Shown here: piece after piece, positions 1 through 64,000 of the stretch
How positions within the stretch are numbered: the stretch's first letter is position 1
Layout: each line of letters begins with the position of its first letter
Assembly: GCF_023824195.1 (NCBI RefSeq)
Contig: NZ_CP085444.1
Coordinates: forward strand, 50,001-114,000
Reading direction: 5' to 3'
Source: Priestia megaterium
Lineage (GTDB): Bacteria; Bacillota; Bacilli; Bacillales; Bacillaceae_H
Length of the DNA: 64,000 bases
Translations under genes and position numbers: made by a program
Notes under the pieces: model-generated
The model's database searches: none
The model's input: only the letters and a program-made list of their open reading frames with translations
What the model was told of the DNA's origin: nothing

Positions 1-293
<293 letters not shown>

Positions 294-356
294 AAAACTT
301 TAAAAGCGTAAGCTTTACTCAGCGAACTGTTATCTAGTTTTGAGAGAGCAATCTTT

Positions 357-473
357 GTCTGGTGGCGATAGCGAAGAGGTCACACCCGTTCCCATACCGA
401 ACACGGAAGTTAAGCTCTTTAGCGCCAATGGTAGTTGGGACTTTGTCCCTGTGAGAGTAGGACGTTGCCAGGC
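357..473 (+). rRNA. rrf: 5S rRNA
   Basis: Closely matches Bacillus 5S rRNA. The GGTGGCGATAGCGAAGAGG start, the conserved CCCGTTCCCATACCGAACAC core and the closing helix with GTTGCCAGGC at the 3' end are all visible. An ORF over this segment is a shadow. Confidence 0.95.
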
Positions 474-483
474 AATCAATAAG

Positions 484-530
484 ACCCCTTATGAGTCTCT
501 TGTAAAAGAGCATAGGGGTTTTTTATTTGA
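484..530 (+). terminator. Hairpin after 5S rRNA
   Basis: ACCCCT(TATG) pairs with CATAGGGGT and is followed by TTTTTT. It lies between 5S and the first tRNA, so transcription of the tRNA block is probably partly attenuated here. Confidence 0.7.
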
Positions 531-589
531 AATATTCTATCATAAGTAATGAAAATAACGCTGTTTAACGCGCTTATATAGATTTTTTT

Positions 590-665
590 GGAGGATTAGC
601 TCAGCTGGGAGAGCACCTGCCTTACAAGCAGGGGGTCGGCGGTTCGATCCCGTCATCCTCCACCA
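590..665 (+). tRNA. tRNA-Val(TAC)
   Basis: Cloverleaf with anticodon TAC; acceptor GGAGGAT pairs with ATCCTCC; CCA encoded. First gene of the tRNA block. Confidence 0.96.
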
Positions 666-669
666 CCGT

Positions 670-745
<76 letters not shown>

Positions 746-753
746 TTTTTTTC

Positions 754-829
754 GAGCCATTAGCTCAGTTGGTAGAGCATCTGACTTTTAATCAGAGGGT
801 CGAAGGTTCGAGTCCTTCATGGCTCACCA
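754..829 (+). tRNA. tRNA-Lys(TTT)
   Basis: Acceptor GAGCCAT pairs with ATGGCTC; anticodon TTT; CCA encoded. Confidence 0.96.
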
Positions 830-842
830 TTTATATTCACAC

Positions 843-924
843 GCGGGTGTGGCGGAATTGGCAGACGCGCTAGACTTAGGATCTAGTGTCTTATGACGTG
901 GGGGTTCAAGTCCCTTCACCCGCA
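843..924 (+). tRNA. tRNA-Leu(TAG)
   Basis: Long variable arm, anticodon TAG, acceptor GCGGGTG pairs with CACCCGC. The 3' CCA is not encoded (TCT follows the discriminator A), so CCA must be added after transcription. Confidence 0.94.
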
Positions 925-943
925 TCTTAACTTAGATAAATAC

Positions 944-1018
944 GCGGAAGTAGTTCAGTGGTAGAACACCACCTTGCCAAGGTGGGGGTCGCGAGTTCGA
1001 ACCTCGTCTTCCGCTCCA
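944..1018 (+). tRNA. tRNA-Gly(GCC)
   Basis: Acceptor GCGGAAG; anticodon GCC in TTGCCAA; CCA encoded. Confidence 0.96.
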
Positions 1019-1032
1019 CATACATAAGTCCT

Positions 1033-1121
1033 GCCGGGGTGGTGGAATTGGCAGACACACAGGACTTAAAATCCTGCGGTAGGTGACTACCGTGCCGGTT
1101 CAAGTCCGGCCCTCGGCACCA
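1033..1121 (+). tRNA. tRNA-Leu(TAA)
   Basis: Class II tRNA with a long variable arm; anticodon TAA; CCA encoded. Confidence 0.95.
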
Positions 1122-1130
1122 TTTTAATAA

Positions 1131-1207
1131 GCGCCCGTAGCTCAATTGGATAGAGCGTTTGACTACGGATCAAAAGGTTAGGGGTTCGACTCCTCTCGGG
1201 CGCGCCA
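1131..1207 (+). tRNA. tRNA-Arg(ACG)
   Basis: Acceptor GCGCCCG; anticodon ACG (A34 read as inosine); CCA encoded. Confidence 0.96.
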
Positions 1208-1211
1208 TGAA

Positions 1212-1288
1212 CGGGAAGTAGCTCAGCTTGGTAGAGCACTTGGTTTGGGACCAAGGGGTCGCAGGTTCGAATCCTGTCTTCCCGACCA
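1212..1288 (+). tRNA. tRNA-Pro(TGG)
   Basis: Acceptor CGGGAAG pairs with CTTCCCG; anticodon TGG; CCA encoded. Confidence 0.96.
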
Positions 1289-1298
1289 GAAGTATCAT

Positions 1299-1374
1299 GG
1301 GGCCTTAGCTCAGCTGGGAGAGCGCCTGCCTTGCACGCAGGAGGTCAGCGGTTCGATCCCGCTAGGCTCCACCA
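1299..1374 (+). tRNA. tRNA-Ala(TGC)
   Basis: Acceptor GGGGCCT pairs with AGGCTCC (one G-U); anticodon TGC; CCA encoded. Confidence 0.96.
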
Positions 1375-1404
1375 ATTTAATTAAATAATTGTAACGAATG
1401 ATAT

Positions 1405-1481
1405 GGCGGTGTAGCTCAGCTGGCTAGAGCGTACGGTTCATACCCGTGAGGTCGTGGGTTCGACTCCCTCCGCCGCTACCA
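1405..1481 (+). tRNA. tRNA-Met(CAT), elongator
   Basis: Anticodon CAT with acceptor GGCGGTG. It resembles the B. subtilis elongator tRNA-Met rather than the initiator found further along the block. Confidence 0.92.
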
Positions 1482-1508
1482 TATAAGTTACATTTGTTAT
1501 AAATACAC

Positions 1509-1601
1509 GGAGGAATACCCAAGTTCGGCTGAAGGGATCGGTCTTGAAAACCGACAGGGGTGTCAAAGCCCGCGGGGGTTCGAATCCCTCTTCCTCCTCC
1601 A
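1509..1601 (+). tRNA. tRNA-Ser(TGA)
   Basis: Class II tRNA with a long variable arm; anticodon TGA; CCA encoded. Confidence 0.95.
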
Positions 1602-1614
1602 TTTATATGATTAT

Positions 1615-1691
<77 letters not shown>

Positions 1692-1695
1692 AAGT

Positions 1696-1771
1696 GGTCC
1701 CGTGGTGTAGCGGTTAACATGCCTGCCTGTCACGCAGGAGATCGCGGGTTCGATTCCCGTCGGGACCGCCA
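1696..1771 (+). tRNA. tRNA-Asp(GTC)
   Basis: Acceptor GGTCCCG; anticodon GTC; discriminator G; CCA encoded. Confidence 0.96.
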
Positions 1772-1781
1772 TTTACATAAA

Positions 1782-1857
1782 GGCTCGGTAGCTCAGTTGG
1801 TAGAGCAAAGGACTGAAAATCCTTGTGTCGGCGGTTCGATTCCGTCCCGAGCCACCA
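1782..1857 (+). tRNA. tRNA-Phe(GAA)
   Basis: Acceptor GGCTCGG; anticodon GAA; CCA encoded. Confidence 0.96.
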
Positions 1858-1865
1858 CTTCCTAC

Positions 1866-1939
1866 AGGGGCATAGTTTAAAGGTAGAACTACGGTCTCCA
1901 AAACCGTCAGTGTGGGTTCAATTCCTACTGCCCCTGCCA
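1866..1939 (+). tRNA. tRNA-Trp(CCA)
   Basis: Acceptor AGGGGCA; anticodon CCA in TCTCCAAAA; discriminator G; 3' CCA encoded. Confidence 0.95.
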
Positions 1940-1957
1940 ATTAAAGTAGATACGTAT

Positions 1958-2034
1958 GGCGATTGTGGCGAAGTGGTTAACGCACCGGATTGTGGTTCCG
2001 GCATTCGTGGGTTCGATTCCCATCAGTCGCCCCA
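1958..2034 (+). tRNA. tRNA-His(GTG)
   Basis: Anticodon GTG. The extra 5' G(-1) pairs with C73, as is typical for bacterial tRNA-His; CCA encoded. Confidence 0.95.
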
Positions 2035-2045
2035 TCTTAAGTAAC

Positions 2046-2119
2046 GCGGGTGTAGTTTAGTGGTAAAACCTCAGCCTTCCAAGCTGATGTCGTGAGTTCG
2101 ATTCTCATCACCCGCTCCA
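2046..2119 (+). tRNA. tRNA-Gly(TCC)
   Basis: Acceptor GCGGGTG; anticodon TCC; CCA encoded. Confidence 0.96.
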
Positions 2120-2125
2120 AATGAA

Positions 2126-2202
<77 letters not shown>

Positions 2203-2205
2203 TAT

Positions 2206-2280
2206 TCCACAGTAGCTCAGTGGTAGAGCTATCGGCTGTTAACCGATCGGTCGTAGGTTCGAGTCCTACCTGTGGAGCCA
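2206..2280 (+). tRNA. tRNA-Asn(GTT)
   Basis: Acceptor TCCACAG; anticodon GTT; discriminator G; CCA encoded. Confidence 0.96.
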
Positions 2281-2283
2281 TAT

Positions 2284-2374
2284 GGAGAAGTACTCAAGTG
2301 GCTGAAGAGGCGCCCCTGCTAAGGGTGTAGGTCGTGTAAGCGGCGCGAGGGTTCAAATCCCTCCTTCTTCGCCA
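2284..2374 (+). tRNA. tRNA-Ser(GCT)
   Basis: Class II tRNA with a long variable arm; anticodon GCT; CCA encoded. Confidence 0.95.
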
Positions 2375-2393
2375 GTCGTTGTAAATTAAATAT

Positions 2394-2465
2394 GGCCCGT
2401 TGGTCAAGCGGTTAAGACACCGCCCTTTCACGGCGGTAACACGGGTTCGAATCCCGTACGGGTCA
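2394..2465 (+). tRNA. tRNA-Glu(TTC)
   Basis: Acceptor GGCCCGT; anticodon TTC. The 3' CCA is not encoded (TCA follows). Last gene of the 21-tRNA block. Confidence 0.94.
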
Positions 2466-2468
2466 TCA

Positions 2469-2504
2469 AAAGAGCAGTTTGCATATGCAAACTGCTCTTT
2501 TATT
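2469..2504 (+). terminator. Terminator of the rRNA/tRNA operon
   Basis: Perfect 14-bp stem (AGAGCAGTTTGCAT and its complement) with a T-rich tail. Confidence 0.9.
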
Positions 2505-2597
2505 TACTTATATTCATGTGTAATACTCCCTGGATGTTATTCTAAAGGAATCCCTCTTTTTATGTCGAAAATTAGTAAGTGTTAAGGAGGGTTTTAG

Positions 2598-2912
2598 ATG
2601 CCTAAAGATTTAATGAAAGAACTATTAGACAAAGGCTTTAAAGTAGTGGACTTAACATGTGTGGGCACTATAAATATCATTTCAGCAAAGGAACTGTATT
2701 TAGACGAAATGAGTACTGACGCCATAGTTGATATGTTATCACTAGATGAAAACAGTATTAAGTTTTCTCTTGATGAAAAACTTCCTTATTTTGAGGCAAG
2801 TACCAAACCATTAGCCGGATATATCAATTCAGAAAGCGAACTGCCCATAGTGGAGGATGCAATTATTGACTATAAAGTGTATGTTAAAGAAGCAATTCTT
2901 CAGTCTAAGTAG
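2598..2912 (+). CDS. Hypothetical protein, 104 aa
   Basis: The gene starts at ATG after a strong ribosome site (AAGGAGGG). The protein is acidic and soluble, with no signal peptide, membrane segment or motif I recognise. It is a single-gene unit: a tRNA-operon terminator lies just upstream and its own hairpin just downstream. A good ribosome site and the own terminator argue that it is real. Function unknown. Confidence 0.7.
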   Translation: MPKDLMKELLDKGFKVVDLTCVGTINIISAKELYLDEMSTDAIVDMLSLDENSIKFSLDEKLPYFEASTKPLAGYINSESELPIVEDAIIDYKVYVKEAILQSK

Positions 2913-2919
2913 TTAACAA

Positions 2920-2952
2920 AAAAGCAGTTTACATTTGTAAACTGCTTTTAAT
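2920..2952 (+). terminator. Intrinsic terminator
   Basis: AAAGCAGTTTACA pairs with TGTAAACTGCTTT, followed by a short T/A tail. The stem resembles the tRNA-operon terminator 450 bp upstream. Confidence 0.85.
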
Positions 2953-3059
2953 TAAATACGATATAAAATTCTAATGCAAAAACTACAAAATACTCGCGGC
3001 TAATTTCCTCAGCTTGAATATACTAATACTAGCAATCTAAAAATGAAACTAACATCCCA

Positions 3060-3068
3060 TGCTATAAT
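3060..3068 (+). promoter_or_regulatory. Extended -10 promoter element
   Basis: TGCTATAAT is a perfect extended -10 (TGnTATAAT), 30 bp upstream of the membrane protein start. No clear -35 box is seen. Confidence 0.6.
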
Positions 3069-3097
3069 AGATAAAAACTAAATATTAGGGGCAATGA

Positions 3098-3448
3098 ATG
3101 ATGGAAGAATTAAAACAAGAAGACCAAGATTCAGGTAAACTGTATGAGACAGGGTTTAAGTGGATGCGTTTTGTAAGCTTTTTTATGATTGTAAACCTCA
3201 TTTTCACCGTAGCTTTAGTAGCAGTTGCCTTAGTAGCCCCTCAAATTCAAGAAACTTTTCAATGGGTAGCATTTGGTGTATATGGGTTTACAGTACTTTA
3301 TCTCATCTTTATGCGAGAAGTAGCCTTTAGAAAGACATATGGATCTTTGGTAGTTTGGATGCGAATTGTATGGGGGTTTAGCTTTATTGCTAACGCGTTT
3401 GGGGCAGTCACTATGTTCGTGGTTAATACTCACTGGACTCTATTTTAA
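3098..3448 (+). CDS. Small membrane protein, 116 aa
   Basis: A polar N-terminus of about 18 residues is followed by three hydrophobic segments, roughly residues 23-48, 55-72 and 84-112. This suggests an integral membrane protein with three helices. The ribosome site is AGGGG before an ATG-ATG pair; either ATG could start. No family recognised. The downstream 67-aa coiled-coil gene begins 46 bp later and may be co-transcribed. Confidence 0.7.
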   Translation: MMEELKQEDQDSGKLYETGFKWMRFVSFFMIVNLIFTVALVAVALVAPQIQETFQWVAFGVYGFTVLYLIFMREVAFRKTYGSLVVWMRIVWGFSFIANAFGAVTMFVVNTHWTLF

Positions 3449-3494
3449 AGGGATACCTGTTTATGTTGAAAGTAAAAATAAAGGAGGAATACAT

Positions 3495-3698
3495 ATGAAT
3501 CCATACGAACAATTTCAATTAAATAAAGAGGTAGAAGAGATGGCTAAACAACGAATTGAAATCCATAAAAAGCGAATAAAGCTATCTGAAGAGTTGGAAA
3601 ACAACTTGGGTAATAAAGAACTCCAATCTAGAATCATCGAATTAGAAGAAAGCCAAAAACTTAAGAAGAAAATTGAAGCTTTACAGGCTAACTTTTAA
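3495..3698 (+). CDS. Hypothetical coiled-coil protein, 67 aa
   Basis: The start at 3495 is fixed by the perfect ribosome site AAGGAGGAATACAT-ATG. A longer reading frame from 3366 would overlap the previous gene and is unlikely. The protein is almost entirely charged and heptad-like (many E, K and L), with no membrane segment, so it is probably a short coiled coil. It follows the membrane protein gene on the same strand. Function unknown. Confidence 0.65.
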   Translation: MNPYEQFQLNKEVEEMAKQRIEIHKKRIKLSEELENNLGNKELQSRIIELEESQKLKKKIEALQANF

Positions 3699-4135
3699 GC
3701 ATTAGTATGCTCCCTTTACAGTAGACCAGTAAAAGAAAGAAACCTATTCCTACACAAAGGAATAGGTTCAATGAAGTAAGATGATATAGGTGTATATAAC
3801 CATCTGAAATCAAATGCATTTCTATTATAATCTATATTGGAAAATAAAGCACTTACATTTTATGAAGAACATAAAAAAGTCCGTAACCACGAAGGGTAAC
3901 GGACTCGTTGGAAGTTGATTTTAAGAACCAATATGCATCTATTAATTTACCATATTATTTATCTAAATGAAAGCGATTACAAAAAACGTATACTAGGCAC
4001 GGACTTATCTGCATAATTGTTGATAGATGTAATGTTTTGTAGATAACTAAGTTGCTCCCACATATTGAATATTTATCCTATATCAAGTACAATAAGTTGA
4101 ATATAAGTTCAACTTAAAAAATGAGGTGTTTATAA
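3699..4135. other. Intergenic region upstream of the partition operon
   Basis: It holds a plain hairpin (AACCTATTCC arms, 3741-3768) without a T tail. A second hairpin (3873-3906, AGTCCGT arms) has its T run on the minus strand. The operator-like palindrome listed separately is at the right end. No gene is seen. Confidence 0.5.
4094..4115. promoter_or_regulatory. Palindrome upstream of the partition operon
   Basis: AAGTTGAA and TTCAACTT arms around TATAAG, 20 bp before the actin-like gene. Such palindromes often serve as adaptor/repressor or centromere sites in ParMR/Alp7AR operons; no longer iteron array is visible. Confidence 0.45.
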
Positions 4136-5320
4136 ATGAAAATTTCACGTTTTAATAAAGATTGCGGTAACTCTGTTGATATGAACATTATGGATGGATA
4201 TCTATTTGATTTTCCAACGAATGTAGTTGAACTTCAAAAAGAAGCTGCAGACTCCTTTTTTACAGATGCTGTTACAGCTCCAGAAGAATTCAAAAAGCGC
4301 ATTTTACTTTCTACAACAATTGAGGGAGAAGAGAAGGAGCGTTATTTCTTAGTAGGTGAAATTGCAGCTAGTCAATTGCTGGCTAATAATCACATTAATA
4401 AATTACATAATAAAATTACAAGTCATATTCCATACATCACCTTTTTAGCTGCGATTGCGTATTACCATGCGTTACATGCGAAAAATAAAAAAGACAATAC
4501 AATTGAAATTGACTATTTTTCTACCATGTTACCAATCTGGCTTCTTAAGAAAGAGAGCACATTTGGGGCGGCTCAAAAAGCCATGGCTAATCGCTTCTTA
4601 GGCGACCATACATTTACTGTGCATACGCCTGGTTTTGAAAATACTTTAAAGGTATTAGTAGAAGAAAGTGCGTGCTTAAAAGAGGGAGAAAGTGCACGTT
4701 TTGCGTTAAAAAAAGACTTAACACTTCAAGATCGTGAAGATGCAAATGAGTATGTAGAATGTGAAACGGTGATGGTGGATATAGGCGGTGGTTCCATTGA
4801 TGTGGTTATTCTACCCGAAGGGTTGAAAGCTGCTAATAGTCGTGAATCGTTCCAAAGCATTGAGGGTATTCCTTATTTAGCTCATATTGATAAATTGCGT
4901 AAAGAGAAATTTCTAGAATTATTTACAGACTTACGTGCCTTTGATCAATTTATTCTCGATAACTACAGCAAGCAAAAGTTTGTATTAAAAAACGAGAATA
5001 CAGGTGAATCTATTGATTTAACAAGTACAATCAAATCTTCACTACGAGAATATGTGGAAATCTTATTGGCTAAATTAAATGATGTCGCACCACCACCAGC
5101 GAATAAACTACGTAAGTATGTATACTGCGGTGGAGTAGCTCCTACTTTAGAAGTAGCTATCATGAATAGTATGCGTGAAAAAATTGGAGAAGAACGTACG
5201 GAGAAGTATCATAAGGTTCCCCAAGATAGCCGCCATTTAAATTTATTTGGCTTAGAGATTCGTAGTATTGGTTACATTCAAAAGAAGCAAGCAGCAGAGA
5301 AGAAAGCCGTTAAATCCTAA
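4136..5320 (+). CDS. Actin-like plasmid segregation protein (ParM/Alp7A-like)
   Basis: A 394-aa member of the actin/Hsp70 superfamily as used in type II plasmid partition. Visible signatures are the phosphate-2 loop VMVDIGGGSIDVV near residue 215, an N-terminal FNKDCGNSVD phosphate-1-like segment, and YCGG near residue 335 as the adenosine motif. ParM/Alp7A proteins form ATP-dependent filaments that push plasmid copies apart when nucleated by a DNA-bound adaptor. The next gene, 17 bp downstream, encodes a protein of the right size and charge for the adaptor, and a palindrome lies upstream. Its position directly behind an rRNA operon suggests the window is part of a plasmid. Which Alp subfamily it belongs to cannot be settled by eye. 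Confidence 0.8.
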   Translation: MKISRFNKDCGNSVDMNIMDGYLFDFPTNVVELQKEAADSFFTDAVTAPEEFKKRILLSTTIEGEEKERYFLVGEIAASQLLANNHINKLHNKITSHIPYITFLAAIAYYHALHAKNKKDNTIEIDYFSTMLPIWLLKKESTFGAAQKAMANRFLGDHTFTVHTPGFENTLKVLVEESACLKEGESARFALKKDLTLQDREDANEYVECETVMVDIGGGSIDVVILPEGLKAANSRESFQSIEGIPYLAHIDKLRKEKFLELFTDLRAFDQFILDNYSKQKFVLKNENTGESIDLTSTIKSSLREYVEILLAKLNDVAPPPANKLRKYVYCGGVAPTLEVAIMNSMREKIGEERTEKYHKVPQDSRHLNLFGLEIRSIGYIQKKQAAEKKAVKS

Positions 5321-5337
5321 CAACGTAGGTGATAGGG

Positions 5338-5718
5338 ATGTCAGAGCGTCAAAATGCGTTTACCATTAAGACAAATCAATTGAGTGATGAAGTTTATAAT
5401 AAACTAGCTAAATATGCTAAATCGCGTAAGTTAGGGGATTATATTTCCTCCTTAATTCTACGTGATCTAGATGATTCATCGACCGAAAGAAAAGCAATTA
5501 AAGACAAAAAAACCTACGAAATGCTTGAACATATAAAGAATGAATTAGCTGATTTAAAAACATTAGCAAAAACAACAGGTTTTGTAGGAAACGATTCCTT
5601 CAAAGAAGAAGAGCCTTCTTCAAAGGTTCCACAACTAAAAGAAGGAAAGATTGCAGATTTAGAAAATATATCTGGCTCATTAGACGATGACGACTTAGAA
5701 GAATATAACGATTTTTAA
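5338..5718 (+). CDS. Partition adaptor / DNA-binding protein (ParR/Alp7R-like)
   Basis: A 126-aa protein encoded right behind the actin-like gene. Its N-terminal half (FTIKTNQLSDEVYNKLAKYA, then a short helix region) fits a ribbon-helix-helix fold. The C-terminal half is acidic and ends DDDDLEEYNDF; an acidic tail is usual for adaptors that contact the filament end. The ATG at 5338 is preferred because AGGTGATAGGG precedes it; a GTG at 5329 is the alternative. A strong terminator follows. The assignment rests mainly on gene order. Confidence 0.65.
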   Translation: MSERQNAFTIKTNQLSDEVYNKLAKYAKSRKLGDYISSLILRDLDDSSTERKAIKDKKTYEMLEHIKNELADLKTLAKTTGFVGNDSFKEEEPSSKVPQLKEGKIADLENISGSLDDDDLEEYNDF

Positions 5719-5723
5719 ACAGT

Positions 5724-5756
5724 AAAACCACTAGAATCCATCCTAGTGGTTTTTTC
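5724..5756 (+). terminator. Terminator of the partition operon
   Basis: AAAACCACTAG pairs with CTAGTGGTTTT and runs into TTTTTT. Confidence 0.9.
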
Positions 5757-5757
5757 G

Positions 5758-5785
5758 GTTTTACATATCACTACTTATAAGGTGG
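5758..5785 (+). repeat. Degenerate dif-like site (S0)
   Basis: Arm GTTTTACATAT, 6-bp centre CACTAC, arm TTATAAGGTGG. It fits the layout of the better sites further right and lies immediately after a terminator. Weak match. Confidence 0.35.
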
Positions 5786-5960
5786 TGATTCATTCATTTT
5801 AGGTAGGTTGCTCAATTAAGATATAAACCATCCATATAAATATTTCTCTAGCTATGAAACATTTATGTAGCACCAGGCTTAAACCTGCTACTACTTTGGC
5901 GAGTTCCTTTATTTATTACAAATAATTATAGAATATTTATCAGTCGGAAAATAGATCACT

Positions 5961-6089
5961 TTACTTATCATAGGATGTAGTACTTTCTTGTGATGAAGAG
6001 AATAAATCCTTTAAGTCAATGTTTTCTATGTCAGTCACATAAGCTACAATCAAAAAAATAAAGATAATCCAGTATATGATTTTTTTCAA
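5961..6089 (-). CDS. Small single-span membrane peptide, 42 aa
   Basis: The frame starts with TTG at 6089, about 10 nt after AAGGAG, and ends at 5961. The product begins MKKIIYWIIFIFLIVAYV, one transmembrane helix, followed by a polar acidic tail ending in SYDK. No family recognised. Support is the ribosome site and the clear helix/tail layout; the TTG start and a run of six G before it are unusual. It sits alone in an 850-bp gap. Confidence 0.45.
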   Translation of the reverse strand: MKKIIYWIIFIFLIVAYVTDIENIDLKDLFSSSQESTTSYDK

Positions 6090-6575
6090 TCCCCCCAACT
6101 CCTTCACTAAAAACAGTATTATGAGAAACGCTCAGAATTGCAATAAATGGACATTTAACTGCGAAATAAAGGATATTTTTTTCTGGTAGCCTCTCAGTAA
6201 CAACATTTCAACACTTTTGCACCAGAATCCCCTTAACTGTGTATAGTTAATTTATGATTGAGATTTTCCAATATAGATAGTCCAAAAAGGTACCTCTATT
6301 TAGACGCTTAGAGGCAATAAAATTTTACGTGACAAACGAAGAGTACAGATACAGTGAGAAGGCTATTACCAGGAAGTAACGCCCTTATTCCTTTTCATTT
6401 TGTTGAACATGCTAGCAAAATAAGTGATATTTTCCAATTGAGTTTTATTAACTACAGTTAATAAATTAAAAGTTAAAAACTTTCTAAAAAAGCCACTCTT
6501 TTAGAGTGGCTTAACTGAATTTTTATAGAATGTGCAAAGGTACAGGTTTTTCAATACAACGGGCATAATTTAGTG
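6090..6575. other. Intergenic region
   Basis: AT-rich, with no reading frame or RNA that I can support apart from the terminator at its right end. Confidence 0.5.
6486..6512 (-). terminator. Terminator after the HAD hydrolase
   Basis: AAGCCACTCT pairs with AGAGTGGCTT; the T run is on the minus strand, downstream of the HAD gene. Confidence 0.8.
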
Positions 6576-7403
6576 TTATATCACGGATATGACATCTTGT
6601 GTTTTTGTTAGTTTTAAAAGATAGCGTACTGCATAAGCAAATCCATCTTCATCATTTGTTTTGGTTATGAAATCAGCTTTTTGTTGAATGTCTAGAGGAG
6701 CATTTCCCATAGCAACTGAAGTAGTTGCTACTTCGAATTGGGCAAGATCATTGCCTCCATCTCCGAAAGCAAAAATCTCTTCAAAATTCAGATTCATCAT
6801 CTGTTGGTAACACAATATAGCCTTTCCTTTATGAGCTTCGCTTGAAGTGATTTCTACATTATTAGGAAAAGAAGAAGCCATCGAAATATCAAATTGATTA
6901 GCTAATGCCCTTTTTACTTCTTCAATTTTTTCTAATTGCTCGTACTGTACCAAAGCAATTAGTTTATAGATTTTAAGGTTGTCTTTGTTTAGAAGTTCAT
7001 CGTAATTATATTCTTGAAAAAGAGTAGCGAGCTCTTCCTTACTTTTATTATGTAATGGAGGCAAAGTTGAAGGAAAGCCACCATAATTAGTGTATACAAG
7101 AATCCCTACACCAATTTCATTTAGAATGGAAAATATTTTTTTATATGTAGAAACAGATATAGTTGCCTCATACAGCAATTCTCTTGTTTTCGAGTATAAA
7201 ACAGAACCATTGATACAAAAAATAGGAACTTCCATATTTTGTACCGCCTTCAGTTTAATTACGTCTGCATAGGCTCGGCCTGTATTCAAAATAATGCTAT
7301 GTCCTTGCTCGTGCAATTCTTTTAAGGTTTTCACATTTTCCTCAGATATTTCATGTTGAGAGTTTAATAACGTACCATCTAAATCAATTGAAATACATTT
7401 CAT
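6576..7403 (-). CDS. Cof-type HAD-IIB sugar phosphatase
   Basis: A 275-aa haloacid dehalogenase-superfamily phosphatase of the Cof/YwpJ type, expected to dephosphorylate small phosphorylated metabolites in the cytosol. Motif I is IDLDGTLLNS at residues 5-14 with the nucleophile Asp. Motif II is the Thr in NTGRA. Motif III is a Lys in AHKGKAI, and motif IV is FAFGDGGNDLAQFE. The C2B-type cap lies between motifs II and III. Length is normal for the family. It is a single-gene unit with its own terminator. The substrate cannot be predicted. Confidence 0.85.
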   Translation of the reverse strand: MKCISIDLDGTLLNSQHEISEENVKTLKELHEQGHSIILNTGRAYADVIKLKAVQNMEVPIFCINGSVLYSKTRELLYEATISVSTYKKIFSILNEIGVGILVYTNYGGFPSTLPPLHNKSKEELATLFQEYNYDELLNKDNLKIYKLIALVQYEQLEKIEEVKRALANQFDISMASSFPNNVEITSSEAHKGKAILCYQQMMNLNFEEIFAFGDGGNDLAQFEVATTSVAMGNAPLDIQQKADFITKTNDEDGFAYAVRYLLKLTKTQDVISVI

Positions 7404-7559
7404 CGTTTGATCTTAATTCCTTCCTCTCTTTAGTCCTTTGTACGAACTAAAGTTACCTTATTTTTATTATTATCTAGGATAGCTCTATTAAATCATACCT
7501 TCTCTAATTATGAAAATTCGGCGTAAAACGTTTAATCCCTGCTTCGGGATCTGATACAA

Positions 7560-7628
7560 ATGAATGAGGATATGTACATTGGTATCTTCGTTATCTTAAT
7601 AGGTCTTTTCTTATTTTTATTACCGTAG
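7560..7628 (+). CDS. Possible 22-aa membrane peptide
   Basis: ATG to TAG encodes MNEDM followed by a 16-residue hydrophobic stretch (YIGIFVILIGLFLFLL) and a final Pro. It resembles the one-helix peptides common in Bacillus. A good terminator follows 22 bp later. No convincing ribosome site is seen, so the call is tentative. Confidence 0.3.
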   Translation: MNEDMYIGIFVILIGLFLFLLP

Positions 7629-7649
7629 AGAAGTTATAAAAAACAACAG

Positions 7650-7684
7650 AAACAAGCTATCTAGAATTAGATAGCTTGTTTTAC
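7650..7684 (+). terminator. Intrinsic terminator
   Basis: AACAAGCTATCTA pairs with TAGATAGCTTGTT, followed by TTTTA. Confidence 0.8.
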
Positions 7685-7957
7685 TTATCTTGTAGTCAAG
7701 ATATTTTGTTAGTTAATATAAGGCTTCTATTACTGTATAGAGTATTTCTATAATCTATCTCATAAAACAAAACCTAAAATTAAGAAAAAGAATCCATTTA
7801 CAGAAAGCGTTTTACTTTATGATCGTGGTAATTTTAGATAGAATAAAAGAAGCTCGTCAGCTATCTTGAAGCTTGGGGAAGTATAGATTTCATACATATA
7901 ACTCTATTGTAAAGAAAAAATACATTTTGATTTTCAAACTATTGGAGGAAAGAAATC

Positions 7958-8626
7958 ATGAAATTTTTTATTGATACTGCAAACCTTGAAGACATTAAGA
8001 AAGCATACAAAGTGGGAGTTTTATCTGGCGTTACAACCAATCCATCTCTAGTAGCAAAAGAAGGCGTAAGATTTGAAGATCGTATTGAAGAAATTCTTCA
8101 AATGGTGCCAGAAGTTGAATCTGTTTCAGCAGAGGTAACACCTGATGCAATTACAGCTGAAGATATGATTGCTCAAGCTGAAGAATTAATTAAAATTAAT
8201 GATGGAGATAAAAATATTACGATTAAACTTCCTATGACATTAGCTGGGTTAGAAGCTACTCGTTATCTTTCTAAAAAAGGTGTAAAAACAAATGTAACAC
8301 TTATTTTCACAGTGAATCAAGCTCTCTTAGCTGCTCGTGCTGGTGCAACCTACGTTTCTCCTTTTTTAGGACGGTTAGATGATATCTCTGAGGATGGAGT
8401 ACACTTAGTATCCAGAATTGCAGAACTATTCCGTGTTCAAAATATCGATTCTCAAATCATTGCTGCATCTGTAAGACATCCAGATCATGTAACTCGTGTA
8501 GCAATGGCAGGTGCTCATATTGCAACAATTCCTTACTCCGTTATCGAGCAATTAGTAAAACATCCTTTAACTGAACAAGGAATTGAAAAATTTGCGAATG
8601 ATTGGAAAAAAGCTGTTAAAAACTAA
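7958..8626 (+). CDS. Transaldolase-like protein (small TalC/FSA type)
   Basis: A 222-aa class I aldolase of the short transaldolase/fructose-6-phosphate aldolase family (B. subtilis YwjH type). It opens [16 protein letters not shown], has [14 protein letters not shown], and carries the Schiff-base lysine in NITIKLPMT at about residue 89. The TNVTLIF and [15 protein letters not shown] blocks are also typical. It would shuttle dihydroxyacetone units between sugar phosphates in the non-oxidative pentose phosphate pathway. Ribosome site TGGAGGAAAG. It is transcribed alone and ends in a strong hairpin. Such a core-metabolism gene on an accessory replicon would be an extra copy. Confidence 0.9.
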
Positions 8627-8630
8627 AACA

Positions 8631-8712
8631 AATAGAAGAAACTCGTCAAAAAAAGCCTTTGCTCAACAAGAGCAAAGGCTTCTTTTCATAAATTTCTCCT
8701 ATATTCAAATCA
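8631..8712 (+). repeat. Terminator-bearing dispersed repeat R1
   Basis: The motif GAAACTCGTC is followed by a hairpin AGCCTTTGCTC/GAGCAAAGGCT with a TTTT tail, then TTTCTCCTATATTCAAAT. Related copies with the same flanks are at 13353-13436, 15040-15105 (minus) and 63056-63108 (minus). Here it serves as the transaldolase terminator. Confidence 0.6.
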
Positions 8713-8856
8713 GATTAACTTCCCTTTGTATAAGAAATAAAGAGAAGAATAATACTACCTGGTAAATAAAAGAATTTCCCATGGAGTAAATAACGATATT
8801 TTAAGGGTGTTTGTGTCTAGACCCTCCTTAATATAAAGATAAATAGGGTGATTAGT

Positions 8857-8982
8857 ATGTGGAAATCAATGGTTTCCTATCTTCCAGAGTGGCAAGTTTT
8901 TATGCAAGCGTTAATGGCATTTTTCATCCCATATATAATCTCCAGATTGTTTAATTGGATTCGTACTTCAGAGGAAGAGTGA
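8857..8982 (+). CDS. Small membrane protein ahead of the germination operon, 41 aa
   Basis: Product [15 protein letters not shown]..., with one hydrophobic segment (about residues 12-31) and a charged C-terminus SEEE. Its stop TGA overlaps the ATG of the GerA-family gene (TGATG), so translation is coupled and the gene belongs to the germination operon. Small D-subunit membrane proteins accompany several GerA-type receptors; whether this peptide is one is inference. Ribosome site TAGGGTG, 7 nt before the ATG. Confidence 0.6.
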
Positions 8983-10559
8983 TGAAAATGAAAAATTGGA
9001 AATCGAAAAGTAGAAAAATAGGAAACCATGTTAATGAAAATGAAAACAAACAGGAATCTGTATCTAAAAATTCAGCTAATCCATTTACACGTGATTTCAA
9101 TTCAAATATAAAGGAAGTTAGAAAAGAAATTGGTCATAACTCTGACGTTCATTTTAGGGAGTTTATTATAGGACGTACCGGCATTCAAGCATGTATTGTC
9201 TTCGTTGAAGGACTATCAGATAAAGATCTTATTGATAAACATATTTTGTCATCATTGATGGCTGATTTTTCAGCAGAATACCAATTGAAACAGCCTTACG
9301 GAAAGGGAAGCTTTTCAAATGAATTGATAAAAAATCAAGTATTATCGATCAGTGATGTAGAAGAGGTTCAATCTGTTAAAGATTTAGCATCAAAATTCTT
9401 AACAGGATCTACGGCACTTTTAATTGACGGGTTATCACATACATTTATTCTTGGTACAAGTAAAGTAAAAACAAGGACGATTGAAGAGCCCGTATCAGAA
9501 GCATTAGTGAGAGGTCCACGGGTAGGCTTCACCGAATCTTTAAGTGATAATACATCTCTTTTAAGAGGGAACGGAGAGATTGAGAATTTGTCGCTCGTAA
9601 AGTTCCAAGTAGGAAAGCGTTCGAAAAAAGACCTGGTTGTTTCTTACATAAACGGGATCGTTGATTCAGAATTAGTCCAAGAGGTAGAAAAGCGAATTAA
9701 GAAAATTGATGTTGATAATGTGCCCGAGTCAGGTTATGTCGAACAACTCATTGAAGATAATTATCTTAGCCCCTTTCCTCAGGTACAGAATACGGAACGT
9801 CCTGACCGAGTAGTCGCTGCCTTGATGGAAGGTCGGGTGGCCATTTTATTAGACGGGACGCCTTTTGCTTTGATTGCCCCTGTTACGTTTAGCATGATGT
9901 TACAGTCCCCGGAAGATTATTATGAAAGGTGGATTCCCGGTACATTTCTTCGTGTTCTTCGTTATATCGCAGTGGTTCTTTCGCTTTTTACACCGGCTTT
10001 GTATATTGCGTTTATCTCATTTCATCCAGGATTGATTCCGACTAAGTTAGCCATTTCCATTATAGGATCAAGGTCTGGCGTGCCGTATCCAGCCCTTATC
10101 GAAGCGTTATTTATGGAACTATCCATCGAAATTTTGAGGGAAGCCGGCCTCCGGTTACCAAAACCAATTGGTCCAGCAATGGGAATTGTCGGTGGATTAA
10201 TTATTGGGGAAGCTGCTGTGCAGGCAGGGATTGTTAGCCCTATTTTGGTGATTGTAGTGGCGTTAACGGCGATCTCATCATTTTCTATTCCGCAATATAG
10301 TCTAGGCATTACATTGCGGATTCTTCGCTTTGTAGCCATGCTTTGTGCTGCCATACTTGGATTATATGGCGTCATCTTATTTTTCCTTTTCATGATGAGC
10401 CATTTAGTGAAACTAAAAAGCTTTGGCGTGCCTTATATGAGTCCAGCTGTTCCTTATCGTTTAAGTGAATGGAAAGACTTGATGGTCCGTATGCCTCTTA
10501 TGATGATGAAACGACGTCCAAAGATGATGCATACCAAAGATCCTCTACGAAAAGGGTAG
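8982..10559 (+). CDS. Spore germination receptor A subunit (GerA family)
   Basis: About 525 aa. The long hydrophilic N-terminal domain (residues 1 to about 310) contains the family block [10 protein letters not shown] and a [12 protein letters not shown] segment. Four to five transmembrane helices follow ([33 protein letters not shown] and others). A subunits form nutrient receptors in the spore inner membrane with the B and C subunits encoded next. The ATG at 8982 overlaps the preceding stop and has AGAGGAAG as ribosome site; a more upstream TTG frame is less likely. Operon order A-B-C is canonical. Related gerU genes of P. megaterium are plasmid-borne. Confidence 0.9.
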
Positions 10560-10562
10560 CTT

Positions 10563-11690
10563 ATGATGAAAGGAAGTGAACTGTGGGTAATGATCAATTC
10601 AAACGATCGTATTACGACACCTCAAGCAACCGTGGTTGTTATCAATTTTATACTTGGAACAGGAATTCTTACCTTGCCCCGGACAGTTACGGAACAAGTA
10701 AAAACACCAGATGTTTGGTTAAGTGTTATTTTAGGCGGAATAATCACCATGATAGCAGGAGTAATTATGGTGAAATTAAGTAAAAAATTTCCTGAAAAAA
10801 CGTTTTATCAATACAGTCAAGAAATTGTAGGGAAATGGATGGGCAAGTTATTTAGTTTCTTCATAATAGGTTATTTTTTAGTACTTGGTGGGTTTCATGC
10901 CCGTTCATTGGCAGAAGTAACAGGATATCTATTGCTGGAAGGAACCCCTAAATGGGCTATTATTATGCCCTTTATGTGGGCAAGTCTCTACCTAATCAGA
11001 GGGGGGATAAATCCAATTGCTCGTCTATTTGAGATTATATTACCTATTACGGTTATTCTTTTTTTACTTGTTGCCTTTATGAGTATCAAAATATTTGAAG
11101 TAGACAATCTGCACCCAGTACTAGGTTCAGGTATCACACCGGTGCTCAAAGGCATAAAAACAACTGCTCTTGCATTCACAGGTCCTGAAATCATGTTAAT
11201 CATTTTAGCTTTTATGAAAGAACCACACAAAGCAGGAAAAGCTGTACTAGTTGGAATTACTATTCCTTTATTCATTTATGTGATTACTGTTGTAATGGTG
11301 ATCGGAGCGTTATCGGTTGATGGAGTAGTTACAAGAACATGGCCCACACTTGATTTGATACGAAGTTTTGAGCTGACCGGTTTGATTTTTGAACGATTTG
11401 ATTCTCTGTTGCTGGTGGTATGGATTATGCAAATGTTTACTTCTTTTACTGTTAATCATTACGCTGCTTCATTAGGACTATCTCAACTTTTCCAAAAGAA
11501 CATTCATCCATTTATGTATGGCGTGCTTCCCGTTATTTATCTTATTTCCATGATCCCCAAAAACATCAATGATGTATTTAAAGTAGGGGATATGGTTGGC
11601 AACGCTGCCTTAGTTTTATTTGGCTTTTTACCGCTGCTTCTTCTCATCATTTCAAAAGTAAAGGGGAGAAAGTATGAAACAAACCTCTAA
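10563..11690 (+). CDS. Spore germination receptor B subunit (GerB family)
   Basis: About 375 aa, an APC-superfamily-like membrane protein with around ten helices. It has the signature NDRITTPQATVVVINFILGT near the N-terminus. The B subunit carries the germinant-binding pocket. It starts 3 bp after the A gene; ATG 10563 has AAGGG at good spacing, and ATG 10590 (MINSNDRITTP) is an alternative that matches family N-termini. It overlaps the C gene by 17 bp, so the three are translated together. Confidence 0.9.
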   Translation: MMKGSELWVMINSNDRITTPQATVVVINFILGTGILTLPRTVTEQVKTPDVWLSVILGGIITMIAGVIMVKLSKKFPEKTFYQYSQEIVGKWMGKLFSFFIIGYFLVLGGFHARSLAEVTGYLLLEGTPKWAIIMPFMWASLYLIRGGINPIARLFEIILPITVILFLLVAFMSIKIFEVDNLHPVLGSGITPVLKGIKTTALAFTGPEIMLIILAFMKEPHKAGKAVLVGITIPLFIYVITVVMVIGALSVDGVVTRTWPTLDLIRSFELTGLIFERFDSLLLVVWIMQMFTSFTVNHYAASLGLSQLFQKNIHPFMYGVLPVIYLISMIPKNINDVFKVGDMVGNAALVLFGFLPLLLLIISKVKGRKYETNL

Positions 11691-12885
11691 TCACGTACAG
11701 TTCTTATTGGTTTTACTTTCTGTTTTTTTGCTCGTTCCTCTGGCGGGCTGCTGGAGTAGTCATGAAATTGAAGAAAGAAGTTTAGGGGTAGGTGTGGCGC
11801 TTGATAAGGGGAAGGAGTCCATGATTGAAAAAGAATTTGATGAACAAGGAGGGGGATATGCGAGAAAGAACCTGATTACGTCAACCTATCAACTTATCAC
11901 CCCACAAGTGGCAAGTTCAACCACTAAACAAGGAGGTCCTCAACAGAAATCTTATGTGAATGTGTCTGAAACAGGAGATTCTGCTTTTCAAATGCTTCGT
12001 GAATTATCTTTAAGAAGTGATACTCCTTTAACTAGTCCCCATATGAAAGTGATGGTTATCGGTGAGGCCCTTGCACGATCGTATAGTTTGGAACAATTAG
12101 TCGATCAAAGTCTTCGTGACAATGATTTTAGACCAAGTTGTCTGATGTTTATTAGTAAAGGGAGAGCAAGCGACACACTCGAATCAAAAACAGCAGGAGA
12201 GATCCCAGCATTTCATTTGTCTGCAATGGTGGAAAATGCCTATCGAACAACGAGAATTTTACCTCCTATGCCGCTTATTAAACTAGAGAGCAAGATCCAA
12301 TCACGGTCTAGTTTTCTGTTGCAAAATGTAGTATCAGCAAATGGAGAAATCAAATTTGCGGGTGCAGGTATAATTAAAGGAAAAACAAACAAAATGATTG
12401 GTTTTTTGAATGAGGAAGAACTGGATGGTCTGACTTGGATCACAGGTAAAGGAAAAGGTGGCCTAGTAAAAAGCTTTGATAAAAAGACCGGTCAGCTGAT
12501 CGTATATGAAATAGAGTCTATGAAAAGTCACATTCAACCCCATGTGAAAGGAAATAATATCTCTTTTGATGTACACATTGAATCAGTGGGAAGGCTATCT
12601 GAAAGTTGGATGACCTCAGGGAGCACTTTTAACAATCAATTTTTGCAGAACGCACAAAAAACTTCAGAAAAAAAAGTAAAGCACCTGGTAAGAAACGTAC
12701 TAGAAAAAATGCAAAAAGAATATCAAGTCGATGTTGCGGGTTTCGGAAATCGATTGAGAATTAAGCATCCTAGAGTATGGATGAGGGTTAAAGAGAATTG
12801 GGATCAAACATTTAGTGGAATTCCGATTAACTATGATGTGAAATTAATGATTAAAGATTATGGAGCGTCAGGATCAACGAAGTAA
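11674..12885 (+). CDS. Spore germination receptor C subunit, lipoprotein (GerC family)
   Basis: 403 aa. The N-terminal signal peptide VQFLLVLLSVFLLVPLAGCW ends in the lipobox LAGC, so Cys is lipidated and the protein is held in the outer leaflet of the spore inner membrane. It is followed by WSSHEIEERSLGVGVALDKG, typical of GerC. Its start lies inside the end of the B gene. Normal length and intact frame; the receptor operon looks functional. Confidence 0.9.
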   Translation: MKQTSNHVQFLLVLLSVFLLVPLAGCWSSHEIEERSLGVGVALDKGKESMIEKEFDEQGGGYARKNLITSTYQLITPQVASSTTKQGGPQQKSYVNVSETGDSAFQMLRELSLRSDTPLTSPHMKVMVIGEALARSYSLEQLVDQSLRDNDFRPSCLMFISKGRASDTLESKTAGEIPAFHLSAMVENAYRTTRILPPMPLIKLESKIQSRSSFLLQNVVSANGEIKFAGAGIIKGKTNKMIGFLNEEELDGLTWITGKGKGGLVKSFDKKTGQLIVYEIESMKSHIQPHVKGNNISFDVHIESVGRLSESWMTSGSTFNNQFLQNAQKTSEKKVKHLVRNVLEKMQKEYQVDVAGFGNRLRIKHPRVWMRVKENWDQTFSGIPINYDVKLMIKDYGASGSTK

Positions 12886-12980
12886 GCTTTCAAGTTTAAC
12901 TTTGCTTATTTTGATGTCAAAAATGAAAGAAAGCTCCAAGGAATAACCTTGAGGCTTTCTGAAAAGTATTCATCCTATAC

Positions 12981-13193
12981 TTATTTAAGAGCTTCTTTTA
13001 ATTCTTTTCCGGGTTTAAACGCAGGAACTTTTGAAGCTGGAATCGTCATTTCTTCACCAGTTTGGGGATTACGTCCGGTACGAGCTGCACGTTCACGTAC
13101 TTCAAATGTGCCGAATCCAATCAATTGAATTTTTTCTTCATTAGCAAGTGTATTAGAAATCGTTTCAAACAATGCATCTACAGCTTTTTTCAT
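12981..13193 (-). CDS. HU-like DNA-binding protein, N-terminally truncated
   Basis: The C-terminal 70 residues of an HU (HBsu-type) protein: [29 protein letters not shown], with the DNA-intercalating proline in RNPQTG, and the tail [16 protein letters not shown]. The first 20 or so residues of HU (helix 1, MNKTELV...) are absent. The best start is ATG 13193 behind GAGGT; an ATG at 13208 adds only MRYLH. Without helix 1 the dimer core is incomplete, so it may be a decayed copy or a dominant-negative partner. A second, more damaged copy lies at 62500-62775. Confidence 0.7.
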
Positions 13194-13208
13194 ATGTAAA
13201 TACCTCAT

Positions 13209-13464
13209 TTCTTACTGCATATATAGTATGTATATGTAGAACATATCACAGTCTTTATAAAATGTTCAAACATAAGCACTCATTTGAGGATTTAAAAGTT
13301 ATCTAATAAAACTAGATGCTGAGATTTGCTCTAAGACAAAATGAACCCCATTCAAGACAGAAGAAACTCGTCAAAAAGGGAGCTTTGCTCAATAAGAACA
13401 AAGCTTCCTTTTGATGATTTTCTCCTATTTTCAAATGGATGTAACCTTTGCATCAGAATATTTA
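13209..13464. repeat. Intergenic region carrying dispersed repeat R2
   Basis: Positions 13353-13436 repeat the R1 pattern: AGAAGAAACTCGTC, a hairpin built on GGAGCTTTG and CAAAGCTTCC, then TTCTCCTATTTTCAAAT. It lies downstream of the BrnQ gene and upstream of the HU fragment. Confidence 0.55.
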
Positions 13465-14811
13465 TTATTTATTCAGTCTAGATGACCTGTAATTAAGAAG
13501 GATTTTTACTTGTACTATGCTAAAACCTATTAATCCTCCAATAATAGCTGGAACAATCCACCCTAATCCTAATTTGTACATAGGGAGAACTCTAATAAAG
13601 AAACTATTAATGGATGAAATGTGAATACCACCCGTATTTAACCCATCGAATAGACTAATAATAAATGTCAAAAGTAAGCTCCCTTGATAAACTTCAGTTT
13701 TTCCTTTAAATAAAGAATGAAAAAAAGTTAAGAAAATCAATACAATAGCTAATGGATAAATAGTTGTTAATAGAGGTACAGAAATAGCAATTAACTGCGT
13801 TAACCCGATGTTAGCAACGATTGCACTAAAACCAGACAGACTAATAGCAAGTATTTTATAAGATACCTTTGGAAATAGTTTATGAAAGAATGAAGAACAA
13901 GAAGCAACAAGTCCTACACTAGTTGTTAAACAAGCTACCGTAATCATTAATCCTAATAATATTCCACCGTAAGCTCCAAAATAATAATTCGAGACTTTTA
14001 CCAAAACAGTACCTCCGTTATCTAAGTGTCCAAGTTTTTCTACACTTGAAGCACCCATGTAAGAAAGAGCTGTATAAATGGTTATTAGGATAATGGCAGC
14101 AATTCCTGTTGCTTTTGCACAAATAGTCATAATTTGTTTTTTTGTTTTTGCGCCTTTTTCTTTAATAGCATTAATAATAATAATTCCAAAAACAAAAGCT
14201 GCAAGAGCATCCATTGTTAAATAACCTTCCTGAAATCCCTTGAAAAATGAATGAATTTTATAATTTTTCGTAGGTGCTTGGAAACCCCCAATCGGATGAA
14301 TAAAAGCCATCGCTACAAGTACTCCAATAAATGTTAACTTAATGGGTGTTAGGAATTTTCCGATAATATTGACAGTTTTAACAGGATTAAGTGATAAAAA
14401 GCATGTGATGCTAAAAAAGATGATGGTGAAAATAAATAAAGGTATGTGGTCTAGATCTTCCGACAAAAAAGGTTTGACGCCTATCTCAAAAGAAACGGTT
14501 CCTGCTCTTGGTATGGAAAATAAAGGACCAATCGCTAAATAAAGTACGGTTGTAAACACAAGAGCAAACACAGGGTGTACGCGACTCGCTAGTGACTGTA
14601 CATCATCTTTTCCTGAAAAACCAAATGCTAACACACCAAGTAACGGTAACCCAACTCCGGTTACTAAAAATCCGGCATTAGCTGACCAAATATTTATTCC
14701 TGCTGACTGACCAAGCATTGGTGGGAAAATTAAATTTCCTGCCCCGAAGAATAGAGCAAATAACATTAAACCAATAACTACTGTGAATGAAAATGGCACT
14801 TTATCCGACAT
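13465..14811 (-). CDS. brnQ: Branched-chain amino acid carrier BrnQ
   Basis: About 448 aa, a 12-helix cation-coupled symporter of the LIVCS family for Leu, Ile and Val. The family signature is LFFGAGNLIFPPMLGQSAG near the N-terminus. The start is placed at ATG 14811 because GGAGG lies 7 nt before it; a longer frame to 14841 has no ribosome site. The leader upstream (14812-15040) contains hairpins and may be regulatory. The gene stands between two copies of the R repeat. Confidence 0.88.
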   Translation of the reverse strand: MSDKVPFSFTVVIGLMLFALFFGAGNLIFPPMLGQSAGINIWSANAGFLVTGVGLPLLGVLAFGFSGKDDVQSLASRVHPVFALVFTTVLYLAIGPLFSIPRAGTVSFEIGVKPFLSEDLDHIPLFIFTIIFFSITCFLSLNPVKTVNIIGKFLTPIKLTFIGVLVAMAFIHPIGGFQAPTKNYKIHSFFKGFQEGYLTMDALAAFVFGIIIINAIKEKGAKTKKQIMTICAKATGIAAIILITIYTALSYMGASSVEKLGHLDNGGTVLVKVSNYYFGAYGGILLGLMITVACLTTSVGLVASCSSFFHKLFPKVSYKILAISLSGFSAIVANIGLTQLIAISVPLLTTIYPLAIVLIFLTFFHSLFKGKTEVYQGSLLLTFIISLFDGLNTGGIHISSINSFFIRVLPMYKLGLGWIVPAIIGGLIGFSIVQVKILLNYRSSRLNK

Positions 14812-15094
14812 ATAAAACCTCCATAAAATAACAACTTTCACTATTTTTATATAAATGAAACAAGAGACCGCAAGAATGTACAGTGTTTTTTAGAAAACTT
14901 TTCGGTCTTTTCATGTTTTGATTTCTCGTGGCATTACGATAGATAGGAATTCGACTTTTCCTATAGCCCTCGAACATATGGGAAAAGAGAAAAAGATGCC
15001 TTAGGCATCTAATAAGACAAGTAAAATATCTCAATAACATCGTCAAAAGAAGCTTTTGCTATTGTAAGCAAATTCCCTTTTGGAAGAGTTTCTT
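14812..15094 (-). promoter_or_regulatory. brnQ leader with hairpins and repeat R3
   Basis: Read on the minus strand: repeat R3 (15105-15040), a short terminator-like hairpin (GATGCCT/AGGCATC followed by TTTTT, near 14991-15008), then CTATAGGAA...TTCCTATC and AGACCG...CGGTCT helices before the start. It could be a conditional terminator leader; I do not recognise it as a known riboswitch. Confidence 0.4.
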
Positions 15095-15322
15095 CTATTC
15101 TAAATTATGTCCATGAGATGGGATGGACTTAAATCTTAAAATCTTTACATTTTGAATGAACACTCTTTCTTTTGTAGATATATCCAATTTAGCTAACCTT
15201 ACAATTTCATCTGGATCATTAATGGATTGCATGACTATAGAATTATTAATTATTTTATTATTTTTTAATATAGAATAGTCTACCGTAAAGATTTTTAACT
15301 TTCCTACCTTATTTTTCAACAT
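15095..15322 (-). CDS. Hypothetical protein, 75 aa
   Basis: The start at ATG 15322 is set by GGAG 9 nt upstream; a longer GTG frame is possible. The protein (MLKNKVGKLKIFTVDYSIL...) is soluble, with mixed alpha/beta character and no motif I know. It follows the permease gene by about 50 bp and is probably its operon partner. Function unknown. Confidence 0.5.
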   Translation of the reverse strand: MLKNKVGKLKIFTVDYSILKNNKIINNSIVMQSINDPDEIVRLAKLDISTKERVFIQNVKILRFKSIPSHGHNLE

Positions 15323-15371
15323 AACAACTATCTCCACATACTTATAAAATACTTGCACTAGAAACCAATTT

Positions 15372-17024
15372 TTATACAGCTTTTTCTTTATCTAATTGAG
15401 ACTCTATTGTTCTCTCCCTTAATCTCATTTCTTCATTTACTTTGGTGGCTTCCTTGAGGTATTCTGTTTTAAATCCACTCTTTACAGCCCAAACATAAAA
15501 AACAAGAGACAAACATGTAATGATAAGCATGTCCCAACCGTATGGAATAACATTTATTCCACCAAACTTTTCACTTCCTAAATATGAAATAACCATCATA
15601 CATAATAAGTAAGTAACCATCCAAAGTCCTGCTAGGAAGTTCTTTTGAAACCCTTTCCATTTCAACTTTGCTTGATAATAAAAGTAAATAGGAAGACCCA
15701 TCATAATAATGAATAACACCTGTCCTGTAAGTGGCCATCTCGCCCAGTACAGGGTTAATGACGCAAATACAAAACCCAGTGGTGCAATAATACTTAATCC
15801 TTTTAGACGTAATGGTCTGTAGAACTCTTTCCCCGTTCTTCTTAACGTCATAGCTGTAACAGGCCCGGTAATATAAGAGATTAATGTCGCAACTGAAATA
15901 ATTTCAGCTAATACACCCCAACCTCTAAATAGAAATAAGAAAATGAATGATACAGCTAAATTGAAAAACATTGCTTGACGTGGCACACCATAAATAGGAT
16001 GCAATTTCCCTAAAACACCAGGTAAATATTTATTCTTTTCCATACCGTATATCATACGAGATGTGGTAGCCGTATAGGTGATTCCCGTTCCAGAAGGAGA
16101 AACAAATGCATCAGCGTACAATACAATAACAAGCCAGTTAATACTTAAAGCAATAGCCAAATCAGCAAATGGAGAGTTGAAATTAAGGTGACTCCATCCA
16201 TGAACAACCATAGAGGGATCAACTGCCCCAATAAACGCAACCTGTAACAAGATATAAATAACAGTAGCAATTAGAATCGATCCTACTACAGCTAATGGAA
16301 TAGAACGCCCAGGATTCTTTGCTTCTCCAGCCATATTAATAGGGCTTTGAAACCCATTAAATGCAAATACAATACCGGACGTTGCTACCGCCGTCAGTAC
16401 GCTTGCCCAACCATTTGGCGCGATGCCTTCTCCAGACGTGAAATTTTCACTATGAAAACCGGCAAATAAAAGTGATCCAATTGTTAAGCCAGGAATCACT
16501 ATCTTAAAGATAGTAATTAGTGAATTTGCTTTGGAAAAGAGATTTACTGTCCAAAAATTTAGTAAGAAATAAATAAGTAATAAAACAGAAGCAATGCCTA
16601 ATCCAGGTAAAGTAAGAGTGCCATTTTTCACTAAACTACTTGTCCACTTTGCCCATTCCCAGGGCCAAGAACTCATGTATTGCACAGAGGCAACAGCTTC
16701 AACTGGGATAACAGATACAATAGCAATCCAGTTTGCCCAAGCAGCAATAAATCCAAGAAACGATCCATGAGAATATTGTGTATATTTAACCATACCTCCT
16801 GCTTCCGGAAACATAGATCCAAGCTCACTGTAAGAAAGTCCAATAAATAAAATAACAATCATACCGATAATCCAGGAAATAATAGCAGCAGGTCCAGCAA
16901 TTTGAGCTGCTCTCCATGCCCCGAATAACCAACCTGAACCAATGATTGAACCTAGTCCAACCATTGTTAAAGAAAAAGTTCCCATCCTACGATGTAAATG
17001 ATTCATTTTTTTAACCTCTCTCAT
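15372..17024 (-). CDS. APC-family amino acid permease (aspartate permease YveA-like)
   Basis: About 545 aa, 12-14 membrane helices. The N-terminal signature is MGTFSLTMVGLGSIIGSGWLFG and the proton/substrate site region is EAGGMVKYTQYSHGS. Length and these blocks match the B. subtilis YveA L-aspartate:proton symporter group better than AAT-type permeases. ATG 17006 (MNHLHRRMG) is an alternative start; AGAGAGG precedes the ATG at 17024. It is preceded by a 320-bp leader that is also found upstream of the AGCS symporter at 32.8 kb, including a cre-like site, so both genes are probably co-regulated. Substrate assignment is inference. Confidence 0.8.
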   Translation of the reverse strand: MREVKKMNHLHRRMGTFSLTMVGLGSIIGSGWLFGAWRAAQIAGPAAIISWIIGMIVILFIGLSYSELGSMFPEAGGMVKYTQYSHGSFLGFIAAWANWIAIVSVIPVEAVASVQYMSSWPWEWAKWTSSLVKNGTLTLPGLGIASVLLLIYFLLNFWTVNLFSKANSLITIFKIVIPGLTIGSLLFAGFHSENFTSGEGIAPNGWASVLTAVATSGIVFAFNGFQSPINMAGEAKNPGRSIPLAVVGSILIATVIYILLQVAFIGAVDPSMVVHGWSHLNFNSPFADLAIALSINWLVIVLYADAFVSPSGTGITYTATTSRMIYGMEKNKYLPGVLGKLHPIYGVPRQAMFFNLAVSFIFLFLFRGWGVLAEIISVATLISYITGPVTAMTLRRTGKEFYRPLRLKGLSIIAPLGFVFASLTLYWARWPLTGQVLFIIMMGLPIYFYYQAKLKWKGFQKNFLAGLWMVTYLLCMMVISYLGSEKFGGINVIPYGWDMLIITCLSLVFYVWAVKSGFKTEYLKEATKVNEEMRLRERTIESQLDKEKAV

Positions 17025-17055
17025 ATAAGTTGTAGTAATTATAGAAAGACTATTA

Positions 17056-17380
17056 CATCCTCCAAAGTCCCTTTCTTTGTAAGGGAAGGATTATAGTAGA
17101 TATCGTAGTCTGCTTAGCTTCAAAAGGAGTTGATACATCAGCGTAACTTGAAGAGATAGTGATACTCCTTTAAGTCATTAATAAGGATACAATGAGAGCA
17201 ACTTTTTTTCTGTAGTTAGTTTATAAATATCTTCACTCCATTGAAGTGGAATTAAGAAAAGATAAACTATTATTAAACGCTTTCATTTTTCTCCAGCGAA
17301 ATCGTATCTTTAATTTATAATAGGAACTATATAATCATACAGAAAACGACAAAAAATTATAAATTTTCTAAATTATTTTT
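17056..17380 (-). promoter_or_regulatory. Long leader A, homologous to leader B at 34456-34780
   Basis: On the minus strand it contains an AT-rich promoter zone, a cre-like box (ATGAAAGCGTTTAAT, 17272-17286, one mismatch to the CcpA consensus), and then conserved blocks AAAGTTGCTCT, TATTAATGACTTA, TTCAAGTTAC and TATCAACT. The same blocks, in the same order and spacing, lie upstream of the AlsT-like gene. The shared element lies upstream of two otherwise unrelated amino-acid transporters and looks like a common cis-regulator, possibly RNA-based. Confidence 0.6.
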
Positions 17381-17754
17381 TGTGAATGATTCGATAAGAA
17401 AGAAGTGCGTATTCTCCATTATTTAGATATAGAAACATTTAATGTTATCATATATGGATTTAAATACTTTTTTACATATAAATAATTTAATGGATATTAT
17501 TGGATGATTTTATGTAGGTTTTTGTTTAATTCTGTAGTTTGTATCATAAAATGAGGCTTAATAAATCTTTGTTATTAGTTTAAATTCATATATTACTTTT
17601 ATTAAAAGAAAAAGATAATAAGGTAATATAATACATTTTTGTGATGAAAATTACTCCAGTAAAAAATTCTCTTATGGAGATAATTTGTCACCAAAATACA
17701 ATTAATTAATAACCATTATTAAATTGAAAGATAATTTAAATTAGGAGTGAGAAA
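17381..17754. other. Intergenic AT-rich region
   Basis: No gene or structured element seen. It must hold divergent promoters for the permease and the AbrB-like gene. Confidence 0.4.
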
Positions 17755-18039
17755 ATGAAAAAAATAGGGCTGATTAAGGGTTTAGGCAAATTTGGACGTG
17801 TCACATTCCCTAGTGAACTACGACGAACCTTAGGGATAAAAGGCAGTGAGAGTTATGTGGAGATGTCTATAGAAAATGAATCAATAATTATCGAAAAATG
17901 TGGTGAAAGTAAACCCTGTGCTATCACTGGTAAGGTAAGTGATAAAAATAAAGTGTATATAGGTAATATCGTGCTAAGCTCAGAAGGAGAAAAGATTTTA
18001 TTACAACAATTAATTGATATAGAAAAACAGATTGAATGA
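17755..18039 (+). CDS. AbrB-family transition-state regulator
   Basis: 94 aa. The N-terminal SpoVT/AbrB swapped-hairpin domain is clear: GLGKFGRVTFPSELRRTLGI followed by YVEMSIENESIIIEK. The C-terminal half (CAITGKVSDKNKVYIGNIVL) matches the multimerisation domain of B. subtilis AbrB. Full length (AbrB is about 96 aa). The ribosome site is TTAGGAGTGAG. AbrB represses stationary-phase genes, so a plasmid copy could influence antibiotic and sporulation genes. No operon partner. Confidence 0.88.
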   Translation: MKKIGLIKGLGKFGRVTFPSELRRTLGIKGSESYVEMSIENESIIIEKCGESKPCAITGKVSDKNKVYIGNIVLSSEGEKILLQQLIDIEKQIE

Positions 18040-18531
18040 CCATTCTTTCATTTTCACCTTCTAGGAGCTACATTCCTTTCAAAATATATTGGATCGGCTC
18101 TTACGTTGCAATGCCACTTGCTGCTGTATTATCTTCACACATTAATATGCTAAGGCTCCATATGGAGACTTATATATCACTCTATACAATTTCACAGTTT
18201 ACTTTTAAGGTACCATAATGTCACTTATCCGTATTCAATAAAAAAAGCTACCTCGGAGTAGAACACCATAACAATATGCTAGGTAACAGATTTATTACGT
18301 TAAAAGAAGCAAGAGAAATTATTCTTTAAACCAATTAAAAACTTTGATAGGAATAAAGAACCGCTGTTAGAAGGCTGTTCTTTATTCCTATAACTGTGAT
18401 TAAGATGATTACGCCAACTAAAAATGCATAGAGTATACAAGCTGAATAAAGGCATCATGTCTGTTAAAATGTAATTATAAAGTATTCATCTTTATATTAC
18501 ATACTGACTTATCAGAAGGAGAGTAGAACCT
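18040..18531. other. Intergenic region with inverted repeats
   Basis: Besides dif-like site S1 it has a 13-bp perfect inverted repeat (AGGAATAAAGAAC, 18349-18389). A second inverted repeat (TGTAAT-TATAAAG arms, 18470-18501), just upstream of the HxlR gene, is likely to be its operator. No gene is seen. Confidence 0.5.
18208..18235 (+). repeat. dif-like Xer site S1
   Basis: Arm AGGTACCATAA, centre TGTCAC, arm TTATCCGTATT. Fits the consensus AGTTAACATAA - 6 bp - TTATCGGAATT. Confidence 0.6.
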
Positions 18532-18867
18532 ATGAGTGAAACCTGTGTTCCAACTGGTGTAGAGCTAAAAAACACTGGTTTTGGATATACGCTGTCTTTA
18601 ATAGGCGGTAAATATAAAATGATCATTATGTATTGGCTAGCTGAAAATAAGGTTATGCGACATAATGAGTTGAAACGATGTATCGGTACCATTTCCTATA
18701 AAACATTAAGCGTTATGTTAAAAGATCTTGAGAGAGAGGGTCTTATTATACGTAAGGAATTTCCACAAATACCTCCAAAAGTTGAGTATTCATTATCTAA
18801 ACGTGGTCTTTCTCTTATGCCCTTATTAGATATGATGTGTGAGTGGGGAGAGAAAAACAGTTTGTAA
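18532..18867 (+). CDS. HxlR-family transcriptional regulator
   Basis: 111-aa winged-helix regulator of the HxlR/DUF24 type. It has a conserved N-terminal Cys (ETCVPTGVE) often used as a redox sensor in HypR/YodB/CatR. The block GGKYKMIIMYWL...NELKRCIGTISYKTLSVMLKDLEREGLI matches the recognition helix and wing, and the C-terminus ends LLDMMCEWG. The gene converges on a flavodoxin-fold oxidoreductase with a DUF24-type operator, the usual target of these regulators. The pair is probably a quinone or electrophile response unit. Confidence 0.85.
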   Translation: MSETCVPTGVELKNTGFGYTLSLIGGKYKMIIMYWLAENKVMRHNELKRCIGTISYKTLSVMLKDLEREGLIIRKEFPQIPPKVEYSLSKRGLSLMPLLDMMCEWGEKNSL

Positions 18868-18904
18868 GATTTGTAGGTTGCACAACAATAGATAAAACTA
18901 CTTC

Positions 18905-19432
18905 TTATAGGTTTTCAATAAAATTGAAATAATCTTGAGCACTTTTTTTTACTTCACTTGCAGAAGGTTTATATTCTGCTCCATAAAAAGCAAAGAATGA
19001 ACGATAATCTGCGTTGCAATATAGAACTGTGGTTTTAAACGGAACCAATACTTCTTCAAGTGTATATTGATACCTTCCATTATCACTATAGTCTTCTTTT
19101 TTAATCCCTGCAGACACAGCAAAAGCAACTTTACGATTCTTTAAATTATCTCCTGTTGAACCATAGGCCCATCCATAAGTTAAAACATCATCTATCCATT
19201 TTTTTAAAAGAGGTGGACAATTAAACCAGTATACAGGGAGCTGAAAAACTAGATTCCCATGAGATTTAACCAATTTTTGTTCTTTTTCCACGTCTATGTT
19301 GCCACTAGGGTAAACTTTATATAATTCGTGAATGGTATATTTTTCTGAATGTTTTTTGAGTTCTTCTACCCAGCTCTTATTAATAACTGATGTTTCTAAG
19401 CGTGGGTGTGTTACGATAACAAGAGTTTTCAA
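18905..19432 (-). CDS. NAD(P)H oxidoreductase, flavodoxin-2 family
   Basis: 175 aa. MKTLVIVTHPRLETSVINKSW is the N-terminal FMN/FAD-binding loop, and FQLPVYWFNCPPLLKKWIDDV is the central signature of KefF/YwrO/MdaB-like quinone reductases. A two-electron reduction of quinones is expected. Start ATG 19432 with AAGGAGGAAT. An operator-like repeat upstream and the neighbouring HxlR gene suggest induction by electrophiles. Confidence 0.85.
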   Translation of the reverse strand: MKTLVIVTHPRLETSVINKSWVEELKKHSEKYTIHELYKVYPSGNIDVEKEQKLVKSHGNLVFQLPVYWFNCPPLLKKWIDDVLTYGWAYGSTGDNLKNRKVAFAVSAGIKKEDYSDNGRYQYTLEEVLVPFKTTVLYCNADYRSFFAFYGAEYKPSASEVKKSAQDYFNFIENL

Positions 19433-19489
19433 AATTATTCCTCCTTAATATTAATTACATTTCGATTATAAAACCCCTACTACAGATGT

Positions 19490-19533
19490 GTAAGTACGCA
19501 CTTTTAGTACAGGTACTTACCTTTAGGTAAGTG
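19490..19533 (-). promoter_or_regulatory. HxlR-type operator region
   Basis: Repeated TACTTACC/GGTAAGT and AGTAC blocks, upstream of the oxidoreductase gene. They look like the TAGTAC-type half sites bound by DUF24 regulators. Confidence 0.5.
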
Positions 19534-19556
19534 TTTTTTACTGAGTAATCATTACA

Positions 19557-19594
19557 ATAACACCCCTAGAGTTACTAACTCTAGGGGTGTTATG
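19557..19594. terminator. Bidirectional hairpin
   Basis: Perfect 17-bp stem (ATAACACCCCTAGAGTT). It separates the oxidoreductase unit from the next gene. Confidence 0.6.
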
Positions 19595-19682
19595 CCATAG
19601 TCCTAGTAATGCACTGTATGAGAAGCAGAAATAAAACTGAATTGTATATAAACTAAAAATAAAGTGTCTTAATAGGAGGATT

Positions 19683-20295
19683 ATGATGAAGAATCATAAT
19701 ATGGCAATTGTACTAGTTCATAAAATATACGGAGTTAACGAACATATGAAATATATGAAGGAGATATTATCAAAATTAGGGATAGATATAGTATGTCCCA
19801 ATTTATTACATAAAAAAATTTCTTATTTGTATAGAGAAGAAGAATTTGCTTATGCAAAATTTCACTCAAAGTGTTGGATTTGAAAAGGGAGTTCAACAAA
19901 TTAATCAAGTCATAGTCGAACTAAAACAACAATATAGGAGATTCGGAGTCATTGGATTTAGTGTTGAAGCAACAATAGCATGGTTATGTGGTGAAAATAA
20001 GATATGTGACTTTGTAATAGGTTGTTACGGATCACGCATACGGAATTATGTAGATGTTGAGCCTACATGTCCTACATTACTTGTATTTGCAAATAAAGAA
20101 AAAGCATTCGATATTCATAAACTAGTAGACGTGTTAAAGAAAAAAAGATATTCGTTTTTGCAAGTGAAAAGTTTTGAAGGATCTCATGGATTTATGGATC
20201 CATTTTCAGATAATTACAAGAAACTGTCAGCTCATCTGGCTTTGCAACATATAAATGAATTTGTACAGAAGCAATTAAGTGAAAGCTTCCTATAA
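19683..20295 (+). pseudogene. Dienelactone hydrolase-like protein, frameshifted
   Basis: The first frame (19683-19883, MAIVLVHKIYGVNEHMK...) and the second (19846-20295, GFEKGVQQINQVIVELKQQYRRFGVIGFS...) are parts of one alpha/beta-hydrolase of the DLH family. The reading frame changes near GCAAAATTT at about 19856-19864. The nucleophile elbow reads GFSVEA instead of the usual GxSxG form, a second lesion. C-terminal GSHGFMDPF supplies the catalytic His. A sequencing indel could mimic the frameshift but not the elbow change. Confidence 0.75.
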
Positions 20296-20307
20296 AATTA
20301 TATTATG

Positions 20308-20335
20308 GTGCGACAAGATGTCGCTTATCGGAAAC
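20308..20335 (+). repeat. dif-like Xer site S2 (one arm degenerate)
   Basis: Arm GTGCGACAAGA (poor), centre TGTCGC, arm TTATCGGAAAC (good). Directly followed by a terminator hairpin. Confidence 0.45.
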
Positions 20336-20342
20336 AGTATAA

Positions 20343-20380
20343 AAAAGAGCCAAGACCTAAGGGGATGGCTCTTTTTGAGT
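20343..20380. terminator. Terminator between convergent genes
   Basis: AAAAAAGAGCCA pairs with TGGCTCTTTTT across AGACCTAAGGGGA. Confidence 0.75.
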
Positions 20381-20399
20381 AATTATATTTATTCATAGC

Positions 20400-21566
20400 T
20401 CAATGATGAAATACACGTATGCCTGAATGCGCCATGACCATTCCATATTCATTTGCCGCCTGTGTAACCTGTTCATCTCGTAAAGAATTGCCTGTTTGAA
20501 CCACATATTTAACGCCACTCTGAGCCGCACGATCTATATTATCACGAAACGGTAAAAAAGCATCAGATGCATAAGAAACGTCTTTTAATCTTTTTAGCCA
20601 TTCTTGTTTTTCACTCTTACTTAGCCTAGCAGGGACCTCTTCAAAACATCTTTTCCATTGTTCATTTTCTACCTCAGTAATATCATCATTCAACCATCCA
20701 TCAATTGCATTATTCACTTCTACACGAGAAATGCCTTCTCTGAACTTCATGTTAAGGGCTCTTGGATGTTGTCTTAACCACCATTTATCAGCTTTTTCAG
20801 CTGCCAACCTCGTACAATGAATACGGGACTGCTGTCCAGCACCAATTCCAATTGTTTGACCATCTAATGCGAAACAAATGGAGTTTGATTGTGTATATTT
20901 TAATGTAATAAGAGCAACAAGAAGGTCTCTCTTTGCATTATCAGGCATAACAGATTGAGTCGTAACAATATGATTAAAAACTTCTTTCCCAATCTGTACC
21001 TCATTTCTTTCTTGTTCTAAAGTAATTCCAAATACCGTTCTTTTTTCAATTGGATCAGGCACATAGTTTGGATCAATCTCTAAGATTAAATATTTTCCTT
21101 TCTTTTTCTGCTTTAAAATCTCTAGTGCTTCTTGAGTGTAGCTTGGTGCAACAATCATATCAGAAACCTCTGTTTTGAGGAGATTAGCTGCAGTTATATC
21201 CACTTCATCACTAAAAGCAGCACAATCTCCAAACGAAGACATCCTATCTGTTCCACGCGCTCTTACATAAGCAATAGCTAAAGGAGAAAGGTCTGCCTCT
21301 TCAATAAAATAAGATTCAGCAAGTGTTTCATTTAGTGGAGAATATACAGCAGCACCTGCTGGACTTACATGTTTAAAAGACGCTGCTGCAGGTTGACTAG
21401 TGGCTTGTCGAAGCTCTCGAACCAATTGAAAAGCATTTAATGCATCTAGAAAGTTAATATAACTAGCTTCTCCGTTTAAGATTTTAATAGGTGTGTTTTC
21501 TGCATTGTAAACTTTAGCTTTACCTTGATTTGGATTCATTCCGTACCGTAAACCAATCTCTTTCAT
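20400..21566 (-). CDS. Stand-alone AICAR transformylase (PurH C-domain homologue)
   Basis: 388 aa, corresponding to the formyltransferase half of PurH without the IMP cyclohydrolase domain. LRYGMNPNQGKAKVY and FKHVSPAGAAVYSPL (with the catalytic Lys-His) are at the N-terminus, then YVRARGTDRMSSFGDCAAFSDEVD, LKYTQSNSI and GAGQQSRIHCTRLA. The enzyme would transfer formyl from 10-formyl-THF to AICAR (ZMP). A ZTP riboswitch and terminator precede it, so it should be made when folate is short and ZMP accumulates. As an extra copy in an accessory cassette it could give tolerance to antifolates; that is inference. Confidence 0.88.
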   Translation of the reverse strand: MKEIGLRYGMNPNQGKAKVYNAENTPIKILNGEASYINFLDALNAFQLVRELRQATSQPAAASFKHVSPAGAAVYSPLNETLAESYFIEEADLSPLAIAYVRARGTDRMSSFGDCAAFSDEVDITAANLLKTEVSDMIVAPSYTQEALEILKQKKKGKYLILEIDPNYVPDPIEKRTVFGITLEQERNEVQIGKEVFNHIVTTQSVMPDNAKRDLLVALITLKYTQSNSICFALDGQTIGIGAGQQSRIHCTRLAAEKADKWWLRQHPRALNMKFREGISRVEVNNAIDGWLNDDITEVENEQWKRCFEEVPARLSKSEKQEWLKRLKDVSYASDAFLPFRDNIDRAAQSGVKYVVQTGNSLRDEQVTQAANEYGMVMAHSGIRVFHH

Positions 21567-21588
21567 TTAAAAAATCCCCTTTCTAAAT

Positions 21589-21618
21589 AAAAAAGTATTT
21601 GAACTCATGTTCAAATAC
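21589..21618 (-). terminator. Riboswitch expression-platform terminator
   Basis: GTATTTGAAC pairs with GTTCAAATAC, followed by TTTTTTA on the minus strand, directly after the ZTP aptamer. Confidence 0.88.
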
Positions 21619-21620
21619 AT

Positions 21621-21692
21621 TGCCCAGGCGTACGGCCGTTATCTATGTGCTTCCTCATGGTCCTCCATGTTTACGCCAGTAACACATAGTCT
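21621..21692 (-). ncRNA. ZTP (pfl) riboswitch
   Basis: On the minus strand the aptamer reads ACTGGCG...(GGA loop)...GGCCGTACGCCTGGGC, the two hallmark blocks of the pfl/ZTP riboswitch. An outer helix, CTATGTG/CACATAG, is also present. It is followed by an intrinsic terminator and then the AICAR transformylase gene, a textbook context. Confidence 0.9.
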
Positions 21693-22144
21693 GTTTTATA
21701 AGAAAATTTTACATAATAATATTAATTTTAACAATACATTTAGCCGAATTTTTCTTTTTAGTTGTATATGATATACAGATCTCCCTCTATAAATTGAGTA
21801 ATATCAAGGGTTTATAGGGGGGAAATAAAATATAAAAAATTTTTTTATGTCCATTTCTAACCTTATATTTTCATTTTTATAAGAAACTGGTACTAAGGGG
21901 AATAGCTTCGCTATTCTTTTTCCATTATTTTAAAAAAAGATGGAGACATACATATAGTCGCACAATGGATCTCTATGTGCCTCATAGCGATGAAACCTCC
22001 CATGTCTCTCAGCGTCTTAGCGCCTACATTCCTTCGTTCAATCTGTCTATGAGATAGAGTTTGGTAATGCTAGTTTGCAAGGTCGAATGCCTGGAAAAAT
22101 GCTTTATCCCAAATACTCCGTGCTTCATTTCTAATGGACAAAGG
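21693..22144. other. Intergenic region: riboswitch promoter and IS non-coding end
   Basis: 21693-21850 holds the riboswitch promoter and a lone GTATATGATATAC palindrome (21764-21776), like that beside some dif-like sites. From about 21890 to 22144 the sequence is GC-richer and structured. It is probably the non-coding 3' part of the IS110 element, where IS1111-type elements encode their guide RNA. Boundaries not determined. Confidence 0.4.
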
Positions 22145-23431
22145 TTAAGCTCCTAGAGCTAAAGAAAGATGGGGAATATCTCGTATCATTCGCTCTTCAT
22201 CAAATGGACATTGTTTCTGACCTACAGTATGTAGAACACGAACTAACTTCCCACAAAGTACAATCAGTGATTGTTTCTTACGTAAAGGGTTTTCTTGTCT
22301 CGTTGTATAGTACTGATGCAGAGCCTTAAAGGCTCGATTATGTCGAACAAGGGGCATAACAGTCCGAAAGAGCAAAGCCCTCAATTTAGCCCTTCCTCGT
22401 TTGGTAATTCGTGTTTGTCCTTTATGCTTTCCTGAGCTGGATTCTCGCAAATTTAATCCCGCGTATTTTAAGATTTGGCGTGGATTTTCAAAGTTTTTAA
22501 TATCACCTAACTCAGAATAAAGTTCAATAACAGTTACCATCCCAACACCAGGTACAGTCAGCATTTCAGCAATACCCGGCAGGGTCAGCACAAGGTCTTC
22601 CAATTGTTTTTCTAATGCATGTAGTTCTTCTTTAAGCATCTTATATCGTTTGATATTTGTGGCTATTTCTCGTTGTGCCATCTGTAGTCCAACCGTTAAT
22701 CCTACTGAACGTCCAGCAGCCTCTTGAAGTCGCTGTATTCGTTTATGGTTTGGGCGTTGTACGCCTCCGTACGTGGACCATATTTCTGCCACCCTTTCGG
22801 GTGTTGTTTGATTAAGTTGAACTGGAAGAGGAATATGTTCTAGCGTGGCCAACGCCATCTTTCCACTCCAGTCTTTAAAAACGGTTAAAAACTCTGGAAA
22901 ATACTTATCTAGCCAATTATGAATCCGTCCTTGTAGAGCCTGTAAATCACCTACAATTTGGTTTCTAATTGTAATTCCTGCCTTTACTTCTGCATCTTGA
23001 TCCATTGGTAAGCGAGGATAAGAAAATCGACCATCTTTTATCAGTTGAGCGATAACTCTAGCATCCTTGATATCATTTTTCGTTGGAGAGTTATCGTCAA
23101 GTTCTTTACTTCGCTTAACGTGCAGAGGATTAACGACTCCGAAGGAGACAAGTCTCTCCTTTAGTGTATAGGCTAGATTTAACCAGTAATGACCGGTAGG
23201 TTCCATACCAACTAGAACATCGGCTTTCTCATGTTTGTGTTGCATCTCTTCCAACCAGGCAAAGAACGCATCAAATCCTTCTTTTGTATTCGTGAAGGTT
23301 AGAGCTTTTCCAAGGATCTTTCCACGATCATCTTGTGCCCGAGCAACATGCTTAAATTTAGCAATATCTACCCCGACAATCAGTGTATGGGGTGTAACTT
23401 GATTTAACTTTTCGTTTTGAGTACAATTCAT
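22145..23431 (-). mobile_element. IS110-family transposase (IS element)
   Basis: 428-aa DEDD recombinase. The N-terminal RuvC-like domain shows VGVDIAKFKH, VGMEPTGHYWLNLA and TKNDIKDARVIAQLI, with acidic catalytic residues. The C-terminal transposase_20 domain shows LTVPGVGMVTVIELYSELGD, KNFENPRQILKYAGLN and the conserved Ser region ESSSGKHKGQTRITKRG. Start ATG 23431 behind AAGGAGG. The frame is intact. Elements of this family move with a structured non-coding RNA from one end; a 250-bp non-coding stretch lies downstream. It interrupts a cassette between the AICAR transformylase and SMR genes. Confidence 0.9.
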
Positions 23432-23578
23432 AAGAGTCCTCCTTGAATGATGAATTGAAGTCATGGCCATGACCTTCTGCATCATATCAAGGGGGATTTT
23501 TTATCTCGACGCTTTTTACTTATTTTAAATATTTAATTATCATTCAAACTACTTAAAAATCTTATAATCATTTTCCTT

Positions 23579-23607
23579 TTGACACTTTCTTGAAGTTGAA
23601 ATATAAT
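23579..23607 (+). promoter_or_regulatory. SigA promoter of the SMR operon
   Basis: TTGACA (23579-23584), a 17-bp spacer and TATAAT (23602-23607): a perfect consensus promoter. Confidence 0.85.
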
Positions 23608-23625
23608 GAATGACAGTCAGTCATT
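23605..23625. promoter_or_regulatory. TetR-like operator
   Basis: Imperfect palindrome of AATGA/TCATT and GACTGAC-type half sites, overlapping the -10 box. It suggests repression by a TetR-family protein encoded elsewhere; no regulator gene is adjacent. Confidence 0.6.
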
Positions 23626-23644
23626 TTTTTAGGGAGTGAGTAAA

Positions 23645-23971
23645 ATGAAATGGTTATTGGTCGTCATTGCTGGGATTTTAGAAGTTTTGTGGGCTTCAGG
23701 TCTTAAGTATGCCACTACACTTTTAGAATGGATTATTACCTTTGTTTTAATTTTAGTAAGCTGTATTCTACTAATTTATTCATATAAAAAGATTCCAGTT
23801 GCTGCAGCCTATACTGTATTTGTAGGCATCGGAACGGCAGGGACTTATCTTATGGGGGTCTACCTAGGCGAGCCTTTCTCTATTACACAAATCATCTTTT
23901 TATTAATTTTACTAACTGGAATTGTTGGAATGAAAACATTTACTAAGGAAAACGGGAGCAGGAGTGAATAA
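23645..23971 (+). CDS. SMR-family multidrug exporter subunit 1
   Basis: About 108 aa, four helices. The membrane-embedded Glu of EmrE is in VIAGILEVLWASGLKYA, and PVAAAYTVFVGIGTAGTYL is the family signature. The start at ATG 23645 is favoured by GGGAG; a GTG 9 nt upstream is possible. It pairs with the next gene (3-bp gap). Such EbrAB/YkkCD/YvdSR pairs form heterodimeric drug or guanidinium exporters. Confidence 0.88.
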   Translation: MKWLLVVIAGILEVLWASGLKYATTLLEWIITFVLILVSCILLIYSYKKIPVAAAYTVFVGIGTAGTYLMGVYLGEPFSITQIIFLLILLTGIVGMKTFTKENGSRSE

Positions 23972-23973
23972 TA

Positions 23974-24288
23974 ATGGCTTGGGCATTATTAATATTAGCT
24001 GGTATTGAAGAAGTTATTGCTACAATTGCGATGAAGTATATGGATGGTCTCAAAAAGAAGGGGCCATTGTGCGTTATGATCATTGGTTTCGCTTTTTCTT
24101 TTTATTGTTTATCTAATGCTATGCGCGTACTTCCTGCTGGGGTCGCTTATGGAGTATGGACAGGTGTTGGGAGTGTAGGGATTACTTTAACAGGCATCTT
24201 ATGGTTTAAAGAAAAATTAGGGATTTACCAACTTATATCTCTTTGTTTTATCCTAATAGGAGTTATTGGTCTAAAAATGGCTAGTTAA
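23974..24288 (+). CDS. SMR-family multidrug exporter subunit 2
   Basis: 104 aa, four helices, with LAGIEEVIATIAMKYMDG carrying the Glu and VLPAGVAYGVWTGVGSVGITL the signature. Starts 3 bp after subunit 1, so the two are made together and probably assemble as an antiparallel heterodimer. Ligand unknown; there is no guanidine riboswitch upstream. Confidence 0.88.
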   Translation: MAWALLILAGIEEVIATIAMKYMDGLKKKGPLCVMIIGFAFSFYCLSNAMRVLPAGVAYGVWTGVGSVGITLTGILWFKEKLGIYQLISLCFILIGVIGLKMAS

Positions 24289-24395
24289 TCATTAAGGTAG
24301 ATTTCATAATGAAATTCAATATTTCATCTCATTTGAAGATTGCTTATAAAATAAAAAACTAAATTAGAACTGAATAAATTTCTAATTGGGTTTTT

Positions 24396-24423
24396 ATTTT
24401 ACATAATGCATTTTATCAGAAGT
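24396..24423 (+). repeat. dif-like Xer site S3
   Basis: Arm ATTTTACATAA, centre TGCATT, arm TTATCAGAAGT. The first arm directly follows the T run of the SMR terminator (TTCTAATT stem). Confidence 0.7.
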
Positions 24424-24519
24424 TGTTTGACGTGAGCCAAATTCATGTCTCCCCCGTCCTCAGGTGAGAGAGACATGAATGTATAACCCCATCTATTTTT
24501 CACTATTTAGAATTACAGA

Positions 24520-24906
24520 TTATTTCATATAAATTACTACAAGCATCCATAAAGCTAAAACACCAAGGATAGCAAGTACTATACGCGTAGATAGTATCCG
24601 TACTTCAAAGTCAGTTTTCTTGGATGGTTCAGGATATGCAATTACGTAAATTCCCTTTAGTAGTGCGAGCCATCCAATGAGTGCAATGAATCCCTGCCAG
24701 TTGAGTGTCCACACATTATGCAGGATAACAGTTCCTAATCCTAGAAAAATAGATAGCAAGCCATATATAATCCCAAATCCTCTGTCTTCAACCACTAATT
24801 TTTTCAGCTCACGTAGTACCGATGGACGTATGAAAAGTATTCCCGATATGATAACCGTAGTCCCCCCCCCAAATAGCCCCAAAAAGGTACTTGCTTGCAT
24901 TATCAT
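24520..24906 (-). CDS. Hypothetical membrane protein, 128 aa
   Basis: Four hydrophobic segments, about residues 7-26, 46-63, 69-88 and 106-125. Near its N-terminus FGGGTTV is encoded across an uninterrupted run of nine G, a possible slippage tract. Ribosome site AAGGAGTGAG; the ATG at 24906 or 24900 may be used. No family recognised. Confidence 0.6.
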   Translation of the reverse strand: MIMQASTFLGLFGGGTTVIISGILFIRPSVLRELKKLVVEDRGFGIIYGLLSIFLGLGTVILHNVWTLNWQGFIALIGWLALLKGIYVIAYPEPSKKTDFEVRILSTRIVLAILGVLALWMLVVIYMK

Positions 24907-25109
24907 CTCACTCCTTTCAATTGTATTTATATTTCAGGTATTCCTCCTTTAGAATTGTTCGTACAACTTATATTATGTCTACAAGGGTTCTCTAAGGAAC
25001 ATTTTTTGAATAGAAGCTATTATTTTTACCTAAGGCAATTTTTATAGCATAAAGAAACATTTATTGGATAGAATGATAACAAATATGATTATAATGAGAG
25101 TGTATAAGT

Positions 25110-25457
25110 ATGAGTTATTTTTATAGTGCCACCTTTTTATTTTCTGGTTTGTTTCTAATAAACATGTTATTTTCGTATCAAAACAAGCATATTGATCCAG
25201 CCTTTTGGGCGACTTTAAAGTATCAAATTTTTGCCTTTCCATTATTTTTAACAGCCAATATGCTAATCGGATACGGCATCAAATTTGGATTTAAAGCAAT
25301 TCAGAATTTAACATTTGTTTTAGTTACGTCTAAAGGAATAGAGATAGTGATTTCAGTATTGATGGGCTATCTATTTTTCAAAGAGGTTCCTACTTGGAAA
25401 ACACTATTGGGATTTTTTATTATGATTGTAGGGATTATTATTTCGAAAATAAAATAG
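25110..25457 (+). CDS. Small DMT/EamA-like membrane protein, 115 aa
   Basis: Four hydrophobic helices. The C-terminal part (VISVLMGYLFFKEVPTWKTLLGFFIMIVGIIISKIK) matches the end of an EamA domain, and YQNKHIDPAFWATLKYQ resembles its middle. Length is about one EamA half, like SMR-sized DMT proteins. The ribosome site is weak. A terminator follows. Transport role likely but substrate unknown. Confidence 0.6.
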   Translation: MSYFYSATFLFSGLFLINMLFSYQNKHIDPAFWATLKYQIFAFPLFLTANMLIGYGIKFGFKAIQNLTFVLVTSKGIEIVISVLMGYLFFKEVPTWKTLLGFFIMIVGIIISKIK

Positions 25458-25458
25458 A

Positions 25459-25496
25459 ACCTTCAAAGTTTTAGAAGGTTCTATTTTTAATTTTAA
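25459..25496 (+). terminator. Intrinsic terminator
   Basis: AGAACCTTC pairs with GAAGGTTCT, followed by ATTTTTA. Confidence 0.8.
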
Positions 25497-25541
25497 AGTA
25501 ATAAACAACTTTCTGTTTGGAGAACGTTACAATAAAGTCCT

Positions 25542-25569
25542 AGTTACCATAATGTGATTTATCGGCATT
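25542..25569 (+). repeat. dif-like Xer site S4
   Basis: Arm AGTTACCATAA, centre TGTGAT, arm TTATCGGCATT. Confidence 0.7.
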
Positions 25570-25742
25570 CAAGGTATCAGTAAGCTTGCTTTATTATTCA
25601 TAAAAAAATATGTATGTGTGCGTTAACTACAACTTCTAGTGAGAGCCTAAAAAACTATGACATCTTTGTTAACAACAAGGTCTTTCTTCTCCTAATCTCG
25701 AAATAATTCATTTGTAGAAATAAATGGAAAAGGGGAAATCTT

Positions 25743-27209
25743 ATGCAAAAAGTAAAATCTTCTCTTATAGGTCGCCTACGTGATTATACAAAGGAGATGA
25801 TGAAAGATCTAAGTGTGCCAGGGGCAGCAGTGGCAATCATAAAAGATGGAGAAATTATTCTTTCTGAAGGGTTTGGATACCGTGACATTGAAAATGAAAA
25901 ATCAGTTACACCAAGTACACTGTTTGCAATTGGTTCATCCACAAAAGCTTTTGGGACGCTTTCTCTAAGTTTACTTGCCCAGCAACAAAAGTTTAATTGG
26001 GATAAATCTGTTCAAACTTATATTCCTACTTTTTCACTCCATAATCCTCTAGTAAGCTCACAAATTACAGCTCGTGATATGGCCTCTCATCGTTCTGGTG
26101 TTAGTCGTCATGAACTGCTATGGTATGGATCTTCATTAACAAGAAAAAACATTGCGGAAAAAATCCAACATTTGGAGCTAGATGCACCATTTCGTACAAC
26201 CTTTTTATATAATAATTTAATGTATGCAACCATTAGCTATATGGTAGAAGAAATTACAAATCAAACATGGGAACAGTATGTAACCGAACATATTCTGCAA
26301 CCTCTTCGTATGGAAGGTACAAATTTCTCGGTTACTACTTCGCAAGAAGATGATGATCACGCACTTCCATACATTGAAAAAAACGATGATATAGTCAAAG
26401 TTCCATTTCGTAACATCGATACAGTTGGCGCTGCAGGATGCATAAACTCAAATATAGAAGATATGTCTAAATGGATTCTATTCCATTTAAATCAAGGAAA
26501 AGTGGGCGAACATGAACTTATTACACCGGATATGTTACAGCAGATGTATCAACCGCATATCCCAATTCCAGATGAACCACTTTTATCCACATTAGAAACA
26601 ACACTAAATTGCTATGGACTTGGCTGGTTTATTAGTGCATATCGGGGTTATAAAGTAATCCATCATGGTGGGAATATTGATGGATTTTCAGCACTCGTAT
26701 CTTTTATACCAGAGGAAAATATCGGACTTGTTATATTAACAAACACTGGAACAACGTTATTACCATCTTACCTTGCGAATCAAATTTATGATGAGCTTCT
26801 GGGGTTAGATGCAATTGACTGGCATAAAAGAGCTATAGAAGATACAGCTAAATTTAAAGAAATGATGAAAGAATTAGATAAGCCTCTTCCACAAGTAAAA
26901 GAGACAACCCTTACACATGCAGTAGAAGAATATACAGGGATATTTGAGCATCCTGCATATGGGAAAATGGAAGTGTATAAACAAAACGATACGTTATATT
27001 TAAAGTGGGAATCAGTTAATATAGAGATGAAACATCATCATTACAATGTGTACACGACAAAGTGGAATCTTTCTCATACGGAAATGAATGTGTTAATTGC
27101 CTATGAGATGGACGTAGAGGGGAAATTATCACAGTTTAAATTGCATTTACCACCAATGTTGAGTACAAAGCCAATTGTATTTAGTAAACTCACAGATAGG
27201 ATTTTATAA
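25743..27209 (+). CDS. Class C beta-lactamase-like serine hydrolase (S12 family)
   Basis: 488 aa. The catalytic SxxK is in IGSSTKAFG at about residue 63, the YxN in LYNNLMYATI at about residue 155, and HHGGNIDGF is the third motif. An extra C-terminal domain of about 130 residues (after LLGLDAID) matches the DUF3471-type lipocalin-like tail. No signal peptide, so it is probably cytoplasmic. Such proteins are esterases or D-amino-peptide hydrolases more often than true beta-lactamases. Ribosome site AAAAGGGGAAA. It is the only gene between sites S4 and S5. Confidence 0.85.
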   Translation: MQKVKSSLIGRLRDYTKEMMKDLSVPGAAVAIIKDGEIILSEGFGYRDIENEKSVTPSTLFAIGSSTKAFGTLSLSLLAQQQKFNWDKSVQTYIPTFSLHNPLVSSQITARDMASHRSGVSRHELLWYGSSLTRKNIAEKIQHLELDAPFRTTFLYNNLMYATISYMVEEITNQTWEQYVTEHILQPLRMEGTNFSVTTSQEDDDHALPYIEKNDDIVKVPFRNIDTVGAAGCINSNIEDMSKWILFHLNQGKVGEHELITPDMLQQMYQPHIPIPDEPLLSTLETTLNCYGLGWFISAYRGYKVIHHGGNIDGFSALVSFIPEENIGLVILTNTGTTLLPSYLANQIYDELLGLDAIDWHKRAIEDTAKFKEMMKELDKPLPQVKETTLTHAVEEYTGIFEHPAYGKMEVYKQNDTLYLKWESVNIEMKHHHYNVYTTKWNLSHTEMNVLIAYEMDVEGKLSQFKLHLPPMLSTKPIVFSKLTDRIL

Positions 27210-27371
27210 AATTAAACATAAAAATTACTACTTAAAATAATGAAAAAAGTATTAGACGAGACGCACCTTCTCGCTTAATACTTTTTACTTTTTTATTCAT
27301 ATATCTCACTAAATGGTGATGTTCAACATACCTTTTCAGAACTTTTTTCTTGGAAGATTGGTAACATATTC

Positions 27372-27399
27372 CGTTTACATAAAGCGTATTATAAGAAGT
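27372..27399 (+). repeat. dif-like Xer site S5
   Basis: Arm CGTTTACATAA, centre AGCGTA, arm TTATAAGAAGT. The first arm matches the B. subtilis dif arm GTTTACATAA exactly over ten bases. Confidence 0.7.
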
Positions 27400-27624
27400 A
27401 AGATAATAAAAAAAGCAACTGTTTGGAACGAAAGAAACATATTCCACTATGTAATCTTTCAACAGTTACTCAACATTAATTTTCAGAATAACTCAACTAT
27501 AATGAAAGTGCTTACACAAATCAAGCTTTATTTTTATATAATAATTAATATTAATTTGAGCAACCTACTCAAAATGGATGAATCATCACCTTAAAAATAG
27601 TTATATGTATGTATATCAGAAAAA

Positions 27625-27655
27625 ACAACTGAACGGACCCAGTTGTTTTTTCTGT
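27625..27655. terminator. Intrinsic terminator
   Basis: AAAAAACAACTG pairs with CAGTTGTTTTTT. Confidence 0.8.
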
Positions 27656-27684
27656 TTTTCAAGCTAAATACGTTATACATACTT

Positions 27685-27712
27685 AGTTAACCTAAAATAC
27701 ATTACCGGTAGG
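27685..27712 (+). repeat. dif-like Xer site S6
   Basis: Arm AGTTAACCTAA, centre AATACA, arm TTACCGGTAGG. TATACAT accessory motif just upstream. Confidence 0.65.
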
Positions 27713-27817
27713 AATAAATATAAAGGGCACGTGAGAAAAATGTACATCATTACAAGAATAATATTTTTAAGTCTCTTCTTCTTAAACAGTGTTAAAGACC
27801 CTAATTACATCAAAAAA

Positions 27818-29158
27818 TTAAAAAAAATAGTTATCTCTTTTCTTTAAAGCACTTGCAATTTTTTTAACTCCTTCTTCAACTCGGTGATTTTCAACATTTG
27901 AAACATTTAACTTTAAAATCCGTTCTTTGTGAAAGTTGGCTAGATAATTACTTTCAACTGAATCCAGATATACATGCTGTTCATATAAATAATGAATAAA
28001 TGACTTCATATTTACTTGTTTAGGTAGCAAAATATGACCATGCATAACTATTTCTGACGATGATTCGTAATTAGCCAGATGATTTTGCAGCGATTGATGA
28101 AGAATTTGTGCACGTTTATGGTAAATACTACTTACTTTTAATTTATTATGTTCAAACATACCACTTTTTATATAAAGATATAGTGCAGCTTGTGAAATCA
28201 TAGAGCTATCTATATCTATGGTCATTCTAAATTTTTGAAAGGTGCTAAGAATAGGGGGAGGAAGAACGGCTAGACCAATTCTTAAACCTGGAAACATGAT
28301 TTTTGAAAAGCTCTTTAAGTAGATAACCTGTTCTTTAATATCCTCTGCAAAAAGAGGATCATTCTTTGTGTTATATTCAAAATCTGCTAAATAGTCATCT
28401 TCTATAATATACACATTGTATTTATAAGCTAACTGTAAAATAGCTTCTTTGTCTTTTTTGCTATATGACGTTCCTAAAGGATTATGGAAGCGTGGCATTG
28501 TATAAAAAAATTTAATCTCTTCTTCATTGAATATTTTTTCTAGTTGCTTTAGATCAATACCTTGCGCTGTACGTTGAATTCCTATTGCACGAATTCCATA
28601 TGTTTTCAACATATCCATATACAAATGGTAACTAGGTTGTTCAACTAAAATAGTAGATCCGTTATTTGGAAATGGCATCATGCTCAGTATAGCTAGTGCC
28701 TGTTGAACCCCTGAAGTGATGAAAATCTGTTCAGGTTTCGTAAATACTTGATAAGATTCTAAGAGCTTCTTAGCTTCTATAATTAATAAAGATAAACCTT
28801 TTGGTGTTCCATAACGAAACAATTCTTCTTGATATGTATCAATCGCTTTATTAATACACTGTTGAAAGTCTTTATAAGGAAATGCATGCCATGTTGGAGA
28901 TGATGTTGCAAAATCAACGCCTTCAGTAGATGTGGGTTCCTCGAAAACCTGATGTTCCACAACGTAATAACCACTCTTTGGAATGGAATAAATAATATGT
29001 TGCTCTTCCAATCGTTTTAAGGCAGATATTATTGTACTTTTACTACAAATATATTGGTGCGATAAGCCTCTAATTGAGGGTAATTTTGCCCCTGCTGGAA
29101 AGTCCCCAGACTGTATATTTTGAAGTAGAGATTGATAAATTATTTCATATTTAAGCAT
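27818..29158 (-). CDS. MocR-type GntR/aminotransferase regulator
   Basis: About 446 aa. The N-terminal GntR winged helix (YQSLLQNIQSGDFPAGAKLPSIRGLSHQYICSKSTIISAL) is fused to a class I aminotransferase fold, with IFITSGVQQAL, EDDYLADFEY and the PLP lysine in YLKSFSKIMFPGLRIG. MocR proteins sense PLP or amino-acid-derived ligands. The start at 29158 follows GGAGGA. It is divergent from an EamA exporter, with a large palindrome between them, so it most likely controls that exporter and itself. Confidence 0.88.
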   Translation of the reverse strand: MLKYEIIYQSLLQNIQSGDFPAGAKLPSIRGLSHQYICSKSTIISALKRLEEQHIIYSIPKSGYYVVEHQVFEEPTSTEGVDFATSSPTWHAFPYKDFQQCINKAIDTYQEELFRYGTPKGLSLLIIEAKKLLESYQVFTKPEQIFITSGVQQALAILSMMPFPNNGSTILVEQPSYHLYMDMLKTYGIRAIGIQRTAQGIDLKQLEKIFNEEEIKFFYTMPRFHNPLGTSYSKKDKEAILQLAYKYNVYIIEDDYLADFEYNTKNDPLFAEDIKEQVIYLKSFSKIMFPGLRIGLAVLPPPILSTFQKFRMTIDIDSSMISQAALYLYIKSGMFEHNKLKVSSIYHKRAQILHQSLQNHLANYESSSEIVMHGHILLPKQVNMKSFIHYLYEQHVYLDSVESNYLANFHKERILKLNVSNVENHRVEEGVKKIASALKKRDNYFF

Positions 29159-29172
29159 AGTATTCCTCCAAA

Positions 29173-29200
29173 TACACATCTGTACCGATACAGATGTGTA
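29173..29200. promoter_or_regulatory. Perfect 12-bp palindrome, MocR operator candidate
   Basis: Arms TACACATCTGTA and TACAGATGTGTA separated by CCGA, centred in the intergenic space between the MocR and EamA genes. Confidence 0.7.
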
Positions 29201-29278
29201 TTTTTCATATCGTAGATATTGTTAGTTTCTCTTACTATAGTGATAATCGGCCGGATAAATCTAAAGGAGGTCATTCAC

Positions 29279-30199
29279 ATGATTGAAAAGAAAAAAGCAT
29301 ATATAGCTGCACTTACTTATGCCATTATTATCGGATTGTCATTTATGTTTGTCAAAGTTGCATTAACTATTGCTACACCTTTTGATACATTGGCACATCG
29401 ATTTACTATTGCTTTTATAGGGGTTACAATCTTAAAAGTAATAAGGAAAAAAGCCTTAAAAGTAACCATAAAAGATATAGGGATTATTGCCTTGTTAGCT
29501 ATTTTATATCCCACCCTCTTTTTTACTTTTCAGGTGTTTGGACTAGTGAATGTATCATCATCCGAAGCTGGAATCATTCAAGCAATAATTCCAATTCTCA
29601 CCTTAATCTTTGCAAGCATATTTTTAAAAGAAACATCTACATCTGGTCAAAAAGTAGCTATTATTTTTTCGGTAGTAGGTGTGATATACATTATGTATAT
29701 GAACGATATTGGAAATAAAAATACTAGTCTACTAGGGGGTGGTTTGATTTTACTTTCCGCACTTGTATCATCTCTATACAATGTATTTGCTAGGAATTTA
29801 ACTCAACGATATTCCTTATTCGCTATCACATATATAATGACTTTATTTGGATTTATTACATTTAATGGATTAGCATTAACAAACCATCTAATGAACAACA
29901 CTATCCACCAATTTATGCAGCCTTTTGTTCATCTAGATTTTGTGATTGCAATTGTCTATCTAGGTTTATTATCCTCCTTAATTACGTCCTATCTTTCTAA
30001 TTACGCCTTGTCAAAAATAGAAGCATCTAAAATGAGTGTTTTCAGTAACTTTGCTACACTCATTACAATCTTGGCAGGAGTAATTTTTTTAAAAGAACAA
30101 TTTCATCTTTATCATCTAGTTGGAGCCATTATTATTATTACAGGAGTTATTTGTACAAATTACTTTGGCACAAAAGGTAAACACAGTGAAAAAGCTTAA
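29279..30199 (+). CDS. EamA-family (DMT) transporter
   Basis: 306 aa, ten helices in two EamA repeats (first about residues 5-140, second about 155-290). Typical blocks are SSSEAGIIQAIIPILTLIFA and IEASKMSVFSNFATLITILAG. The start at ATG 29279 is fixed by AAAGGAGGTC. Divergent from the MocR regulator. Amino-acid or metabolite export is likely. Confidence 0.87.
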   Translation: MIEKKKAYIAALTYAIIIGLSFMFVKVALTIATPFDTLAHRFTIAFIGVTILKVIRKKALKVTIKDIGIIALLAILYPTLFFTFQVFGLVNVSSSEAGIIQAIIPILTLIFASIFLKETSTSGQKVAIIFSVVGVIYIMYMNDIGNKNTSLLGGGLILLSALVSSLYNVFARNLTQRYSLFAITYIMTLFGFITFNGLALTNHLMNNTIHQFMQPFVHLDFVIAIVYLGLLSSLITSYLSNYALSKIEASKMSVFSNFATLITILAGVIFLKEQFHLYHLVGAIIIITGVICTNYFGTKGKHSEKA

Positions 30200-30248
30200 T
30201 TTATTTTTTGAATGTACAAAATGAAAACTTAAGAATATATACAAGTCT

Positions 30249-30276
30249 AGTTAGCATAATGGATTTTATCGGAATT
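30249..30276 (+). repeat. dif-like Xer site S7
   Basis: Arm AGTTAGCATAA, centre TGGATT, arm TTATCGGAATT: one of the closest matches to the local consensus. Confidence 0.75.
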
Positions 30277-30332
30277 TAAAATTAAAACAGAGGAAGCATC
30301 TAGTATTTTAAAGACTAAGTACTTCCTCTGTT

Positions 30333-30614
30333 TTATTTCTTATAAATTTCGTTAGAAGATATCCAATCAATGAATTGTTGATAGGGATAATATGTAGTCC
30401 CTTTAAGCTCTATTTTAGGAGCATTAGGATATTTATTTAACAATTCTTCAAGTTCACCCTTACTCAAATTAAAATGATAATGTAGATCTTTTTCTTTAAT
30501 TAAATAAGGATAACTTAATTTCTTTTGAGGTTTCCCAAAATTCTTTAAACCATCACCTATAAAATAACCAAAGGCAGCTAATCCTACGGCAATCCAAAAA
30601 AAGCTTATTTCCAC
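30333..30614 (-). CDS. Hypothetical membrane-anchored protein, 93 aa
   Basis: Start GTG 30614 is chosen because AGGAGG lies about 10 nt upstream; ATGs further up precede the ribosome site. One N-terminal helix (ISFFWIAVGLAAFGYFIG) is followed by a soluble part, LIKEKDLHYHFNLSKGELEELLNKYP...YYPYQQFIDWI, with the look of a small helix-turn-helix or excisionase-like fold. It is the only gene between sites S7 and S8. Function unknown. Confidence 0.6.
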   Translation of the reverse strand: MEISFFWIAVGLAAFGYFIGDGLKNFGKPQKKLSYPYLIKEKDLHYHFNLSKGELEELLNKYPNAPKIELKGTTYYPYQQFIDWISSNEIYKK

Positions 30615-30650
30615 AATAATTAACCTCCTATCATTTTCCATAAAACCCAT

Positions 30651-31074
30651 TTTATCATAAAATTAATAGAAAGATAGTTAACATAAAACGTATTATGAGA
30701 ACCAAAAAGCCTTTAAAACTCCTATTATTAAAAGCTTTGTACATTTGTAATTAAAAGATTGTAAGAGAAAAGTTCCTAAAAAGATAATAAAACCTTGCCT
30801 CAGTCCATTCTTTAGGCTAAACTATAATAATGAGATATTTTCTCACCATTTTTATTCTGATTTGAAAACCTACTGTACACTTGCTTGTATAGTAGGTTTT
30901 CTATTTAGATAGGCATATAATGTAAACCTAGCACAAATAGCTGATTGGAAAATAAATGAGAAACTTTAATAGTAGTGTTATTAGTACGTTTATGCAAAGT
31001 CTAATGACTCTTCTTATAGTAGTACATAGATAAAAAATATATTGACATTTAATTTTAAACTAACTAAGATGATA
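30651..31074. other. Intergenic region with site S8
   Basis: Contains S8 (30676-30703), a hairpin built on AAAACCTACT/AGTAGGTTTT (30864-30902) and otherwise AT-rich sequence. No gene seen. Confidence 0.5.
30676..30703 (+). repeat. dif-like Xer site S8
   Basis: Arm AGTTAACATAA, centre AACGTA, arm TTATGAGAACC. Confidence 0.7.
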
Positions 31075-31342
31075 TACATTACATACAATTTAATTTAATA
31101 AACAAAAGCGAAGATAGGACCGTAAGTAACCTTAATCTCCCTGTTATAGAGAGCTGATAATTGGTGGAAGTCAGTACAAAGATTAGAGATGAAATTCACT
31201 CCTAGAGCTTCCTCTTCTAGAGCTGTTTTAGAGAGGACGGATAAAACCGTTATGCAAATTGAGAGGTAAGATTTTTTTACAATATAGGGTGGTACCGCGA
31301 AATTTTCGTCCCTGCTGAATCGTTCAGCAGGGACTTTTTTAT
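31075..31342 (+). ncRNA. T-box leader (probable Phe specifier)
   Basis: The antiterminator core AGGGTGGTACCGCG is at about 31287-31300. It is followed by the terminator GTCCCTGCTGAA/TTCAGCAGGGAC with TTTTTT. Stem I shows GAGAGCTGATAATTGGTGG, AGTACAAAG and the specifier-loop pattern GAAATTCAC, in which TTC would be the specifier codon (Phe). The core is certain; the specifier assignment is by pattern only. It should raise permease expression when uncharged tRNA-Phe accumulates. Confidence 0.9.
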
Positions 31343-31359
31343 GTTAAAAGGAGGGCATC

Positions 31360-32736
31360 ATGAAAGAAAATACTGCATCAAAGAATACGTTAAAAAAACA
31401 ATTATTACCGCGACACATTCGAATGATTGCTATTGGAGGAATGATTGGAACAGGAATTTTCAAAGGAAGTGCTGATACGATTGGATTAGCAGGACCTTCC
31501 GTTATCTTTTCGTACCTATTTGCTGGACTATTGCTTCTCATTGTAATGGGAGCTTTGGCTGAAATGGCTATTGTATACCCATCTCACAATATGAAGGATC
31601 TAATTCAAAAAGCTTTTGGAAGGCGTTTTTCTTTTGTAACTGGAGCTACTTATTGTTTTATGTGGCTTACTGTATGCGTTATTGAAGTCATCGCTGCAGG
31701 TAGTTTTCTACAGTATTGGTTTTCTTCTATTCCTTTATGGATTCTTTGTCTTATTTGTTCCATCGTACTTATCTTAATCAACGCTACAAGTGTAAAGTCC
31801 TTTGGAGAGATTGAGTTTTGGTTTGCAGGTATTAAAATTTTTGTCATTATCGCTTTCATTCTATTAGGTGTAAGTATTTTATTTGGAATCATTCCAAGTA
31901 ATAGCCCATCTTCTGAGTACCTTCATAATTATAGCAACTTTGTCCCAAATGGTTGGAAAGCCGTTTTCTCTACCTTGCTTGTGGTGATCTTCTCATATGG
32001 AGGCTCAGAACTAATTGGCTTAACTATTACGGAAACGAAAGATGCTGAAAAGGTCTTACCAGGCGTAGTTAAAGGAGTTATGTGGAGAGTAGTTCTATTT
32101 TACACCTTACCTATCTTTATTATCTGTGGCTTAATACCTTGGGATAAAATTGATGCAAATGCTAGTCCTTTTGTCCAAGTATTTGAAACAGCCGGGCTTC
32201 AGGGAGCTTCTCACATTATGAACTTTATTTTATTGACGGCTGTACTTTCCGCAGCAAATTCGGGTATTTATGGCTGTACAAGGATGCTTCATTCTTTATC
32301 ACAGTCGGGAGATGCACCTAAAAGCTTGTCCTATGTAAATAAACAAGGCGTACCTGTTTACAGTTTAGCTTTCAGCGTCTTATTCTTATTAATGGGAACG
32401 TACATTGTATACTTATATCCTGAAAAAGCTTTTTCTTATTTGTTAGCTATTCCTGGGTTTACAGTTTCTCTTATATGGATTAGTATTTGCTTAGCTCAGC
32501 TAAAGCTACGTCCTCAATATAAACAAAAACCATATTTTAAGCTTTGGGGATTCCCCTATTTAACACTTTTTGCTGCATGTGCATTAGTTATTAGCTTTAT
32601 AGTCTTTCTAATAGATAGTGCGAATAGATTAAGCTCTACAGTTTGCGTGGCTTTCGTTCTTGTAATGATAATCCTTTCATTATTCAAAAGGAATACCAAA
32701 TCCACTTCTCGTAAAGTACCGAATGATACAAATTAG
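31360..32736 (+). CDS. AAT-family amino acid permease, T-box controlled
   Basis: 458 aa, 12 helices. N-terminal RHIRMIAIGGMIGTGIFKGSADTIGLAGPSVIFSYLFAG is the APC/AAT signature. FGEIEFWFAGIKIFVIIAF and NGWKAVFSTLLVVIFSYGGSELIG are further AAT blocks. Ribosome site AAAGGAGGGCATC. The T-box leader suggests that it imports phenylalanine or a related aromatic amino acid. Single-gene unit with terminators on both sides. Confidence 0.87.
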   Translation: MKENTASKNTLKKQLLPRHIRMIAIGGMIGTGIFKGSADTIGLAGPSVIFSYLFAGLLLLIVMGALAEMAIVYPSHNMKDLIQKAFGRRFSFVTGATYCFMWLTVCVIEVIAAGSFLQYWFSSIPLWILCLICSIVLILINATSVKSFGEIEFWFAGIKIFVIIAFILLGVSILFGIIPSNSPSSEYLHNYSNFVPNGWKAVFSTLLVVIFSYGGSELIGLTITETKDAEKVLPGVVKGVMWRVVLFYTLPIFIICGLIPWDKIDANASPFVQVFETAGLQGASHIMNFILLTAVLSAANSGIYGCTRMLHSLSQSGDAPKSLSYVNKQGVPVYSLAFSVLFLLMGTYIVYLYPEKAFSYLLAIPGFTVSLIWISICLAQLKLRPQYKQKPYFKLWGFPYLTLFAACALVISFIVFLIDSANRLSSTVCVAFVLVMIILSLFKRNTKSTSRKVPNDTN

Positions 32737-32763
32737 ATTTTAAATTCTCTAAGAACTTAAATC

Positions 32764-32797
32764 AAAAAAGCTACTTTATTAAAGTAGCTTTTTTTGA
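32764..32797. terminator. Terminator between convergent transporters
   Basis: AAAAAAGCTACTTTA pairs with TAAAGTAGCTTTTTT; works in both directions. Confidence 0.88.
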
Positions 32798-32839
32798 TTG
32801 ATACAAGCCTTTTCTGCATCTGGCAGTATTCTTGGTGAT

Positions 32840-34273
32840 TTAACTCACGATTTGTTTCTGGGATTTTTCTTCTTCATTCCAAGCCTCTAACGTTTCACGT
32901 CCTGGTAAGTGTGAGATACTATCTGCATGAAACACTGGATCTTTCCCTTGTTTCTTTTGAGCTATATAATCTTTTAATACTGCTTTAGCTACTTTAGATA
33001 AACGAGTAATTGCATATAAATTAATTAGAACCATTAGTCCCATAAAGATATCTGCAAGAGACCATACCAATTCTGCACTATATAATGCTCCAAATAACAC
33101 CATCAAGATAACAGCAACACGGTATAATAAGACTGTTTTCTTACTATGCTTCATAAAACTAATATTTGATTCACCATAGTAATAGTTACCCATTATCGTA
33201 CTCAGCGCAAATAAAAATACTGAAATAGATACAAATGTTGCTGCAAAGCCACCAATTCCCGTCCGTAAAGATTCTTGTGTTAATGGAATACCTGTTAAAT
33301 CTGATGTTTGATACTCGCCTGAAACTAAAACAATCATTACAGTAGATGAACAGATTATAAATGTATCTAAAATAACGCCTAAAGCTTGAATAAATCCTTG
33401 TTTTGCGGGATGAGTAACGTCTGCAGCTGCAGCTGCATTCGGAGCAGAACCCATACCGGCTTCGTTAGAAAATAATCCACGACGGATACCATGAAGTACA
33501 GCAGCACCCATTACACCACTAAAAAGTTGTTTAAATGAAAACAAACCTTCTGAAAAGATTGCACTAAAAACATTTGGTAATACTTCATAATTTGCAATCA
33601 TCATCCACACTGATAATAAGATATAAGCACCGGCTTTAATAGGCACTAAAATTGTAGAAAATTTCGCTACTGAATGAACGCCACCGAATATAATTAGAGC
33701 AGTAATAATGGTAAGTATAACACCGGTTAAGGTATTGTTTATTCCAAATTCATTTTCAACCGAAGCAGCAATGGTATTAGCTTGCACAGCATTAAAAATA
33801 AGGCCAAAGGATAGAGTAATTAATATGCTAAATGCAATACCAAGTTTTCTATTTCCTAAACCTTTCTCCATATAGTAAGCAGGTCCACCTCGCCAAGCAT
33901 CTCCATCTTTAACCTTATAAACCTGGGCTAATGTACTTTCTACAAAAGCTGAAGCAGATCCAATTAATGCTATAATCCACATCCAAAATACTGCACCAGG
34001 TCCTCCTAGTGCTACTGCTGTAGCAACACCGGCAATATTACCTGTACCAATACGAGCAGCCATTCCAATCATAAATGCTTGTAATGAAGAAACACTTTTT
34101 TTATCTTTATCTTTGTTTTTACGTCCATCCCACAATAAACGAATCATTTCAGGAAAGAACCTTATTTGTAAAAAACCAAAATTAATAGATAAAAATAGTC
34201 CAATTGCAACTAAGATTATAACAATTAATTTAGCCCATAAATAATCATTAATAAGTGTAACGATTTCTGTCAT
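32840..34273 (-). CDS. Alanine/glycine:cation symporter (AGCS, AlsT-like)
   Basis: 477 aa, 10-11 helices. Sodium-coupled amino-acid uptake expected. Signatures are GNIAGVATAVALGGPGAVFWMWI, GGPAYYMEKGLGNR and RRGLFSNEAGMGSAPNAAAAA. The C-terminus ends in a cytoplasmic tail. Start ATG 34273 with AAGGAGA. Its 5' region shares a 320-bp element with the aspartate-type permease at 15.4 kb, including a cre-like box. Confidence 0.9.
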   Translation of the reverse strand: MTEIVTLINDYLWAKLIVIILVAIGLFLSINFGFLQIRFFPEMIRLLWDGRKNKDKDKKSVSSLQAFMIGMAARIGTGNIAGVATAVALGGPGAVFWMWIIALIGSASAFVESTLAQVYKVKDGDAWRGGPAYYMEKGLGNRKLGIAFSILITLSFGLIFNAVQANTIAASVENEFGINNTLTGVILTIITALIIFGGVHSVAKFSTILVPIKAGAYILLSVWMMIANYEVLPNVFSAIFSEGLFSFKQLFSGVMGAAVLHGIRRGLFSNEAGMGSAPNAAAAADVTHPAKQGFIQALGVILDTFIICSSTVMIVLVSGEYQTSDLTGIPLTQESLRTGIGGFAATFVSISVFLFALSTIMGNYYYGESNISFMKHSKKTVLLYRVAVILMVLFGALYSAELVWSLADIFMGLMVLINLYAITRLSKVAKAVLKDYIAQKKQGKDPVFHADSISHLPGRETLEAWNEEEKSQKQIVS

Positions 34274-34455
34274 GGTTTTGTCTCCTTGTTGTAAAAATTT
34301 TTCGACTATAAAGGTTATAAGTTAATTTCTATTATTTTTAAACTAGAAAAAATTTGGTGGTTATAAAAAAGGAAGATCAACAATTTAAAGAATCCTTTTA
34401 TTCTTAATATCTCGTAAGTTAGCTTTGTTAGAAGTGTTGTTTTTTAAATCTTTAC

Positions 34456-34780
34456 CAAACCGATGTCCTCCCGTTCCGGTTCCTTATAACGAAGGGGTTA
34501 TATTAGATATTGCAGTCTGCATAGCTTCAATAGAAGTTGATACGTCAGTGTAACTTGAAAAGATGAGAATGCTCCTAAGTCATTAATACTGATAAAATAA
34601 GAGCAACTTTTTTTCTATATTTAGTTTAGAAATCTCTCCAATGAAGTGTGATTAACAAAAATACAAACTGTTATTAAGCGCTTTCATTTTTGCTATCAAG
34701 ATCTTATCTTTAATTTATATTATGAACTATGTAATCCGACAGGAAGTGACATAAAATTATAACTTTTCCGAATTAATAAT
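34456..34780 (-). promoter_or_regulatory. Long leader B, homologous to leader A at 17056-17380
   Basis: Same ordered blocks as leader A: ATGAAAGCGCTTAAT cre-like box (34673-34687), AAAGTTGCTCT, TATTAATGACTTA, TTCAAGTTAC and TATCAACT. The two copies differ at many positions in between, as expected for an old duplication or a conserved regulatory RNA. Confidence 0.6.
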
Positions 34781-34869
34781 TAAATATAAAATTAGGGTAT
34801 ATAAATAATCTGATAAGAAAGTAGACCCTATATTACCTACGGAGTTGCGTTAATTCAACAAGCAAGTCA

Positions 34870-34902
34870 AAAAGCCGGTTTTTACACTGGCTTTTTTCTT
34901 TA
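34870..34902. terminator. Intrinsic terminator
   Basis: AAAAAGCCGGT pairs imperfectly with ACTGGCTTTTTT. Confidence 0.75.
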
Positions 34903-35377
34903 ATAAATGAGAAACACTATTGTTTGCAATGCCATTTGATTAAAAATCAACTATGAAATTTAACAGAGTTTCTTTATAAAATAATTAGTATTCACACTCT
35001 AAGTAGAAAATAAATAACATTTCAATAGTTTATAAAAAAGTATTTTATACATCTATTTGAAGAGTAATAATTAACTTACTTCAGAAAAAATACTTCAATA
35101 ACTATTTATCTTGTAGAAAAAGCCCATATTTTTCTACAAAGTATATAAAACGACTATAAAAGTTCTGTACTAGATTAAAGGCGACTGTATATTGTTTTTA
35201 CACCTAAACTGACATTGAAAAACGTTCGTTAATCAAGTTTAATTTTCGTTCACAAAGATATTCTTTTTTCTATTTTGAGACCTCGCATGACAGTAACCAA
35301 AAAGGAGCCTTTATAAGAGATTTATTTTTTCTTCATCTTGTATAAAGACTCCACCATACTTTTAAGTTAATTAATTT

Positions 35378-35716
35378 CTATTCTGCGTATTTATTTCTAA
35401 CAGCATCATCCCACATAAGCAGAATCTGTTTTAACTCAGCTGTTTCAATTAAACAATATGCGTTTTGATCTTCTTCTGCATACTCATTCACAATTTTTGT
35501 TACATCATATTTAATTTCTATAGTACAGGCATTTCCAGTTAATTCTTCATAAGAAGATTTCTTTAAAAGTACTTTATCAATTAAATCTAGCCATAATTTC
35601 GATCCATCTTCTTGTACATCACTTAATAATAAATCTATAACTAAAAAAATTTCATCAGGCACATTTATCATAAGCATTCCTTGGTCATCTTCATAGATTT
35701 GAACATTATATTTCAT
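35378..35716 (-). CDS. Probable immunity protein of the LXG toxin, 112 aa
   Basis: Acidic soluble protein (MKYNVQIYEDDQGMLMINVPDE...), encoded immediately after the toxin gene with a 1-nt overlap. Position, size and acidity fit the cognate immunity protein that neutralises the toxin domain in the producer's cytoplasm. No catalytic motif is visible. The immunity family could not be named. Confidence 0.7.
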   Translation of the reverse strand: MKYNVQIYEDDQGMLMINVPDEIFLVIDLLLSDVQEDGSKLWLDLIDKVLLKKSSYEELTGNACTIEIKYDVTKIVNEYAEEDQNAYCLIETAELKQILLMWDDAVRNKYAE

Positions 35717-37581
35717 TATTGGTTCCCTCCTCTTTCTCTTATTGGAAAAGCAGTATCTATCTTTCCTTCTGAATTTATATACATCCTAATTGTTAAACCA
35801 TCAGAAGTCCTTCCTGCATATAAACCTGACTGACGGTTAATAATCCGTTTATTTTCATAAGCTTCGTTAATTGCATTAAGAACTTGAGCTCTATTCCATT
35901 CTTTTGGAAAAAAGGTAGACAGTGGTGTTTTGTTAATACCTTTCACAGAAATTTTTGCACGATAAATTCCCCTGCTGTCAGGAGGGTCTATTATCTCTAC
36001 AATTTTCCCTCCGCCCATCATGCTCTCGTGATGATAACCTACTGCTTTTCCACGTCTATTTATTTGTCCATGGAAAACATGTTCTACCGTATGAGGTGTA
36101 ACACCTCTTGTACTTTGAGCTCCTTCACTACTTCTAGAAAATAACATCATTGTAGAGTCATTAATTTCTGAAGCAACATTTTTCACGTATGTACTACTTA
36201 GTGTATTAATATTTTTCCCTTGCTCAGCAAAGGCCAGTCTCCTTTGAGGAGTTGCCCCCAAATTCTTTGCAGAAAGTTGATCCAGACTATATTGAACTTT
36301 CCTTTTTAGGAATCCACTTAAATCGGCGGCTTGTTTTACATCTTGTGCAATCCCAGCTGTACCTTTCACAGAAACCCCTACTCCTAAAAGACCTCCTGCA
36401 GCTTGAAGCAAGCTAGTTTGCTTCTCTTCTTTGGTAAGTTTGTTTCCTAATAAGTCTTTCCCCATTGTATACTCGTACATCCCATTCGTTAACAAGAGAC
36501 CATAGATACCTTTTTCTGTTTGTTGAAGTGTTTTAAAAGCTTTTGGTGTTTGATAAAGTGCCATTGCATGATGCGCGGCACTCATGCCTTTAGTAGTTTT
36601 GTAGACCACACTACCACCTTTTACAGCTCGTCCTGCCCAACCTACAAATGGAATAAACCCTGCTGCCGCCATCGCTCCAGCTGTCACTCGTTGCGTTGTA
36701 GAAAGCTTTGTATGTGTAACCGGATCTACGCCCTCTACGGCTCGCTTATAATCATAGTATCCAGTAAGTTCTCCAGCGATATCCAGTCCTTTTTCATACC
36801 CTGGTTTATTAGCTTGAATCTGTCTTTGCTTTTCAGCTTCAATAGCTTCCTTTTTGACTTTGATTCGCTGTTTTTGTTCTGCTTTTCCCTCTACATAATC
36901 TGAAGCTACTTTATCAATTTGCTGCTGTGTTTTGTATGCTTCACTATTTTTATAAGCATTGGCATCAAAGACTAGTTGATAAGCACTGCCTCCTTGGGAG
37001 GTCATCTGTTCCAAACCATTTACGCTGAATTGCACTGATTCGTAGAAGGAATCTAACATTCCATATTCACTTGAAAGCTGATTATCTAGCTCTTCGACTG
37101 CTGTGATGGTACCTGTTCTTTTTTTCTCAGTTGCGCTTAAATCATCTTCAAATGCGTCTATAGAAAACGGTGTAATATGTATAATATCTTCAATATTACT
37201 TAAAATCGACTCAAGTTCAGCGTGCTGCTGTTCGACCATTTGTTTGGAACGACCATTGGCAACCGCCAGCTCTTGTTCTAAAAACGATACATCTACAACT
37301 GTGTCACCTTTTAATTTAGCTTGTTCGGCATAGTCTGCAATACTATTAAAATAGAATTGATGTGAAGAAACAAGACTTTTCCAATGTGTGACGGTATCCA
37401 CTTGTGTTTTATAAAAGCCTTTGATGTTGTCGGCACCTTTTCCTTGAAATTCATGATGTAGTGTAGCCATTGCATGAAGAGCTTTTTTTAATGCTTCTAA
37501 CTGCTCATCGAATGCTTTATACGCTTGTACACGGTCTTTTGCATAGGCCAAAAGCGTATTGGCTTCATATACTTTTCCCAT
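35716..37581 (-). CDS. LXG polymorphic toxin with C-terminal EndoU RNase domain
   Basis: 621 aa. Residues 1 to about 200 form the alpha-helical LXG export domain (MGKVYEANTLLAYAKDRVQAY...) recognised by type VII (Yuk/ESS) secretion. A glycine-rich pre-toxin segment, GAMAAAGFIPFVGWAGRAVKGG, lies near residue 310. The last 120 residues (HTVEHVFHGQINRRGKAVGYHHESMM...) match bacterial EndoU nuclease domains, with two catalytic His regions. It should cleave RNA of competing cells after contact-dependent delivery. The small helical LXG partner proteins often found upstream are not present here. The immunity gene follows. Confidence 0.85.
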   Translation of the reverse strand: MGKVYEANTLLAYAKDRVQAYKAFDEQLEALKKALHAMATLHHEFQGKGADNIKGFYKTQVDTVTHWKSLVSSHQFYFNSIADYAEQAKLKGDTVVDVSFLEQELAVANGRSKQMVEQQHAELESILSNIEDIIHITPFSIDAFEDDLSATEKKRTGTITAVEELDNQLSSEYGMLDSFYESVQFSVNGLEQMTSQGGSAYQLVFDANAYKNSEAYKTQQQIDKVASDYVEGKAEQKQRIKVKKEAIEAEKQRQIQANKPGYEKGLDIAGELTGYYDYKRAVEGVDPVTHTKLSTTQRVTAGAMAAAGFIPFVGWAGRAVKGGSVVYKTTKGMSAAHHAMALYQTPKAFKTLQQTEKGIYGLLLTNGMYEYTMGKDLLGNKLTKEEKQTSLLQAAGGLLGVGVSVKGTAGIAQDVKQAADLSGFLKRKVQYSLDQLSAKNLGATPQRRLAFAEQGKNINTLSSTYVKNVASEINDSTMMLFSRSSEGAQSTRGVTPHTVEHVFHGQINRRGKAVGYHHESMMGGGKIVEIIDPPDSRGIYRAKISVKGINKTPLSTFFPKEWNRAQVLNAINEAYENKRIINRQSGLYAGRTSDGLTIRMYINSEGKIDTAFPIRERGGNQ

Positions 37582-38398
37582 TCATTATAAACCCTCTTTA
37601 CCTTATGATTAATGCATCTCTGATGCGACATTTTCCTCTATTATCCATTATAAAATTACTAATACACTATCTAAATAGGATAATAAGACCTTTTATAAGT
37701 TTGACGATGCATTAAAAAGGATATAATTTCAAAATAGAAGATAATACTCATAGGTATAAATGTTTATTTCAGATTTATATCATGTATAAAATCATCATAG
37801 AACGTGCAATTACATGCGTTGAGTATACCTCAACGCATAGACTTTCATATATGATATTAAGTAGAAATCCTGCATAAAATCTCTCCTTTTTATGAGTGAT
37901 GTCTACTCATTAATACTTCTTTCTTTTAGGAAGTCGTTTTATTATCACTTTAAAATGAAGTAGGAACTTTTAAATATGTAAATAATTAATAACTTTTAAA
38001 CAGTAATATTTAATTTAATATTAATTTAAAATTATCAAGAGTAAAAATAAAGTGATAAACGTTTTTAAGTATATATACTTATTTAAATTTATTTTTTTAT
38101 AATTATTACTTATTTATTTTAACTTATATGAAAGTGAAAGTGTAATCTTACTTTCTATAAATATAGGATATCTTATATATGACTTGTAGAAAAACCAATT
38201 ATTTGTCGTCACTAAGAGTAAATGATAAAACTATATTTCTTTATAAGTTAGTTTATCTATTTACTTCTCTATATAAAATACAATAATTTTGTATTTCAGA
38301 ATAAATGTATGTTATAGAAAATATAGTGACGTTAAATATTTATAAGTTTTATGTTTGGTTATCATTAATATAAAAATTTCTTAAAAGGTAAGTAGAGG
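37582..38398. other. AT-rich intergenic region (0.8 kb)
   Basis: Very AT-rich. The only clear structure is a 10-bp inverted repeat (ATGCGTTGAG/CTCAACGCAT, 37814-37838). No gene is supported; the LXG promoter must be at the left end. Confidence 0.45.
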
Positions 38399-38542
38399 AT
38401 GGGTTGGTATACCTTAAGAAGTAAAATTGGTTCTTTTTCTACATTAGATGTAAATGATAACGCTATTTTTAATAAAATATGTTTAGAATTACTTAATAGT
38501 ATTGCAGAAAGTAAAACTAAACATAATCACCATTATCGGTAG
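38399..38542 (+). CDS. Possible truncated 47-aa ORF ending inside site S9
   Basis: The ATG is preceded by AAGGTAAGTAGAGG. The product MGWYTLRSKIGSFSTLDVNDN... is amphipathic and unknown. Its last codons (HYR, stop) are supplied by the dif-like site itself, as if a longer gene had been cut at a cassette junction. Low confidence as a gene, but the overlap is notable. Confidence 0.35.
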   Translation: MGWYTLRSKIGSFSTLDVNDNAIFNKICLELLNSIAESKTKHNHHYR

Positions 38543-38543
38543 A
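38516..38543 (+). repeat. dif-like Xer site S9
   Basis: Arm ACTAAACATAA, centre TCACCA, arm TTATCGGTAGA. Confidence 0.7.
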
Positions 38544-38549
38544 CATCTC

Positions 38550-39179
38550 CTAATTTGATATAAAGGGTGCTTTATGTATGTAACTTGAGCAAGATACCTG
38601 CTCGATCAAAAATTGTGCGATACCCTCAGCAGATATCTTAAACCCGGGCATATCAAGTGAATTAACCTTTATTTTTTTTGATTCTTTATGTTCTTTAACA
38701 AAAGGCAACCGTACAAGTGTCCAGTCTAATTTGCTTTCTTCAAGGATTTGTAGCTCTTTTTTCTTATCTAAAATCATCTCAGAATAAAGAATACGAAAAG
38801 CAATTGCTCCTAGTTTATTGACGAATGTTTTTTTATCCCCTTTGATATCTAAAGACCCACCCGTTACACCAATATATCTTTTAATTTCAAGTTCTTTCAT
38901 AGTGTTGACGATTAAAGTGGTAGTTTCACTATATAAAGGTTTAGCTCTGTTAGGTTGACCAAATGTATTTATCACTACGTCACATCCATTAATTAGAGAA
39001 TAAATGGAATCTGCATTTCTAGCGTCTCCTTGAATAAAACTTACATTTGGATCTGCAAATGTATGTTTCTCAGGACTTCTAACTAACAAACGGACTTTAT
39101 AACCTTTTTGAATTGCTGTTTCGGCTAAATATTTACCTGCTTTTCCAGTACCTCCAATAATCGCAATTACATTTTTCAT
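38550..39179 (-). CDS. NAD(P)-binding NmrA/SDR-like protein
   Basis: About 209 aa. Starts MKNVIAIIGGTGKAGKYLAETAIQKGYKVRLLVR, a Rossmann motif of the atypical short-chain dehydrogenase group (GGTGKAG). The start at 39179 is favoured by GGAGG; a longer frame to 39245 is less likely. It lacks a clear YxxxK active site, as in NmrA-like proteins. Stands next to a DoxX-like membrane protein gene on the same strand; both lie between S9 and S10. Confidence 0.8.
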   Translation of the reverse strand: MKNVIAIIGGTGKAGKYLAETAIQKGYKVRLLVRSPEKHTFADPNVSFIQGDARNADSIYSLINGCDVVINTFGQPNRAKPLYSETTTLIVNTMKELEIKRYIGVTGGSLDIKGDKKTFVNKLGAIAFRILYSEMILDKKKELQILEESKLDWTLVRLPFVKEHKESKKIKVNSLDMPGFKISAEGIAQFLIEQVSCSSYIHKAPFISN

Positions 39180-39371
39180 ATAAATTAGTTCCTCCACATA
39201 TTCACTTTTGTTTAATTCTATCATTCTATATCCATAAATAACCAAAACAACTTATCTTTTGTTATCTTCTAGTCGATATAACCACCATTAATGGAACAGG
39301 AACCCACACACAAAAAGCCTTAAATTTAATAAAATGTAAGGCTTTCGAAATGCAACATAATTTCGGTAGGT

Positions 39372-39722
39372 TTAGGAAAACACATCCGAGTTCCAGAAAA
39401 TAACTACTATAGATAAGATCAAACAGATTGTTGCAGGAATAACAGTTACAATAGATTGATGAGCTCGAAACATATGAGCATGTATGGCCCCCATCATGAG
39501 AATTATAAATAATATGCCCGATCCTAAAACCAAGTGTTGATTCCAAATACCGCCGATCATTCCTATTGCTCCAATGAGTTCAATAAGTCCAATTGCAGAC
39601 ATGAACCATAATGGGTATCGATAGTGCCGCCAATGTTCAACTTGAAACGGTATACGAAAAAGTTTTATAAATCCTCCTATTAAAATAAAGATTGCTAAAA
39701 TCACTTGCACAAAAGTGATCAT
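39372..39722 (-). CDS. DoxX-like membrane protein
   Basis: 116 aa, four helices. The block FIKLFRIPFQVEHWRHYRYPLWFMSAIGLIELIGAIGMIGGIW is typical of DoxX-like (DUF4870/DoxX_2) proteins. Ribosome site AAAAGGAGGAAGC. Function unknown; such genes often neighbour oxidoreductases, as here. Confidence 0.8.
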   Translation of the reverse strand: MITFVQVILAIFILIGGFIKLFRIPFQVEHWRHYRYPLWFMSAIGLIELIGAIGMIGGIWNQHLVLGSGILFIILMMGAIHAHMFRAHQSIVTVIPATICLILSIVVIFWNSDVFS

Positions 39723-39855
39723 CTAAGCTTCCTCCTTTTAATGATCTTGTTTAGAGATATTTTCAAGTAGGAATGAATGGATATATATTCCTTGTTGTAT
39801 TTTATCATTAATGATGAATTATTAAATTAAAATTATGTATACCATATACACATTT

Positions 39856-39883
39856 AGTTAACATAATGAATGTTCTCGGTAGA
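39856..39883 (+). repeat. dif-like Xer site S10
   Basis: Arm AGTTAACATAA, centre TGAATG, arm TTCTCGGTAGA. TATACCATATAC accessory motif upstream, terminator stem immediately downstream. Confidence 0.75.
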
Positions 39884-39887
39884 AATA

Positions 39888-39920
39888 AAAAAGGACTTTA
39901 AATTTAAAGTCCTTTTTATG
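39888..39920. terminator. Terminator next to site S10
   Basis: AAAAAGGACTTTAAA pairs with TTTAAAGTCCTTTTT; fully palindromic and bidirectional. Confidence 0.85.
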
Positions 39921-39968
39921 TTTCATCAATCTAATTGGAAAAAATAATTCATGCATTTTATATTGGAT

Positions 39969-41270
39969 TTAAACTTCTTTATTTACGTTAAGTGTACGCT
40001 CGTTTTTTCCTCCATGCGCCCATATTACAACTGGAATTAAGATTAAAGATAAAATGCCGCCACTTAATGATAAGGTTGCATAACTGGAATGAGCTACGAC
40101 CATTCCAGATAAGGCCCCACCAGAAGCCCCTGCCAATGCAATTAAAACATCTATAGTTCCTTGAGTTTTGGCACGTGTAGATGGTTCCGTAGCATCAACA
40201 ATTTGTGCAGTTCCACTTATCAAGCCTAGATTCCATCCCAATCCCAATAAACAAAGAGCAAGGACTAGAAAACCCATTGAACTACTTGGAGCTATAGCTG
40301 CTACGAAACCCGCCAAAAGTAAGGTGACTCCAGAAGCAATCGTCATAGCCGTTCGTCCAATCTTATCAATCAGAATTCCTGTAACTAACGATGGAAGATA
40401 CATGGAACCTATATGAGCTCCAATGACAATTCCTACTTCACGTAAACCGTGACCATGATGTCCCATATGTACAGGTGTCATGGTCATAATAGCAACCATT
40501 ACAATTTGAGTAAGTACCATAACTGTTGCACCAACAGCCACTCCTTTTTTATTAGTTGACTGTTCAGTATTTGTTAGATTTTGTTGAGTGTCACGTTTCT
40601 GTTTATTCGCTTCTATTGCTCTTGCTATTAGTAGTGGATCTGGATGAAGCATAATAAAAAAGACAAGACCAGCTAATATATATGCAGCTGCTGCTAAAAT
40701 GAAAGGCCCTGCAAGTGCCGGAACACCAATTGAAAGCGCAAAATGCCCCATTACATTAACTAAATTTGGGCCTGCAACAGCTCCAAAGGTGGTGAAAACC
40801 ATGGCCATACTAACTGCAGTTGCCCGTTGTTTTGCGCTTGCTAAGTCTGTGCCTGCGTAACGAGCTTGTAGATTAGTTGCTGTTCCTGCTCCATAAATAA
40901 GAAGAGAAGCAAATAAGAGAAAAATACTATTTATAATGGCTGAAAAGATAACTCCAATTGCTCCAATTCCACCTACTATAAAGCCTGTTGCTAGACCAAA
41001 GCGACGTCCATATCGTTGCGAAAGCCTTCCGACTGCTAAAGCAGCTCCTGCTGATCCTAAAGTAAACATAGCAGTTGGCAATCCTGAAACTGCATCTGTA
41101 CCAAGCATTTGTTGAGCAAGGATTGCTCCTACAGTTATTCCAGCAGCAAGACCGGCTCCTCCAAAAATTTGTGAAAGGCCAACGATAAATAATGTACGCT
41201 TGTATAACCTGTTCTTTTTTTCAGGAGAGTCAATATAACTTTGAATTAAATCATTCGTATACCTTGTCAT
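39969..41270 (-). CDS. MFS-family transporter
   Basis: About 433 aa, 12 helices. Major-facilitator signature A is around GRLSQRYGRRFGLATGFIVG (loop 2-3), repeated as TGILIDKIGRTAMTIASG in the second half; a His-rich loop, HMGHHGHG, precedes helix 7. Start ATG 41270 is chosen over a GTG 9 nt upstream because GTGGGTG precedes it. Resembles YdeR/NreB-like drug or metal exporters; substrate unknown. Confidence 0.83.
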   Translation of the reverse strand: MTRYTNDLIQSYIDSPEKKNRLYKRTLFIVGLSQIFGGAGLAAGITVGAILAQQMLGTDAVSGLPTAMFTLGSAGAALAVGRLSQRYGRRFGLATGFIVGGIGAIGVIFSAIINSIFLLFASLLIYGAGTATNLQARYAGTDLASAKQRATAVSMAMVFTTFGAVAGPNLVNVMGHFALSIGVPALAGPFILAAAAYILAGLVFFIMLHPDPLLIARAIEANKQKRDTQQNLTNTEQSTNKKGVAVGATVMVLTQIVMVAIMTMTPVHMGHHGHGLREVGIVIGAHIGSMYLPSLVTGILIDKIGRTAMTIASGVTLLLAGFVAAIAPSSSMGFLVLALCLLGLGWNLGLISGTAQIVDATEPSTRAKTQGTIDVLIALAGASGGALSGMVVAHSSYATLSLSGGILSLILIPVVIWAHGGKNERTLNVNKEV

Positions 41271-41279
41271 GTTAAACAC

Positions 41280-41523
41280 CCACTTACATTTTAGTTGTTA
41301 ATCAACTGTTTCCGTTTTTATAAATCCTCAACTATTTTGTCGAACTCTTGAAACTTTCCTCCTTTAAGATTTATTTAGGATAAATAACATTTCTATTATG
41401 GAAGAATTAGATAAAAACTCTTATTATTTAGTCTATATCATATACATAGTTAGTTGCTATGATTACAATTTTTCACAGAAATAAAGTCTATATATTTTCT
41501 ATATAGACTTTACTAATTTATTT
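41280..41523. other. Intergenic region with a degenerate dif-like element
   Basis: At 41452-41479: arm AGTTGCTATGA, centre TTACAA, arm TTTTTCACAGA, preceded by ATATCATATACATAGTT, the accessory motif seen near good sites. Probably a decayed site. An inverted repeat follows (AAAGTCTATATA/TATATAGACTTT). Confidence 0.35.
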
Positions 41524-42435
41524 TTATACTGAAGCTGAAACCTTTTCTTTTTTTCTGAGGTGTAAAAAGCCAGAAGCTACTAAAACACCTAAAATAACTA
41601 AACATGTGCCTATTACTTGAGGTAATGCGATAAGGGTACCGGTTAAAATAGAAAGGATCATGGTGACTACTGGAACTAAATTAAAAAATAAAGACGTATT
41701 ACTTGCGCCAATAGCAGCCATTCCCTTATTCTACCACAGATAGCCTAATACACTTGTAAATAGAGCCATAAAGAGAATAGCTCCCCAAGCTGACGATGTA
41801 ACGTGTGACAAAGGTTGAGGGCTTGGTGAAAAAGCTGTTAAGATGACCAAACAAAGAGAACCAATAATCATTGTATAAGTAGTTGTCTCCATTGAGGAAC
41901 TACCACTCAAATATTTTCTTCCTAGTACACCATATAAAGCCCAACATAGATTCCCTGCTAAAATGAGTAAATCACCTTTAGAAATGGATAGTGTTTGAAT
42001 AATTTCTAACGAACCTTGCGTTAAGACAAGGGTAACGCCTACTAAGGCAAAAGATATACCCAGCATCTGCTGTTTTGTAATGGGATTTTTTAAAATAAAA
42101 TAAGCAAAAAGTGCAGTTACCAGAGGATTAGTTCCCATGATGAGGGCCCCATTTAAAGGGGACGTATAGTGCATTCCTAGAAAGAAAAAAGCATTGAATC
42201 CAAAAATCCCTATGATGCCAAGTAAAATATACATTTTCCAATAAATCATAATGGTTTCTACCTTTATTTGTTTTTGTAATCCTAATATCAGAACCATAAC
42301 AAGTGCAGCAATTCCAAATAGCCATGCTGCAGCACTTGCAGGGGAGAAATAGTGAACAGCATACTTAGCTATGTTGAACGTAGCACCTGTAAAGATAGCG
42401 AAACCTATTAACATAAGGTATATTCTACTTTTCAT
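41524..42435 (-). pseudogene. EamA/DMT transporter with an in-frame stop
   Basis: The first 234 codons (MKSRIYLMLIGFAIFTGATFNIAKY...) and the next 65 or so (MAAIGASNTSLFFNLVPVVTMILSI...) are one EamA protein in the same frame. They are broken by TAG at 41731-41733 within GYLW-stop-NKG. Intact homologues read YxWWNKGM-like there, so the stop is probably a Trp TGG to TAG change. The start overlaps the upstream MerR gene by 11 bp, so both formed one operon. Confidence 0.8.
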
Positions 42436-42832
42436 CTTTCAAATCTCCAATCATTGTTTCATACGTCTCTAATTTCTCTTTGGTCACATTCATAACTGTT
42501 TCAATCGCTTGTTTTTGCTTTTCTAGAAGAAGTAAATGTTTATTCAAAATATCTGCCCTCGTTTGAATCTTTTTTAATTGAATGGCTGTAGAATCAATAT
42601 TTTCTAGGAGACATCCATCCTTTAAAAATTCCTGGATATCTTCCAAAGACATTCCTGTTTGTTTTAACATTTTCATAAATTTGAGAAGGCGAATTTCACC
42701 TTCTGTATATCTTCTTTTTCCACCTTTTCTTAACGGTGAAGACAATAACCCAATCTTTTCATAATAACGCAATGTATGTGCAGAAAGACCGGTCATTCTT
42801 GCTACTTCTTGAATACTGAATAAATTTTCCAT
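42425..42832 (-). CDS. MerR-family transcriptional regulator
   Basis: 135 aa. The N-terminal helix-turn-helix FSIQEVARMTGLSAHTLRYYEKIGLLSP-type block is clear, then RRYTEGEIRLLKFMKMLKQTGMSLEDIQEFL and a C-terminal coiled coil. It is closest to the AdhR/YraB subgroup that senses aldehydes and electrophiles. It overlaps the transporter gene downstream, is divergent from a carboxymuconolactone decarboxylase-like gene, and a dyad fills the shared promoter region. Confidence 0.87.
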   Translation of the reverse strand: MENLFSIQEVARMTGLSAHTLRYYEKIGLLSSPLRKGGKRRYTEGEIRLLKFMKMLKQTGMSLEDIQEFLKDGCLLENIDSTAIQLKKIQTRADILNKHLLLLEKQKQAIETVMNVTKEKLETYETMIGDLKDEK

Positions 42833-42866
42833 ATGAGCAATTATAACATGATAAATAAAAGTCTTG

Positions 42867-42886
42867 CTTTAGAGCGCACTCTAAAG
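42867..42886. promoter_or_regulatory. MerR/AdhR-type operator
   Basis: CTTTAGAGCGCACTCTAAAG is a near-perfect palindrome between the divergent MerR and CMD genes and lies in the promoter spacer. It resembles the AdhR box (CTTAGAG...CTCTAAG). Confidence 0.75.
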
Positions 42887-42937
42887 ATTACTATTTAATT
42901 TATAGATAAAATCACTACATTTTAAGGAGAGATTCAA

Positions 42938-43330
42938 TTGATAAACGAACGCTATGAAAATGGATGGAAAAAGTTAATGGAGGTAGATGGAGAAGGAGGA
43001 AAACGAGTAATTGAATCATTAAAGGACATTGCTCCTGATCTTGGAAGGTATGTCATCGAGTTTGCCTTTGGAGATATCTATAAAAGAAAAGGAATTAGTC
43101 TACAGCAAAAACAGTTGGTAACTATAGCCTCACTAGCGACACAAGGGGGATGTGAGCCACAACTAAATGTCCATATTAATGCAGCTCTTAACGTGGGGCT
43201 TACTGCAAATGACATAGTGGAGGTTATTATACACTGTATTCCATATACCGGTTTTCCAAAAGTTTTAAATGCAGTTTTTGTTGCTAAACAAGTTTTCGAA
43301 GAAAGAGATTTAAAAGTAACTACTAAATAA
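42938..43330 (+). CDS. Carboxymuconolactone decarboxylase-like protein
   Basis: 130 aa. Starts with TTG behind AAGGAGA. The block IYKRKGISLQQKQLVTIASLATQGGCEPQLNVHINAALNVGLTANDIVEVIIHCIPYTGFPKVLNA is the CMD/AhpD-like domain, without the CxxC of AhpD peroxidases. In Bacillus this gene (YraA/YraC context) is part of the MerR-controlled electrophile response. Divergent from the MerR gene. Confidence 0.85.
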   Translation: MINERYENGWKKLMEVDGEGGKRVIESLKDIAPDLGRYVIEFAFGDIYKRKGISLQQKQLVTIASLATQGGCEPQLNVHINAALNVGLTANDIVEVIIHCIPYTGFPKVLNAVFVAKQVFEERDLKVTTK

Positions 43331-43357
43331 AAAAGCCTGTATACGACATAAAAAGTT

Positions 43358-43385
43358 AGGTAACATAATGGATTTTATTAGAAAT
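43358..43385 (+). repeat. dif-like Xer site S11
   Basis: Arm AGGTAACATAA, centre TGGATT, arm TTATTAGAAAT. Immediately followed by a terminator (AAAGCCC...GGGCTTT). Confidence 0.75.
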
Positions 43386-43445
43386 CATATACAAAAAAGC
43401 CCTGTTATTAAGGGCTTTCACTTGTTTATTCTTATATATTTAATG

Positions 43446-43949
43446 TTACATTTTGGGAGCTTCCATACCGAAATTCGCCCATTCTTCTTTTGATGGCCCA
43501 TAAATACCTGGAACGGTTAATCCTGCTTGTCTCATAAGAACGGTCATTTGTCCCCGATGGTGGGTTTGATGTTGTATTAAAAACATTAAAAGTGACCCAT
43601 TTGGTATTTTCTGACCTAAAAAGTCTACTCGTTCTTCTAACGTTTTGTCGATCCATTGAGTTTTTAATGCTTGTACAAATGCGTCACTTGCTTGCTGATA
43701 GCTGTCTGCTATAAACTGAGCCGTAGTAGGAACGGGCCAATCTTTAGACGGTGCTTCAAATGTTAAGTTAGTATTTGAAGCAATTATGTGAATGGAAGCT
43801 ACTGTATGCCAAGCAATACGTCCTAAAGTCCAATTTTGTGAAGTAATTTCCTGTTTAAGCGACCCATCAGTTAAATTTTTTAGTAGTCTCCGAGTAGCAT
43901 TTGCTTCATATTCCCAAGACCTTAAAAAACTATCTAAACTTTGAAACAT
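43446..43949 (-). CDS. DinB-family protein (putative metal-dependent thiol transferase)
   Basis: 167 aa, four-helix bundle. The metal-binding His triad is visible: one in IAWHTVASI near residue 48 and two in HQTHHRGQM near residues 127-131. Several Firmicute relatives use bacillithiol as cofactor (BstA/YfiT group); that this one does is inference. Ribosome site AAGGGGGAA. Only gene between sites S11 and S12. Confidence 0.85.
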   Translation of the reverse strand: MFQSLDSFLRSWEYEANATRRLLKNLTDGSLKQEITSQNWTLGRIAWHTVASIHIIASNTNLTFEAPSKDWPVPTTAQFIADSYQQASDAFVQALKTQWIDKTLEERVDFLGQKIPNGSLLMFLIQHQTHHRGQMTVLMRQAGLTVPGIYGPSKEEWANFGMEAPKM

Positions 43950-44318
43950 AAAATTCCCCCTTTTGTTTATCCTTTTAATTCCATTTTAACAATAGTTATA
44001 TTATAAAACACTATGTATAAAACGTTCATTCCTAGTTTACGTAAGCACGGTTATAGGTAGTCATAACACAAAGTAGGAAACATAAAATATAGTAAGGAAC
44101 TATCAGCCTGATCTTTCCTTAAGAAAAAACAATCCAACTCCCACGGATTGTTTTTTCTCTTTTTATGTAAATGATTAATTTTTTACATATTGAGCAAACT
44201 ACACCAGACGCCGTGAGGCATCATAAAATGACTCTCCATTCCTTACGGGGACAGAAAAAGCCACTGATTAGGTCCAGTGGCTTTTCTTGTTTTCAGACTG
44301 TATATGATATACAAAGTT

Positions 44319-44346
44319 AGTTAACATAATGCATTTTCTAGGAACA
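44319..44346 (+). repeat. dif-like Xer site S12 (best match to dif)
   Basis: Arm AGTTAACATAA, centre TGCATT, arm TTCTAGGAACA. From memory, reversed B. subtilis dif has arms AGTTTACATAA and TTCTAGGAAGT, so 19 of 22 arm bases agree. GTATATGATATAC palindrome upstream; terminator hairpin directly downstream. Left edge of the biosynthetic region. Confidence 0.8.
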
Positions 44347-44378
44347 AAAAACAGCCTTTGAAAGGCTGCTTTTTTCCT
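44346..44378. terminator. Terminator next to site S12
   Basis: AAAAAACAGCCTTT pairs with AAAGGCTGCTTTTTT. Confidence 0.85.
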
Positions 44379-44633
44379 CTTAAAAGTTCTTTGAGAGCTT
44401 AAAATATAATTTCATTTACTTCTTTTAATGTAACGAACCTGCCACCCAGCGCATTATTATGAACCTTTTGGAATTATTGTTCCAAGGGGTTTTTTAGGTG
44501 ATATATGTAGCTATAATATGATTTTTCGTTTTATTGGAATTACTTTTTGCGGTATAACGTAAAATGTTTGTGTTATATACAAACAGATATGCGGTGCATC
44601 GTACTCTATTTTCCAATAAAATGAAAAACGAAG

Positions 44634-45581
44634 TCAAACATCATTAGTTTTTTCCAGAGATAATTCAGTCTTTTTTTTCTGTCTAGTTTGTGTAGCATGT
44701 TTTACCGAAACGAGATATACCCCTATTGTAATAAAGATGACGCTTACCAAAGTACTGACAGTTAAATGCTTACCTAAAATCATCCATTCAAATAGAATGC
44801 TGAGTAAGGGAATAAATAAAAGAGAAGCTGAAGCAACCGTTGTATTAACTTTTGAGAGTATAAAATACCATCCTGTAAAACAGTATGCTGAAGCAATTAT
44901 GCCAGTGAAGAGGACAATTAATAAGGCCTCCGTACTCCAATTTATAGGTTTATGAAATTCCATTATTAGTGAGGCGATTGAAATTCCTATGGTTCCAAAT
45001 ATCATTTGCCATGCTGATATAGTAAGTTTATTTGACGAAGTAAAGTTTTTTTTCATGTATATATTAGAAGCGCCCCAAGAAATAGCACCTAACATAAGCA
45101 AAAATTCACCTAGAATCACATTCCAGTTAGAAGACAATATTAAATCTAACCCTAATATTGAAATTAATCCGATTAAAGAGATACCAAGACCTATTACCTG
45201 TCTTGAACTAATTTTTTCTTTTAGAACTAAATATCCAATTATGGCGCTCCAAATGGGCATGGAATAAATGATGATAGAAGCTTGCCCTACATTGATAAAC
45301 ATCATTCCATATAAAACTAATAGAAACACTGAAGTAGTTTGTAATAAACCTAAAATTATAGTTTTAAACCATAGGCCTTTTGGAAATAAGGGGGCTCTGA
45401 ATATAAGTAATACTAGTAACATACATAAGCTTCCTATAAAAAAGCGTAAAGCCGCAAATTTAAAAGGGGGAATAGACTCTAGACCTATCTTGGTAATAAC
45501 CCACCCATAACTCCAAGACAATATGATACTGAGAAGAAGTAAATAGGTAATAAATTGAGATCTTTTTTTGGTAATGTGCAT
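44634..45581 (-). CDS. EamA-family (DMT) transporter
   Basis: About 315 aa, ten helices in two EamA repeats. LSWSYGWVITKIGLESIPPFKFAALRFFIGSL and INVGQASIIIYSMPIWSAIIGYLVLKEKISSRQVIGLGISLIGL are typical, as is the conserved end of the second repeat, ASLLFIPLLSILFEW. The start at 45581 is set by GGAGG. It is divergent from the tRNA-Cys array and inside the S12-S13 interval, so it may be an exporter for the cluster product, but a second EamA gene exists within the cluster itself. Confidence 0.83.
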   Translation of the reverse strand: MHITKKRSQFITYLLLLSIILSWSYGWVITKIGLESIPPFKFAALRFFIGSLCMLLVLLIFRAPLFPKGLWFKTIILGLLQTTSVFLLVLYGMMFINVGQASIIIYSMPIWSAIIGYLVLKEKISSRQVIGLGISLIGLISILGLDLILSSNWNVILGEFLLMLGAISWGASNIYMKKNFTSSNKLTISAWQMIFGTIGISIASLIMEFHKPINWSTEALLIVLFTGIIASAYCFTGWYFILSKVNTTVASASLLFIPLLSILFEWMILGKHLTVSTLVSVIFITIGVYLVSVKHATQTRQKKKTELSLEKTNDV

Positions 45582-45655
45582 AATTTTTTCCTCCATACAA
45601 ATTTTTTATATAAAATTAATATCATATATTAACAAAAATGTAAAACATTATAAAT

Positions 45656-45730
45656 GGCGGTGTAGCCAAGTCGGTAAGGCAAGGGACTGCAAATCCTTGA
45701 TCCTAGGTTCAAATCCTAGCGCCGTCTCCA
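45656..45730 (+). tRNA. tRNA-Cys(GCA), copy 1
   Basis: Acceptor GGCGGTG pairs with CGCCGTC (two G-U); discriminator T as required for Cys; anticodon GCA in ACTGCAAAT; CCA encoded. Anticodon stem AGGGA/TCCTT has a G-U pair at the second position. Confidence 0.95.
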
Positions 45731-45800
45731 TTATCTTAAGAAATTAATTTGTATGAATTTAATATTTAGACTAAAGGGTATCCATTCATAAATATAAAAT

Positions 45801-45875
45801 GGCGGTGTAGCCAAGTCGGTAAGGCAAGGGACTGCAAATCCTTGATCCTAGGTTCAAATCCTAGCGCCGTCTCCA
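45801..45875 (+). tRNA. tRNA-Cys(GCA), copy 2
   Basis: Identical to copy 1, including the G-U pair in the anticodon stem. Confidence 0.95.
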
Positions 45876-45945
45876 TTATCTTAAGAAATTAATTTGTATG
45901 AATTTAATATTTAGACTAAAGGGTATCCATTCATAAATATAAAAT

Positions 45946-46020
45946 GGCGGTGTAGCCAAGTCGGTAAGGCAAAGGACTGCAAATCCTTGATCCTAGGTTC
46001 AAATCCTAGCGCCGTCTCCA
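45946..46020 (+). tRNA. tRNA-Cys(GCA), copy 3
   Basis: As copy 1, but the anticodon stem reads AAGGA, turning the G-U pair into A-U. Confidence 0.95.
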
Positions 46021-46090
46021 TTATCTTAAGAAATTAATTTGTATGAATTTAATATTTAGACTAAAGGGTATCCATTCATAAATATAAAAT

Positions 46091-46165
46091 GGCGGTGTAG
46101 CCAAGTCGGTAAGGCAAAGGACTGCAAATCCTTGATCCTAGGTTCAAATCCTAGCGCCGTCTCCA
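46091..46165 (+). tRNA. tRNA-Cys(GCA), copy 4
   Basis: Same as copy 3. The first protein gene of the cluster begins 25 bp after it, with no terminator between, so the tRNAs and the protein genes may share a transcript. Confidence 0.95.
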
Positions 46166-46190
46166 TTAAACTAAAGGGGTAGTGATTTAT

Positions 46191-47081
46191 ATGGCTGTAA
46201 CGAATAAATCTGGTATCAAATCAACTCATGAACTTGTAGAATCTGAAGAAAAGTTACTTAATCTAATTAGAAATGAGTTAAAAGTTAGCGAATATAAAGA
46301 TCTAGTTGTGATGGCGGGCCATTTCATGTTGTTCATGGATGAACATAAAAATGAACTGATTCCAGGGGTAATTGAAGAGCAGGATAATCAAATTATTAGA
46401 GAACGTGTTGAGCAAAGAGTGGGCATTTTCCCAAAATACACATGGGAACTTGGAGTTGAAATAGCAAAGGAATTCTCGGATGAATTTGACGAAAAGAAAT
46501 TTCTTTTACTAATTAATGACTGGCAATATGTACCTGCAAAGAATGTGTCAGCTAGTGAATTAAGGGCACAGTTCTATGAGAAATTTAGCTTTCCAACATC
46601 TTATATGAAAGTTCTAGAAAACTCTAAAGTATTCTCAGAGAGGAATATCCTAAAAAGTAGAAAGCATGACCTTGCATTTCCAGAAACATGGCTTAAATAT
46701 AGATTTCAAAAGAGTGCAAACAAACTCGTTAAAGAAGGTAAGTTAGAAAAGAAAGTTTTAAATAATCAAACTAAAGACTCAGAAGTTACATTTTTAGATG
46801 AGAACGGAAATTATAAAACCTTAATTAGTTGTGGAATTACAGGATGTGCCGGAGAAATTACTGAAATGATTTCTGAAGTTTACAAAGATGGAAAAAGACT
46901 AATGCTTGTATTTGCTCCAGGTGAGTGTTATCAGCCCGTTAAAACTGGGGTAGAAATAGCACTAAATCTTTACAAATTAACAGGCATGAAGATAATAATT
47001 GCAGATCCAGGTGGGAGTGGAGAAATGTCTAAAGAAGAAATCTATAGCAAAATGGTGAATTTTTCTGTTTTTGAAAGCTAA
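46191..47081 (+). CDS. Unknown protein at head of biosynthetic cluster, 296 aa
   Basis: The start at ATG 46191 is favoured by AAAGGGG 10 nt upstream; a GTG at 46182 is possible. No signal or membrane segment. The N-terminal half is helical and charged (TKSGIKSTHELV...WELGVEIAKEFSDEFDEKKFLLLINDWQYV). The C-terminal half is alpha/beta with Cys and Gly-rich turns, ISCGITGCAGEITEMI near residue 220 and FAPGECYQPVKTGVEIALNLY near residue 250, then IIIADPGGSGEMS. I do not recognise the family. The position between tRNA-Cys genes and a cysteine desulfurase makes cysteine or Cys-tRNA chemistry a possibility, without direct evidence. Confidence 0.8.
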   Translation: MAVTNKSGIKSTHELVESEEKLLNLIRNELKVSEYKDLVVMAGHFMLFMDEHKNELIPGVIEEQDNQIIRERVEQRVGIFPKYTWELGVEIAKEFSDEFDEKKFLLLINDWQYVPAKNVSASELRAQFYEKFSFPTSYMKVLENSKVFSERNILKSRKHDLAFPETWLKYRFQKSANKLVKEGKLEKKVLNNQTKDSEVTFLDENGNYKTLISCGITGCAGEITEMISEVYKDGKRLMLVFAPGECYQPVKTGVEIALNLYKLTGMKIIIADPGGSGEMSKEEIYSKMVNFSVFES

Positions 47082-47103
47082 GCTGAAAGTAGAGGTTTAA
47101 TAA

Positions 47104-48258
47104 ATGGGAATTTTATATTTAGATCATTGTGCTACAACTCCTTGTCACAAAGAAGTTATGGAAGTTATGCTAAAATATTTCAATTCAGAATTTGGAAATC
47201 CGTCTTCCTTGCATTTTTACGGAAAAAAAGCTTTACATGCAGTCAATAATGCCTCTCGACAAGTTGCTGAGATTATTGGTGCTCATACTGAAGAAATAAC
47301 TTTCACTTCTGGTGCCACAGAGAGCAATAATCTCTTTTTATTAGGATTATATGAATGGTTAAACAGAGTTAATGGAAACATTATTCTATGTCCCATAGAC
47401 CACAAATCTACCTTGGAAGTGGGAAAAGAACTTCAGAGGCGTGGAATTGATGTAAGGTACGGAAGAGTGGATGCCAAAGGACAAATAGATATAAATTTCC
47501 TAATGGATTTAATAGATCAAAATACCAAGTTATTAAGCATATCTCTTGTTAATTCAGAATTAGGCGTGATTCAAGATATAAAGACATTATCTAGCATTTG
47601 TAATGCTAAAAATATCCTACTACATGTAGATGCTGTACAAGCAATAGGTAAGATACCTGTTGACGTAAAGAAAATGAAAGTAGATGCTTTATCTTTATCA
47701 GGTCATAAAATTTACGGACCGAAGGGAATAGGTGCACTATTTATTGATAGATCTGTTAAACATTTGGTTAAACCATTAATGTTTGGCGGAGGACAGGACG
47801 TTCTTCGAAGTGGTACACTGCCCACTCCTCTTATTGTTGGATTAGGACATGCCTGTAGTTTAGCTCAAAAGCAAATAGATGAGCATCATACTAAGGTAAT
47901 AAATTTACGACAAGCTTTTATTAAGGCTTTACGAGAAGAGTTGGTAACGTTTGAGTTTAATAATGATATCTCAATTAGTATTCCGCATGTTCTTAATATA
48001 AGGATACCAAATGTTAGTTCAGAAACTTTGGTTTTAGGGCTAGGGGATGTTGCGATTTCCTCAGGATCAGCCTGTAATTCAAATAGTTTAGAGCCTTCCT
48101 ATGTACTTACTTCTATAGGATTAAGTGAAGAAGAAGCAAATAATTCTATAAGAATTTGTTTGAGCCCGGATTTAACAAATGAACAAATAAAAACAGCTGT
48201 CAAAATTTTAGGTAAAAAAATTAAAAATATAACACAATTGCAAGGAGAATTTGTATGA
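47104..48258 (+). CDS. Cysteine desulfurase (IscS/NifS family)
   Basis: 384 aa, PLP-dependent. YLDHCATTPCHKEVMEVM at the N-terminus, HVDAVQAIGKIPVDV in the PLP site, the Schiff-base Lys in SLSGHKIYGPKGIGALF, and the catalytic Cys in SSGSACNSNSLEPSYVL. All active-site elements are intact, so it should convert L-cysteine to L-alanine with persulfide transfer. No NifU/IscU-type scaffold or thiouridylase is adjacent; the partner is the D-Ala-D-Ala ligase gene, whose ATG overlaps the stop. In this cluster it may provide sulfur, or alanine, to the product. Confidence 0.9.
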   Translation: MGILYLDHCATTPCHKEVMEVMLKYFNSEFGNPSSLHFYGKKALHAVNNASRQVAEIIGAHTEEITFTSGATESNNLFLLGLYEWLNRVNGNIILCPIDHKSTLEVGKELQRRGIDVRYGRVDAKGQIDINFLMDLIDQNTKLLSISLVNSELGVIQDIKTLSSICNAKNILLHVDAVQAIGKIPVDVKKMKVDALSLSGHKIYGPKGIGALFIDRSVKHLVKPLMFGGGQDVLRSGTLPTPLIVGLGHACSLAQKQIDEHHTKVINLRQAFIKALREELVTFEFNNDISISIPHVLNIRIPNVSSETLVLGLGDVAISSGSACNSNSLEPSYVLTSIGLSEEEANNSIRICLSPDLTNEQIKTAVKILGKKIKNITQLQGEFV

Positions 48259-49184
48259 AGGTTATAGTTCTAGCAGGCGGTGATTCTTCTGAAAAAGAAA
48301 TCTCACTAAGGACCGGTGAGTGTGTTTATAACACTTTAATAGAACTTGGTTATCAGGTGGAAATGTGTTCAATTACCACTTTTAAAGATGTATTAAATTT
48401 AGAAATAGGGGATAATACTTTAATCTTCAATGCTTTACATGGTGGTTTTGGCGAAGATGGAACTTTACAGTCATACCTATCTTATCTTAATTTACCCTAT
48501 AACGGTGCAAACGCACTAGCTAGTTCGATAGGTATGAATAAAGAGGTGACTAAAAAATTAGCAAGTACAATAGGTATTTCAATTCCTAAGAGTATGTTAA
48601 TTACAAAAACAAGCATTTTAAGTTATGAGAAAGTGAAATATGTTTTGGGATCTAAATTTGTTCTGAAGCCTTTGTCTCAAGGGTGCAGCGTGGGTTTATA
48701 TTATGTAACTTCTAAAGAAGAGTACGACACTTTTATACCACAGGCATTAGAAATTGAGGAAAGTGTCATTTTAGAAGAATTTATTACAGGCATCGAGATT
48801 ACGGTAGGAATGCTAGGAGAGGAGATCCTTCCTCTTGTGGAAATTAAACATAACCATGATTTATTTGACTATGAAAGTAAATTTACTCCTGGAATGTCCC
48901 GATTTATCGAATGTGAATTACCGGAAAAAATGCAAAAAAATATTCAAAAACAGTCTAAAGAATTCTTTAATTTATTAGATATAACAGATTACGCTCGATT
49001 AGATTTTATTGTAGATGAGTCCGGGAAAGCATATTTATTAGAATTAAATACTCTGCCTGGCTTGAATACCAGTAGTCTTTATCCTGTAGCTTGTAAATTC
49101 ATGATGTTAGATTATAAAGAAATGATGCAGCGATTGGTTCAATTAATTGCGATAAAAAAAGGTCATACGCAAAGTGTCGGCTAA
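48255..49184 (+). CDS. D-alanine--D-alanine ligase (Ddl)
   Basis: 309-aa ATP-grasp ligase joining two D-Ala for peptidoglycan. N-terminal LAGGDSSEKEISLRTG, HGGFGEDGTLQ, the omega-loop KPLSQGCSVGLYY, and DYARLDFIVDESGKAYLLELNTLPGLNTSSLYP with metal ligands. Start overlaps the upstream stop (ATGA). Its presence in a biosynthetic cluster, together with an alanine racemase at the far end, suggests a resistant or surplus copy of a product target, as DcsI does in D-cycloserine clusters. Confidence 0.9.
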   Translation: MKVIVLAGGDSSEKEISLRTGECVYNTLIELGYQVEMCSITTFKDVLNLEIGDNTLIFNALHGGFGEDGTLQSYLSYLNLPYNGANALASSIGMNKEVTKKLASTIGISIPKSMLITKTSILSYEKVKYVLGSKFVLKPLSQGCSVGLYYVTSKEEYDTFIPQALEIEESVILEEFITGIEITVGMLGEEILPLVEIKHNHDLFDYESKFTPGMSRFIECELPEKMQKNIQKQSKEFFNLLDITDYARLDFIVDESGKAYLLELNTLPGLNTSSLYPVACKFMMLDYKEMMQRLVQLIAIKKGHTQSVG

Positions 49185-49198
49185 AGCCGACATTTTTC
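49175..49198 (+). terminator. Terminator after ddl
   Basis: TGTCGGC pairs with GCCGACA, then TTTTT; the ddl stop codon lies in the loop. It separates the first transcription unit from the quorum-sensing genes. Confidence 0.85.
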
Positions 49199-49286
49199 GC
49201 GTGCTTGTAATTTTTTTTGAATACTATATAGGTATAAACAACTAATTTATTTATAAAAAATTCTTAGACAGGTAAAAGAGGCGGAT

Positions 49287-50204
49287 ATGGATACCAAAAT
49301 TTATGATATAATAAAACAGGTATTAGATAGAAATATTTTGGATGAAAAGTTAAAAAAATACATATGTAATTGCATGTTAAAAAAACAAAGTGAAGGTTTT
49401 TTATTTAGTCAACTCATAGAAATACATTATAAGTTATTTGGCGGGGATTCTGAAGGTGAAATAATTAATATTTCTGCAGCTCTTGAATGCTTACTTTTAT
49501 CCTTAGATATAATTGACGATATACAAGATGAAGACGATATAAGTTCATCATTATTTGATATGGAAAATGCAAATCTCTTAAATGTTTCTACATTACTTAT
49601 GTTCATTTCTCAACAGTTATTAAATGAATGTAGTTCTCCGTTCAAAAAAAATATAACGACTTATTATACAACTTTAACTATGAGAGGAATTGAAGGACAA
49701 CATTTAGACATAAATAATGTGTTGGCAGATGAAAATAATTACATAGATATGGTAGGGAAGAAATCAGGTTCTTTTACTGCTTTAGCTGCATTAATAGGTA
49801 CTGCTTTAGCTACTGACGTATATCCATACAGCTCAATTTTAGATTATTCTATAGATATAGGGATCGCTAGTCAATTGCTCAATGATGCAATTGATATTCA
49901 AAGAATAGAAGAAAAAAACGATATTTTCAAAAAAAAGATTACGTTACCTATAATTTTTATATTAGGTCATCCTAACTCTAAATTAAAACTGCTTAAATCG
50001 TATGTTAATGAAGAAATCAATTATGACAATTTACTTCTGCAAAAACAGACTTTACTCCAGGAAATTACAGACTCTAAGGCAATAGAATATACTATGCTCC
50101 AAAGAGAATTTTATTTACAGCGAGCCCTTAACACTATTGAATCTATTAATTTTCCAAGACCTGAACTTAAACCTAAACTTATAGAATTTGTGAAAGGAAG
50201 ATAA
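49287..50204 (+). CDS. comQ: ComQ-like isoprenyl transferase
   Basis: 305-aa member of the polyprenyl synthetase fold. The first Asp-rich motif is DDIQD at residues 77-81 in LDIIDDIQDEDD; the second region (SQLLNDAIDIQR) is the reduced form usual for ComQ. ComQ cleaves the ComX precursor and attaches a farnesyl or geranyl group to its Trp. The ComX-like gene starts 3 bp downstream and ComP/ComA homologues follow, the canonical order. Ribosome site AGAGGCGGAT. Confidence 0.85.
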   Translation: MDTKIYDIIKQVLDRNILDEKLKKYICNCMLKKQSEGFLFSQLIEIHYKLFGGDSEGEIINISAALECLLLSLDIIDDIQDEDDISSSLFDMENANLLNVSTLLMFISQQLLNECSSPFKKNITTYYTTLTMRGIEGQHLDINNVLADENNYIDMVGKKSGSFTALAALIGTALATDVYPYSSILDYSIDIGIASQLLNDAIDIQRIEEKNDIFKKKITLPIIFILGHPNSKLKLLKSYVNEEINYDNLLLQKQTLLQEITDSKAIEYTMLQREFYLQRALNTIESINFPRPELKPKLIEFVKGR

Positions 50205-50206
50205 AC

Positions 50207-50374
50207 ATGAAAGAATTACTGTACTATTTAAGTGAAAATCCTGATATTCTGGAGTTAGTGAAAGAAGGAAAAGCGAGTTTAATTTTCAATTCCGATTTAG
50301 GCATTAAAGTAGAAACTATAATTGACATTTTAATTAATAATTCAGTTGATATAACAGCGAGTTATTGGAAATAG
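50207..50374 (+). CDS. comX: ComX-like pheromone precursor, 55 aa
   Basis: Too short for most ORF lists. MKELLYYLSENPDILELVKEGKASLIF matches the leader of ComX precursors, and the C-terminus ends ...VDITASYWK, with the single Trp two residues from the end, where ComX is prenylated. AAGGAAG lies before the ATG, at the end of comQ. A terminator follows. The mature pheromone would be the last 6-10 residues; the exact cut is unknown. The pherotype is new to me. Confidence 0.85.
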   Translation: MKELLYYLSENPDILELVKEGKASLIFNSDLGIKVETIIDILINNSVDITASYWK

Positions 50375-50392
50375 GTACTAACCATTTAATAG

Positions 50393-50430
50393 AACAAGCG
50401 ATTAGAAACTTTCTAGTCGCTTGTTTTATC
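50393..50430 (+). terminator. Terminator after comX
   Basis: ACAAGCGATTAGA pairs with TCTAGTCGCTTGT, then TTTA. Likely partial, letting comQX exceed comPA. Confidence 0.8.
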
Positions 50431-50448
50431 AGTAAGTGAGGAAAATAT

Positions 50449-52728
50449 ATGGAAAAAAGACACTATGTTTTGATAATAACATGTTTGATATATTCACTGA
50501 TATTTACTTACTTTGGAAAAATAATTATAAATCAACCTTATATAGGAGTTGAACTTAATAAAAAAGAAGGAGTTTTGTTCGTTGAAAAAATATATGCAAA
50601 TAGTTGGGGGGAACAATACTTAAAAAAGGGTGATATCATTGTTACTAAACATTATAAGGGTTTAGATAATCTTGAAGGTATGAAGAATTTAACAATTTAT
50701 AGAGGTAAGGAAATTTTAAATTTTAAAGTTAGTTACCATAAGCTTCCTGATCAAATTCTTTTTCAAATAGTCATTCCTTTTATTTTCTTATTTATTTGTT
50801 TAACATTTAGTATCATCTTGCTTCTACGAGGAAAATGGAATAAACCTAAAATGTATACAATTTGTTTCTTTCTAGTGGTATCTTTAGGCTACTTAAGTGC
50901 TAGTGGTTCGTCTAGAGAGGATTTTATTTCACGATTTATTAGTGGTCTTTGTTTATCGATCGTACCATACTTGTTAGTTCATCTTTTGTATCAGTATTTT
51001 AAAAAATCAGATATTAAAGCTTTGACTACTGTTAGCTTATATTTAGCATATACATTATGTTTATTCATAGGCATTTTAGAATTCTTTCCTTTGACGTCAT
51101 CATTTAAAAATTACATATCTTCAATACAGTTATTTATTTTTGGTATTGGAACTTTTTATTTAATTACTATTATTTTTAGTTACTATAATAAATTAAAAAG
51201 CCTGAAAGATGGGCCAATTATTCGTATAATTTTAATTAGTCTTATGGTATCTTTTTTACCCATTATTTTATTTTATATTTTACCAATTGTGATTTTTCAT
51301 CATACGCTCTTGAGTGCAGAAATAGCTATTTCTTCAATGATGGTATTGCCTTTTTCCCTATTTTATCTGAATTTTAAAAGTGTTTACTTTGACGTGGACT
51401 TCTTGATACAAAGAATAAAATATTATTCTTTAGCATCTATATTATTTGTTTTAATAATTTTACTATTTAGCATCAATGTCAAAAATAATTTTACTTCCCT
51501 GTTTTTATTTGGATTGCTATTACTTGTATGTTTTAATATTCTATTGTTTTTTTATGGGAACTTGCAGCTTATTTTTAATAAAAACAGTAAATTTAATTAC
51601 CAAGATAGTTTGTACAATTTCACCAGAAAATCTAAAAAAATATTAAGTTTTCAAGATTTAATTTATTTTATTGAAAAAGAAGTTAAAGTTGGATTGAGAA
51701 TACCTCAGATTGTTCCTTTTAAATTAAGCAAAGAAAATGGGACTTGCACTGACTTAACTTTGGACTGTAAATACATAAATATTCTCTATAATAATGTGTT
51801 AGATTTAGAAAAAAACAAAAAACTCTTTGATAAAGTTATAGATGTACATAATGAATTGTATTTAGTTCTTGGTGAAGAGAATAATGAATTTGTTGTCTTA
51901 TACATTGATCGCTCTCATACAAAAGTAAAACTTAATATTCAAGAAAAAAAATGGCTTAATACCCTTATGTATTATGCTAATATTATTTTTGAAAATCTAA
52001 AGAAAGTAGATGCCTTACTTTTAGAAATTGAGAATTTAAAAAGAGACAAAACTTATTACCCCTACTGGATGGCGCAATTGTTTTGTCGGATTTCCGAAAA
52101 AGAACGTGCAAATTTAGCTAATGATATTCATGATAATATCTTACAGGATCAATTATTGTTGTATAGAAAATTTGAAGAAATAGCAAATGATAAAAATTTG
52201 GTCAGCAATTTAACCCAATCAGATATTACATTTTTTAGAGAAATGATCCTAGATAATATTTACTTAATCCGAGAAACTTGTAACCATTTAAAGCCTGCTT
52301 TTTTAAAGGAATTAGGGATTGTAGAAGCTTTAAAAAATTTGATTGATAAGATTCAATTGCACTCCAATTTCGAAATTGAATATTACTTTGATGAATTAGA
52401 GTGTTTAGATGACGAAACCTCTATAAATTTGTATCGAATTATTCAAGAGTTACTAAATAATGCTATTAAGCATTCTGAAGCCACTAAGGTTATTATAACC
52501 CTACAGCGCCAGGAACCAATGGTCTGTCTAAACTACAGGGATAATGGGATAGGGTTTAATAACGAAAATAAAAATAAGGTAAATAAAACTATAGGATTAT
52601 CCAGTATTAAAGAAAGAGCACATGCTTTAAAAGGCAGCGTTACTTTTACTTCGACCCCTAAAAAAGGTTTACAAGTTTCAGTTTCATTCAGTCTAGATAA
52701 CCTTCCCGAGATAGGAGTAACTGTATGA
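50449..52728 (+). CDS. comP: ComP-like sensor histidine kinase
   Basis: 759 aa. One N-terminal helix, a small extracellular PDZ-like part (IGVELNKKEGVLFVEKIYANSWG...), then seven or eight further helices to about residue 380: the multi-span sensor typical of ComP. The HisKA_3 motif ANDIHDNILQDQL has His561, and the HATPase domain shows IIQELLNNAIKHS and DNGIGF. The kinase would phosphorylate the adjacent ComA when the modified ComX peptide is bound. Its stop overlaps the response regulator start by 4 nt. Confidence 0.88.
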   Translation: MEKRHYVLIITCLIYSLIFTYFGKIIINQPYIGVELNKKEGVLFVEKIYANSWGEQYLKKGDIIVTKHYKGLDNLEGMKNLTIYRGKEILNFKVSYHKLPDQILFQIVIPFIFLFICLTFSIILLLRGKWNKPKMYTICFFLVVSLGYLSASGSSREDFISRFISGLCLSIVPYLLVHLLYQYFKKSDIKALTTVSLYLAYTLCLFIGILEFFPLTSSFKNYISSIQLFIFGIGTFYLITIIFSYYNKLKSLKDGPIIRIILISLMVSFLPIILFYILPIVIFHHTLLSAEIAISSMMVLPFSLFYLNFKSVYFDVDFLIQRIKYYSLASILFVLIILLFSINVKNNFTSLFLFGLLLLVCFNILLFFYGNLQLIFNKNSKFNYQDSLYNFTRKSKKILSFQDLIYFIEKEVKVGLRIPQIVPFKLSKENGTCTDLTLDCKYINILYNNVLDLEKNKKLFDKVIDVHNELYLVLGEENNEFVVLYIDRSHTKVKLNIQEKKWLNTLMYYANIIFENLKKVDALLLEIENLKRDKTYYPYWMAQLFCRISEKERANLANDIHDNILQDQLLLYRKFEEIANDKNLVSNLTQSDITFFREMILDNIYLIRETCNHLKPAFLKELGIVEALKNLIDKIQLHSNFEIEYYFDELECLDDETSINLYRIIQELLNNAIKHSEATKVIITLQRQEPMVCLNYRDNGIGFNNENKNKVNKTIGLSSIKERAHALKGSVTFTSTPKKGLQVSVSFSLDNLPEIGVTV

Positions 52729-53378
52729 TTAATATTTTGATTGTTGACGACCATCCAGCAGTAGCACAAGGTACAAAGTTTATTTTAGAGCAAAATGGAA
52801 AAGTCAAAGCTCATATAATTAATGATCCATTTGAAGTCTTGGAAAATATAAGTGAAAATGAATATGATATCGTCATATTAGATCTCCATATGCCGGGATT
52901 AAATGGCATTGATTTAGCAAAATTAATTAATCAAAAGTCAAAGGCAAAGATAATTATATATACAGGTTACGACGTAGAAAATTATTTTAATTTATTAATT
53001 GAATCAGGAGTAATAGGGTTTGTGAGTAAAGCATCTTCCGCGAACGGCTTAATAAATGCTGTAAATGGTGCATTAAATGATGAAGCAGTTATCCCTGTTA
53101 CTTTGTTAAGACAGCTTAGGAGAACCTCTTTAAAAATTCAAGGAGATCAAATGAACATCGACGTAACTATAAATGAAGAAGAACAAACTATACTAATAGA
53201 AATCGAAAAAGGTTCGACAAATAGGGAAATATCTCAAAAGTTACATGTTAGCCAAAGAACAATTGAGCATAGGCTAACAAGTATATTTCAAAAACTCAAT
53301 GTTAATTCTCGGGTTCAAGCAGTTCTAAAAGCTAAAGAACTAGGCCTAATCCCTAGTAATAAAACAATAAACTTATAA
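52725..53378 (+). CDS. comA: ComA-like response regulator
   Basis: 217 aa. Receiver domain: acidic pair VDDH at 8-10, phosphorylated Asp53 in VILDLHMPGLNG, and conserved Thr/Lys in IIIYTG and FVSKAS. C-terminal LuxR-type helix-turn-helix: NREISQKLHVSQRTIEHRLTSIFQKLNVNSRVQAV. Translationally coupled to the kinase. It should bind a TTGCGG/CCGCAA-type dyad; one candidate lies in front of the biosynthetic operon. Confidence 0.88.
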   Translation: MINILIVDDHPAVAQGTKFILEQNGKVKAHIINDPFEVLENISENEYDIVILDLHMPGLNGIDLAKLINQKSKAKIIIYTGYDVENYFNLLIESGVIGFVSKASSANGLINAVNGALNDEAVIPVTLLRQLRRTSLKIQGDQMNIDVTINEEEQTILIEIEKGSTNREISQKLHVSQRTIEHRLTSIFQKLNVNSRVQAVLKAKELGLIPSNKTINL

Positions 53379-53411
53379 ACCTTCCTTCTGAAAAAGGGAG
53401 GTTTTTTTTTA
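53377..53411 (+). terminator. Terminator after comA
   Basis: AACCTTCC pairs with GGGAGGTT (one G-U), followed by a run of T. Confidence 0.8.
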
Positions 53412-53427
53412 CGAAAAATATTTGTGT

Positions 53428-53452
53428 ATTGCCGAAATAGAAATGCGGTAAT
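53428..53452. promoter_or_regulatory. Candidate ComA-type operator before the biosynthetic operon
   Basis: Dyad ATTGCCG ... CGGTAAT around an 11-bp centre. The half sites resemble TTGCGG/CCGCAA of the ComA box, although the B. subtilis spacing is 4 bp. It is the only such dyad I see upstream of the carrier-protein operon. Confidence 0.45.
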
Positions 53453-53518
53453 AATTGTAAAATTTTTATGTAAAATTAACATGTGTTTATGAATTTGAAG
53501 GAAGGAGCTTGAGTTTAT

Positions 53519-53908
53519 ATAGATAATAAAATTGGCACAGATATTATTGAAATTAATAAAATTAAGGAATCAGTAAATGCTTTCGGTGATAAGTACTTAA
53601 AAAAAATATTTACAACTAAAGAAATCCAATACTGTATGAAATACAAAAAAAACTATGCTCAGCATCTAGCTGCTAGATTTGCTGCGAAAGAGGCAGTAAT
53701 TAAAATTTTAGAGCCTCTAAATGAAGTTATTCACTTCAAAGATATAGAAATAGTAAGGTATTCCAACGGTTCATGTAAGGTTGAGCTTCATGGAAATGCA
53801 AAAAAATTAGCCATGGAGAGAAATATAAATTATACATCAGTTAGTCTAAGTCATGAAGAGAAATATGCAATAGCTATGGTTTTAGTAAGTACATATAAAA
53901 AGGAGTAA
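53519..53908 (+). CDS. Holo-ACP synthase (4'-phosphopantetheinyl transferase, AcpS type)
   Basis: 129 aa if read from codon 53519. KIGTDIIEINKIKESVNAFGDKYLKKIFTTKEIQYC is the complete AcpS N-terminus with the metal-binding Asp, and RFAAKEAVIKIL holds the Glu and Lys. No ATG, GTG or TTG lies in frame between the stop at 53510 and this conserved start; AAGGAAGGAG is placed correctly for initiation at ATA 53519. A normal ATG (53636) would delete the active-site Asp. Expected role: converting the adjacent carrier protein to its pantetheinyl form. Confidence 0.8.
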   Translation: MDNKIGTDIIEINKIKESVNAFGDKYLKKIFTTKEIQYCMKYKKNYAQHLAARFAAKEAVIKILEPLNEVIHFKDIEIVRYSNGSCKVELHGNAKKLAMERNINYTSVSLSHEEKYAIAMVLVSTYKKE

Positions 53909-53912
53909 AAAT

Positions 53913-54155
53913 ATGAAAGAAAAAATCATAAAAATATTAGATAAATACGGAAGATTAGTAATTGAGACTAAAGATTTAAAAGATAATACGGATTTATATG
54001 AGGTTGGGTTATCATCTCACGCTAGTGTAAATATATTACTTTCATTAGAAAATGAATTTGATATTGAGTTTCCTGATGACGTTTTAAACAAGAAAATGTT
54101 TTCTTCAATTAATAATTTAATAGAAGCTGTTGAATCAGTTACTGCAGTTAAATAG
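53913..54155 (+). CDS. Acyl carrier protein-like carrier
   Basis: 80 aa, acidic four-helix carrier. DLYEVGLSSHASVNILLSLENEFDIEFPDD contains the pantetheinylation region; alignment on FDIEFPD places the modified residue at Ser35. The GLSSHASVN wording is that of carriers paired with SerRS-like amino acid:carrier-protein ligases rather than fatty-acid ACP (DSL). It starts 4 bp after the AcpS gene and is followed by the dehydrogenase and ligase genes. Confidence 0.87.
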   Translation: MKEKIIKILDKYGRLVIETKDLKDNTDLYEVGLSSHASVNILLSLENEFDIEFPDDVLNKKMFSSINNLIEAVESVTAVK

Positions 54156-54167
54156 GAGGATATTTTA

Positions 54168-55343
54168 ATGCTTCTTCAAAAAAACAGTAAAGCTTATGTG
54201 TTGGAAAACTTAGAAGAAATCACTAAGGTGATGGGGCAATTTGCCGATGAGGTTGATAAAGAATGCAGATTTCCTATTGAAGCAATAAATAAAATGAAGG
54301 AGTATCATTTATTAGGAGCCTATATTCCTACAGATTTTGGTGGATTAGGTTGCTCAATTGAAGAGTTGGTTCAGATTGCAAAGTTACTTGGCAAGTATTG
54401 TGCCTCATCTGCGATGATTTGGGCTATGCATCAAATTCAGTTAATTTGTCTTGTACACCATCATGAAGAAAATGAGGCAGTAAAAAAGTACCTTACCAAG
54501 GCAGCCGATTATCAATATCTTATTGCTTCCATAACTTCAGAAGTCGGCACAGGGGGAGACATTAGTAGAAGTATCTGTGGAATTGAATGGAAGGAAGAGT
54601 ATTCTAAGTTATCTAAGAAAGCTTCCGTTATCTCTTATGGTAAATACGCTGATGCTTATTTAGTTACAGCAAGAAAAGGAATAAATGCTAGTGAAACAGA
54701 TCAACTACTTGTTTTGTGTGAACGGACAAATATAATTTCTGAACAAACAACGGAATGGGATACGCTGGGAATGAGAGGAACATGTAGTCCTGGATTCAAT
54801 ATTGAGGCTATCTTTCCTAATGATTTTGTACTTAACTTGCCATTTAAAGATATAGCAATACAATCTATGGTACCTGTTACACATATTTTATGGGCTGCTG
54901 TTTGGTATGGAGTTGCGGAAGCTGCTTTAGAAAAAGCACGAAATATGCATAAAAGAAACTATAAGCAACACTTAAAAGCCGGGCTTGCTACTTCCACTAA
55001 TTATGACCTAGTTGACTTGCAAAATAAGTTGTCACTTTTTAAAAACAACTTGCAAATTCATACACATAAATACCAAGAAATAAGCAAAAATTTAGACAGT
55101 AAATCTAATGAATTATATGAGATAGACTATTCTTTAGAAATAAACACCTTAAAGATTACTTCTTCAGAGATAGCTTTGGAAATTGTACAAAAATCTTTAT
55201 TTATTTGCGGAATTTTAGGTTACTTAAATAATACTCCTTCAAGTTTAGGAAGAAGTATTAGGGATATTATGTCTTCGATTGTGATGATAAATAATGATCG
55301 TTTATATGCCACGAACTCATCTTTATTATTATTATTAAAATAG
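54168..55343 (+). CDS. Acyl-CoA dehydrogenase-like flavoprotein
   Basis: 391 aa. YIPTDFGGLGCSIEELVQIAKLLGKYCASSAMIWAMHQIQ is the N-terminal helical domain. The middle domain (ASITSEVGTGGD..., GMRGTCSPGFNIEAI) and a C-terminal helical bundle follow. In this context the substrate is probably an aminoacyl or acyl thioester on the neighbouring carrier, as in prolyl-carrier dehydrogenases of pyrrole pathways. Oxidation of the alpha-beta bond is expected. Ribosome site TAGGAGG. Which residue acts as catalytic base is unclear by eye. Confidence 0.85.
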   Translation: MLLQKNSKAYVLENLEEITKVMGQFADEVDKECRFPIEAINKMKEYHLLGAYIPTDFGGLGCSIEELVQIAKLLGKYCASSAMIWAMHQIQLICLVHHHEENEAVKKYLTKAADYQYLIASITSEVGTGGDISRSICGIEWKEEYSKLSKKASVISYGKYADAYLVTARKGINASETDQLLVLCERTNIISEQTTEWDTLGMRGTCSPGFNIEAIFPNDFVLNLPFKDIAIQSMVPVTHILWAAVWYGVAEAALEKARNMHKRNYKQHLKAGLATSTNYDLVDLQNKLSLFKNNLQIHTHKYQEISKNLDSKSNELYEIDYSLEINTLKITSSEIALEIVQKSLFICGILGYLNNTPSSLGRSIRDIMSSIVMINNDRLYATNSSLLLLLK

Positions 55344-55365
55344 CCTATAGTGAGGGAAACTATTC

Positions 55366-56280
55366 ATGAGTACAAATGTTTTAACAAATACTTTCTTAAC
55401 AGAGTTATTAGAAAAAGGGCATTTAATTTCTACAGGGGTAAAAGGAGTATACGGTAAAGGAAAAGAGATGAACCTTCTCCTAAAAAATATAGAGGATTTT
55501 ATATCTGGGTATGGACGGACAGAGGATACTGAAATCATGATGTTCCCACCAATTATGAATCAGGAAGATATTCAAAAAGCAGAATACCTTAAGTCTTTTC
55601 CTCACCTTTTAGGCAATGTACAATCCTTTCAAGGTAATGAGAATGACCACAAACAAATGATTACTACACTTGATAAGGGGAAGGATTGGAGTAAGCATTT
55701 TTCTAACAGTGGGGTAGTGATGACGCCTGCGGCTTGTTATCCCGTATATTCTCAATTAGCAAAAACAAAGGTTCCTTTAGGTGGAAGAACAATAGAAGTA
55801 GCCTCTTTTTGCTACCGTCATGAACCGTCTAATGAACCTACAAGAATGCAATCCTTTAGAATGTTAGAGTTTATTAAAGTAGGATCTAGCGATGAAGTGA
55901 AAGTTTGGCGTAAGGAATGGCTAGAAAAGGCACAAGCACTATTAGATCTCTTACAAGTCAACTATGAAGTTGTGATTGCTAATGATCCTTTTTTTGGCAG
56001 TGGAGGAAGGCTACTTAAGATTAATCAAAATCATCTGGAATTAAAATATGAAATCACTATTCCAATAAATGATGAGGAAGCGCCTACTGCAGTAATATCT
56101 TCTAACTATCATCAAGACCATTTTGCTAAAAAACATCAGATTTTAACTGAGACTGAAGATATGGCTCATACTTCATGTATAGGTTTTGGAATTGAAAGGC
56201 TAGGTTTAGCACTATTAAAACATCATGGTTTAGATACGAAAGAATGGCCAGCTAATTTGAAAACGTTACTAAATTTATAA
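55366..56280 (+). CDS. Amino acid:[carrier protein] ligase (truncated SerRS homologue)
   Basis: 304 aa, a class II aminoacyl-tRNA synthetase catalytic core without a tRNA-binding arm. Motif 2 is FCYRHEPSNEPTRMQSFRMLEF; motif 3 is HTSCIGFGIERLGLALL. Probable zinc ligands are Cys124 (AACYPVY), Glu168 and Cys271, as in the Bradyrhizobium enzymes and archaeal-type SerRS. Characterised relatives adenylate Gly or Ala and load a carrier protein's pantetheine arm. The substrate here is unknown. Tightly placed behind the carrier and dehydrogenase genes. Confidence 0.9.
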   Translation: MSTNVLTNTFLTELLEKGHLISTGVKGVYGKGKEMNLLLKNIEDFISGYGRTEDTEIMMFPPIMNQEDIQKAEYLKSFPHLLGNVQSFQGNENDHKQMITTLDKGKDWSKHFSNSGVVMTPAACYPVYSQLAKTKVPLGGRTIEVASFCYRHEPSNEPTRMQSFRMLEFIKVGSSDEVKVWRKEWLEKAQALLDLLQVNYEVVIANDPFFGSGGRLLKINQNHLELKYEITIPINDEEAPTAVISSNYHQDHFAKKHQILTETEDMAHTSCIGFGIERLGLALLKHHGLDTKEWPANLKTLLNL

Positions 56281-56297
56281 GTGAGGAGGTACTTGAT

Positions 56298-57269
56298 ATG
56301 AATAAATATATGTTAATCGGTACCGTTGCTCTCATATCATCTGCTTTACTTACTTCTATTAATCAAGTGCTTTACGCAAAATGGGTTCAGAATATGAACC
56401 CATTTGTATATAGTTTTTTGAGTTTTTCCTTAACTTTATTATTTTTCTTGATTATCACTTGTATAGTATCTCTTAAAAACAAACAAAATAAGGATAAGAC
56501 TAAAGAGAATAAGAAAAATGAGATAAGTTATATATTAATTCTTAATACTATTACCGCAATAATTTTTATATGTTTTTACTATGCTAATAAATTTATAGAG
56601 CCAGCCATTGTAAGTTCTATAGAGATTGGTATAGGTCCCATAATTGCTCTTAGTATAGGATTACTATTAAAAAATATAAAATTATTGAAAGTAGATGTGG
56701 CAGTATGTATAGGTATTTTATTAGGAACCTGCATATTAGTGTGGGCATCCATAACAGGAGCATCAGGAGTAAATGTACAAATAACTAATACTTTAAACGG
56801 TTTAATAACTTCTTTTATTGCTGGAATTGGTATGGTCCTAGCTACACTCTACTCAAAAAAACTTAGCGAATTGGGGTGGACGACATTTAAAATTTTAGCT
56901 CATCGCTTTTATATGCTTGTTCCACTATCATTCATCCTCGTTTTAAATCAAAACTTTGATGATATTATTCAAGTATTTTTAAATAATTGGTTATTAATTA
57001 CCATATTTACTTTTTTAGGGCTTGTTATTCCTTTATATCTCATTCAAGTAGGGATAAAACATTGCAACCCTTTATTTGTTGCAGTAACAATGTCCTGTGG
57101 ACCTGTTTTTACTTTCTTATTTCAATTGATTGACCCGCGAGTGGAGTGGTCTTGGACATCATTGTCTGGAATCGTAATCATATGTTTATTTGTAGTACTA
57201 AAAGTTTTATATCAAAAGCAAGGGTTAAAAGTAGAGAGTGTGGAAGGAGAAACAATAAAACATGCATAA
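56298..57269 (+). CDS. EamA-family (DMT) exporter of the cluster
   Basis: 323 aa, ten helices in two repeats; INQVLYAKWVQNMNPFVYSFLSFSLTLLFF and AIVSSIEIGIGPIIALSIGLLL are EamA-like. Ribosome site TGAGGAGGTA. Its stop overlaps the ATP-grasp start by 8 nt, so it is firmly part of the operon and the best candidate for product export and self-protection. BacE/YfmO-like roles in dipeptide antibiotics are comparable but use other families. Confidence 0.85.
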   Translation: MNKYMLIGTVALISSALLTSINQVLYAKWVQNMNPFVYSFLSFSLTLLFFLIITCIVSLKNKQNKDKTKENKKNEISYILILNTITAIIFICFYYANKFIEPAIVSSIEIGIGPIIALSIGLLLKNIKLLKVDVAVCIGILLGTCILVWASITGASGVNVQITNTLNGLITSFIAGIGMVLATLYSKKLSELGWTTFKILAHRFYMLVPLSFILVLNQNFDDIIQVFLNNWLLITIFTFLGLVIPLYLIQVGIKHCNPLFVAVTMSCGPVFTFLFQLIDPRVEWSWTSLSGIVIICLFVVLKVLYQKQGLKVESVEGETIKHA

Positions 57270-58539
57270 AGATCAATTTTGTGTCATTGTAGATGCTTAT
57301 TCAACAGGTAATCAGTTATATAACCATTTTAATCAGTATGGCTATACTGTAATACACGTACAAAGTTCCAAAGAAATATCTCCAATATTTGAACCTTCAT
57401 TTAGAAGAAAAGATTTTACTATCAATATTATTCATAATGGTAATTTAAAGGAAACTGTAGCAATTATTAGAAAATATGAACCTAGTTTTATTGTACCTGG
57501 GGCAGAAACTGGTGTAGAACTAGCTAATGAGATAGCTAAAGAATTAAATCTTAAACGTAATGATGATGATAAAGTACATGCTCGACGAAATAAATATTTA
57601 ATGAATGAGATCATTAGAGAGAAAGGATTACCTACTGTAGAACAAATTAAAACAGGAGACTTAATCAAAGCAAAAGAGTGGGCAGTAAGACTAAATAAAT
57701 GGCCATTAGTAGTAAAGCCCCTACATAGTGCTGCTTCAGATGGTGTTAATTTTTGCCACAACAAGGAAGGTTTAGATCATGCATTCAATGAATTAGTGAA
57801 TAAAAGAAATTCCTTAGGAATCCTTAATGATGAAATCCTTGTTCAACGCTATTTAGACGGGCAGCACTATGTAGTGAATGCAATTACTTACGAAGGAAAG
57901 CATTTTATTACTGATATTTGGACTCAAGAATTTCATAAAGGAGCAGGTGTAACAGTTATTTACGATAGCATTAGTTTGGTTCCTTATAATGATGTTAAAC
58001 ATGCAGAAATCGTAAGGTATGTAAAATCGACTATCGATGCTTTAGGAGTCAAATATGGGCCTACTCATACTGAATTAAGACTAACTGAAGAGGGCCCTCG
58101 TTTAATAGAAGTTAATTGTAGAACAATGGGACTTTCCTTAAAAGAGGAGATAATCTCTGAAGCTTTATCTTATAGTTATAGCTCCCTTACCGCAGATTGC
58201 TATGCTAATCCCGAAAAAATAGTCAATTTAGTGTCAAAGAACAAAATGTACAAGATTAACAACTATATATCTTTAGTTTTTCTTATTACAAGTCAAGAAG
58301 GGATTATTGATGATATTCCTGGGCTTAAATTTTTAGAGTCACTGCCCTCCTTTGGAGATGTTCAACTAAATGTAAAAAAAGACGATGAATTAAAGAAAAC
58401 TATAAATGTAGAAACTCACCCTGGTTTTATCCTTTTTACTAGTGACTCTCCAACTCAAATTGAGTCGGACTATAGAAAGTTACGAGATTTAGAAAATAAA
58501 AACTTGTTTTTTAAAACAAAGGAGCTAGTTCTAAATTAA
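57262..58539 (+). CDS. ATP-grasp ligase (amino acid / dipeptide ligase-like)
   Basis: 425 aa. The N-terminal Rossmann-like domain is followed by the ATP-grasp core: WPLVVKPLHSAASDGVNFC, ILVQRYLDGQHYVVNAITY, and the metal site TELRLTEEGPRLIEVNCRTMG. This is the pattern of BacD/TabS/RizA L-amino-acid ligases and carnosine-synthase-type enzymes, which activate a carboxylate as acyl phosphate and join it to an amine. It would make an amide or ring closure in the product. Start codon overlaps the exporter stop. Confidence 0.85.
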   Translation: MHKDQFCVIVDAYSTGNQLYNHFNQYGYTVIHVQSSKEISPIFEPSFRRKDFTINIIHNGNLKETVAIIRKYEPSFIVPGAETGVELANEIAKELNLKRNDDDKVHARRNKYLMNEIIREKGLPTVEQIKTGDLIKAKEWAVRLNKWPLVVKPLHSAASDGVNFCHNKEGLDHAFNELVNKRNSLGILNDEILVQRYLDGQHYVVNAITYEGKHFITDIWTQEFHKGAGVTVIYDSISLVPYNDVKHAEIVRYVKSTIDALGVKYGPTHTELRLTEEGPRLIEVNCRTMGLSLKEEIISEALSYSYSSLTADCYANPEKIVNLVSKNKMYKINNYISLVFLITSQEGIIDDIPGLKFLESLPSFGDVQLNVKKDDELKKTINVETHPGFILFTSDSPTQIESDYRKLRDLENKNLFFKTKELVLN

Positions 58540-58598
58540 AATGTTAAGAAGCATTCTAAAAGTTGTAATACTATTTAGTTAAAGAAGAGGGTTAAAAA

Positions 58599-59345
58599 AT
58601 GCATAATTATTTTGAATGTCACAACTATAATCCTAATTCAACTATCTCTTTATTTTGTTTTCCCCATGCTGGAGGTGGGGCGGATATCTATTACGATTGG
58701 TCAAATTTTATAAGACCTGAAATAAATATCTACATCCTCAACTTGCCTGGAAGAGGGAAAAAATATTTAGAAAAGCCTTTTGAAGAATTTAACGTATTAT
58801 TAGATAATCTGCTTATAGACATAGAAGATTTGCTTGATAAACCTTTTATTATTTTTGGTCATAGTATGGGTGCGCTTATAGGTTTTGAACTAAGCAGACG
58901 TATATTTGAAATGTATAATAAGAAACCTGAACATTTGTATGTTTCTAGCTATCCATCACCCGAAATTATCAATAATAATTTAGTAGAAAATAATATTTCT
59001 GATGATGAATTAATCACCAAGTTAAAGGAGCTAAATGGTACCCCAAAAGAAATATTTCAACATAAAAGATTTTTAAAACTACTATTACCAGTTATAAGAG
59101 CTGATTTTAAACTATTAAACTCGTATAGTTATAAAGAGCTAGCTCCTCTTTCTTGTCCTATTACTAGTATTATAGGTAGCCATGACAACATAAGTGTTGA
59201 GTTAGCAAAGGAGTGGTATAAACACTCGGTAGCAGTATTCTCTTTGCAAATATTTAGAGGGGATCATTTTTACCTTAACAATTTCGAGGCAAAGAAAAAG
59301 ATTGGGAAATTAATCGAAAAGGATTTTATGAAAATTAATAATTGA
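58599..59345 (+). CDS. Type II thioesterase
   Basis: 248-aa alpha/beta hydrolase of the GrsT/SrfAD type. FCFPHAGGGADIYYDWSNFI at the N-terminus; nucleophile Ser89 in GHSMGALIGFELSRR; SYPSPE lid start; catalytic Asp in IGSHDNIS and His in GDHFYLNN. It could release the finished acyl group from the carrier or clear misloaded thioesters. Ribosome site AGAGGG. Begins 59 bp after the ligase gene. Confidence 0.9.
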   Translation: MHNYFECHNYNPNSTISLFCFPHAGGGADIYYDWSNFIRPEINIYILNLPGRGKKYLEKPFEEFNVLLDNLLIDIEDLLDKPFIIFGHSMGALIGFELSRRIFEMYNKKPEHLYVSSYPSPEIINNNLVENNISDDELITKLKELNGTPKEIFQHKRFLKLLLPVIRADFKLLNSYSYKELAPLSCPITSIIGSHDNISVELAKEWYKHSVAVFSLQIFRGDHFYLNNFEAKKKIGKLIEKDFMKINN

Positions 59346-59394
59346 TACCATTATCTATTTTTATTAATCGTTATAGCATAATTAAAAGGAGAAT

Positions 59395-60798
59395 ATGATG
59401 GAAAATGAGAATAATATAAAACAATTACATAGGGGATTAGAAGAAAGACATATTACGCTAATGTCTTTAGGTGCGGCGATTGGGGTAGGCTTATTTCTAG
59501 GCTCTGCTTCGGCTATTAAATTAGCTGGACCTGGGATTTTGTTAGCATATTGTTTTAGTGGATTAGTAATGTTTTTTATTATGAGGGCACTTGGGGAGAT
59601 GGCAATTCAAAATCCAGTGGCCGGTTCGTTTAGTAAATATGCTCGTGAATATGTGAGTCCATTTGTTGGTTATTTAACAGGTTGGAATTATTGGTTCTTA
59701 TGGATCCTTACATGTATGGCCGAAATTACAGCAGTAGGCATTTACATGGAATATTGGTTTCCAGATATCCCCCGTTGGATATGGGCCCTCAGCGCTTTAA
59801 TTATTATGACATTAGTAAATTTTATAGCTGTTAAGGCTTATGGAGAGTTAGAGTTTTGGTTTGCATTAATCAAGGTCGTTACTATTATATTAATGATTTT
59901 AGTGGGTGTTGGAATGATTTTAGTAGGTCTTGGGAATGGTGGCATTGCTACTGGTATTCAGAACCTATGGAATCATGGAGGCTTTTTCCCGAACGGGATA
60001 GAAGGAGTATTAATGTCTCTCCAAATGGTAATGTTTGCTTATCTAGGAATTGAAATGATCGGAGTTACGGCTGGAGAAGTAAAAAATCCTCAAAAATCTT
60101 TATCTAAAGCTATAGACGCCGTGTTTTGGAGAATTCTTATTTTCTATGTGGGTGCTTTATTCGTTATTATGTCTATCTATCCTTGGACAGAGATCGGTAC
60201 AAAAGGGAGCCCCTTTGTATTGACATTTGATAAAATTGGTATTCCAGGAGCAGCCGGTATTATCAATTTTGTTGTATTAACTGCAGCTTTATCGTCTTGT
60301 AATAGTGGAATTTTTAGTACAGGACGAATGCTATTTAATTTAGCTCAACATGGGGAGGCATCCAATAAATATAAGTACCTTACAAAGAGTGGAGTACCTG
60401 GAAAGGCAGTTTTAGCTTCTGCTTGTATCCTACTAATTGGTGTTCTTTTAAACTATATTGTTCCAGCTAAAGTATTTACTTGGGTAACAAGTATCGCAAC
60501 TTTTGGCGCGATTTGGACATGGGCAATTATTTTAATAGCACAAATCAGATATCGCCGAGGTTTAAATGCAGAGCAAGTTAAGTTACTAAAGTACAAGTTG
60601 CCTTTATTTCCTTACACCTCATATATATCTTTAACTTTTTTATTTGTAGTAGTAGTTCTCATGGCTTACTTCCCTGATACAAGAGTTGCTTTAATTGTTG
60701 GTCCAATTTGGTTTGGGTTTTTAATAGTACTTTATTATATAAAAGGATTTCATAAAAAAAATAAAACTAAAGTTGAAATAGATCAACACGTTAGTTAA
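59395..60798 (+). CDS. AAT-family amino acid permease (CycA-like)
   Basis: About 467 aa, 12 helices. GLEERHITLMSLGAAIGVGLFLGSASAIKLAGPGILLAY, the AYGELEFWFALIKV block and NHGGFFPNG resemble E. coli CycA, the D-Ala/D-Ser/Gly and D-cycloserine carrier. It could import a precursor or re-import a D-amino-acid. The ribosome site AAAAGGAGAA precedes ATG 59398; an ATG 3 nt upstream is equivalent. A strong terminator follows. Confidence 0.83.
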   Translation: MMENENNIKQLHRGLEERHITLMSLGAAIGVGLFLGSASAIKLAGPGILLAYCFSGLVMFFIMRALGEMAIQNPVAGSFSKYAREYVSPFVGYLTGWNYWFLWILTCMAEITAVGIYMEYWFPDIPRWIWALSALIIMTLVNFIAVKAYGELEFWFALIKVVTIILMILVGVGMILVGLGNGGIATGIQNLWNHGGFFPNGIEGVLMSLQMVMFAYLGIEMIGVTAGEVKNPQKSLSKAIDAVFWRILIFYVGALFVIMSIYPWTEIGTKGSPFVLTFDKIGIPGAAGIINFVVLTAALSSCNSGIFSTGRMLFNLAQHGEASNKYKYLTKSGVPGKAVLASACILLIGVLLNYIVPAKVFTWVTSIATFGAIWTWAIILIAQIRYRRGLNAEQVKLLKYKLPLFPYTSYISLTFLFVVVVLMAYFPDTRVALIVGPIWFGFLIVLYYIKGFHKKNKTKVEIDQHVS

Positions 60799-60842
60799 AA
60801 ATTAGGGGATACTTTGCTTAAAGTTATCCCCTAATTTTTATA
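60797..60842 (+). terminator. Terminator of the main biosynthetic operon
   Basis: AAAAATTAGGGGATA pairs with TATCCCCTAATTTTT (bulged), about 15 bp. Confidence 0.88.
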
Positions 60843-60893
60843 TTCTAATCGAAAATAAATATCTTATTTATTCTTAACTTAGGAGTGGTAAGT

Positions 60894-62078
60894 ATGGGCA
60901 TTTTTTATGGTAGAAATACAGTTATTGAAATAAATTTAGACAATTTTGTGTACAACTTTAATCAATTTAGAAAACATATTCCAAGCGATATAAATATTAT
61001 GGCCTCCCTTAAAGCAAATGCATATGGGCATGGAGTTTTACCTCTTGCTAAACAGTTAATCTCTTTAGGAGTTAAGCATCTAGCCGTGGCTTTTATTGAT
61101 GAAGGAATTGAACTTAGAGAGGGTGGAATTGAGAATGATGTAGATATCTTAATTTTTGGATATACTCCCCCGGAAGCTGTTGAGGAAGCCATAATGTATA
61201 ATTTAAGTATAACTGTCTATAGACCTGAAGACTTGCATCTTATACAGGAAACAGCTCGTAGACTTGACCGCAGAGCGCTAATACATATAAAAATTGATTC
61301 AGGTATGAGTAGACTTGGCCTACAGTTAGAAGAATTAGATTTATTTTTCAACACATTATTGCACATGAATTTTGTTAAAATAGAGGGGATATTTACACAT
61401 TTTGCTTGCGCAGACGAGAAAGATCAGTCTTATACTCAGATGCAGCAAGATATTTTTAAGGAAGCGTTAAATACAGCAATGAAGTTAGGGCTAGAAATCC
61501 CTTACATTCATTCTTCTAACAGTGCTGCCTCTATAGATATTAATAATACAATAGGGAATATGGTTCGTTTAGGAATTGGCTTATATGGTTTATACCCCTC
61601 TAAGGAAGTTAATCATAATGTAGTTAATTTACGTCCTATTTTAACTTTCAAGTCAAGGATATCTCATATAAAGCAAGGGGAAAAAAATAGAGGAGTAGGG
61701 TATGGTGCTACTTATAAGGCAACAGGAAAAGAGTGGATTGCCACTATTCCTGTCGGATACGCAGATGGGTTAAATAGACAATTATCCAATAAAGGATATG
61801 CTTTAATAAAAGGGAAAAGGGTTCCTATTATTGGACGTATATGTATGGATCAACTTATGTTAGACGTTACAAAAGTTATGCCTGTTCAAATGAATGAGGA
61901 AGTTGTGTTTTATGGAAGTCAAGAAGAAGAGACTATTCATATAGATGAAATTGCTAAATCTCTAAACACTATTAATTACGAAGTTACGTGTATGTTAAGT
62001 AGGAGAATACCACGACTCTTCAGATATAAAGGAAAAGTTACCCATGTAATTAATGAGTTAAGGAGACAAACACTTTAA
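60894..62078 (+). CDS. Alanine racemase (Alr)
   Basis: About 394 aa. PLP Lys40 in MASLKANAYGHGVLPLAKQL, SGMSRLGLQ, THFACADEKD, SNSAAS, RLGIGLYGLYP and the second catalytic residue region GVGYGATYKA are all present. Start ATG 60894 (AGGAGTGG); GTG 60885 is an alternative. It follows the terminator, so it has its own promoter. It interconverts L- and D-Ala. With Ddl at the other end of the cluster, it suggests that the product interferes with D-alanine metabolism or contains a D-Ala-like unit. Confidence 0.92.
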   Translation: MGIFYGRNTVIEINLDNFVYNFNQFRKHIPSDINIMASLKANAYGHGVLPLAKQLISLGVKHLAVAFIDEGIELREGGIENDVDILIFGYTPPEAVEEAIMYNLSITVYRPEDLHLIQETARRLDRRALIHIKIDSGMSRLGLQLEELDLFFNTLLHMNFVKIEGIFTHFACADEKDQSYTQMQQDIFKEALNTAMKLGLEIPYIHSSNSAASIDINNTIGNMVRLGIGLYGLYPSKEVNHNVVNLRPILTFKSRISHIKQGEKNRGVGYGATYKATGKEWIATIPVGYADGLNRQLSNKGYALIKGKRVPIIGRICMDQLMLDVTKVMPVQMNEEVVFYGSQEEETIHIDEIAKSLNTINYEVTCMLSRRIPRLFRYKGKVTHVINELRRQTL

Positions 62079-62499
62079 ATATAAAAGGATAGTATTAGCA
62101 AAATAACTAGAATAAAAAATACGATTTAAAATGTAATGAGGTTGAATATAGGAAAAGCATTTGGCATCAATCCCGATAAGTCATATTACGTAAAATTATT
62201 TAAAATAAAGTACACTCTAAAAAAGAATCCTTTGTGGTAACAACGAAAAGTTTGGAAAGTTTCCATAACTTCTCTGACTTGTATTCCTGCCAACCTCATT
62301 TTAAACAAAATCCTTAACCGTATTCCTTTAACGTTCTAGAACAAAATCAAATTCACTATCCGTAAAAGTATGCCTTTTAGTAGTAAGATAAACTACTTAT
62401 TACTTATAGATTTAGCATAAAGAGTGAGTTTTTCACCATGAAAAATAGCCCCTTTAGAAGTCTAACTCTAGAGGGGACCTGCTTATAAGGTATATTTAT
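62079..62499. other. Intergenic region with inverted dif-like site S13
   Basis: AT-rich; S13 at 62169-62196, and a hairpin built on CCCCTTTAGA/TCTAGAGGGG (62449-62476). No gene seen. Confidence 0.5.
62169..62196 (-). repeat. dif-like Xer site S13 (inverted)
   Basis: On the minus strand: arm ATTTTACGTAA, centre TATGAC, arm TTATCGGGATT. Opposite in orientation to S1-S12; marks the right edge of the biosynthetic region. Confidence 0.65.
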
Positions 62500-62775
62500 T
62501 TAACAGCTGTTTTTAATTCTTTTCTCGGGTTTAAAAGTAGGAACCTTTGAACCTGGAATTATCATTTCCTTACCTGTTTGAAGGTTACGATCTGGACGAG
62601 CTGCACGTTCACGTACTTCAAATGTTTCGAATTCAATCAATTGAATTTTTTCTTCGTTTGCAAGTGTGTTAGAAATCGTTTCAAACAAAGATTCCACAGC
62701 TTTTTTAGCATCTTGCTTTAATAGTTCTGCCTGTGTTGCAACTGCATCTACTAGTCCAGTTTTATTCATATTCAA
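62500..62775 (-). pseudogene. HU-like protein, degraded
   Basis: The N-terminus is complete (MNMNKTGLVDAVATQAELLKQDAKKAVESLFETI), unlike the copy at 13 kb. Conserved residues are lost: IGFGTF became [14 protein letters not shown] became PDRNLQTG (the DNA-intercalating Pro is Leu), and KPGK became KPEK. A single-base insertion near 62520-62528 shifts the last eight codons: the original frame would end KELKTAVK, now KRIKNSC. Probably non-functional. Confidence 0.8.
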
Positions 62776-63187
62776 ACACTTGATCCTCTTATGTTTAGAT
62801 AATATGTAGAGGTGCTAACATATCATAGCTTCTACAAGCTTGTCACTTAATAAGGTTAGATAAAGAGAAGAAGAATTCCTGTTTTCTGGGAATATTTGTA
62901 CTGAGATTTACTCTGGGGTGAAGTAAAGTTCATTTAAGCTAGATAATGAGTAATTTATTGCAAAATCCTCACCTGTATAATATGAAAAACATGTATATGG
63001 ATTTTTAATTTAGTTTACACTAATAAGGTATTCCCCGATCGCCTGAATTGTAACAAGCCTTTGCTCGAGTTGAGCAAAGGCTATTTTTTTGAAGAGTTTC
63101 TTTTAAAGAATGACATTTTGAAAAGGCTTTTGTGTAAGTAAAATTGGCTGTTCTGAAAGGATTTATCCTTTGAGAGCGACTAATTTT
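62776..63187. other. Intergenic region with dispersed repeat R4
   Basis: 63056-63108 holds R4 on the minus strand: hairpin AGCCTTTGCTC/GAGCAAAGGCT with the flanking AGAAACTCTTC. No gene seen. Confidence 0.5.
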
Positions 63188-63412
63188 TTATAACTCTTTA
63201 GAGAGGAAATCATAAGTATGATCTCTATTAGCAGAAACTACCAACCTTGATTTTCCTTCTTGGCATTCATGAACGATTTCGATATCGCCACAATAAGAAC
63301 AAGTGAGGTATCCTCTGGATTGCATATGATTGAAGCTAATTATTTCCTCAGGTTTAAAAAGGTCCATTTTTATTCCATAATGAGTACAAGCAACTTTTTT
63401 TATGCTTACCAT
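63188..63412 (-). CDS. Hypothetical small protein with Cys-pair, 74 aa
   Basis: MVSIKKVACTHYGIKMDLFKPEEI..., with LTCSYCGDIEIVHEC suggesting a small zinc-ribbon-like fold (CxxC plus further Cys/His). Excellent ribosome site AAGGAGGAAAAA before ATG 63412. No family recognised. Monocistronic as far as can be seen. Confidence 0.6.
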   Translation of the reverse strand: MVSIKKVACTHYGIKMDLFKPEEIISFNHMQSRGYLTCSYCGDIEIVHECQEGKSRLVVSANRDHTYDFLSKEL

Positions 63413-63738
63413 AGGATTTTTCCTCCTTCTTATTGTGTATTGGTTAATTTTTAGTATATAAGATGAATATAGATAATTTAACCTTTTTCAGTTAACTTGT
63501 CTAAGTATTTAGGAAATTAAATTGTAAAGGAATTATTGAGTAGAAGAGTTAAAGATAAATTCTACTTGTATACCTTAAGGAACGCATCTCTATCAAAACG
63601 AACATCCAAATAGAAATAATAAACGTTAGATAAAGTTAAAATAACTTGTTAGATAAATTGTTAATAATTTTTACTTTTAAAATATAGATAATATAAAAAG
63701 TAAATAATAAATTACTTTATTTAAAAATAGTTTAATTA
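63413..63738. other. Intergenic AT-rich region
   Basis: Nothing recognisable: no gene, hairpin or repeat. Confidence 0.4.
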
Positions 63739-64000
63739 TTACTCATTCTGTAGAAAAAGAAACGTTTTAGGCCCTAATAAAGGAAGACCTGCTGTTATGA
63801 TAAAACCATCTATAATTAAAATAACCATTCCTATGTTTAAAGAAAAAGCTTTTGATATAAGTTGTGCTAGTAAATCTGTTCCTCCAGTGCTTGTCTCATA
63901 TCGAAGCATAAAACCAATCCCCGTCCCAATACACACTCCTCCAAGGATTACGCTGGGAAAAACAGGAAGTCGAAACTGGTCTTTAATAGGTTCTAGCCAC
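63739..64000 (-). CDS. YitT/DUF161-family membrane protein (partial, runs off the window)
   Basis: The readable part is WLEPIKDQFRLPVFPSVILGGVCIGTGIGFMLRYETSTGGTDLLAQLISKAFSLNIGMVILIIDGFIITAG..., typical of YitT proteins (GTGIGLxLRxxxSTGGTD). The N-terminal part lies beyond position 64000. The frame stops at FLFLQNE soon after the last helix start, earlier than in the usual 280-aa family members. The gene is either C-terminally truncated or a short variant. Confidence 0.75.
   Translation of the reverse strand, partial: WLEPIKDQFRLPVFPSVILGGVCIGTGIGFMLRYETSTGGTDLLAQLISKAFSLNIGMVILIIDGFIITAGLPLLGPKTFLFLQNE

Follow-up and report, generated by a model that had tools for sequence, protein, structure and literature searches.

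SepRS/SepCysS is a tRNA-dependent cysteine route. Amino acid:[carrier protein] ligases load Gly or Ala, and the primary paper on them is reportedly that of Mocibob in 2010. Natural-product enzymes that use aminoacyl-tRNA have been assigned to five lineages (AlaRS-like, IleRS-like, GNAT-fold, CDPS and LanB-like) in a 2026 review, which places the cyclodipeptide synthases (CDPS) nearest to TyrRS/TrpRS (PMC12945691). The catalytic motif of the cyclodipeptide synthases is GxSxxp after the first strand, and MshC, the mycothiol cysteine ligase, has been described as tRNA-independent (PMC2922099). Gly/Ala loading by the carrier protein ligases is also given in a table in PMC9437257.

The window (the whole stretch of Priestia megaterium DNA that was analysed, 64,000 nucleotides) contained what is probably a small-molecule factory encoded on a Bacillus-type plasmid, and the annotation of plasmid p-LAD4 (NZ_CP072477.1) shows the same genes, comX and acpS among them. 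All of the genes named in a preliminary description of this DNA were present in order on the plus strand, from the LPD16-family protein through alanine racemase: LPD16, IscS-type cysteine desulfurase, Ddl, ComQ, ComX, ComP, ComA and AcpS, then carrier, ACAD-like flavoprotein, amino acid:carrier protein ligase, EamA, ATP-grasp, thioesterase, permease and Alr. The best explanation, given a probability of about 0.45 as a whole, is that two separable modules (A and B) of a small-molecule cluster flank a ComQXPA signalling set and that LPD16 takes an amino acid from the charged cluster tRNA. The two modules were independent of each other in the loci opened and, among the loci seen, co-occurred only in Priestia, for which reason their products may be different.

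Module A began with four tandem dedicated tRNA-Cys(GCA) genes (45656..46165, plus strand; copies at 45656-45730, 45801-45875, 45946-46020 and 46091-46165; 145-bp repeat), of which p-LAD4 has two copies. These genes were missing from the preliminary description, the start of which, 45656, is the first base of the array, and the protein it had called unknown proved to be LPD16 and not incidental. Spare tRNA-Cys genes directly 5' of a synthetase-shaped protein hint at a new route by which charged tRNA would be diverted from protein synthesis to metabolites, the dedicated tRNA-Cys being charged by the cell's own CysRS to supply aminoacyl-tRNA for LPD16. The cluster tRNA-Cys were 77-80% identical to the two other tRNA-Cys genes found in the genome (L002, L003), 87-88% to the LPD16-linked tRNA-Cys of locus L124, and 84% to an unlinked tRNA-Cys of a B. 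velezensis plasmid, the last of which weighs against the dedicated-tRNA reading. The linked tRNA of L107 resembled the other linked tRNA-Cys (77-79%) no more than it did the others of Priestia (76-80%). In Pandoraea (L122) the tRNA beside LPD16 had an ACC anticodon and was of the Ala type, with 79% identity to the tRNA-Ala of Priestia; the amino acid used may therefore differ between loci. A tRNA was linked to LPD16 in 4 of 5 distinct contexts, and none was found near LPD16 in either of the two Burkholderia loci. U33 was lost in two linked tRNAs (L124 and L122), and as ARAGORN may overlook U33-less tRNAs elsewhere, the control would look better than warranted. Those of Priestia and L107 kept U33 and could be translated. 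A plasmid tRNA-Cys alone was rejected as diagnostic, the one B. velezensis plasmid record opened having a lone tRNA-Cys beside unrelated genes. PLSDB records matching 45600-49200 numbered 65. Of the 15 listed, one covered at least 80% of that stretch and the remaining 14 had a coverage of 9-10%.

The LPD16-family protein (296 aa; 46191..47081, plus strand) matched only LPD16 in Pfam and nothing in NCBIfam. A class I synthetase-like fold was predicted, the closest structures to the model being ArgRS and then CysRS among the matches listed in a structure search; with a second model, a viral arginine-tRNA ligase again came first in BFVD (E 8.6e-6). Plain Foldseek alignments to ArgRS were loose (TM 0.38-0.42, rmsd 10-13), and no sequence-level similarity to E. 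coli CysRS or ArgRS was detected by hhalign with single-sequence templates only. Kinship by PDB sequence profile was discarded, the best match being malic enzyme at only E 0.0073. LPD16 differs from both MshC and CysRS in that neither the HIGH (HxGH) nor the KMSKS pattern occurred in any of 45 LPD16 sequences; in an element-by-element reading of the model, which is not a computed superposition, RVGI(F)P may correspond to HIGH and GGSGE to KMSKS. GHxMLF was present in 43 of the 45, and cysteines C214, C219 and C246 were invariant (19/19, and in the 45-sequence alignment).

With the cyclodipeptide synthases (AlbC family) LPD16 shares the class I synthetase-like fold (here predicted), a small stand-alone form and putative use of charged tRNA. 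It differs in lacking the catalytic Ser of GxSxxp after the first strand ([AG]GxS at residues 31-60, 0 of 45 sequences), in having linked tRNA genes and a desulfurase, and in its structural kin, ArgRS then CysRS as against the TyrRS/TrpRS reported for CDPS in PMC12945691. No CDPS was among the 50 structural matches listed, a result compatible with CDPS kinship. AcmF (AlaRS-like) and SbzA (IleRS-like) are likewise synthetase-like natural-product enzymes acting on charged tRNA, as LPD16 putatively does, but belong to other synthetase lineages, and the passages of PMC12945691 consulted mention no dedicated tRNA with desulfurase for them. SepRS/SepCysS likewise pairs tRNA-Cys with a PLP enzyme, broadly of the class found here, whereas the cluster desulfurase is of the IscS type and has an active-site Cys of its own; no SepRS-like gene was among the annotated p-LAD4 neighbours.

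The LPD16 family numbered 151 proteins, the 120 listed spanning Bacillota, Pseudomonadota and Actinomycetota. Photorhabdus, Xenorhabdus, Nonomuraea, Pseudomonas and B. pseudomycoides were among the matches listed, and the context counts given here cover loci other than theirs. Samplings of genomes gave 2/397 (order), 0/3, 0/3, 2/65, 3/398 (containing the two of 2/65), 1/16 and 2/398, with the source genome counted where included. In a plasmid search p-LAD4 was the sole match. A phage origin was rejected: none of 50,697 phage records matched, and none of 42 pattern hits in viral contigs was confirmed.

Next to LPD16 lies an IscS/NifS-type cysteine desulfurase (47104..48258, plus strand) with an active-site Cys (SSGSAC) and a PLP-Lys motif, followed by a second copy of a Ddl-like ATP-grasp ligase (48255..49184, plus strand). 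The desulfurase adjoined LPD16 in all 7 opened loci, and its Cys loop and PLP-Lys motif were kept in 5/5 distinct loci; its scores on the IscS/NifS equivalog models were under their cut-offs. The pair recurred without the biosynthetic triad alongside. It was joined to a methyltransferase in Burkholderia and to an EamA transporter in L107. LPD16, having a synthetase fold without the ATP-using signature motifs, would obtain its amino acid from charged tRNA rather than by ATP activation, as cyclodipeptide synthases do, and would hand it to a small acceptor; the desulfurase would give sulfur (or alanine) to the LPD16 product, which the Ddl-like ligase would extend. A divergent EamA/DMT transporter (44634..45596, minus strand) adjoins the tRNA array and is a possible exporter of module A; the L107 EamA and the corresponding transporter of p-LAD4 share 26% identity. 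In a bolder and rather doubtful form of this proposal, LPD16 would found an ArgRS-fold, ATP-independent, aminoacyl-tRNA-using class with its own partly non-decoding tRNA, in which the invariant cysteines take the desulfurase sulfur, cleave the aminoacyl ester and release a sulfur-bearing amino acid (e.g. an amino thioacid), from which the Ddl-like ligase builds an exported D-Ala-type antimetabolite.

No description of the LPD16/tRNA/desulfurase module was found in listings of open-licence PMC papers. If charged-tRNA use is true, LPD16 would add another lineage, one equipped with tRNA genes of its own that are in part non-decoding, the combination of tRNA, LPD16 and desulfurase would provide a genome-mining handle, and a function would be suggested for a Pfam domain named just "polyvalent protein-associated".

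Self-protection was weighed as the strongest alternative and is unlikely: Ddl, Alr, the desulfurase and the extra tRNA-Cys would be spare targets of an Ala- or Cys-like antimetabolite that module B produces, and LPD16 would act in tRNA-related detoxification, perhaps by removing a wrongly loaded analogue. Cycloserine-type compounds inhibit Alr, Ddl and other PLP enzymes, and both Ddl and Alr (60885..62078, plus strand; 43% to the other Alr) are second copies, the genome holding another of each elsewhere, both higher-scoring; the Burkholderia and L107 arrangements would also fit resistance cassettes. Against this, translation should not be rescued by an extra tRNA that lacks U33, the LPD16-desulfurase pair was also found without the triad, and the cluster Ddl shares 33% identity with the LPD16-linked Ddl of Pandoraea but 30% with the other Ddl of the genome, a small margin. 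Still less probable is a sulfur relay from the desulfurase through the LPD16 cysteines, with thiolation of the dedicated tRNA itself or of the aminoacyl group it bears; the invariance of those cysteines and of the desulfurase active-site Cys agrees with it, but LPD16 matched no known thiolase family in Pfam or NCBIfam, the linked tRNA is of a different kind in Bacillota and Pandoraea, and no tRNA accompanies LPD16 in the Burkholderia loci.

Module B, in the two-module reading, is a carrier-protein pathway, all on the plus strand: carrier protein (PRK07081; 53913..54155), ACAD-superfamily flavoprotein (54168..55343), SerRS-like amino acid:[carrier protein] ligase (PRK07080; 55366..56280), EamA-family transporter, a probable exporter (56298..57269), L-amino acid ligase (ATP-grasp, DdaF-like; 57262..58539), type II thioesterase (58599..59345) and amino acid permease (AlaP in p-LAD4; 59395..60798). 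The ligase would charge the carrier with Gly or Ala, which the flavoprotein would alter and the thioesterase release, and the L-amino acid ligase would couple it to a partner for export by EamA; the two modules would contribute to a joint product, with Alr, Ddl and permease providing D-Ala supply and/or host protection.

The identities of ligase and carrier given in the preliminary description were borne out by curated cut-offs (PRK07080, 393.3 against 357 bits; PRK07081, 91.7 against 72) and by adjacency in the triad, the ligase being homologous to solved Bll0957 (E 7e-69 and 9e-68); the ATP-grasp protein was likewise a relative of L-amino acid ligase (30vh, E 5e-60). The ligase and carrier match the Bll0957-type families, but here the run of genes also includes an L-amino acid ligase, an EamA, a thioesterase and an Alr. 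Among 80 fetched ligase loci no match to EamA, thioesterase or Alr was found beside the ligase, and ATP-grasp was near it in one (28% match, about 10 kb off). The ligase-carrier-dehydrogenase triad, offered as distinguishing, was discarded as the novelty, being common to 75 of the 80; the five without both partners were L024, L042, L044, L051 and L076 (match near a contig end in L024, L044 and L076), and the carrier of L023 is encoded on the opposite strand. In the genome sampling the ligase occurred in 5/397, four besides the source genome's own at 24-31% identity.

Acyl-CoA dehydrogenases have a catalytic Glu at an MCAD- or IVD-type position. In the cluster flavoprotein and 77 relatives, His239 and Asn376 were invariant (78/78) at about the places where the Glu would be expected. 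The proposed alpha-beta oxidation is consistent with the best PDB match, butyryl-CoA dehydrogenase (monooxygenases such as DnmZ scored lower), while these residues may speak against it; PDB chain 7p98, named acyl-CoA dehydrogenase, reads IYTGT at the MCAD-type place and likewise has no Glu there. A single carrier-protein pathway with this oxidation and quorum control, the tRNAs and LPD16 being incidental (tRNA genes are frequent integration sites), draws on the intact triad, carrier, AcpS and L-amino acid ligase, on ligase and ATP-grasp relatives (57-67%) listed with equal longest contigs (9842 and 10010) and on the dehydrogenase match, but is very improbable given linked tRNAs in 4/5 contexts, their tandem copies, the two losses of U33 and the apparent lack of the Glu. 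From the preliminary description, ligase and carrier, ATP-grasp, ComQXPA and the lack of NRPS/PKS (no such gene in the p-LAD4 annotation of the cluster stretch) are retained; the distinctiveness of the triad is not, and the tRNA-Cys array had been passed over.

The signalling set was as described, in order and on the plus strand: ComQ-like prenyl transferase (49287..50204; PF00348), a short ComX pheromone precursor with Trp near its end (50207..50374; 55 aa, ending TASYWK; annotated comX in p-LAD4, no match in an NCBIfam search), ComP-like membrane sensor kinase (50449..52728) and ComA-like response regulator (52725..53378). We infer quorum control of the cluster from gene position only. One palindrome (53428-53452) was considered as a ComA box; the search pattern, which derived from this very site, was matched in 74/100 shuffles at no more than 2 mismatches. 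A terminator-like hairpin lies 3' of comA (53377..53404, plus strand; 8 such sites in the scan against 6.7 expected). The AcpS-type phosphopantetheinyl transferase (53519..53908, plus strand) appears, judged by the p-LAD4 annotation, to start at an ATA codon (53519), so that ORF callers using ATG, GTG or TTG would give a shortened AcpS.

The window was located at G000:C3:50001-114000, on a contig of 126,504 bases in a genome of 5.98 Mb. The Priestia aryabhattai plasmid p-LAD4 (126,990 bases) carried a gene set identical to that of the window cluster. Identity between the two was 99.7% both for the amino acid:[carrier protein] ligase and for LPD16 (an LPD16-family protein), 100% (98% covered) for the ACAD-like flavoprotein, and 99.9% over 98% for window 45600-49200. 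Judged by this gene set and near-identity, the window DNA is part of a Priestia plasmid. Among 16 genomes of the same taxonomic family LPD16 was found in one, the window's own. The genes listed in the preliminary description were all present, each with the expected family; the AcpS start was apparently ATA (53519), and ORF callers using ATG, GTG and TTG lose its first third.

Beyond that list, four tandem tRNA-Cys genes (45656-46165) were found, followed by LPD16, an IscS-type desulfurase and a Ddl-like ligase. The same order was present in p-LAD4 with two tRNA-Cys genes (8575-8794 of its fetched locus, L099), the copy number differing between near-identical plasmids. The end of the last tRNA and the LPD16 ATG were separated by 25 bp containing a Shine-Dalgarno-like AAAGGGG, from which the tRNAs and LPD16 look co-transcribed.

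LPD16 contexts were compared in seven opened loci: the window, p-LAD4, L107 (G369), L124 (G880), L122 (G683), L115 (G438) and L116 (G442). A desulfurase adjoined LPD16 in all seven, a tRNA lay upstream in five and Ddl was present in three; ligase, carrier and flavoprotein (the triad) gave no matches at L107, L124, L122, L115 or L116. In L107 an intact tRNA-Cys was followed by a second copy that looked decayed by eye (9886-10141), and then by LPD16 (69%), desulfurase (51%) and EamA. In L124, where 549 bases of contig precede LPD16, the order was tRNA-Cys, 34 bp, LPD16 (74%) and desulfurase (65%). In L122 an odd tRNA with an ACC anticodon was followed after 30 bp by LPD16 (49%; it reads as P0228, Pandoraea terrae), desulfurase (42%), Ddl (33%) and EamA; a B12-radical SAM protein (TIGR04434) and a cystathionine-lyase-like PLP enzyme were encoded downstream of this operon (13853-16658). 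The two loci of the genus Burkholderia, L115 and L116, held LPD16 (62%), desulfurase (48-49%) and a methyltransferase, with no tRNA found by ARAGORN or Rfam. This cassette (L115 6933-9831; L116 6875-9775) lay between trpE (anthranilate synthase component I) and trpG (class-I glutamine amidotransferase), the flanks of L116 having the same translations as those of L115. The tRNA background was 7 per 1,477,206 bases across the 80 loci gathered by ligase similarity. A caveat on the linkage is that tRNA genes often serve as integration sites.

A similarity search detected two further tRNA-Cys genes in the Priestia genome (L002 on contig C1, L003 on C2); these two share 93% identity, against 77-80% with the cluster copies. 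The cluster tRNA-Cys was closer (87-88%) to the linked tRNA of L124 than to these, as expected if tRNA and LPD16 travelled together. Two identities do not fit so neatly: the L107 linked tRNA was equally close to the Priestia non-cluster (76-80%) and linked (77-79%) tRNA-Cys, and an unlinked tRNA-Cys of a B. velezensis plasmid was 84% identical to the cluster tRNA. The latter gene (L125 10001-10080) stands alone, with LPD16 absent nearby, and similar matches were obtained on B. subtilis plasmids. The linked tRNAs of Bacillota keep U73 and the GCA anticodon, which are the CysRS identity elements. The L122 tRNA (Rfam score 37.7 bits) was Ala-like, with 79% identity to Priestia tRNA-Ala and 65% to tRNA-Gly, and a G3:U70 pair was read manually.

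Decoding on the ribosome requires U33. ARAGORN calls over the fetched loci (129) were reduced to 46 distinct sequences, compared on their first 50 bases; T33 was present in 44, a count subject to the caveat that ARAGORN may overlook tRNAs lacking U33. The two exceptions, L124 tRNA-Cys (G33) and the L122 tRNA (C33), are both LPD16-linked. U33 was kept in all 25 window tRNAs; as a further caveat, the linked tRNAs of Priestia and L107 retain it.

Cyclodipeptide synthases take charged tRNA (PMC12945691, PMC2922099). LPD16 resembles them in its predicted synthetase fold lacking ATP motifs, and has in addition a dedicated tRNA. From this resemblance and the tRNA, LPD16 would most likely move an amino acid from the charged cluster tRNA onto a small acceptor, and the desulfurase and Ddl-like ligase would then act on its product. 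The single motif tested ruled against LPD16 being itself a cyclodipeptide synthase. Given its invariant cysteines, LPD16 may have a role in sulfur or thioester chemistry. The cluster Alr and Ddl are second copies in the genome and the permease is named AlaP in p-LAD4, which point to a tie with alanine or D-alanine, in either supply or protection. The abstract of PMC12945691 groups aminoacyl-tRNA-using enzymes in five lineages, and its text does not mention a desulfurase; PMC2922099 adds a MetRS paralogue, and the terms cysteine desulfurase, NifS, arginyl and tRNA gene do not occur in it. Passages of PMC9437257 list aa:CP ligases and MshC, with no mention of ArgRS. There is therefore a fair chance that the LPD16 system is a new class of enzyme.

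The carrier-protein operon (AcpS to permease), by its sequence relationships, is of an already known kind. The ligase scored above the PRK07080 cut-off, its residues 22-304 aligned with Bll0957, and it belongs to a large family (E <= 0.001 for 7,053 of the 7,998 candidates scored). Neighbours were counted at E <= 1e-4, within flanks of at most 10 kb, in 80 loci fetched by ligase alignment. Carrier and flavoprotein were both matched in 75 of the 80, and an ATP-grasp protein (28%) in one, about 10 kb away. AcpS was matched in five loci and a ComP-like kinase (28%) in one; LPD16, desulfurase, Ddl, EamA, thioesterase, permease and Alr were matched in none within these limits. The closest PDB relative of the ATP-grasp protein was an L-amino acid ligase, and nearest database relatives were 57-65% identical for this protein and 65-67% for the ligase. 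Relatives of both had longest contigs of equal size (9842, 10010) and a 17-member Bacillus cluster each, the pairs P0002/P0244, P0004/P0245 and P0003/P0243 matching in one or other value; this hints at a conserved ligase and L-amino-acid-ligase unit, in a similar cluster, in B. cereus-type bacteria.

H239, N376 and R378 were invariant in 78 of 78 aligned flavoproteins (window 54168-55343 and 77 from L019-L098), and Glu was absent from both positions that we take to be catalytic in MCAD and IVD. These residues make the dehydrogenase role proposed earlier questionable, and the chemistry of the family may be mis-assumed in annotation. Against this doubt, the best PDB match was a butyryl-CoA dehydrogenase, and 7p98, found with a Brevibacillus relative and named acyl-CoA dehydrogenase, has no Glu at the MCAD-type position either. 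More distant PDB relatives were monooxygenases and nitrososynthases, e.g. DnmZ, 3mxl and DszC.

The ComQXPA set, a putative regulator of either module, lies between the tRNA-LPD16 module and the carrier-protein operon. A terminator-like hairpin precedes acpS, such hits being not above chance in the scan, and an imperfect palindrome upstream of acpS (ATTGCCG-N11-CGGTAAT, 53428-53452; not significant) is a possible regulator site. Elsewhere the plasmid carries a 23S rRNA 3' end, one 5S rRNA and 21 tRNA genes (window 1-2467), a ZMP/ZTP riboswitch (21615-21693, minus strand) and a T-box leader (31102-31316, 134.9 bits).
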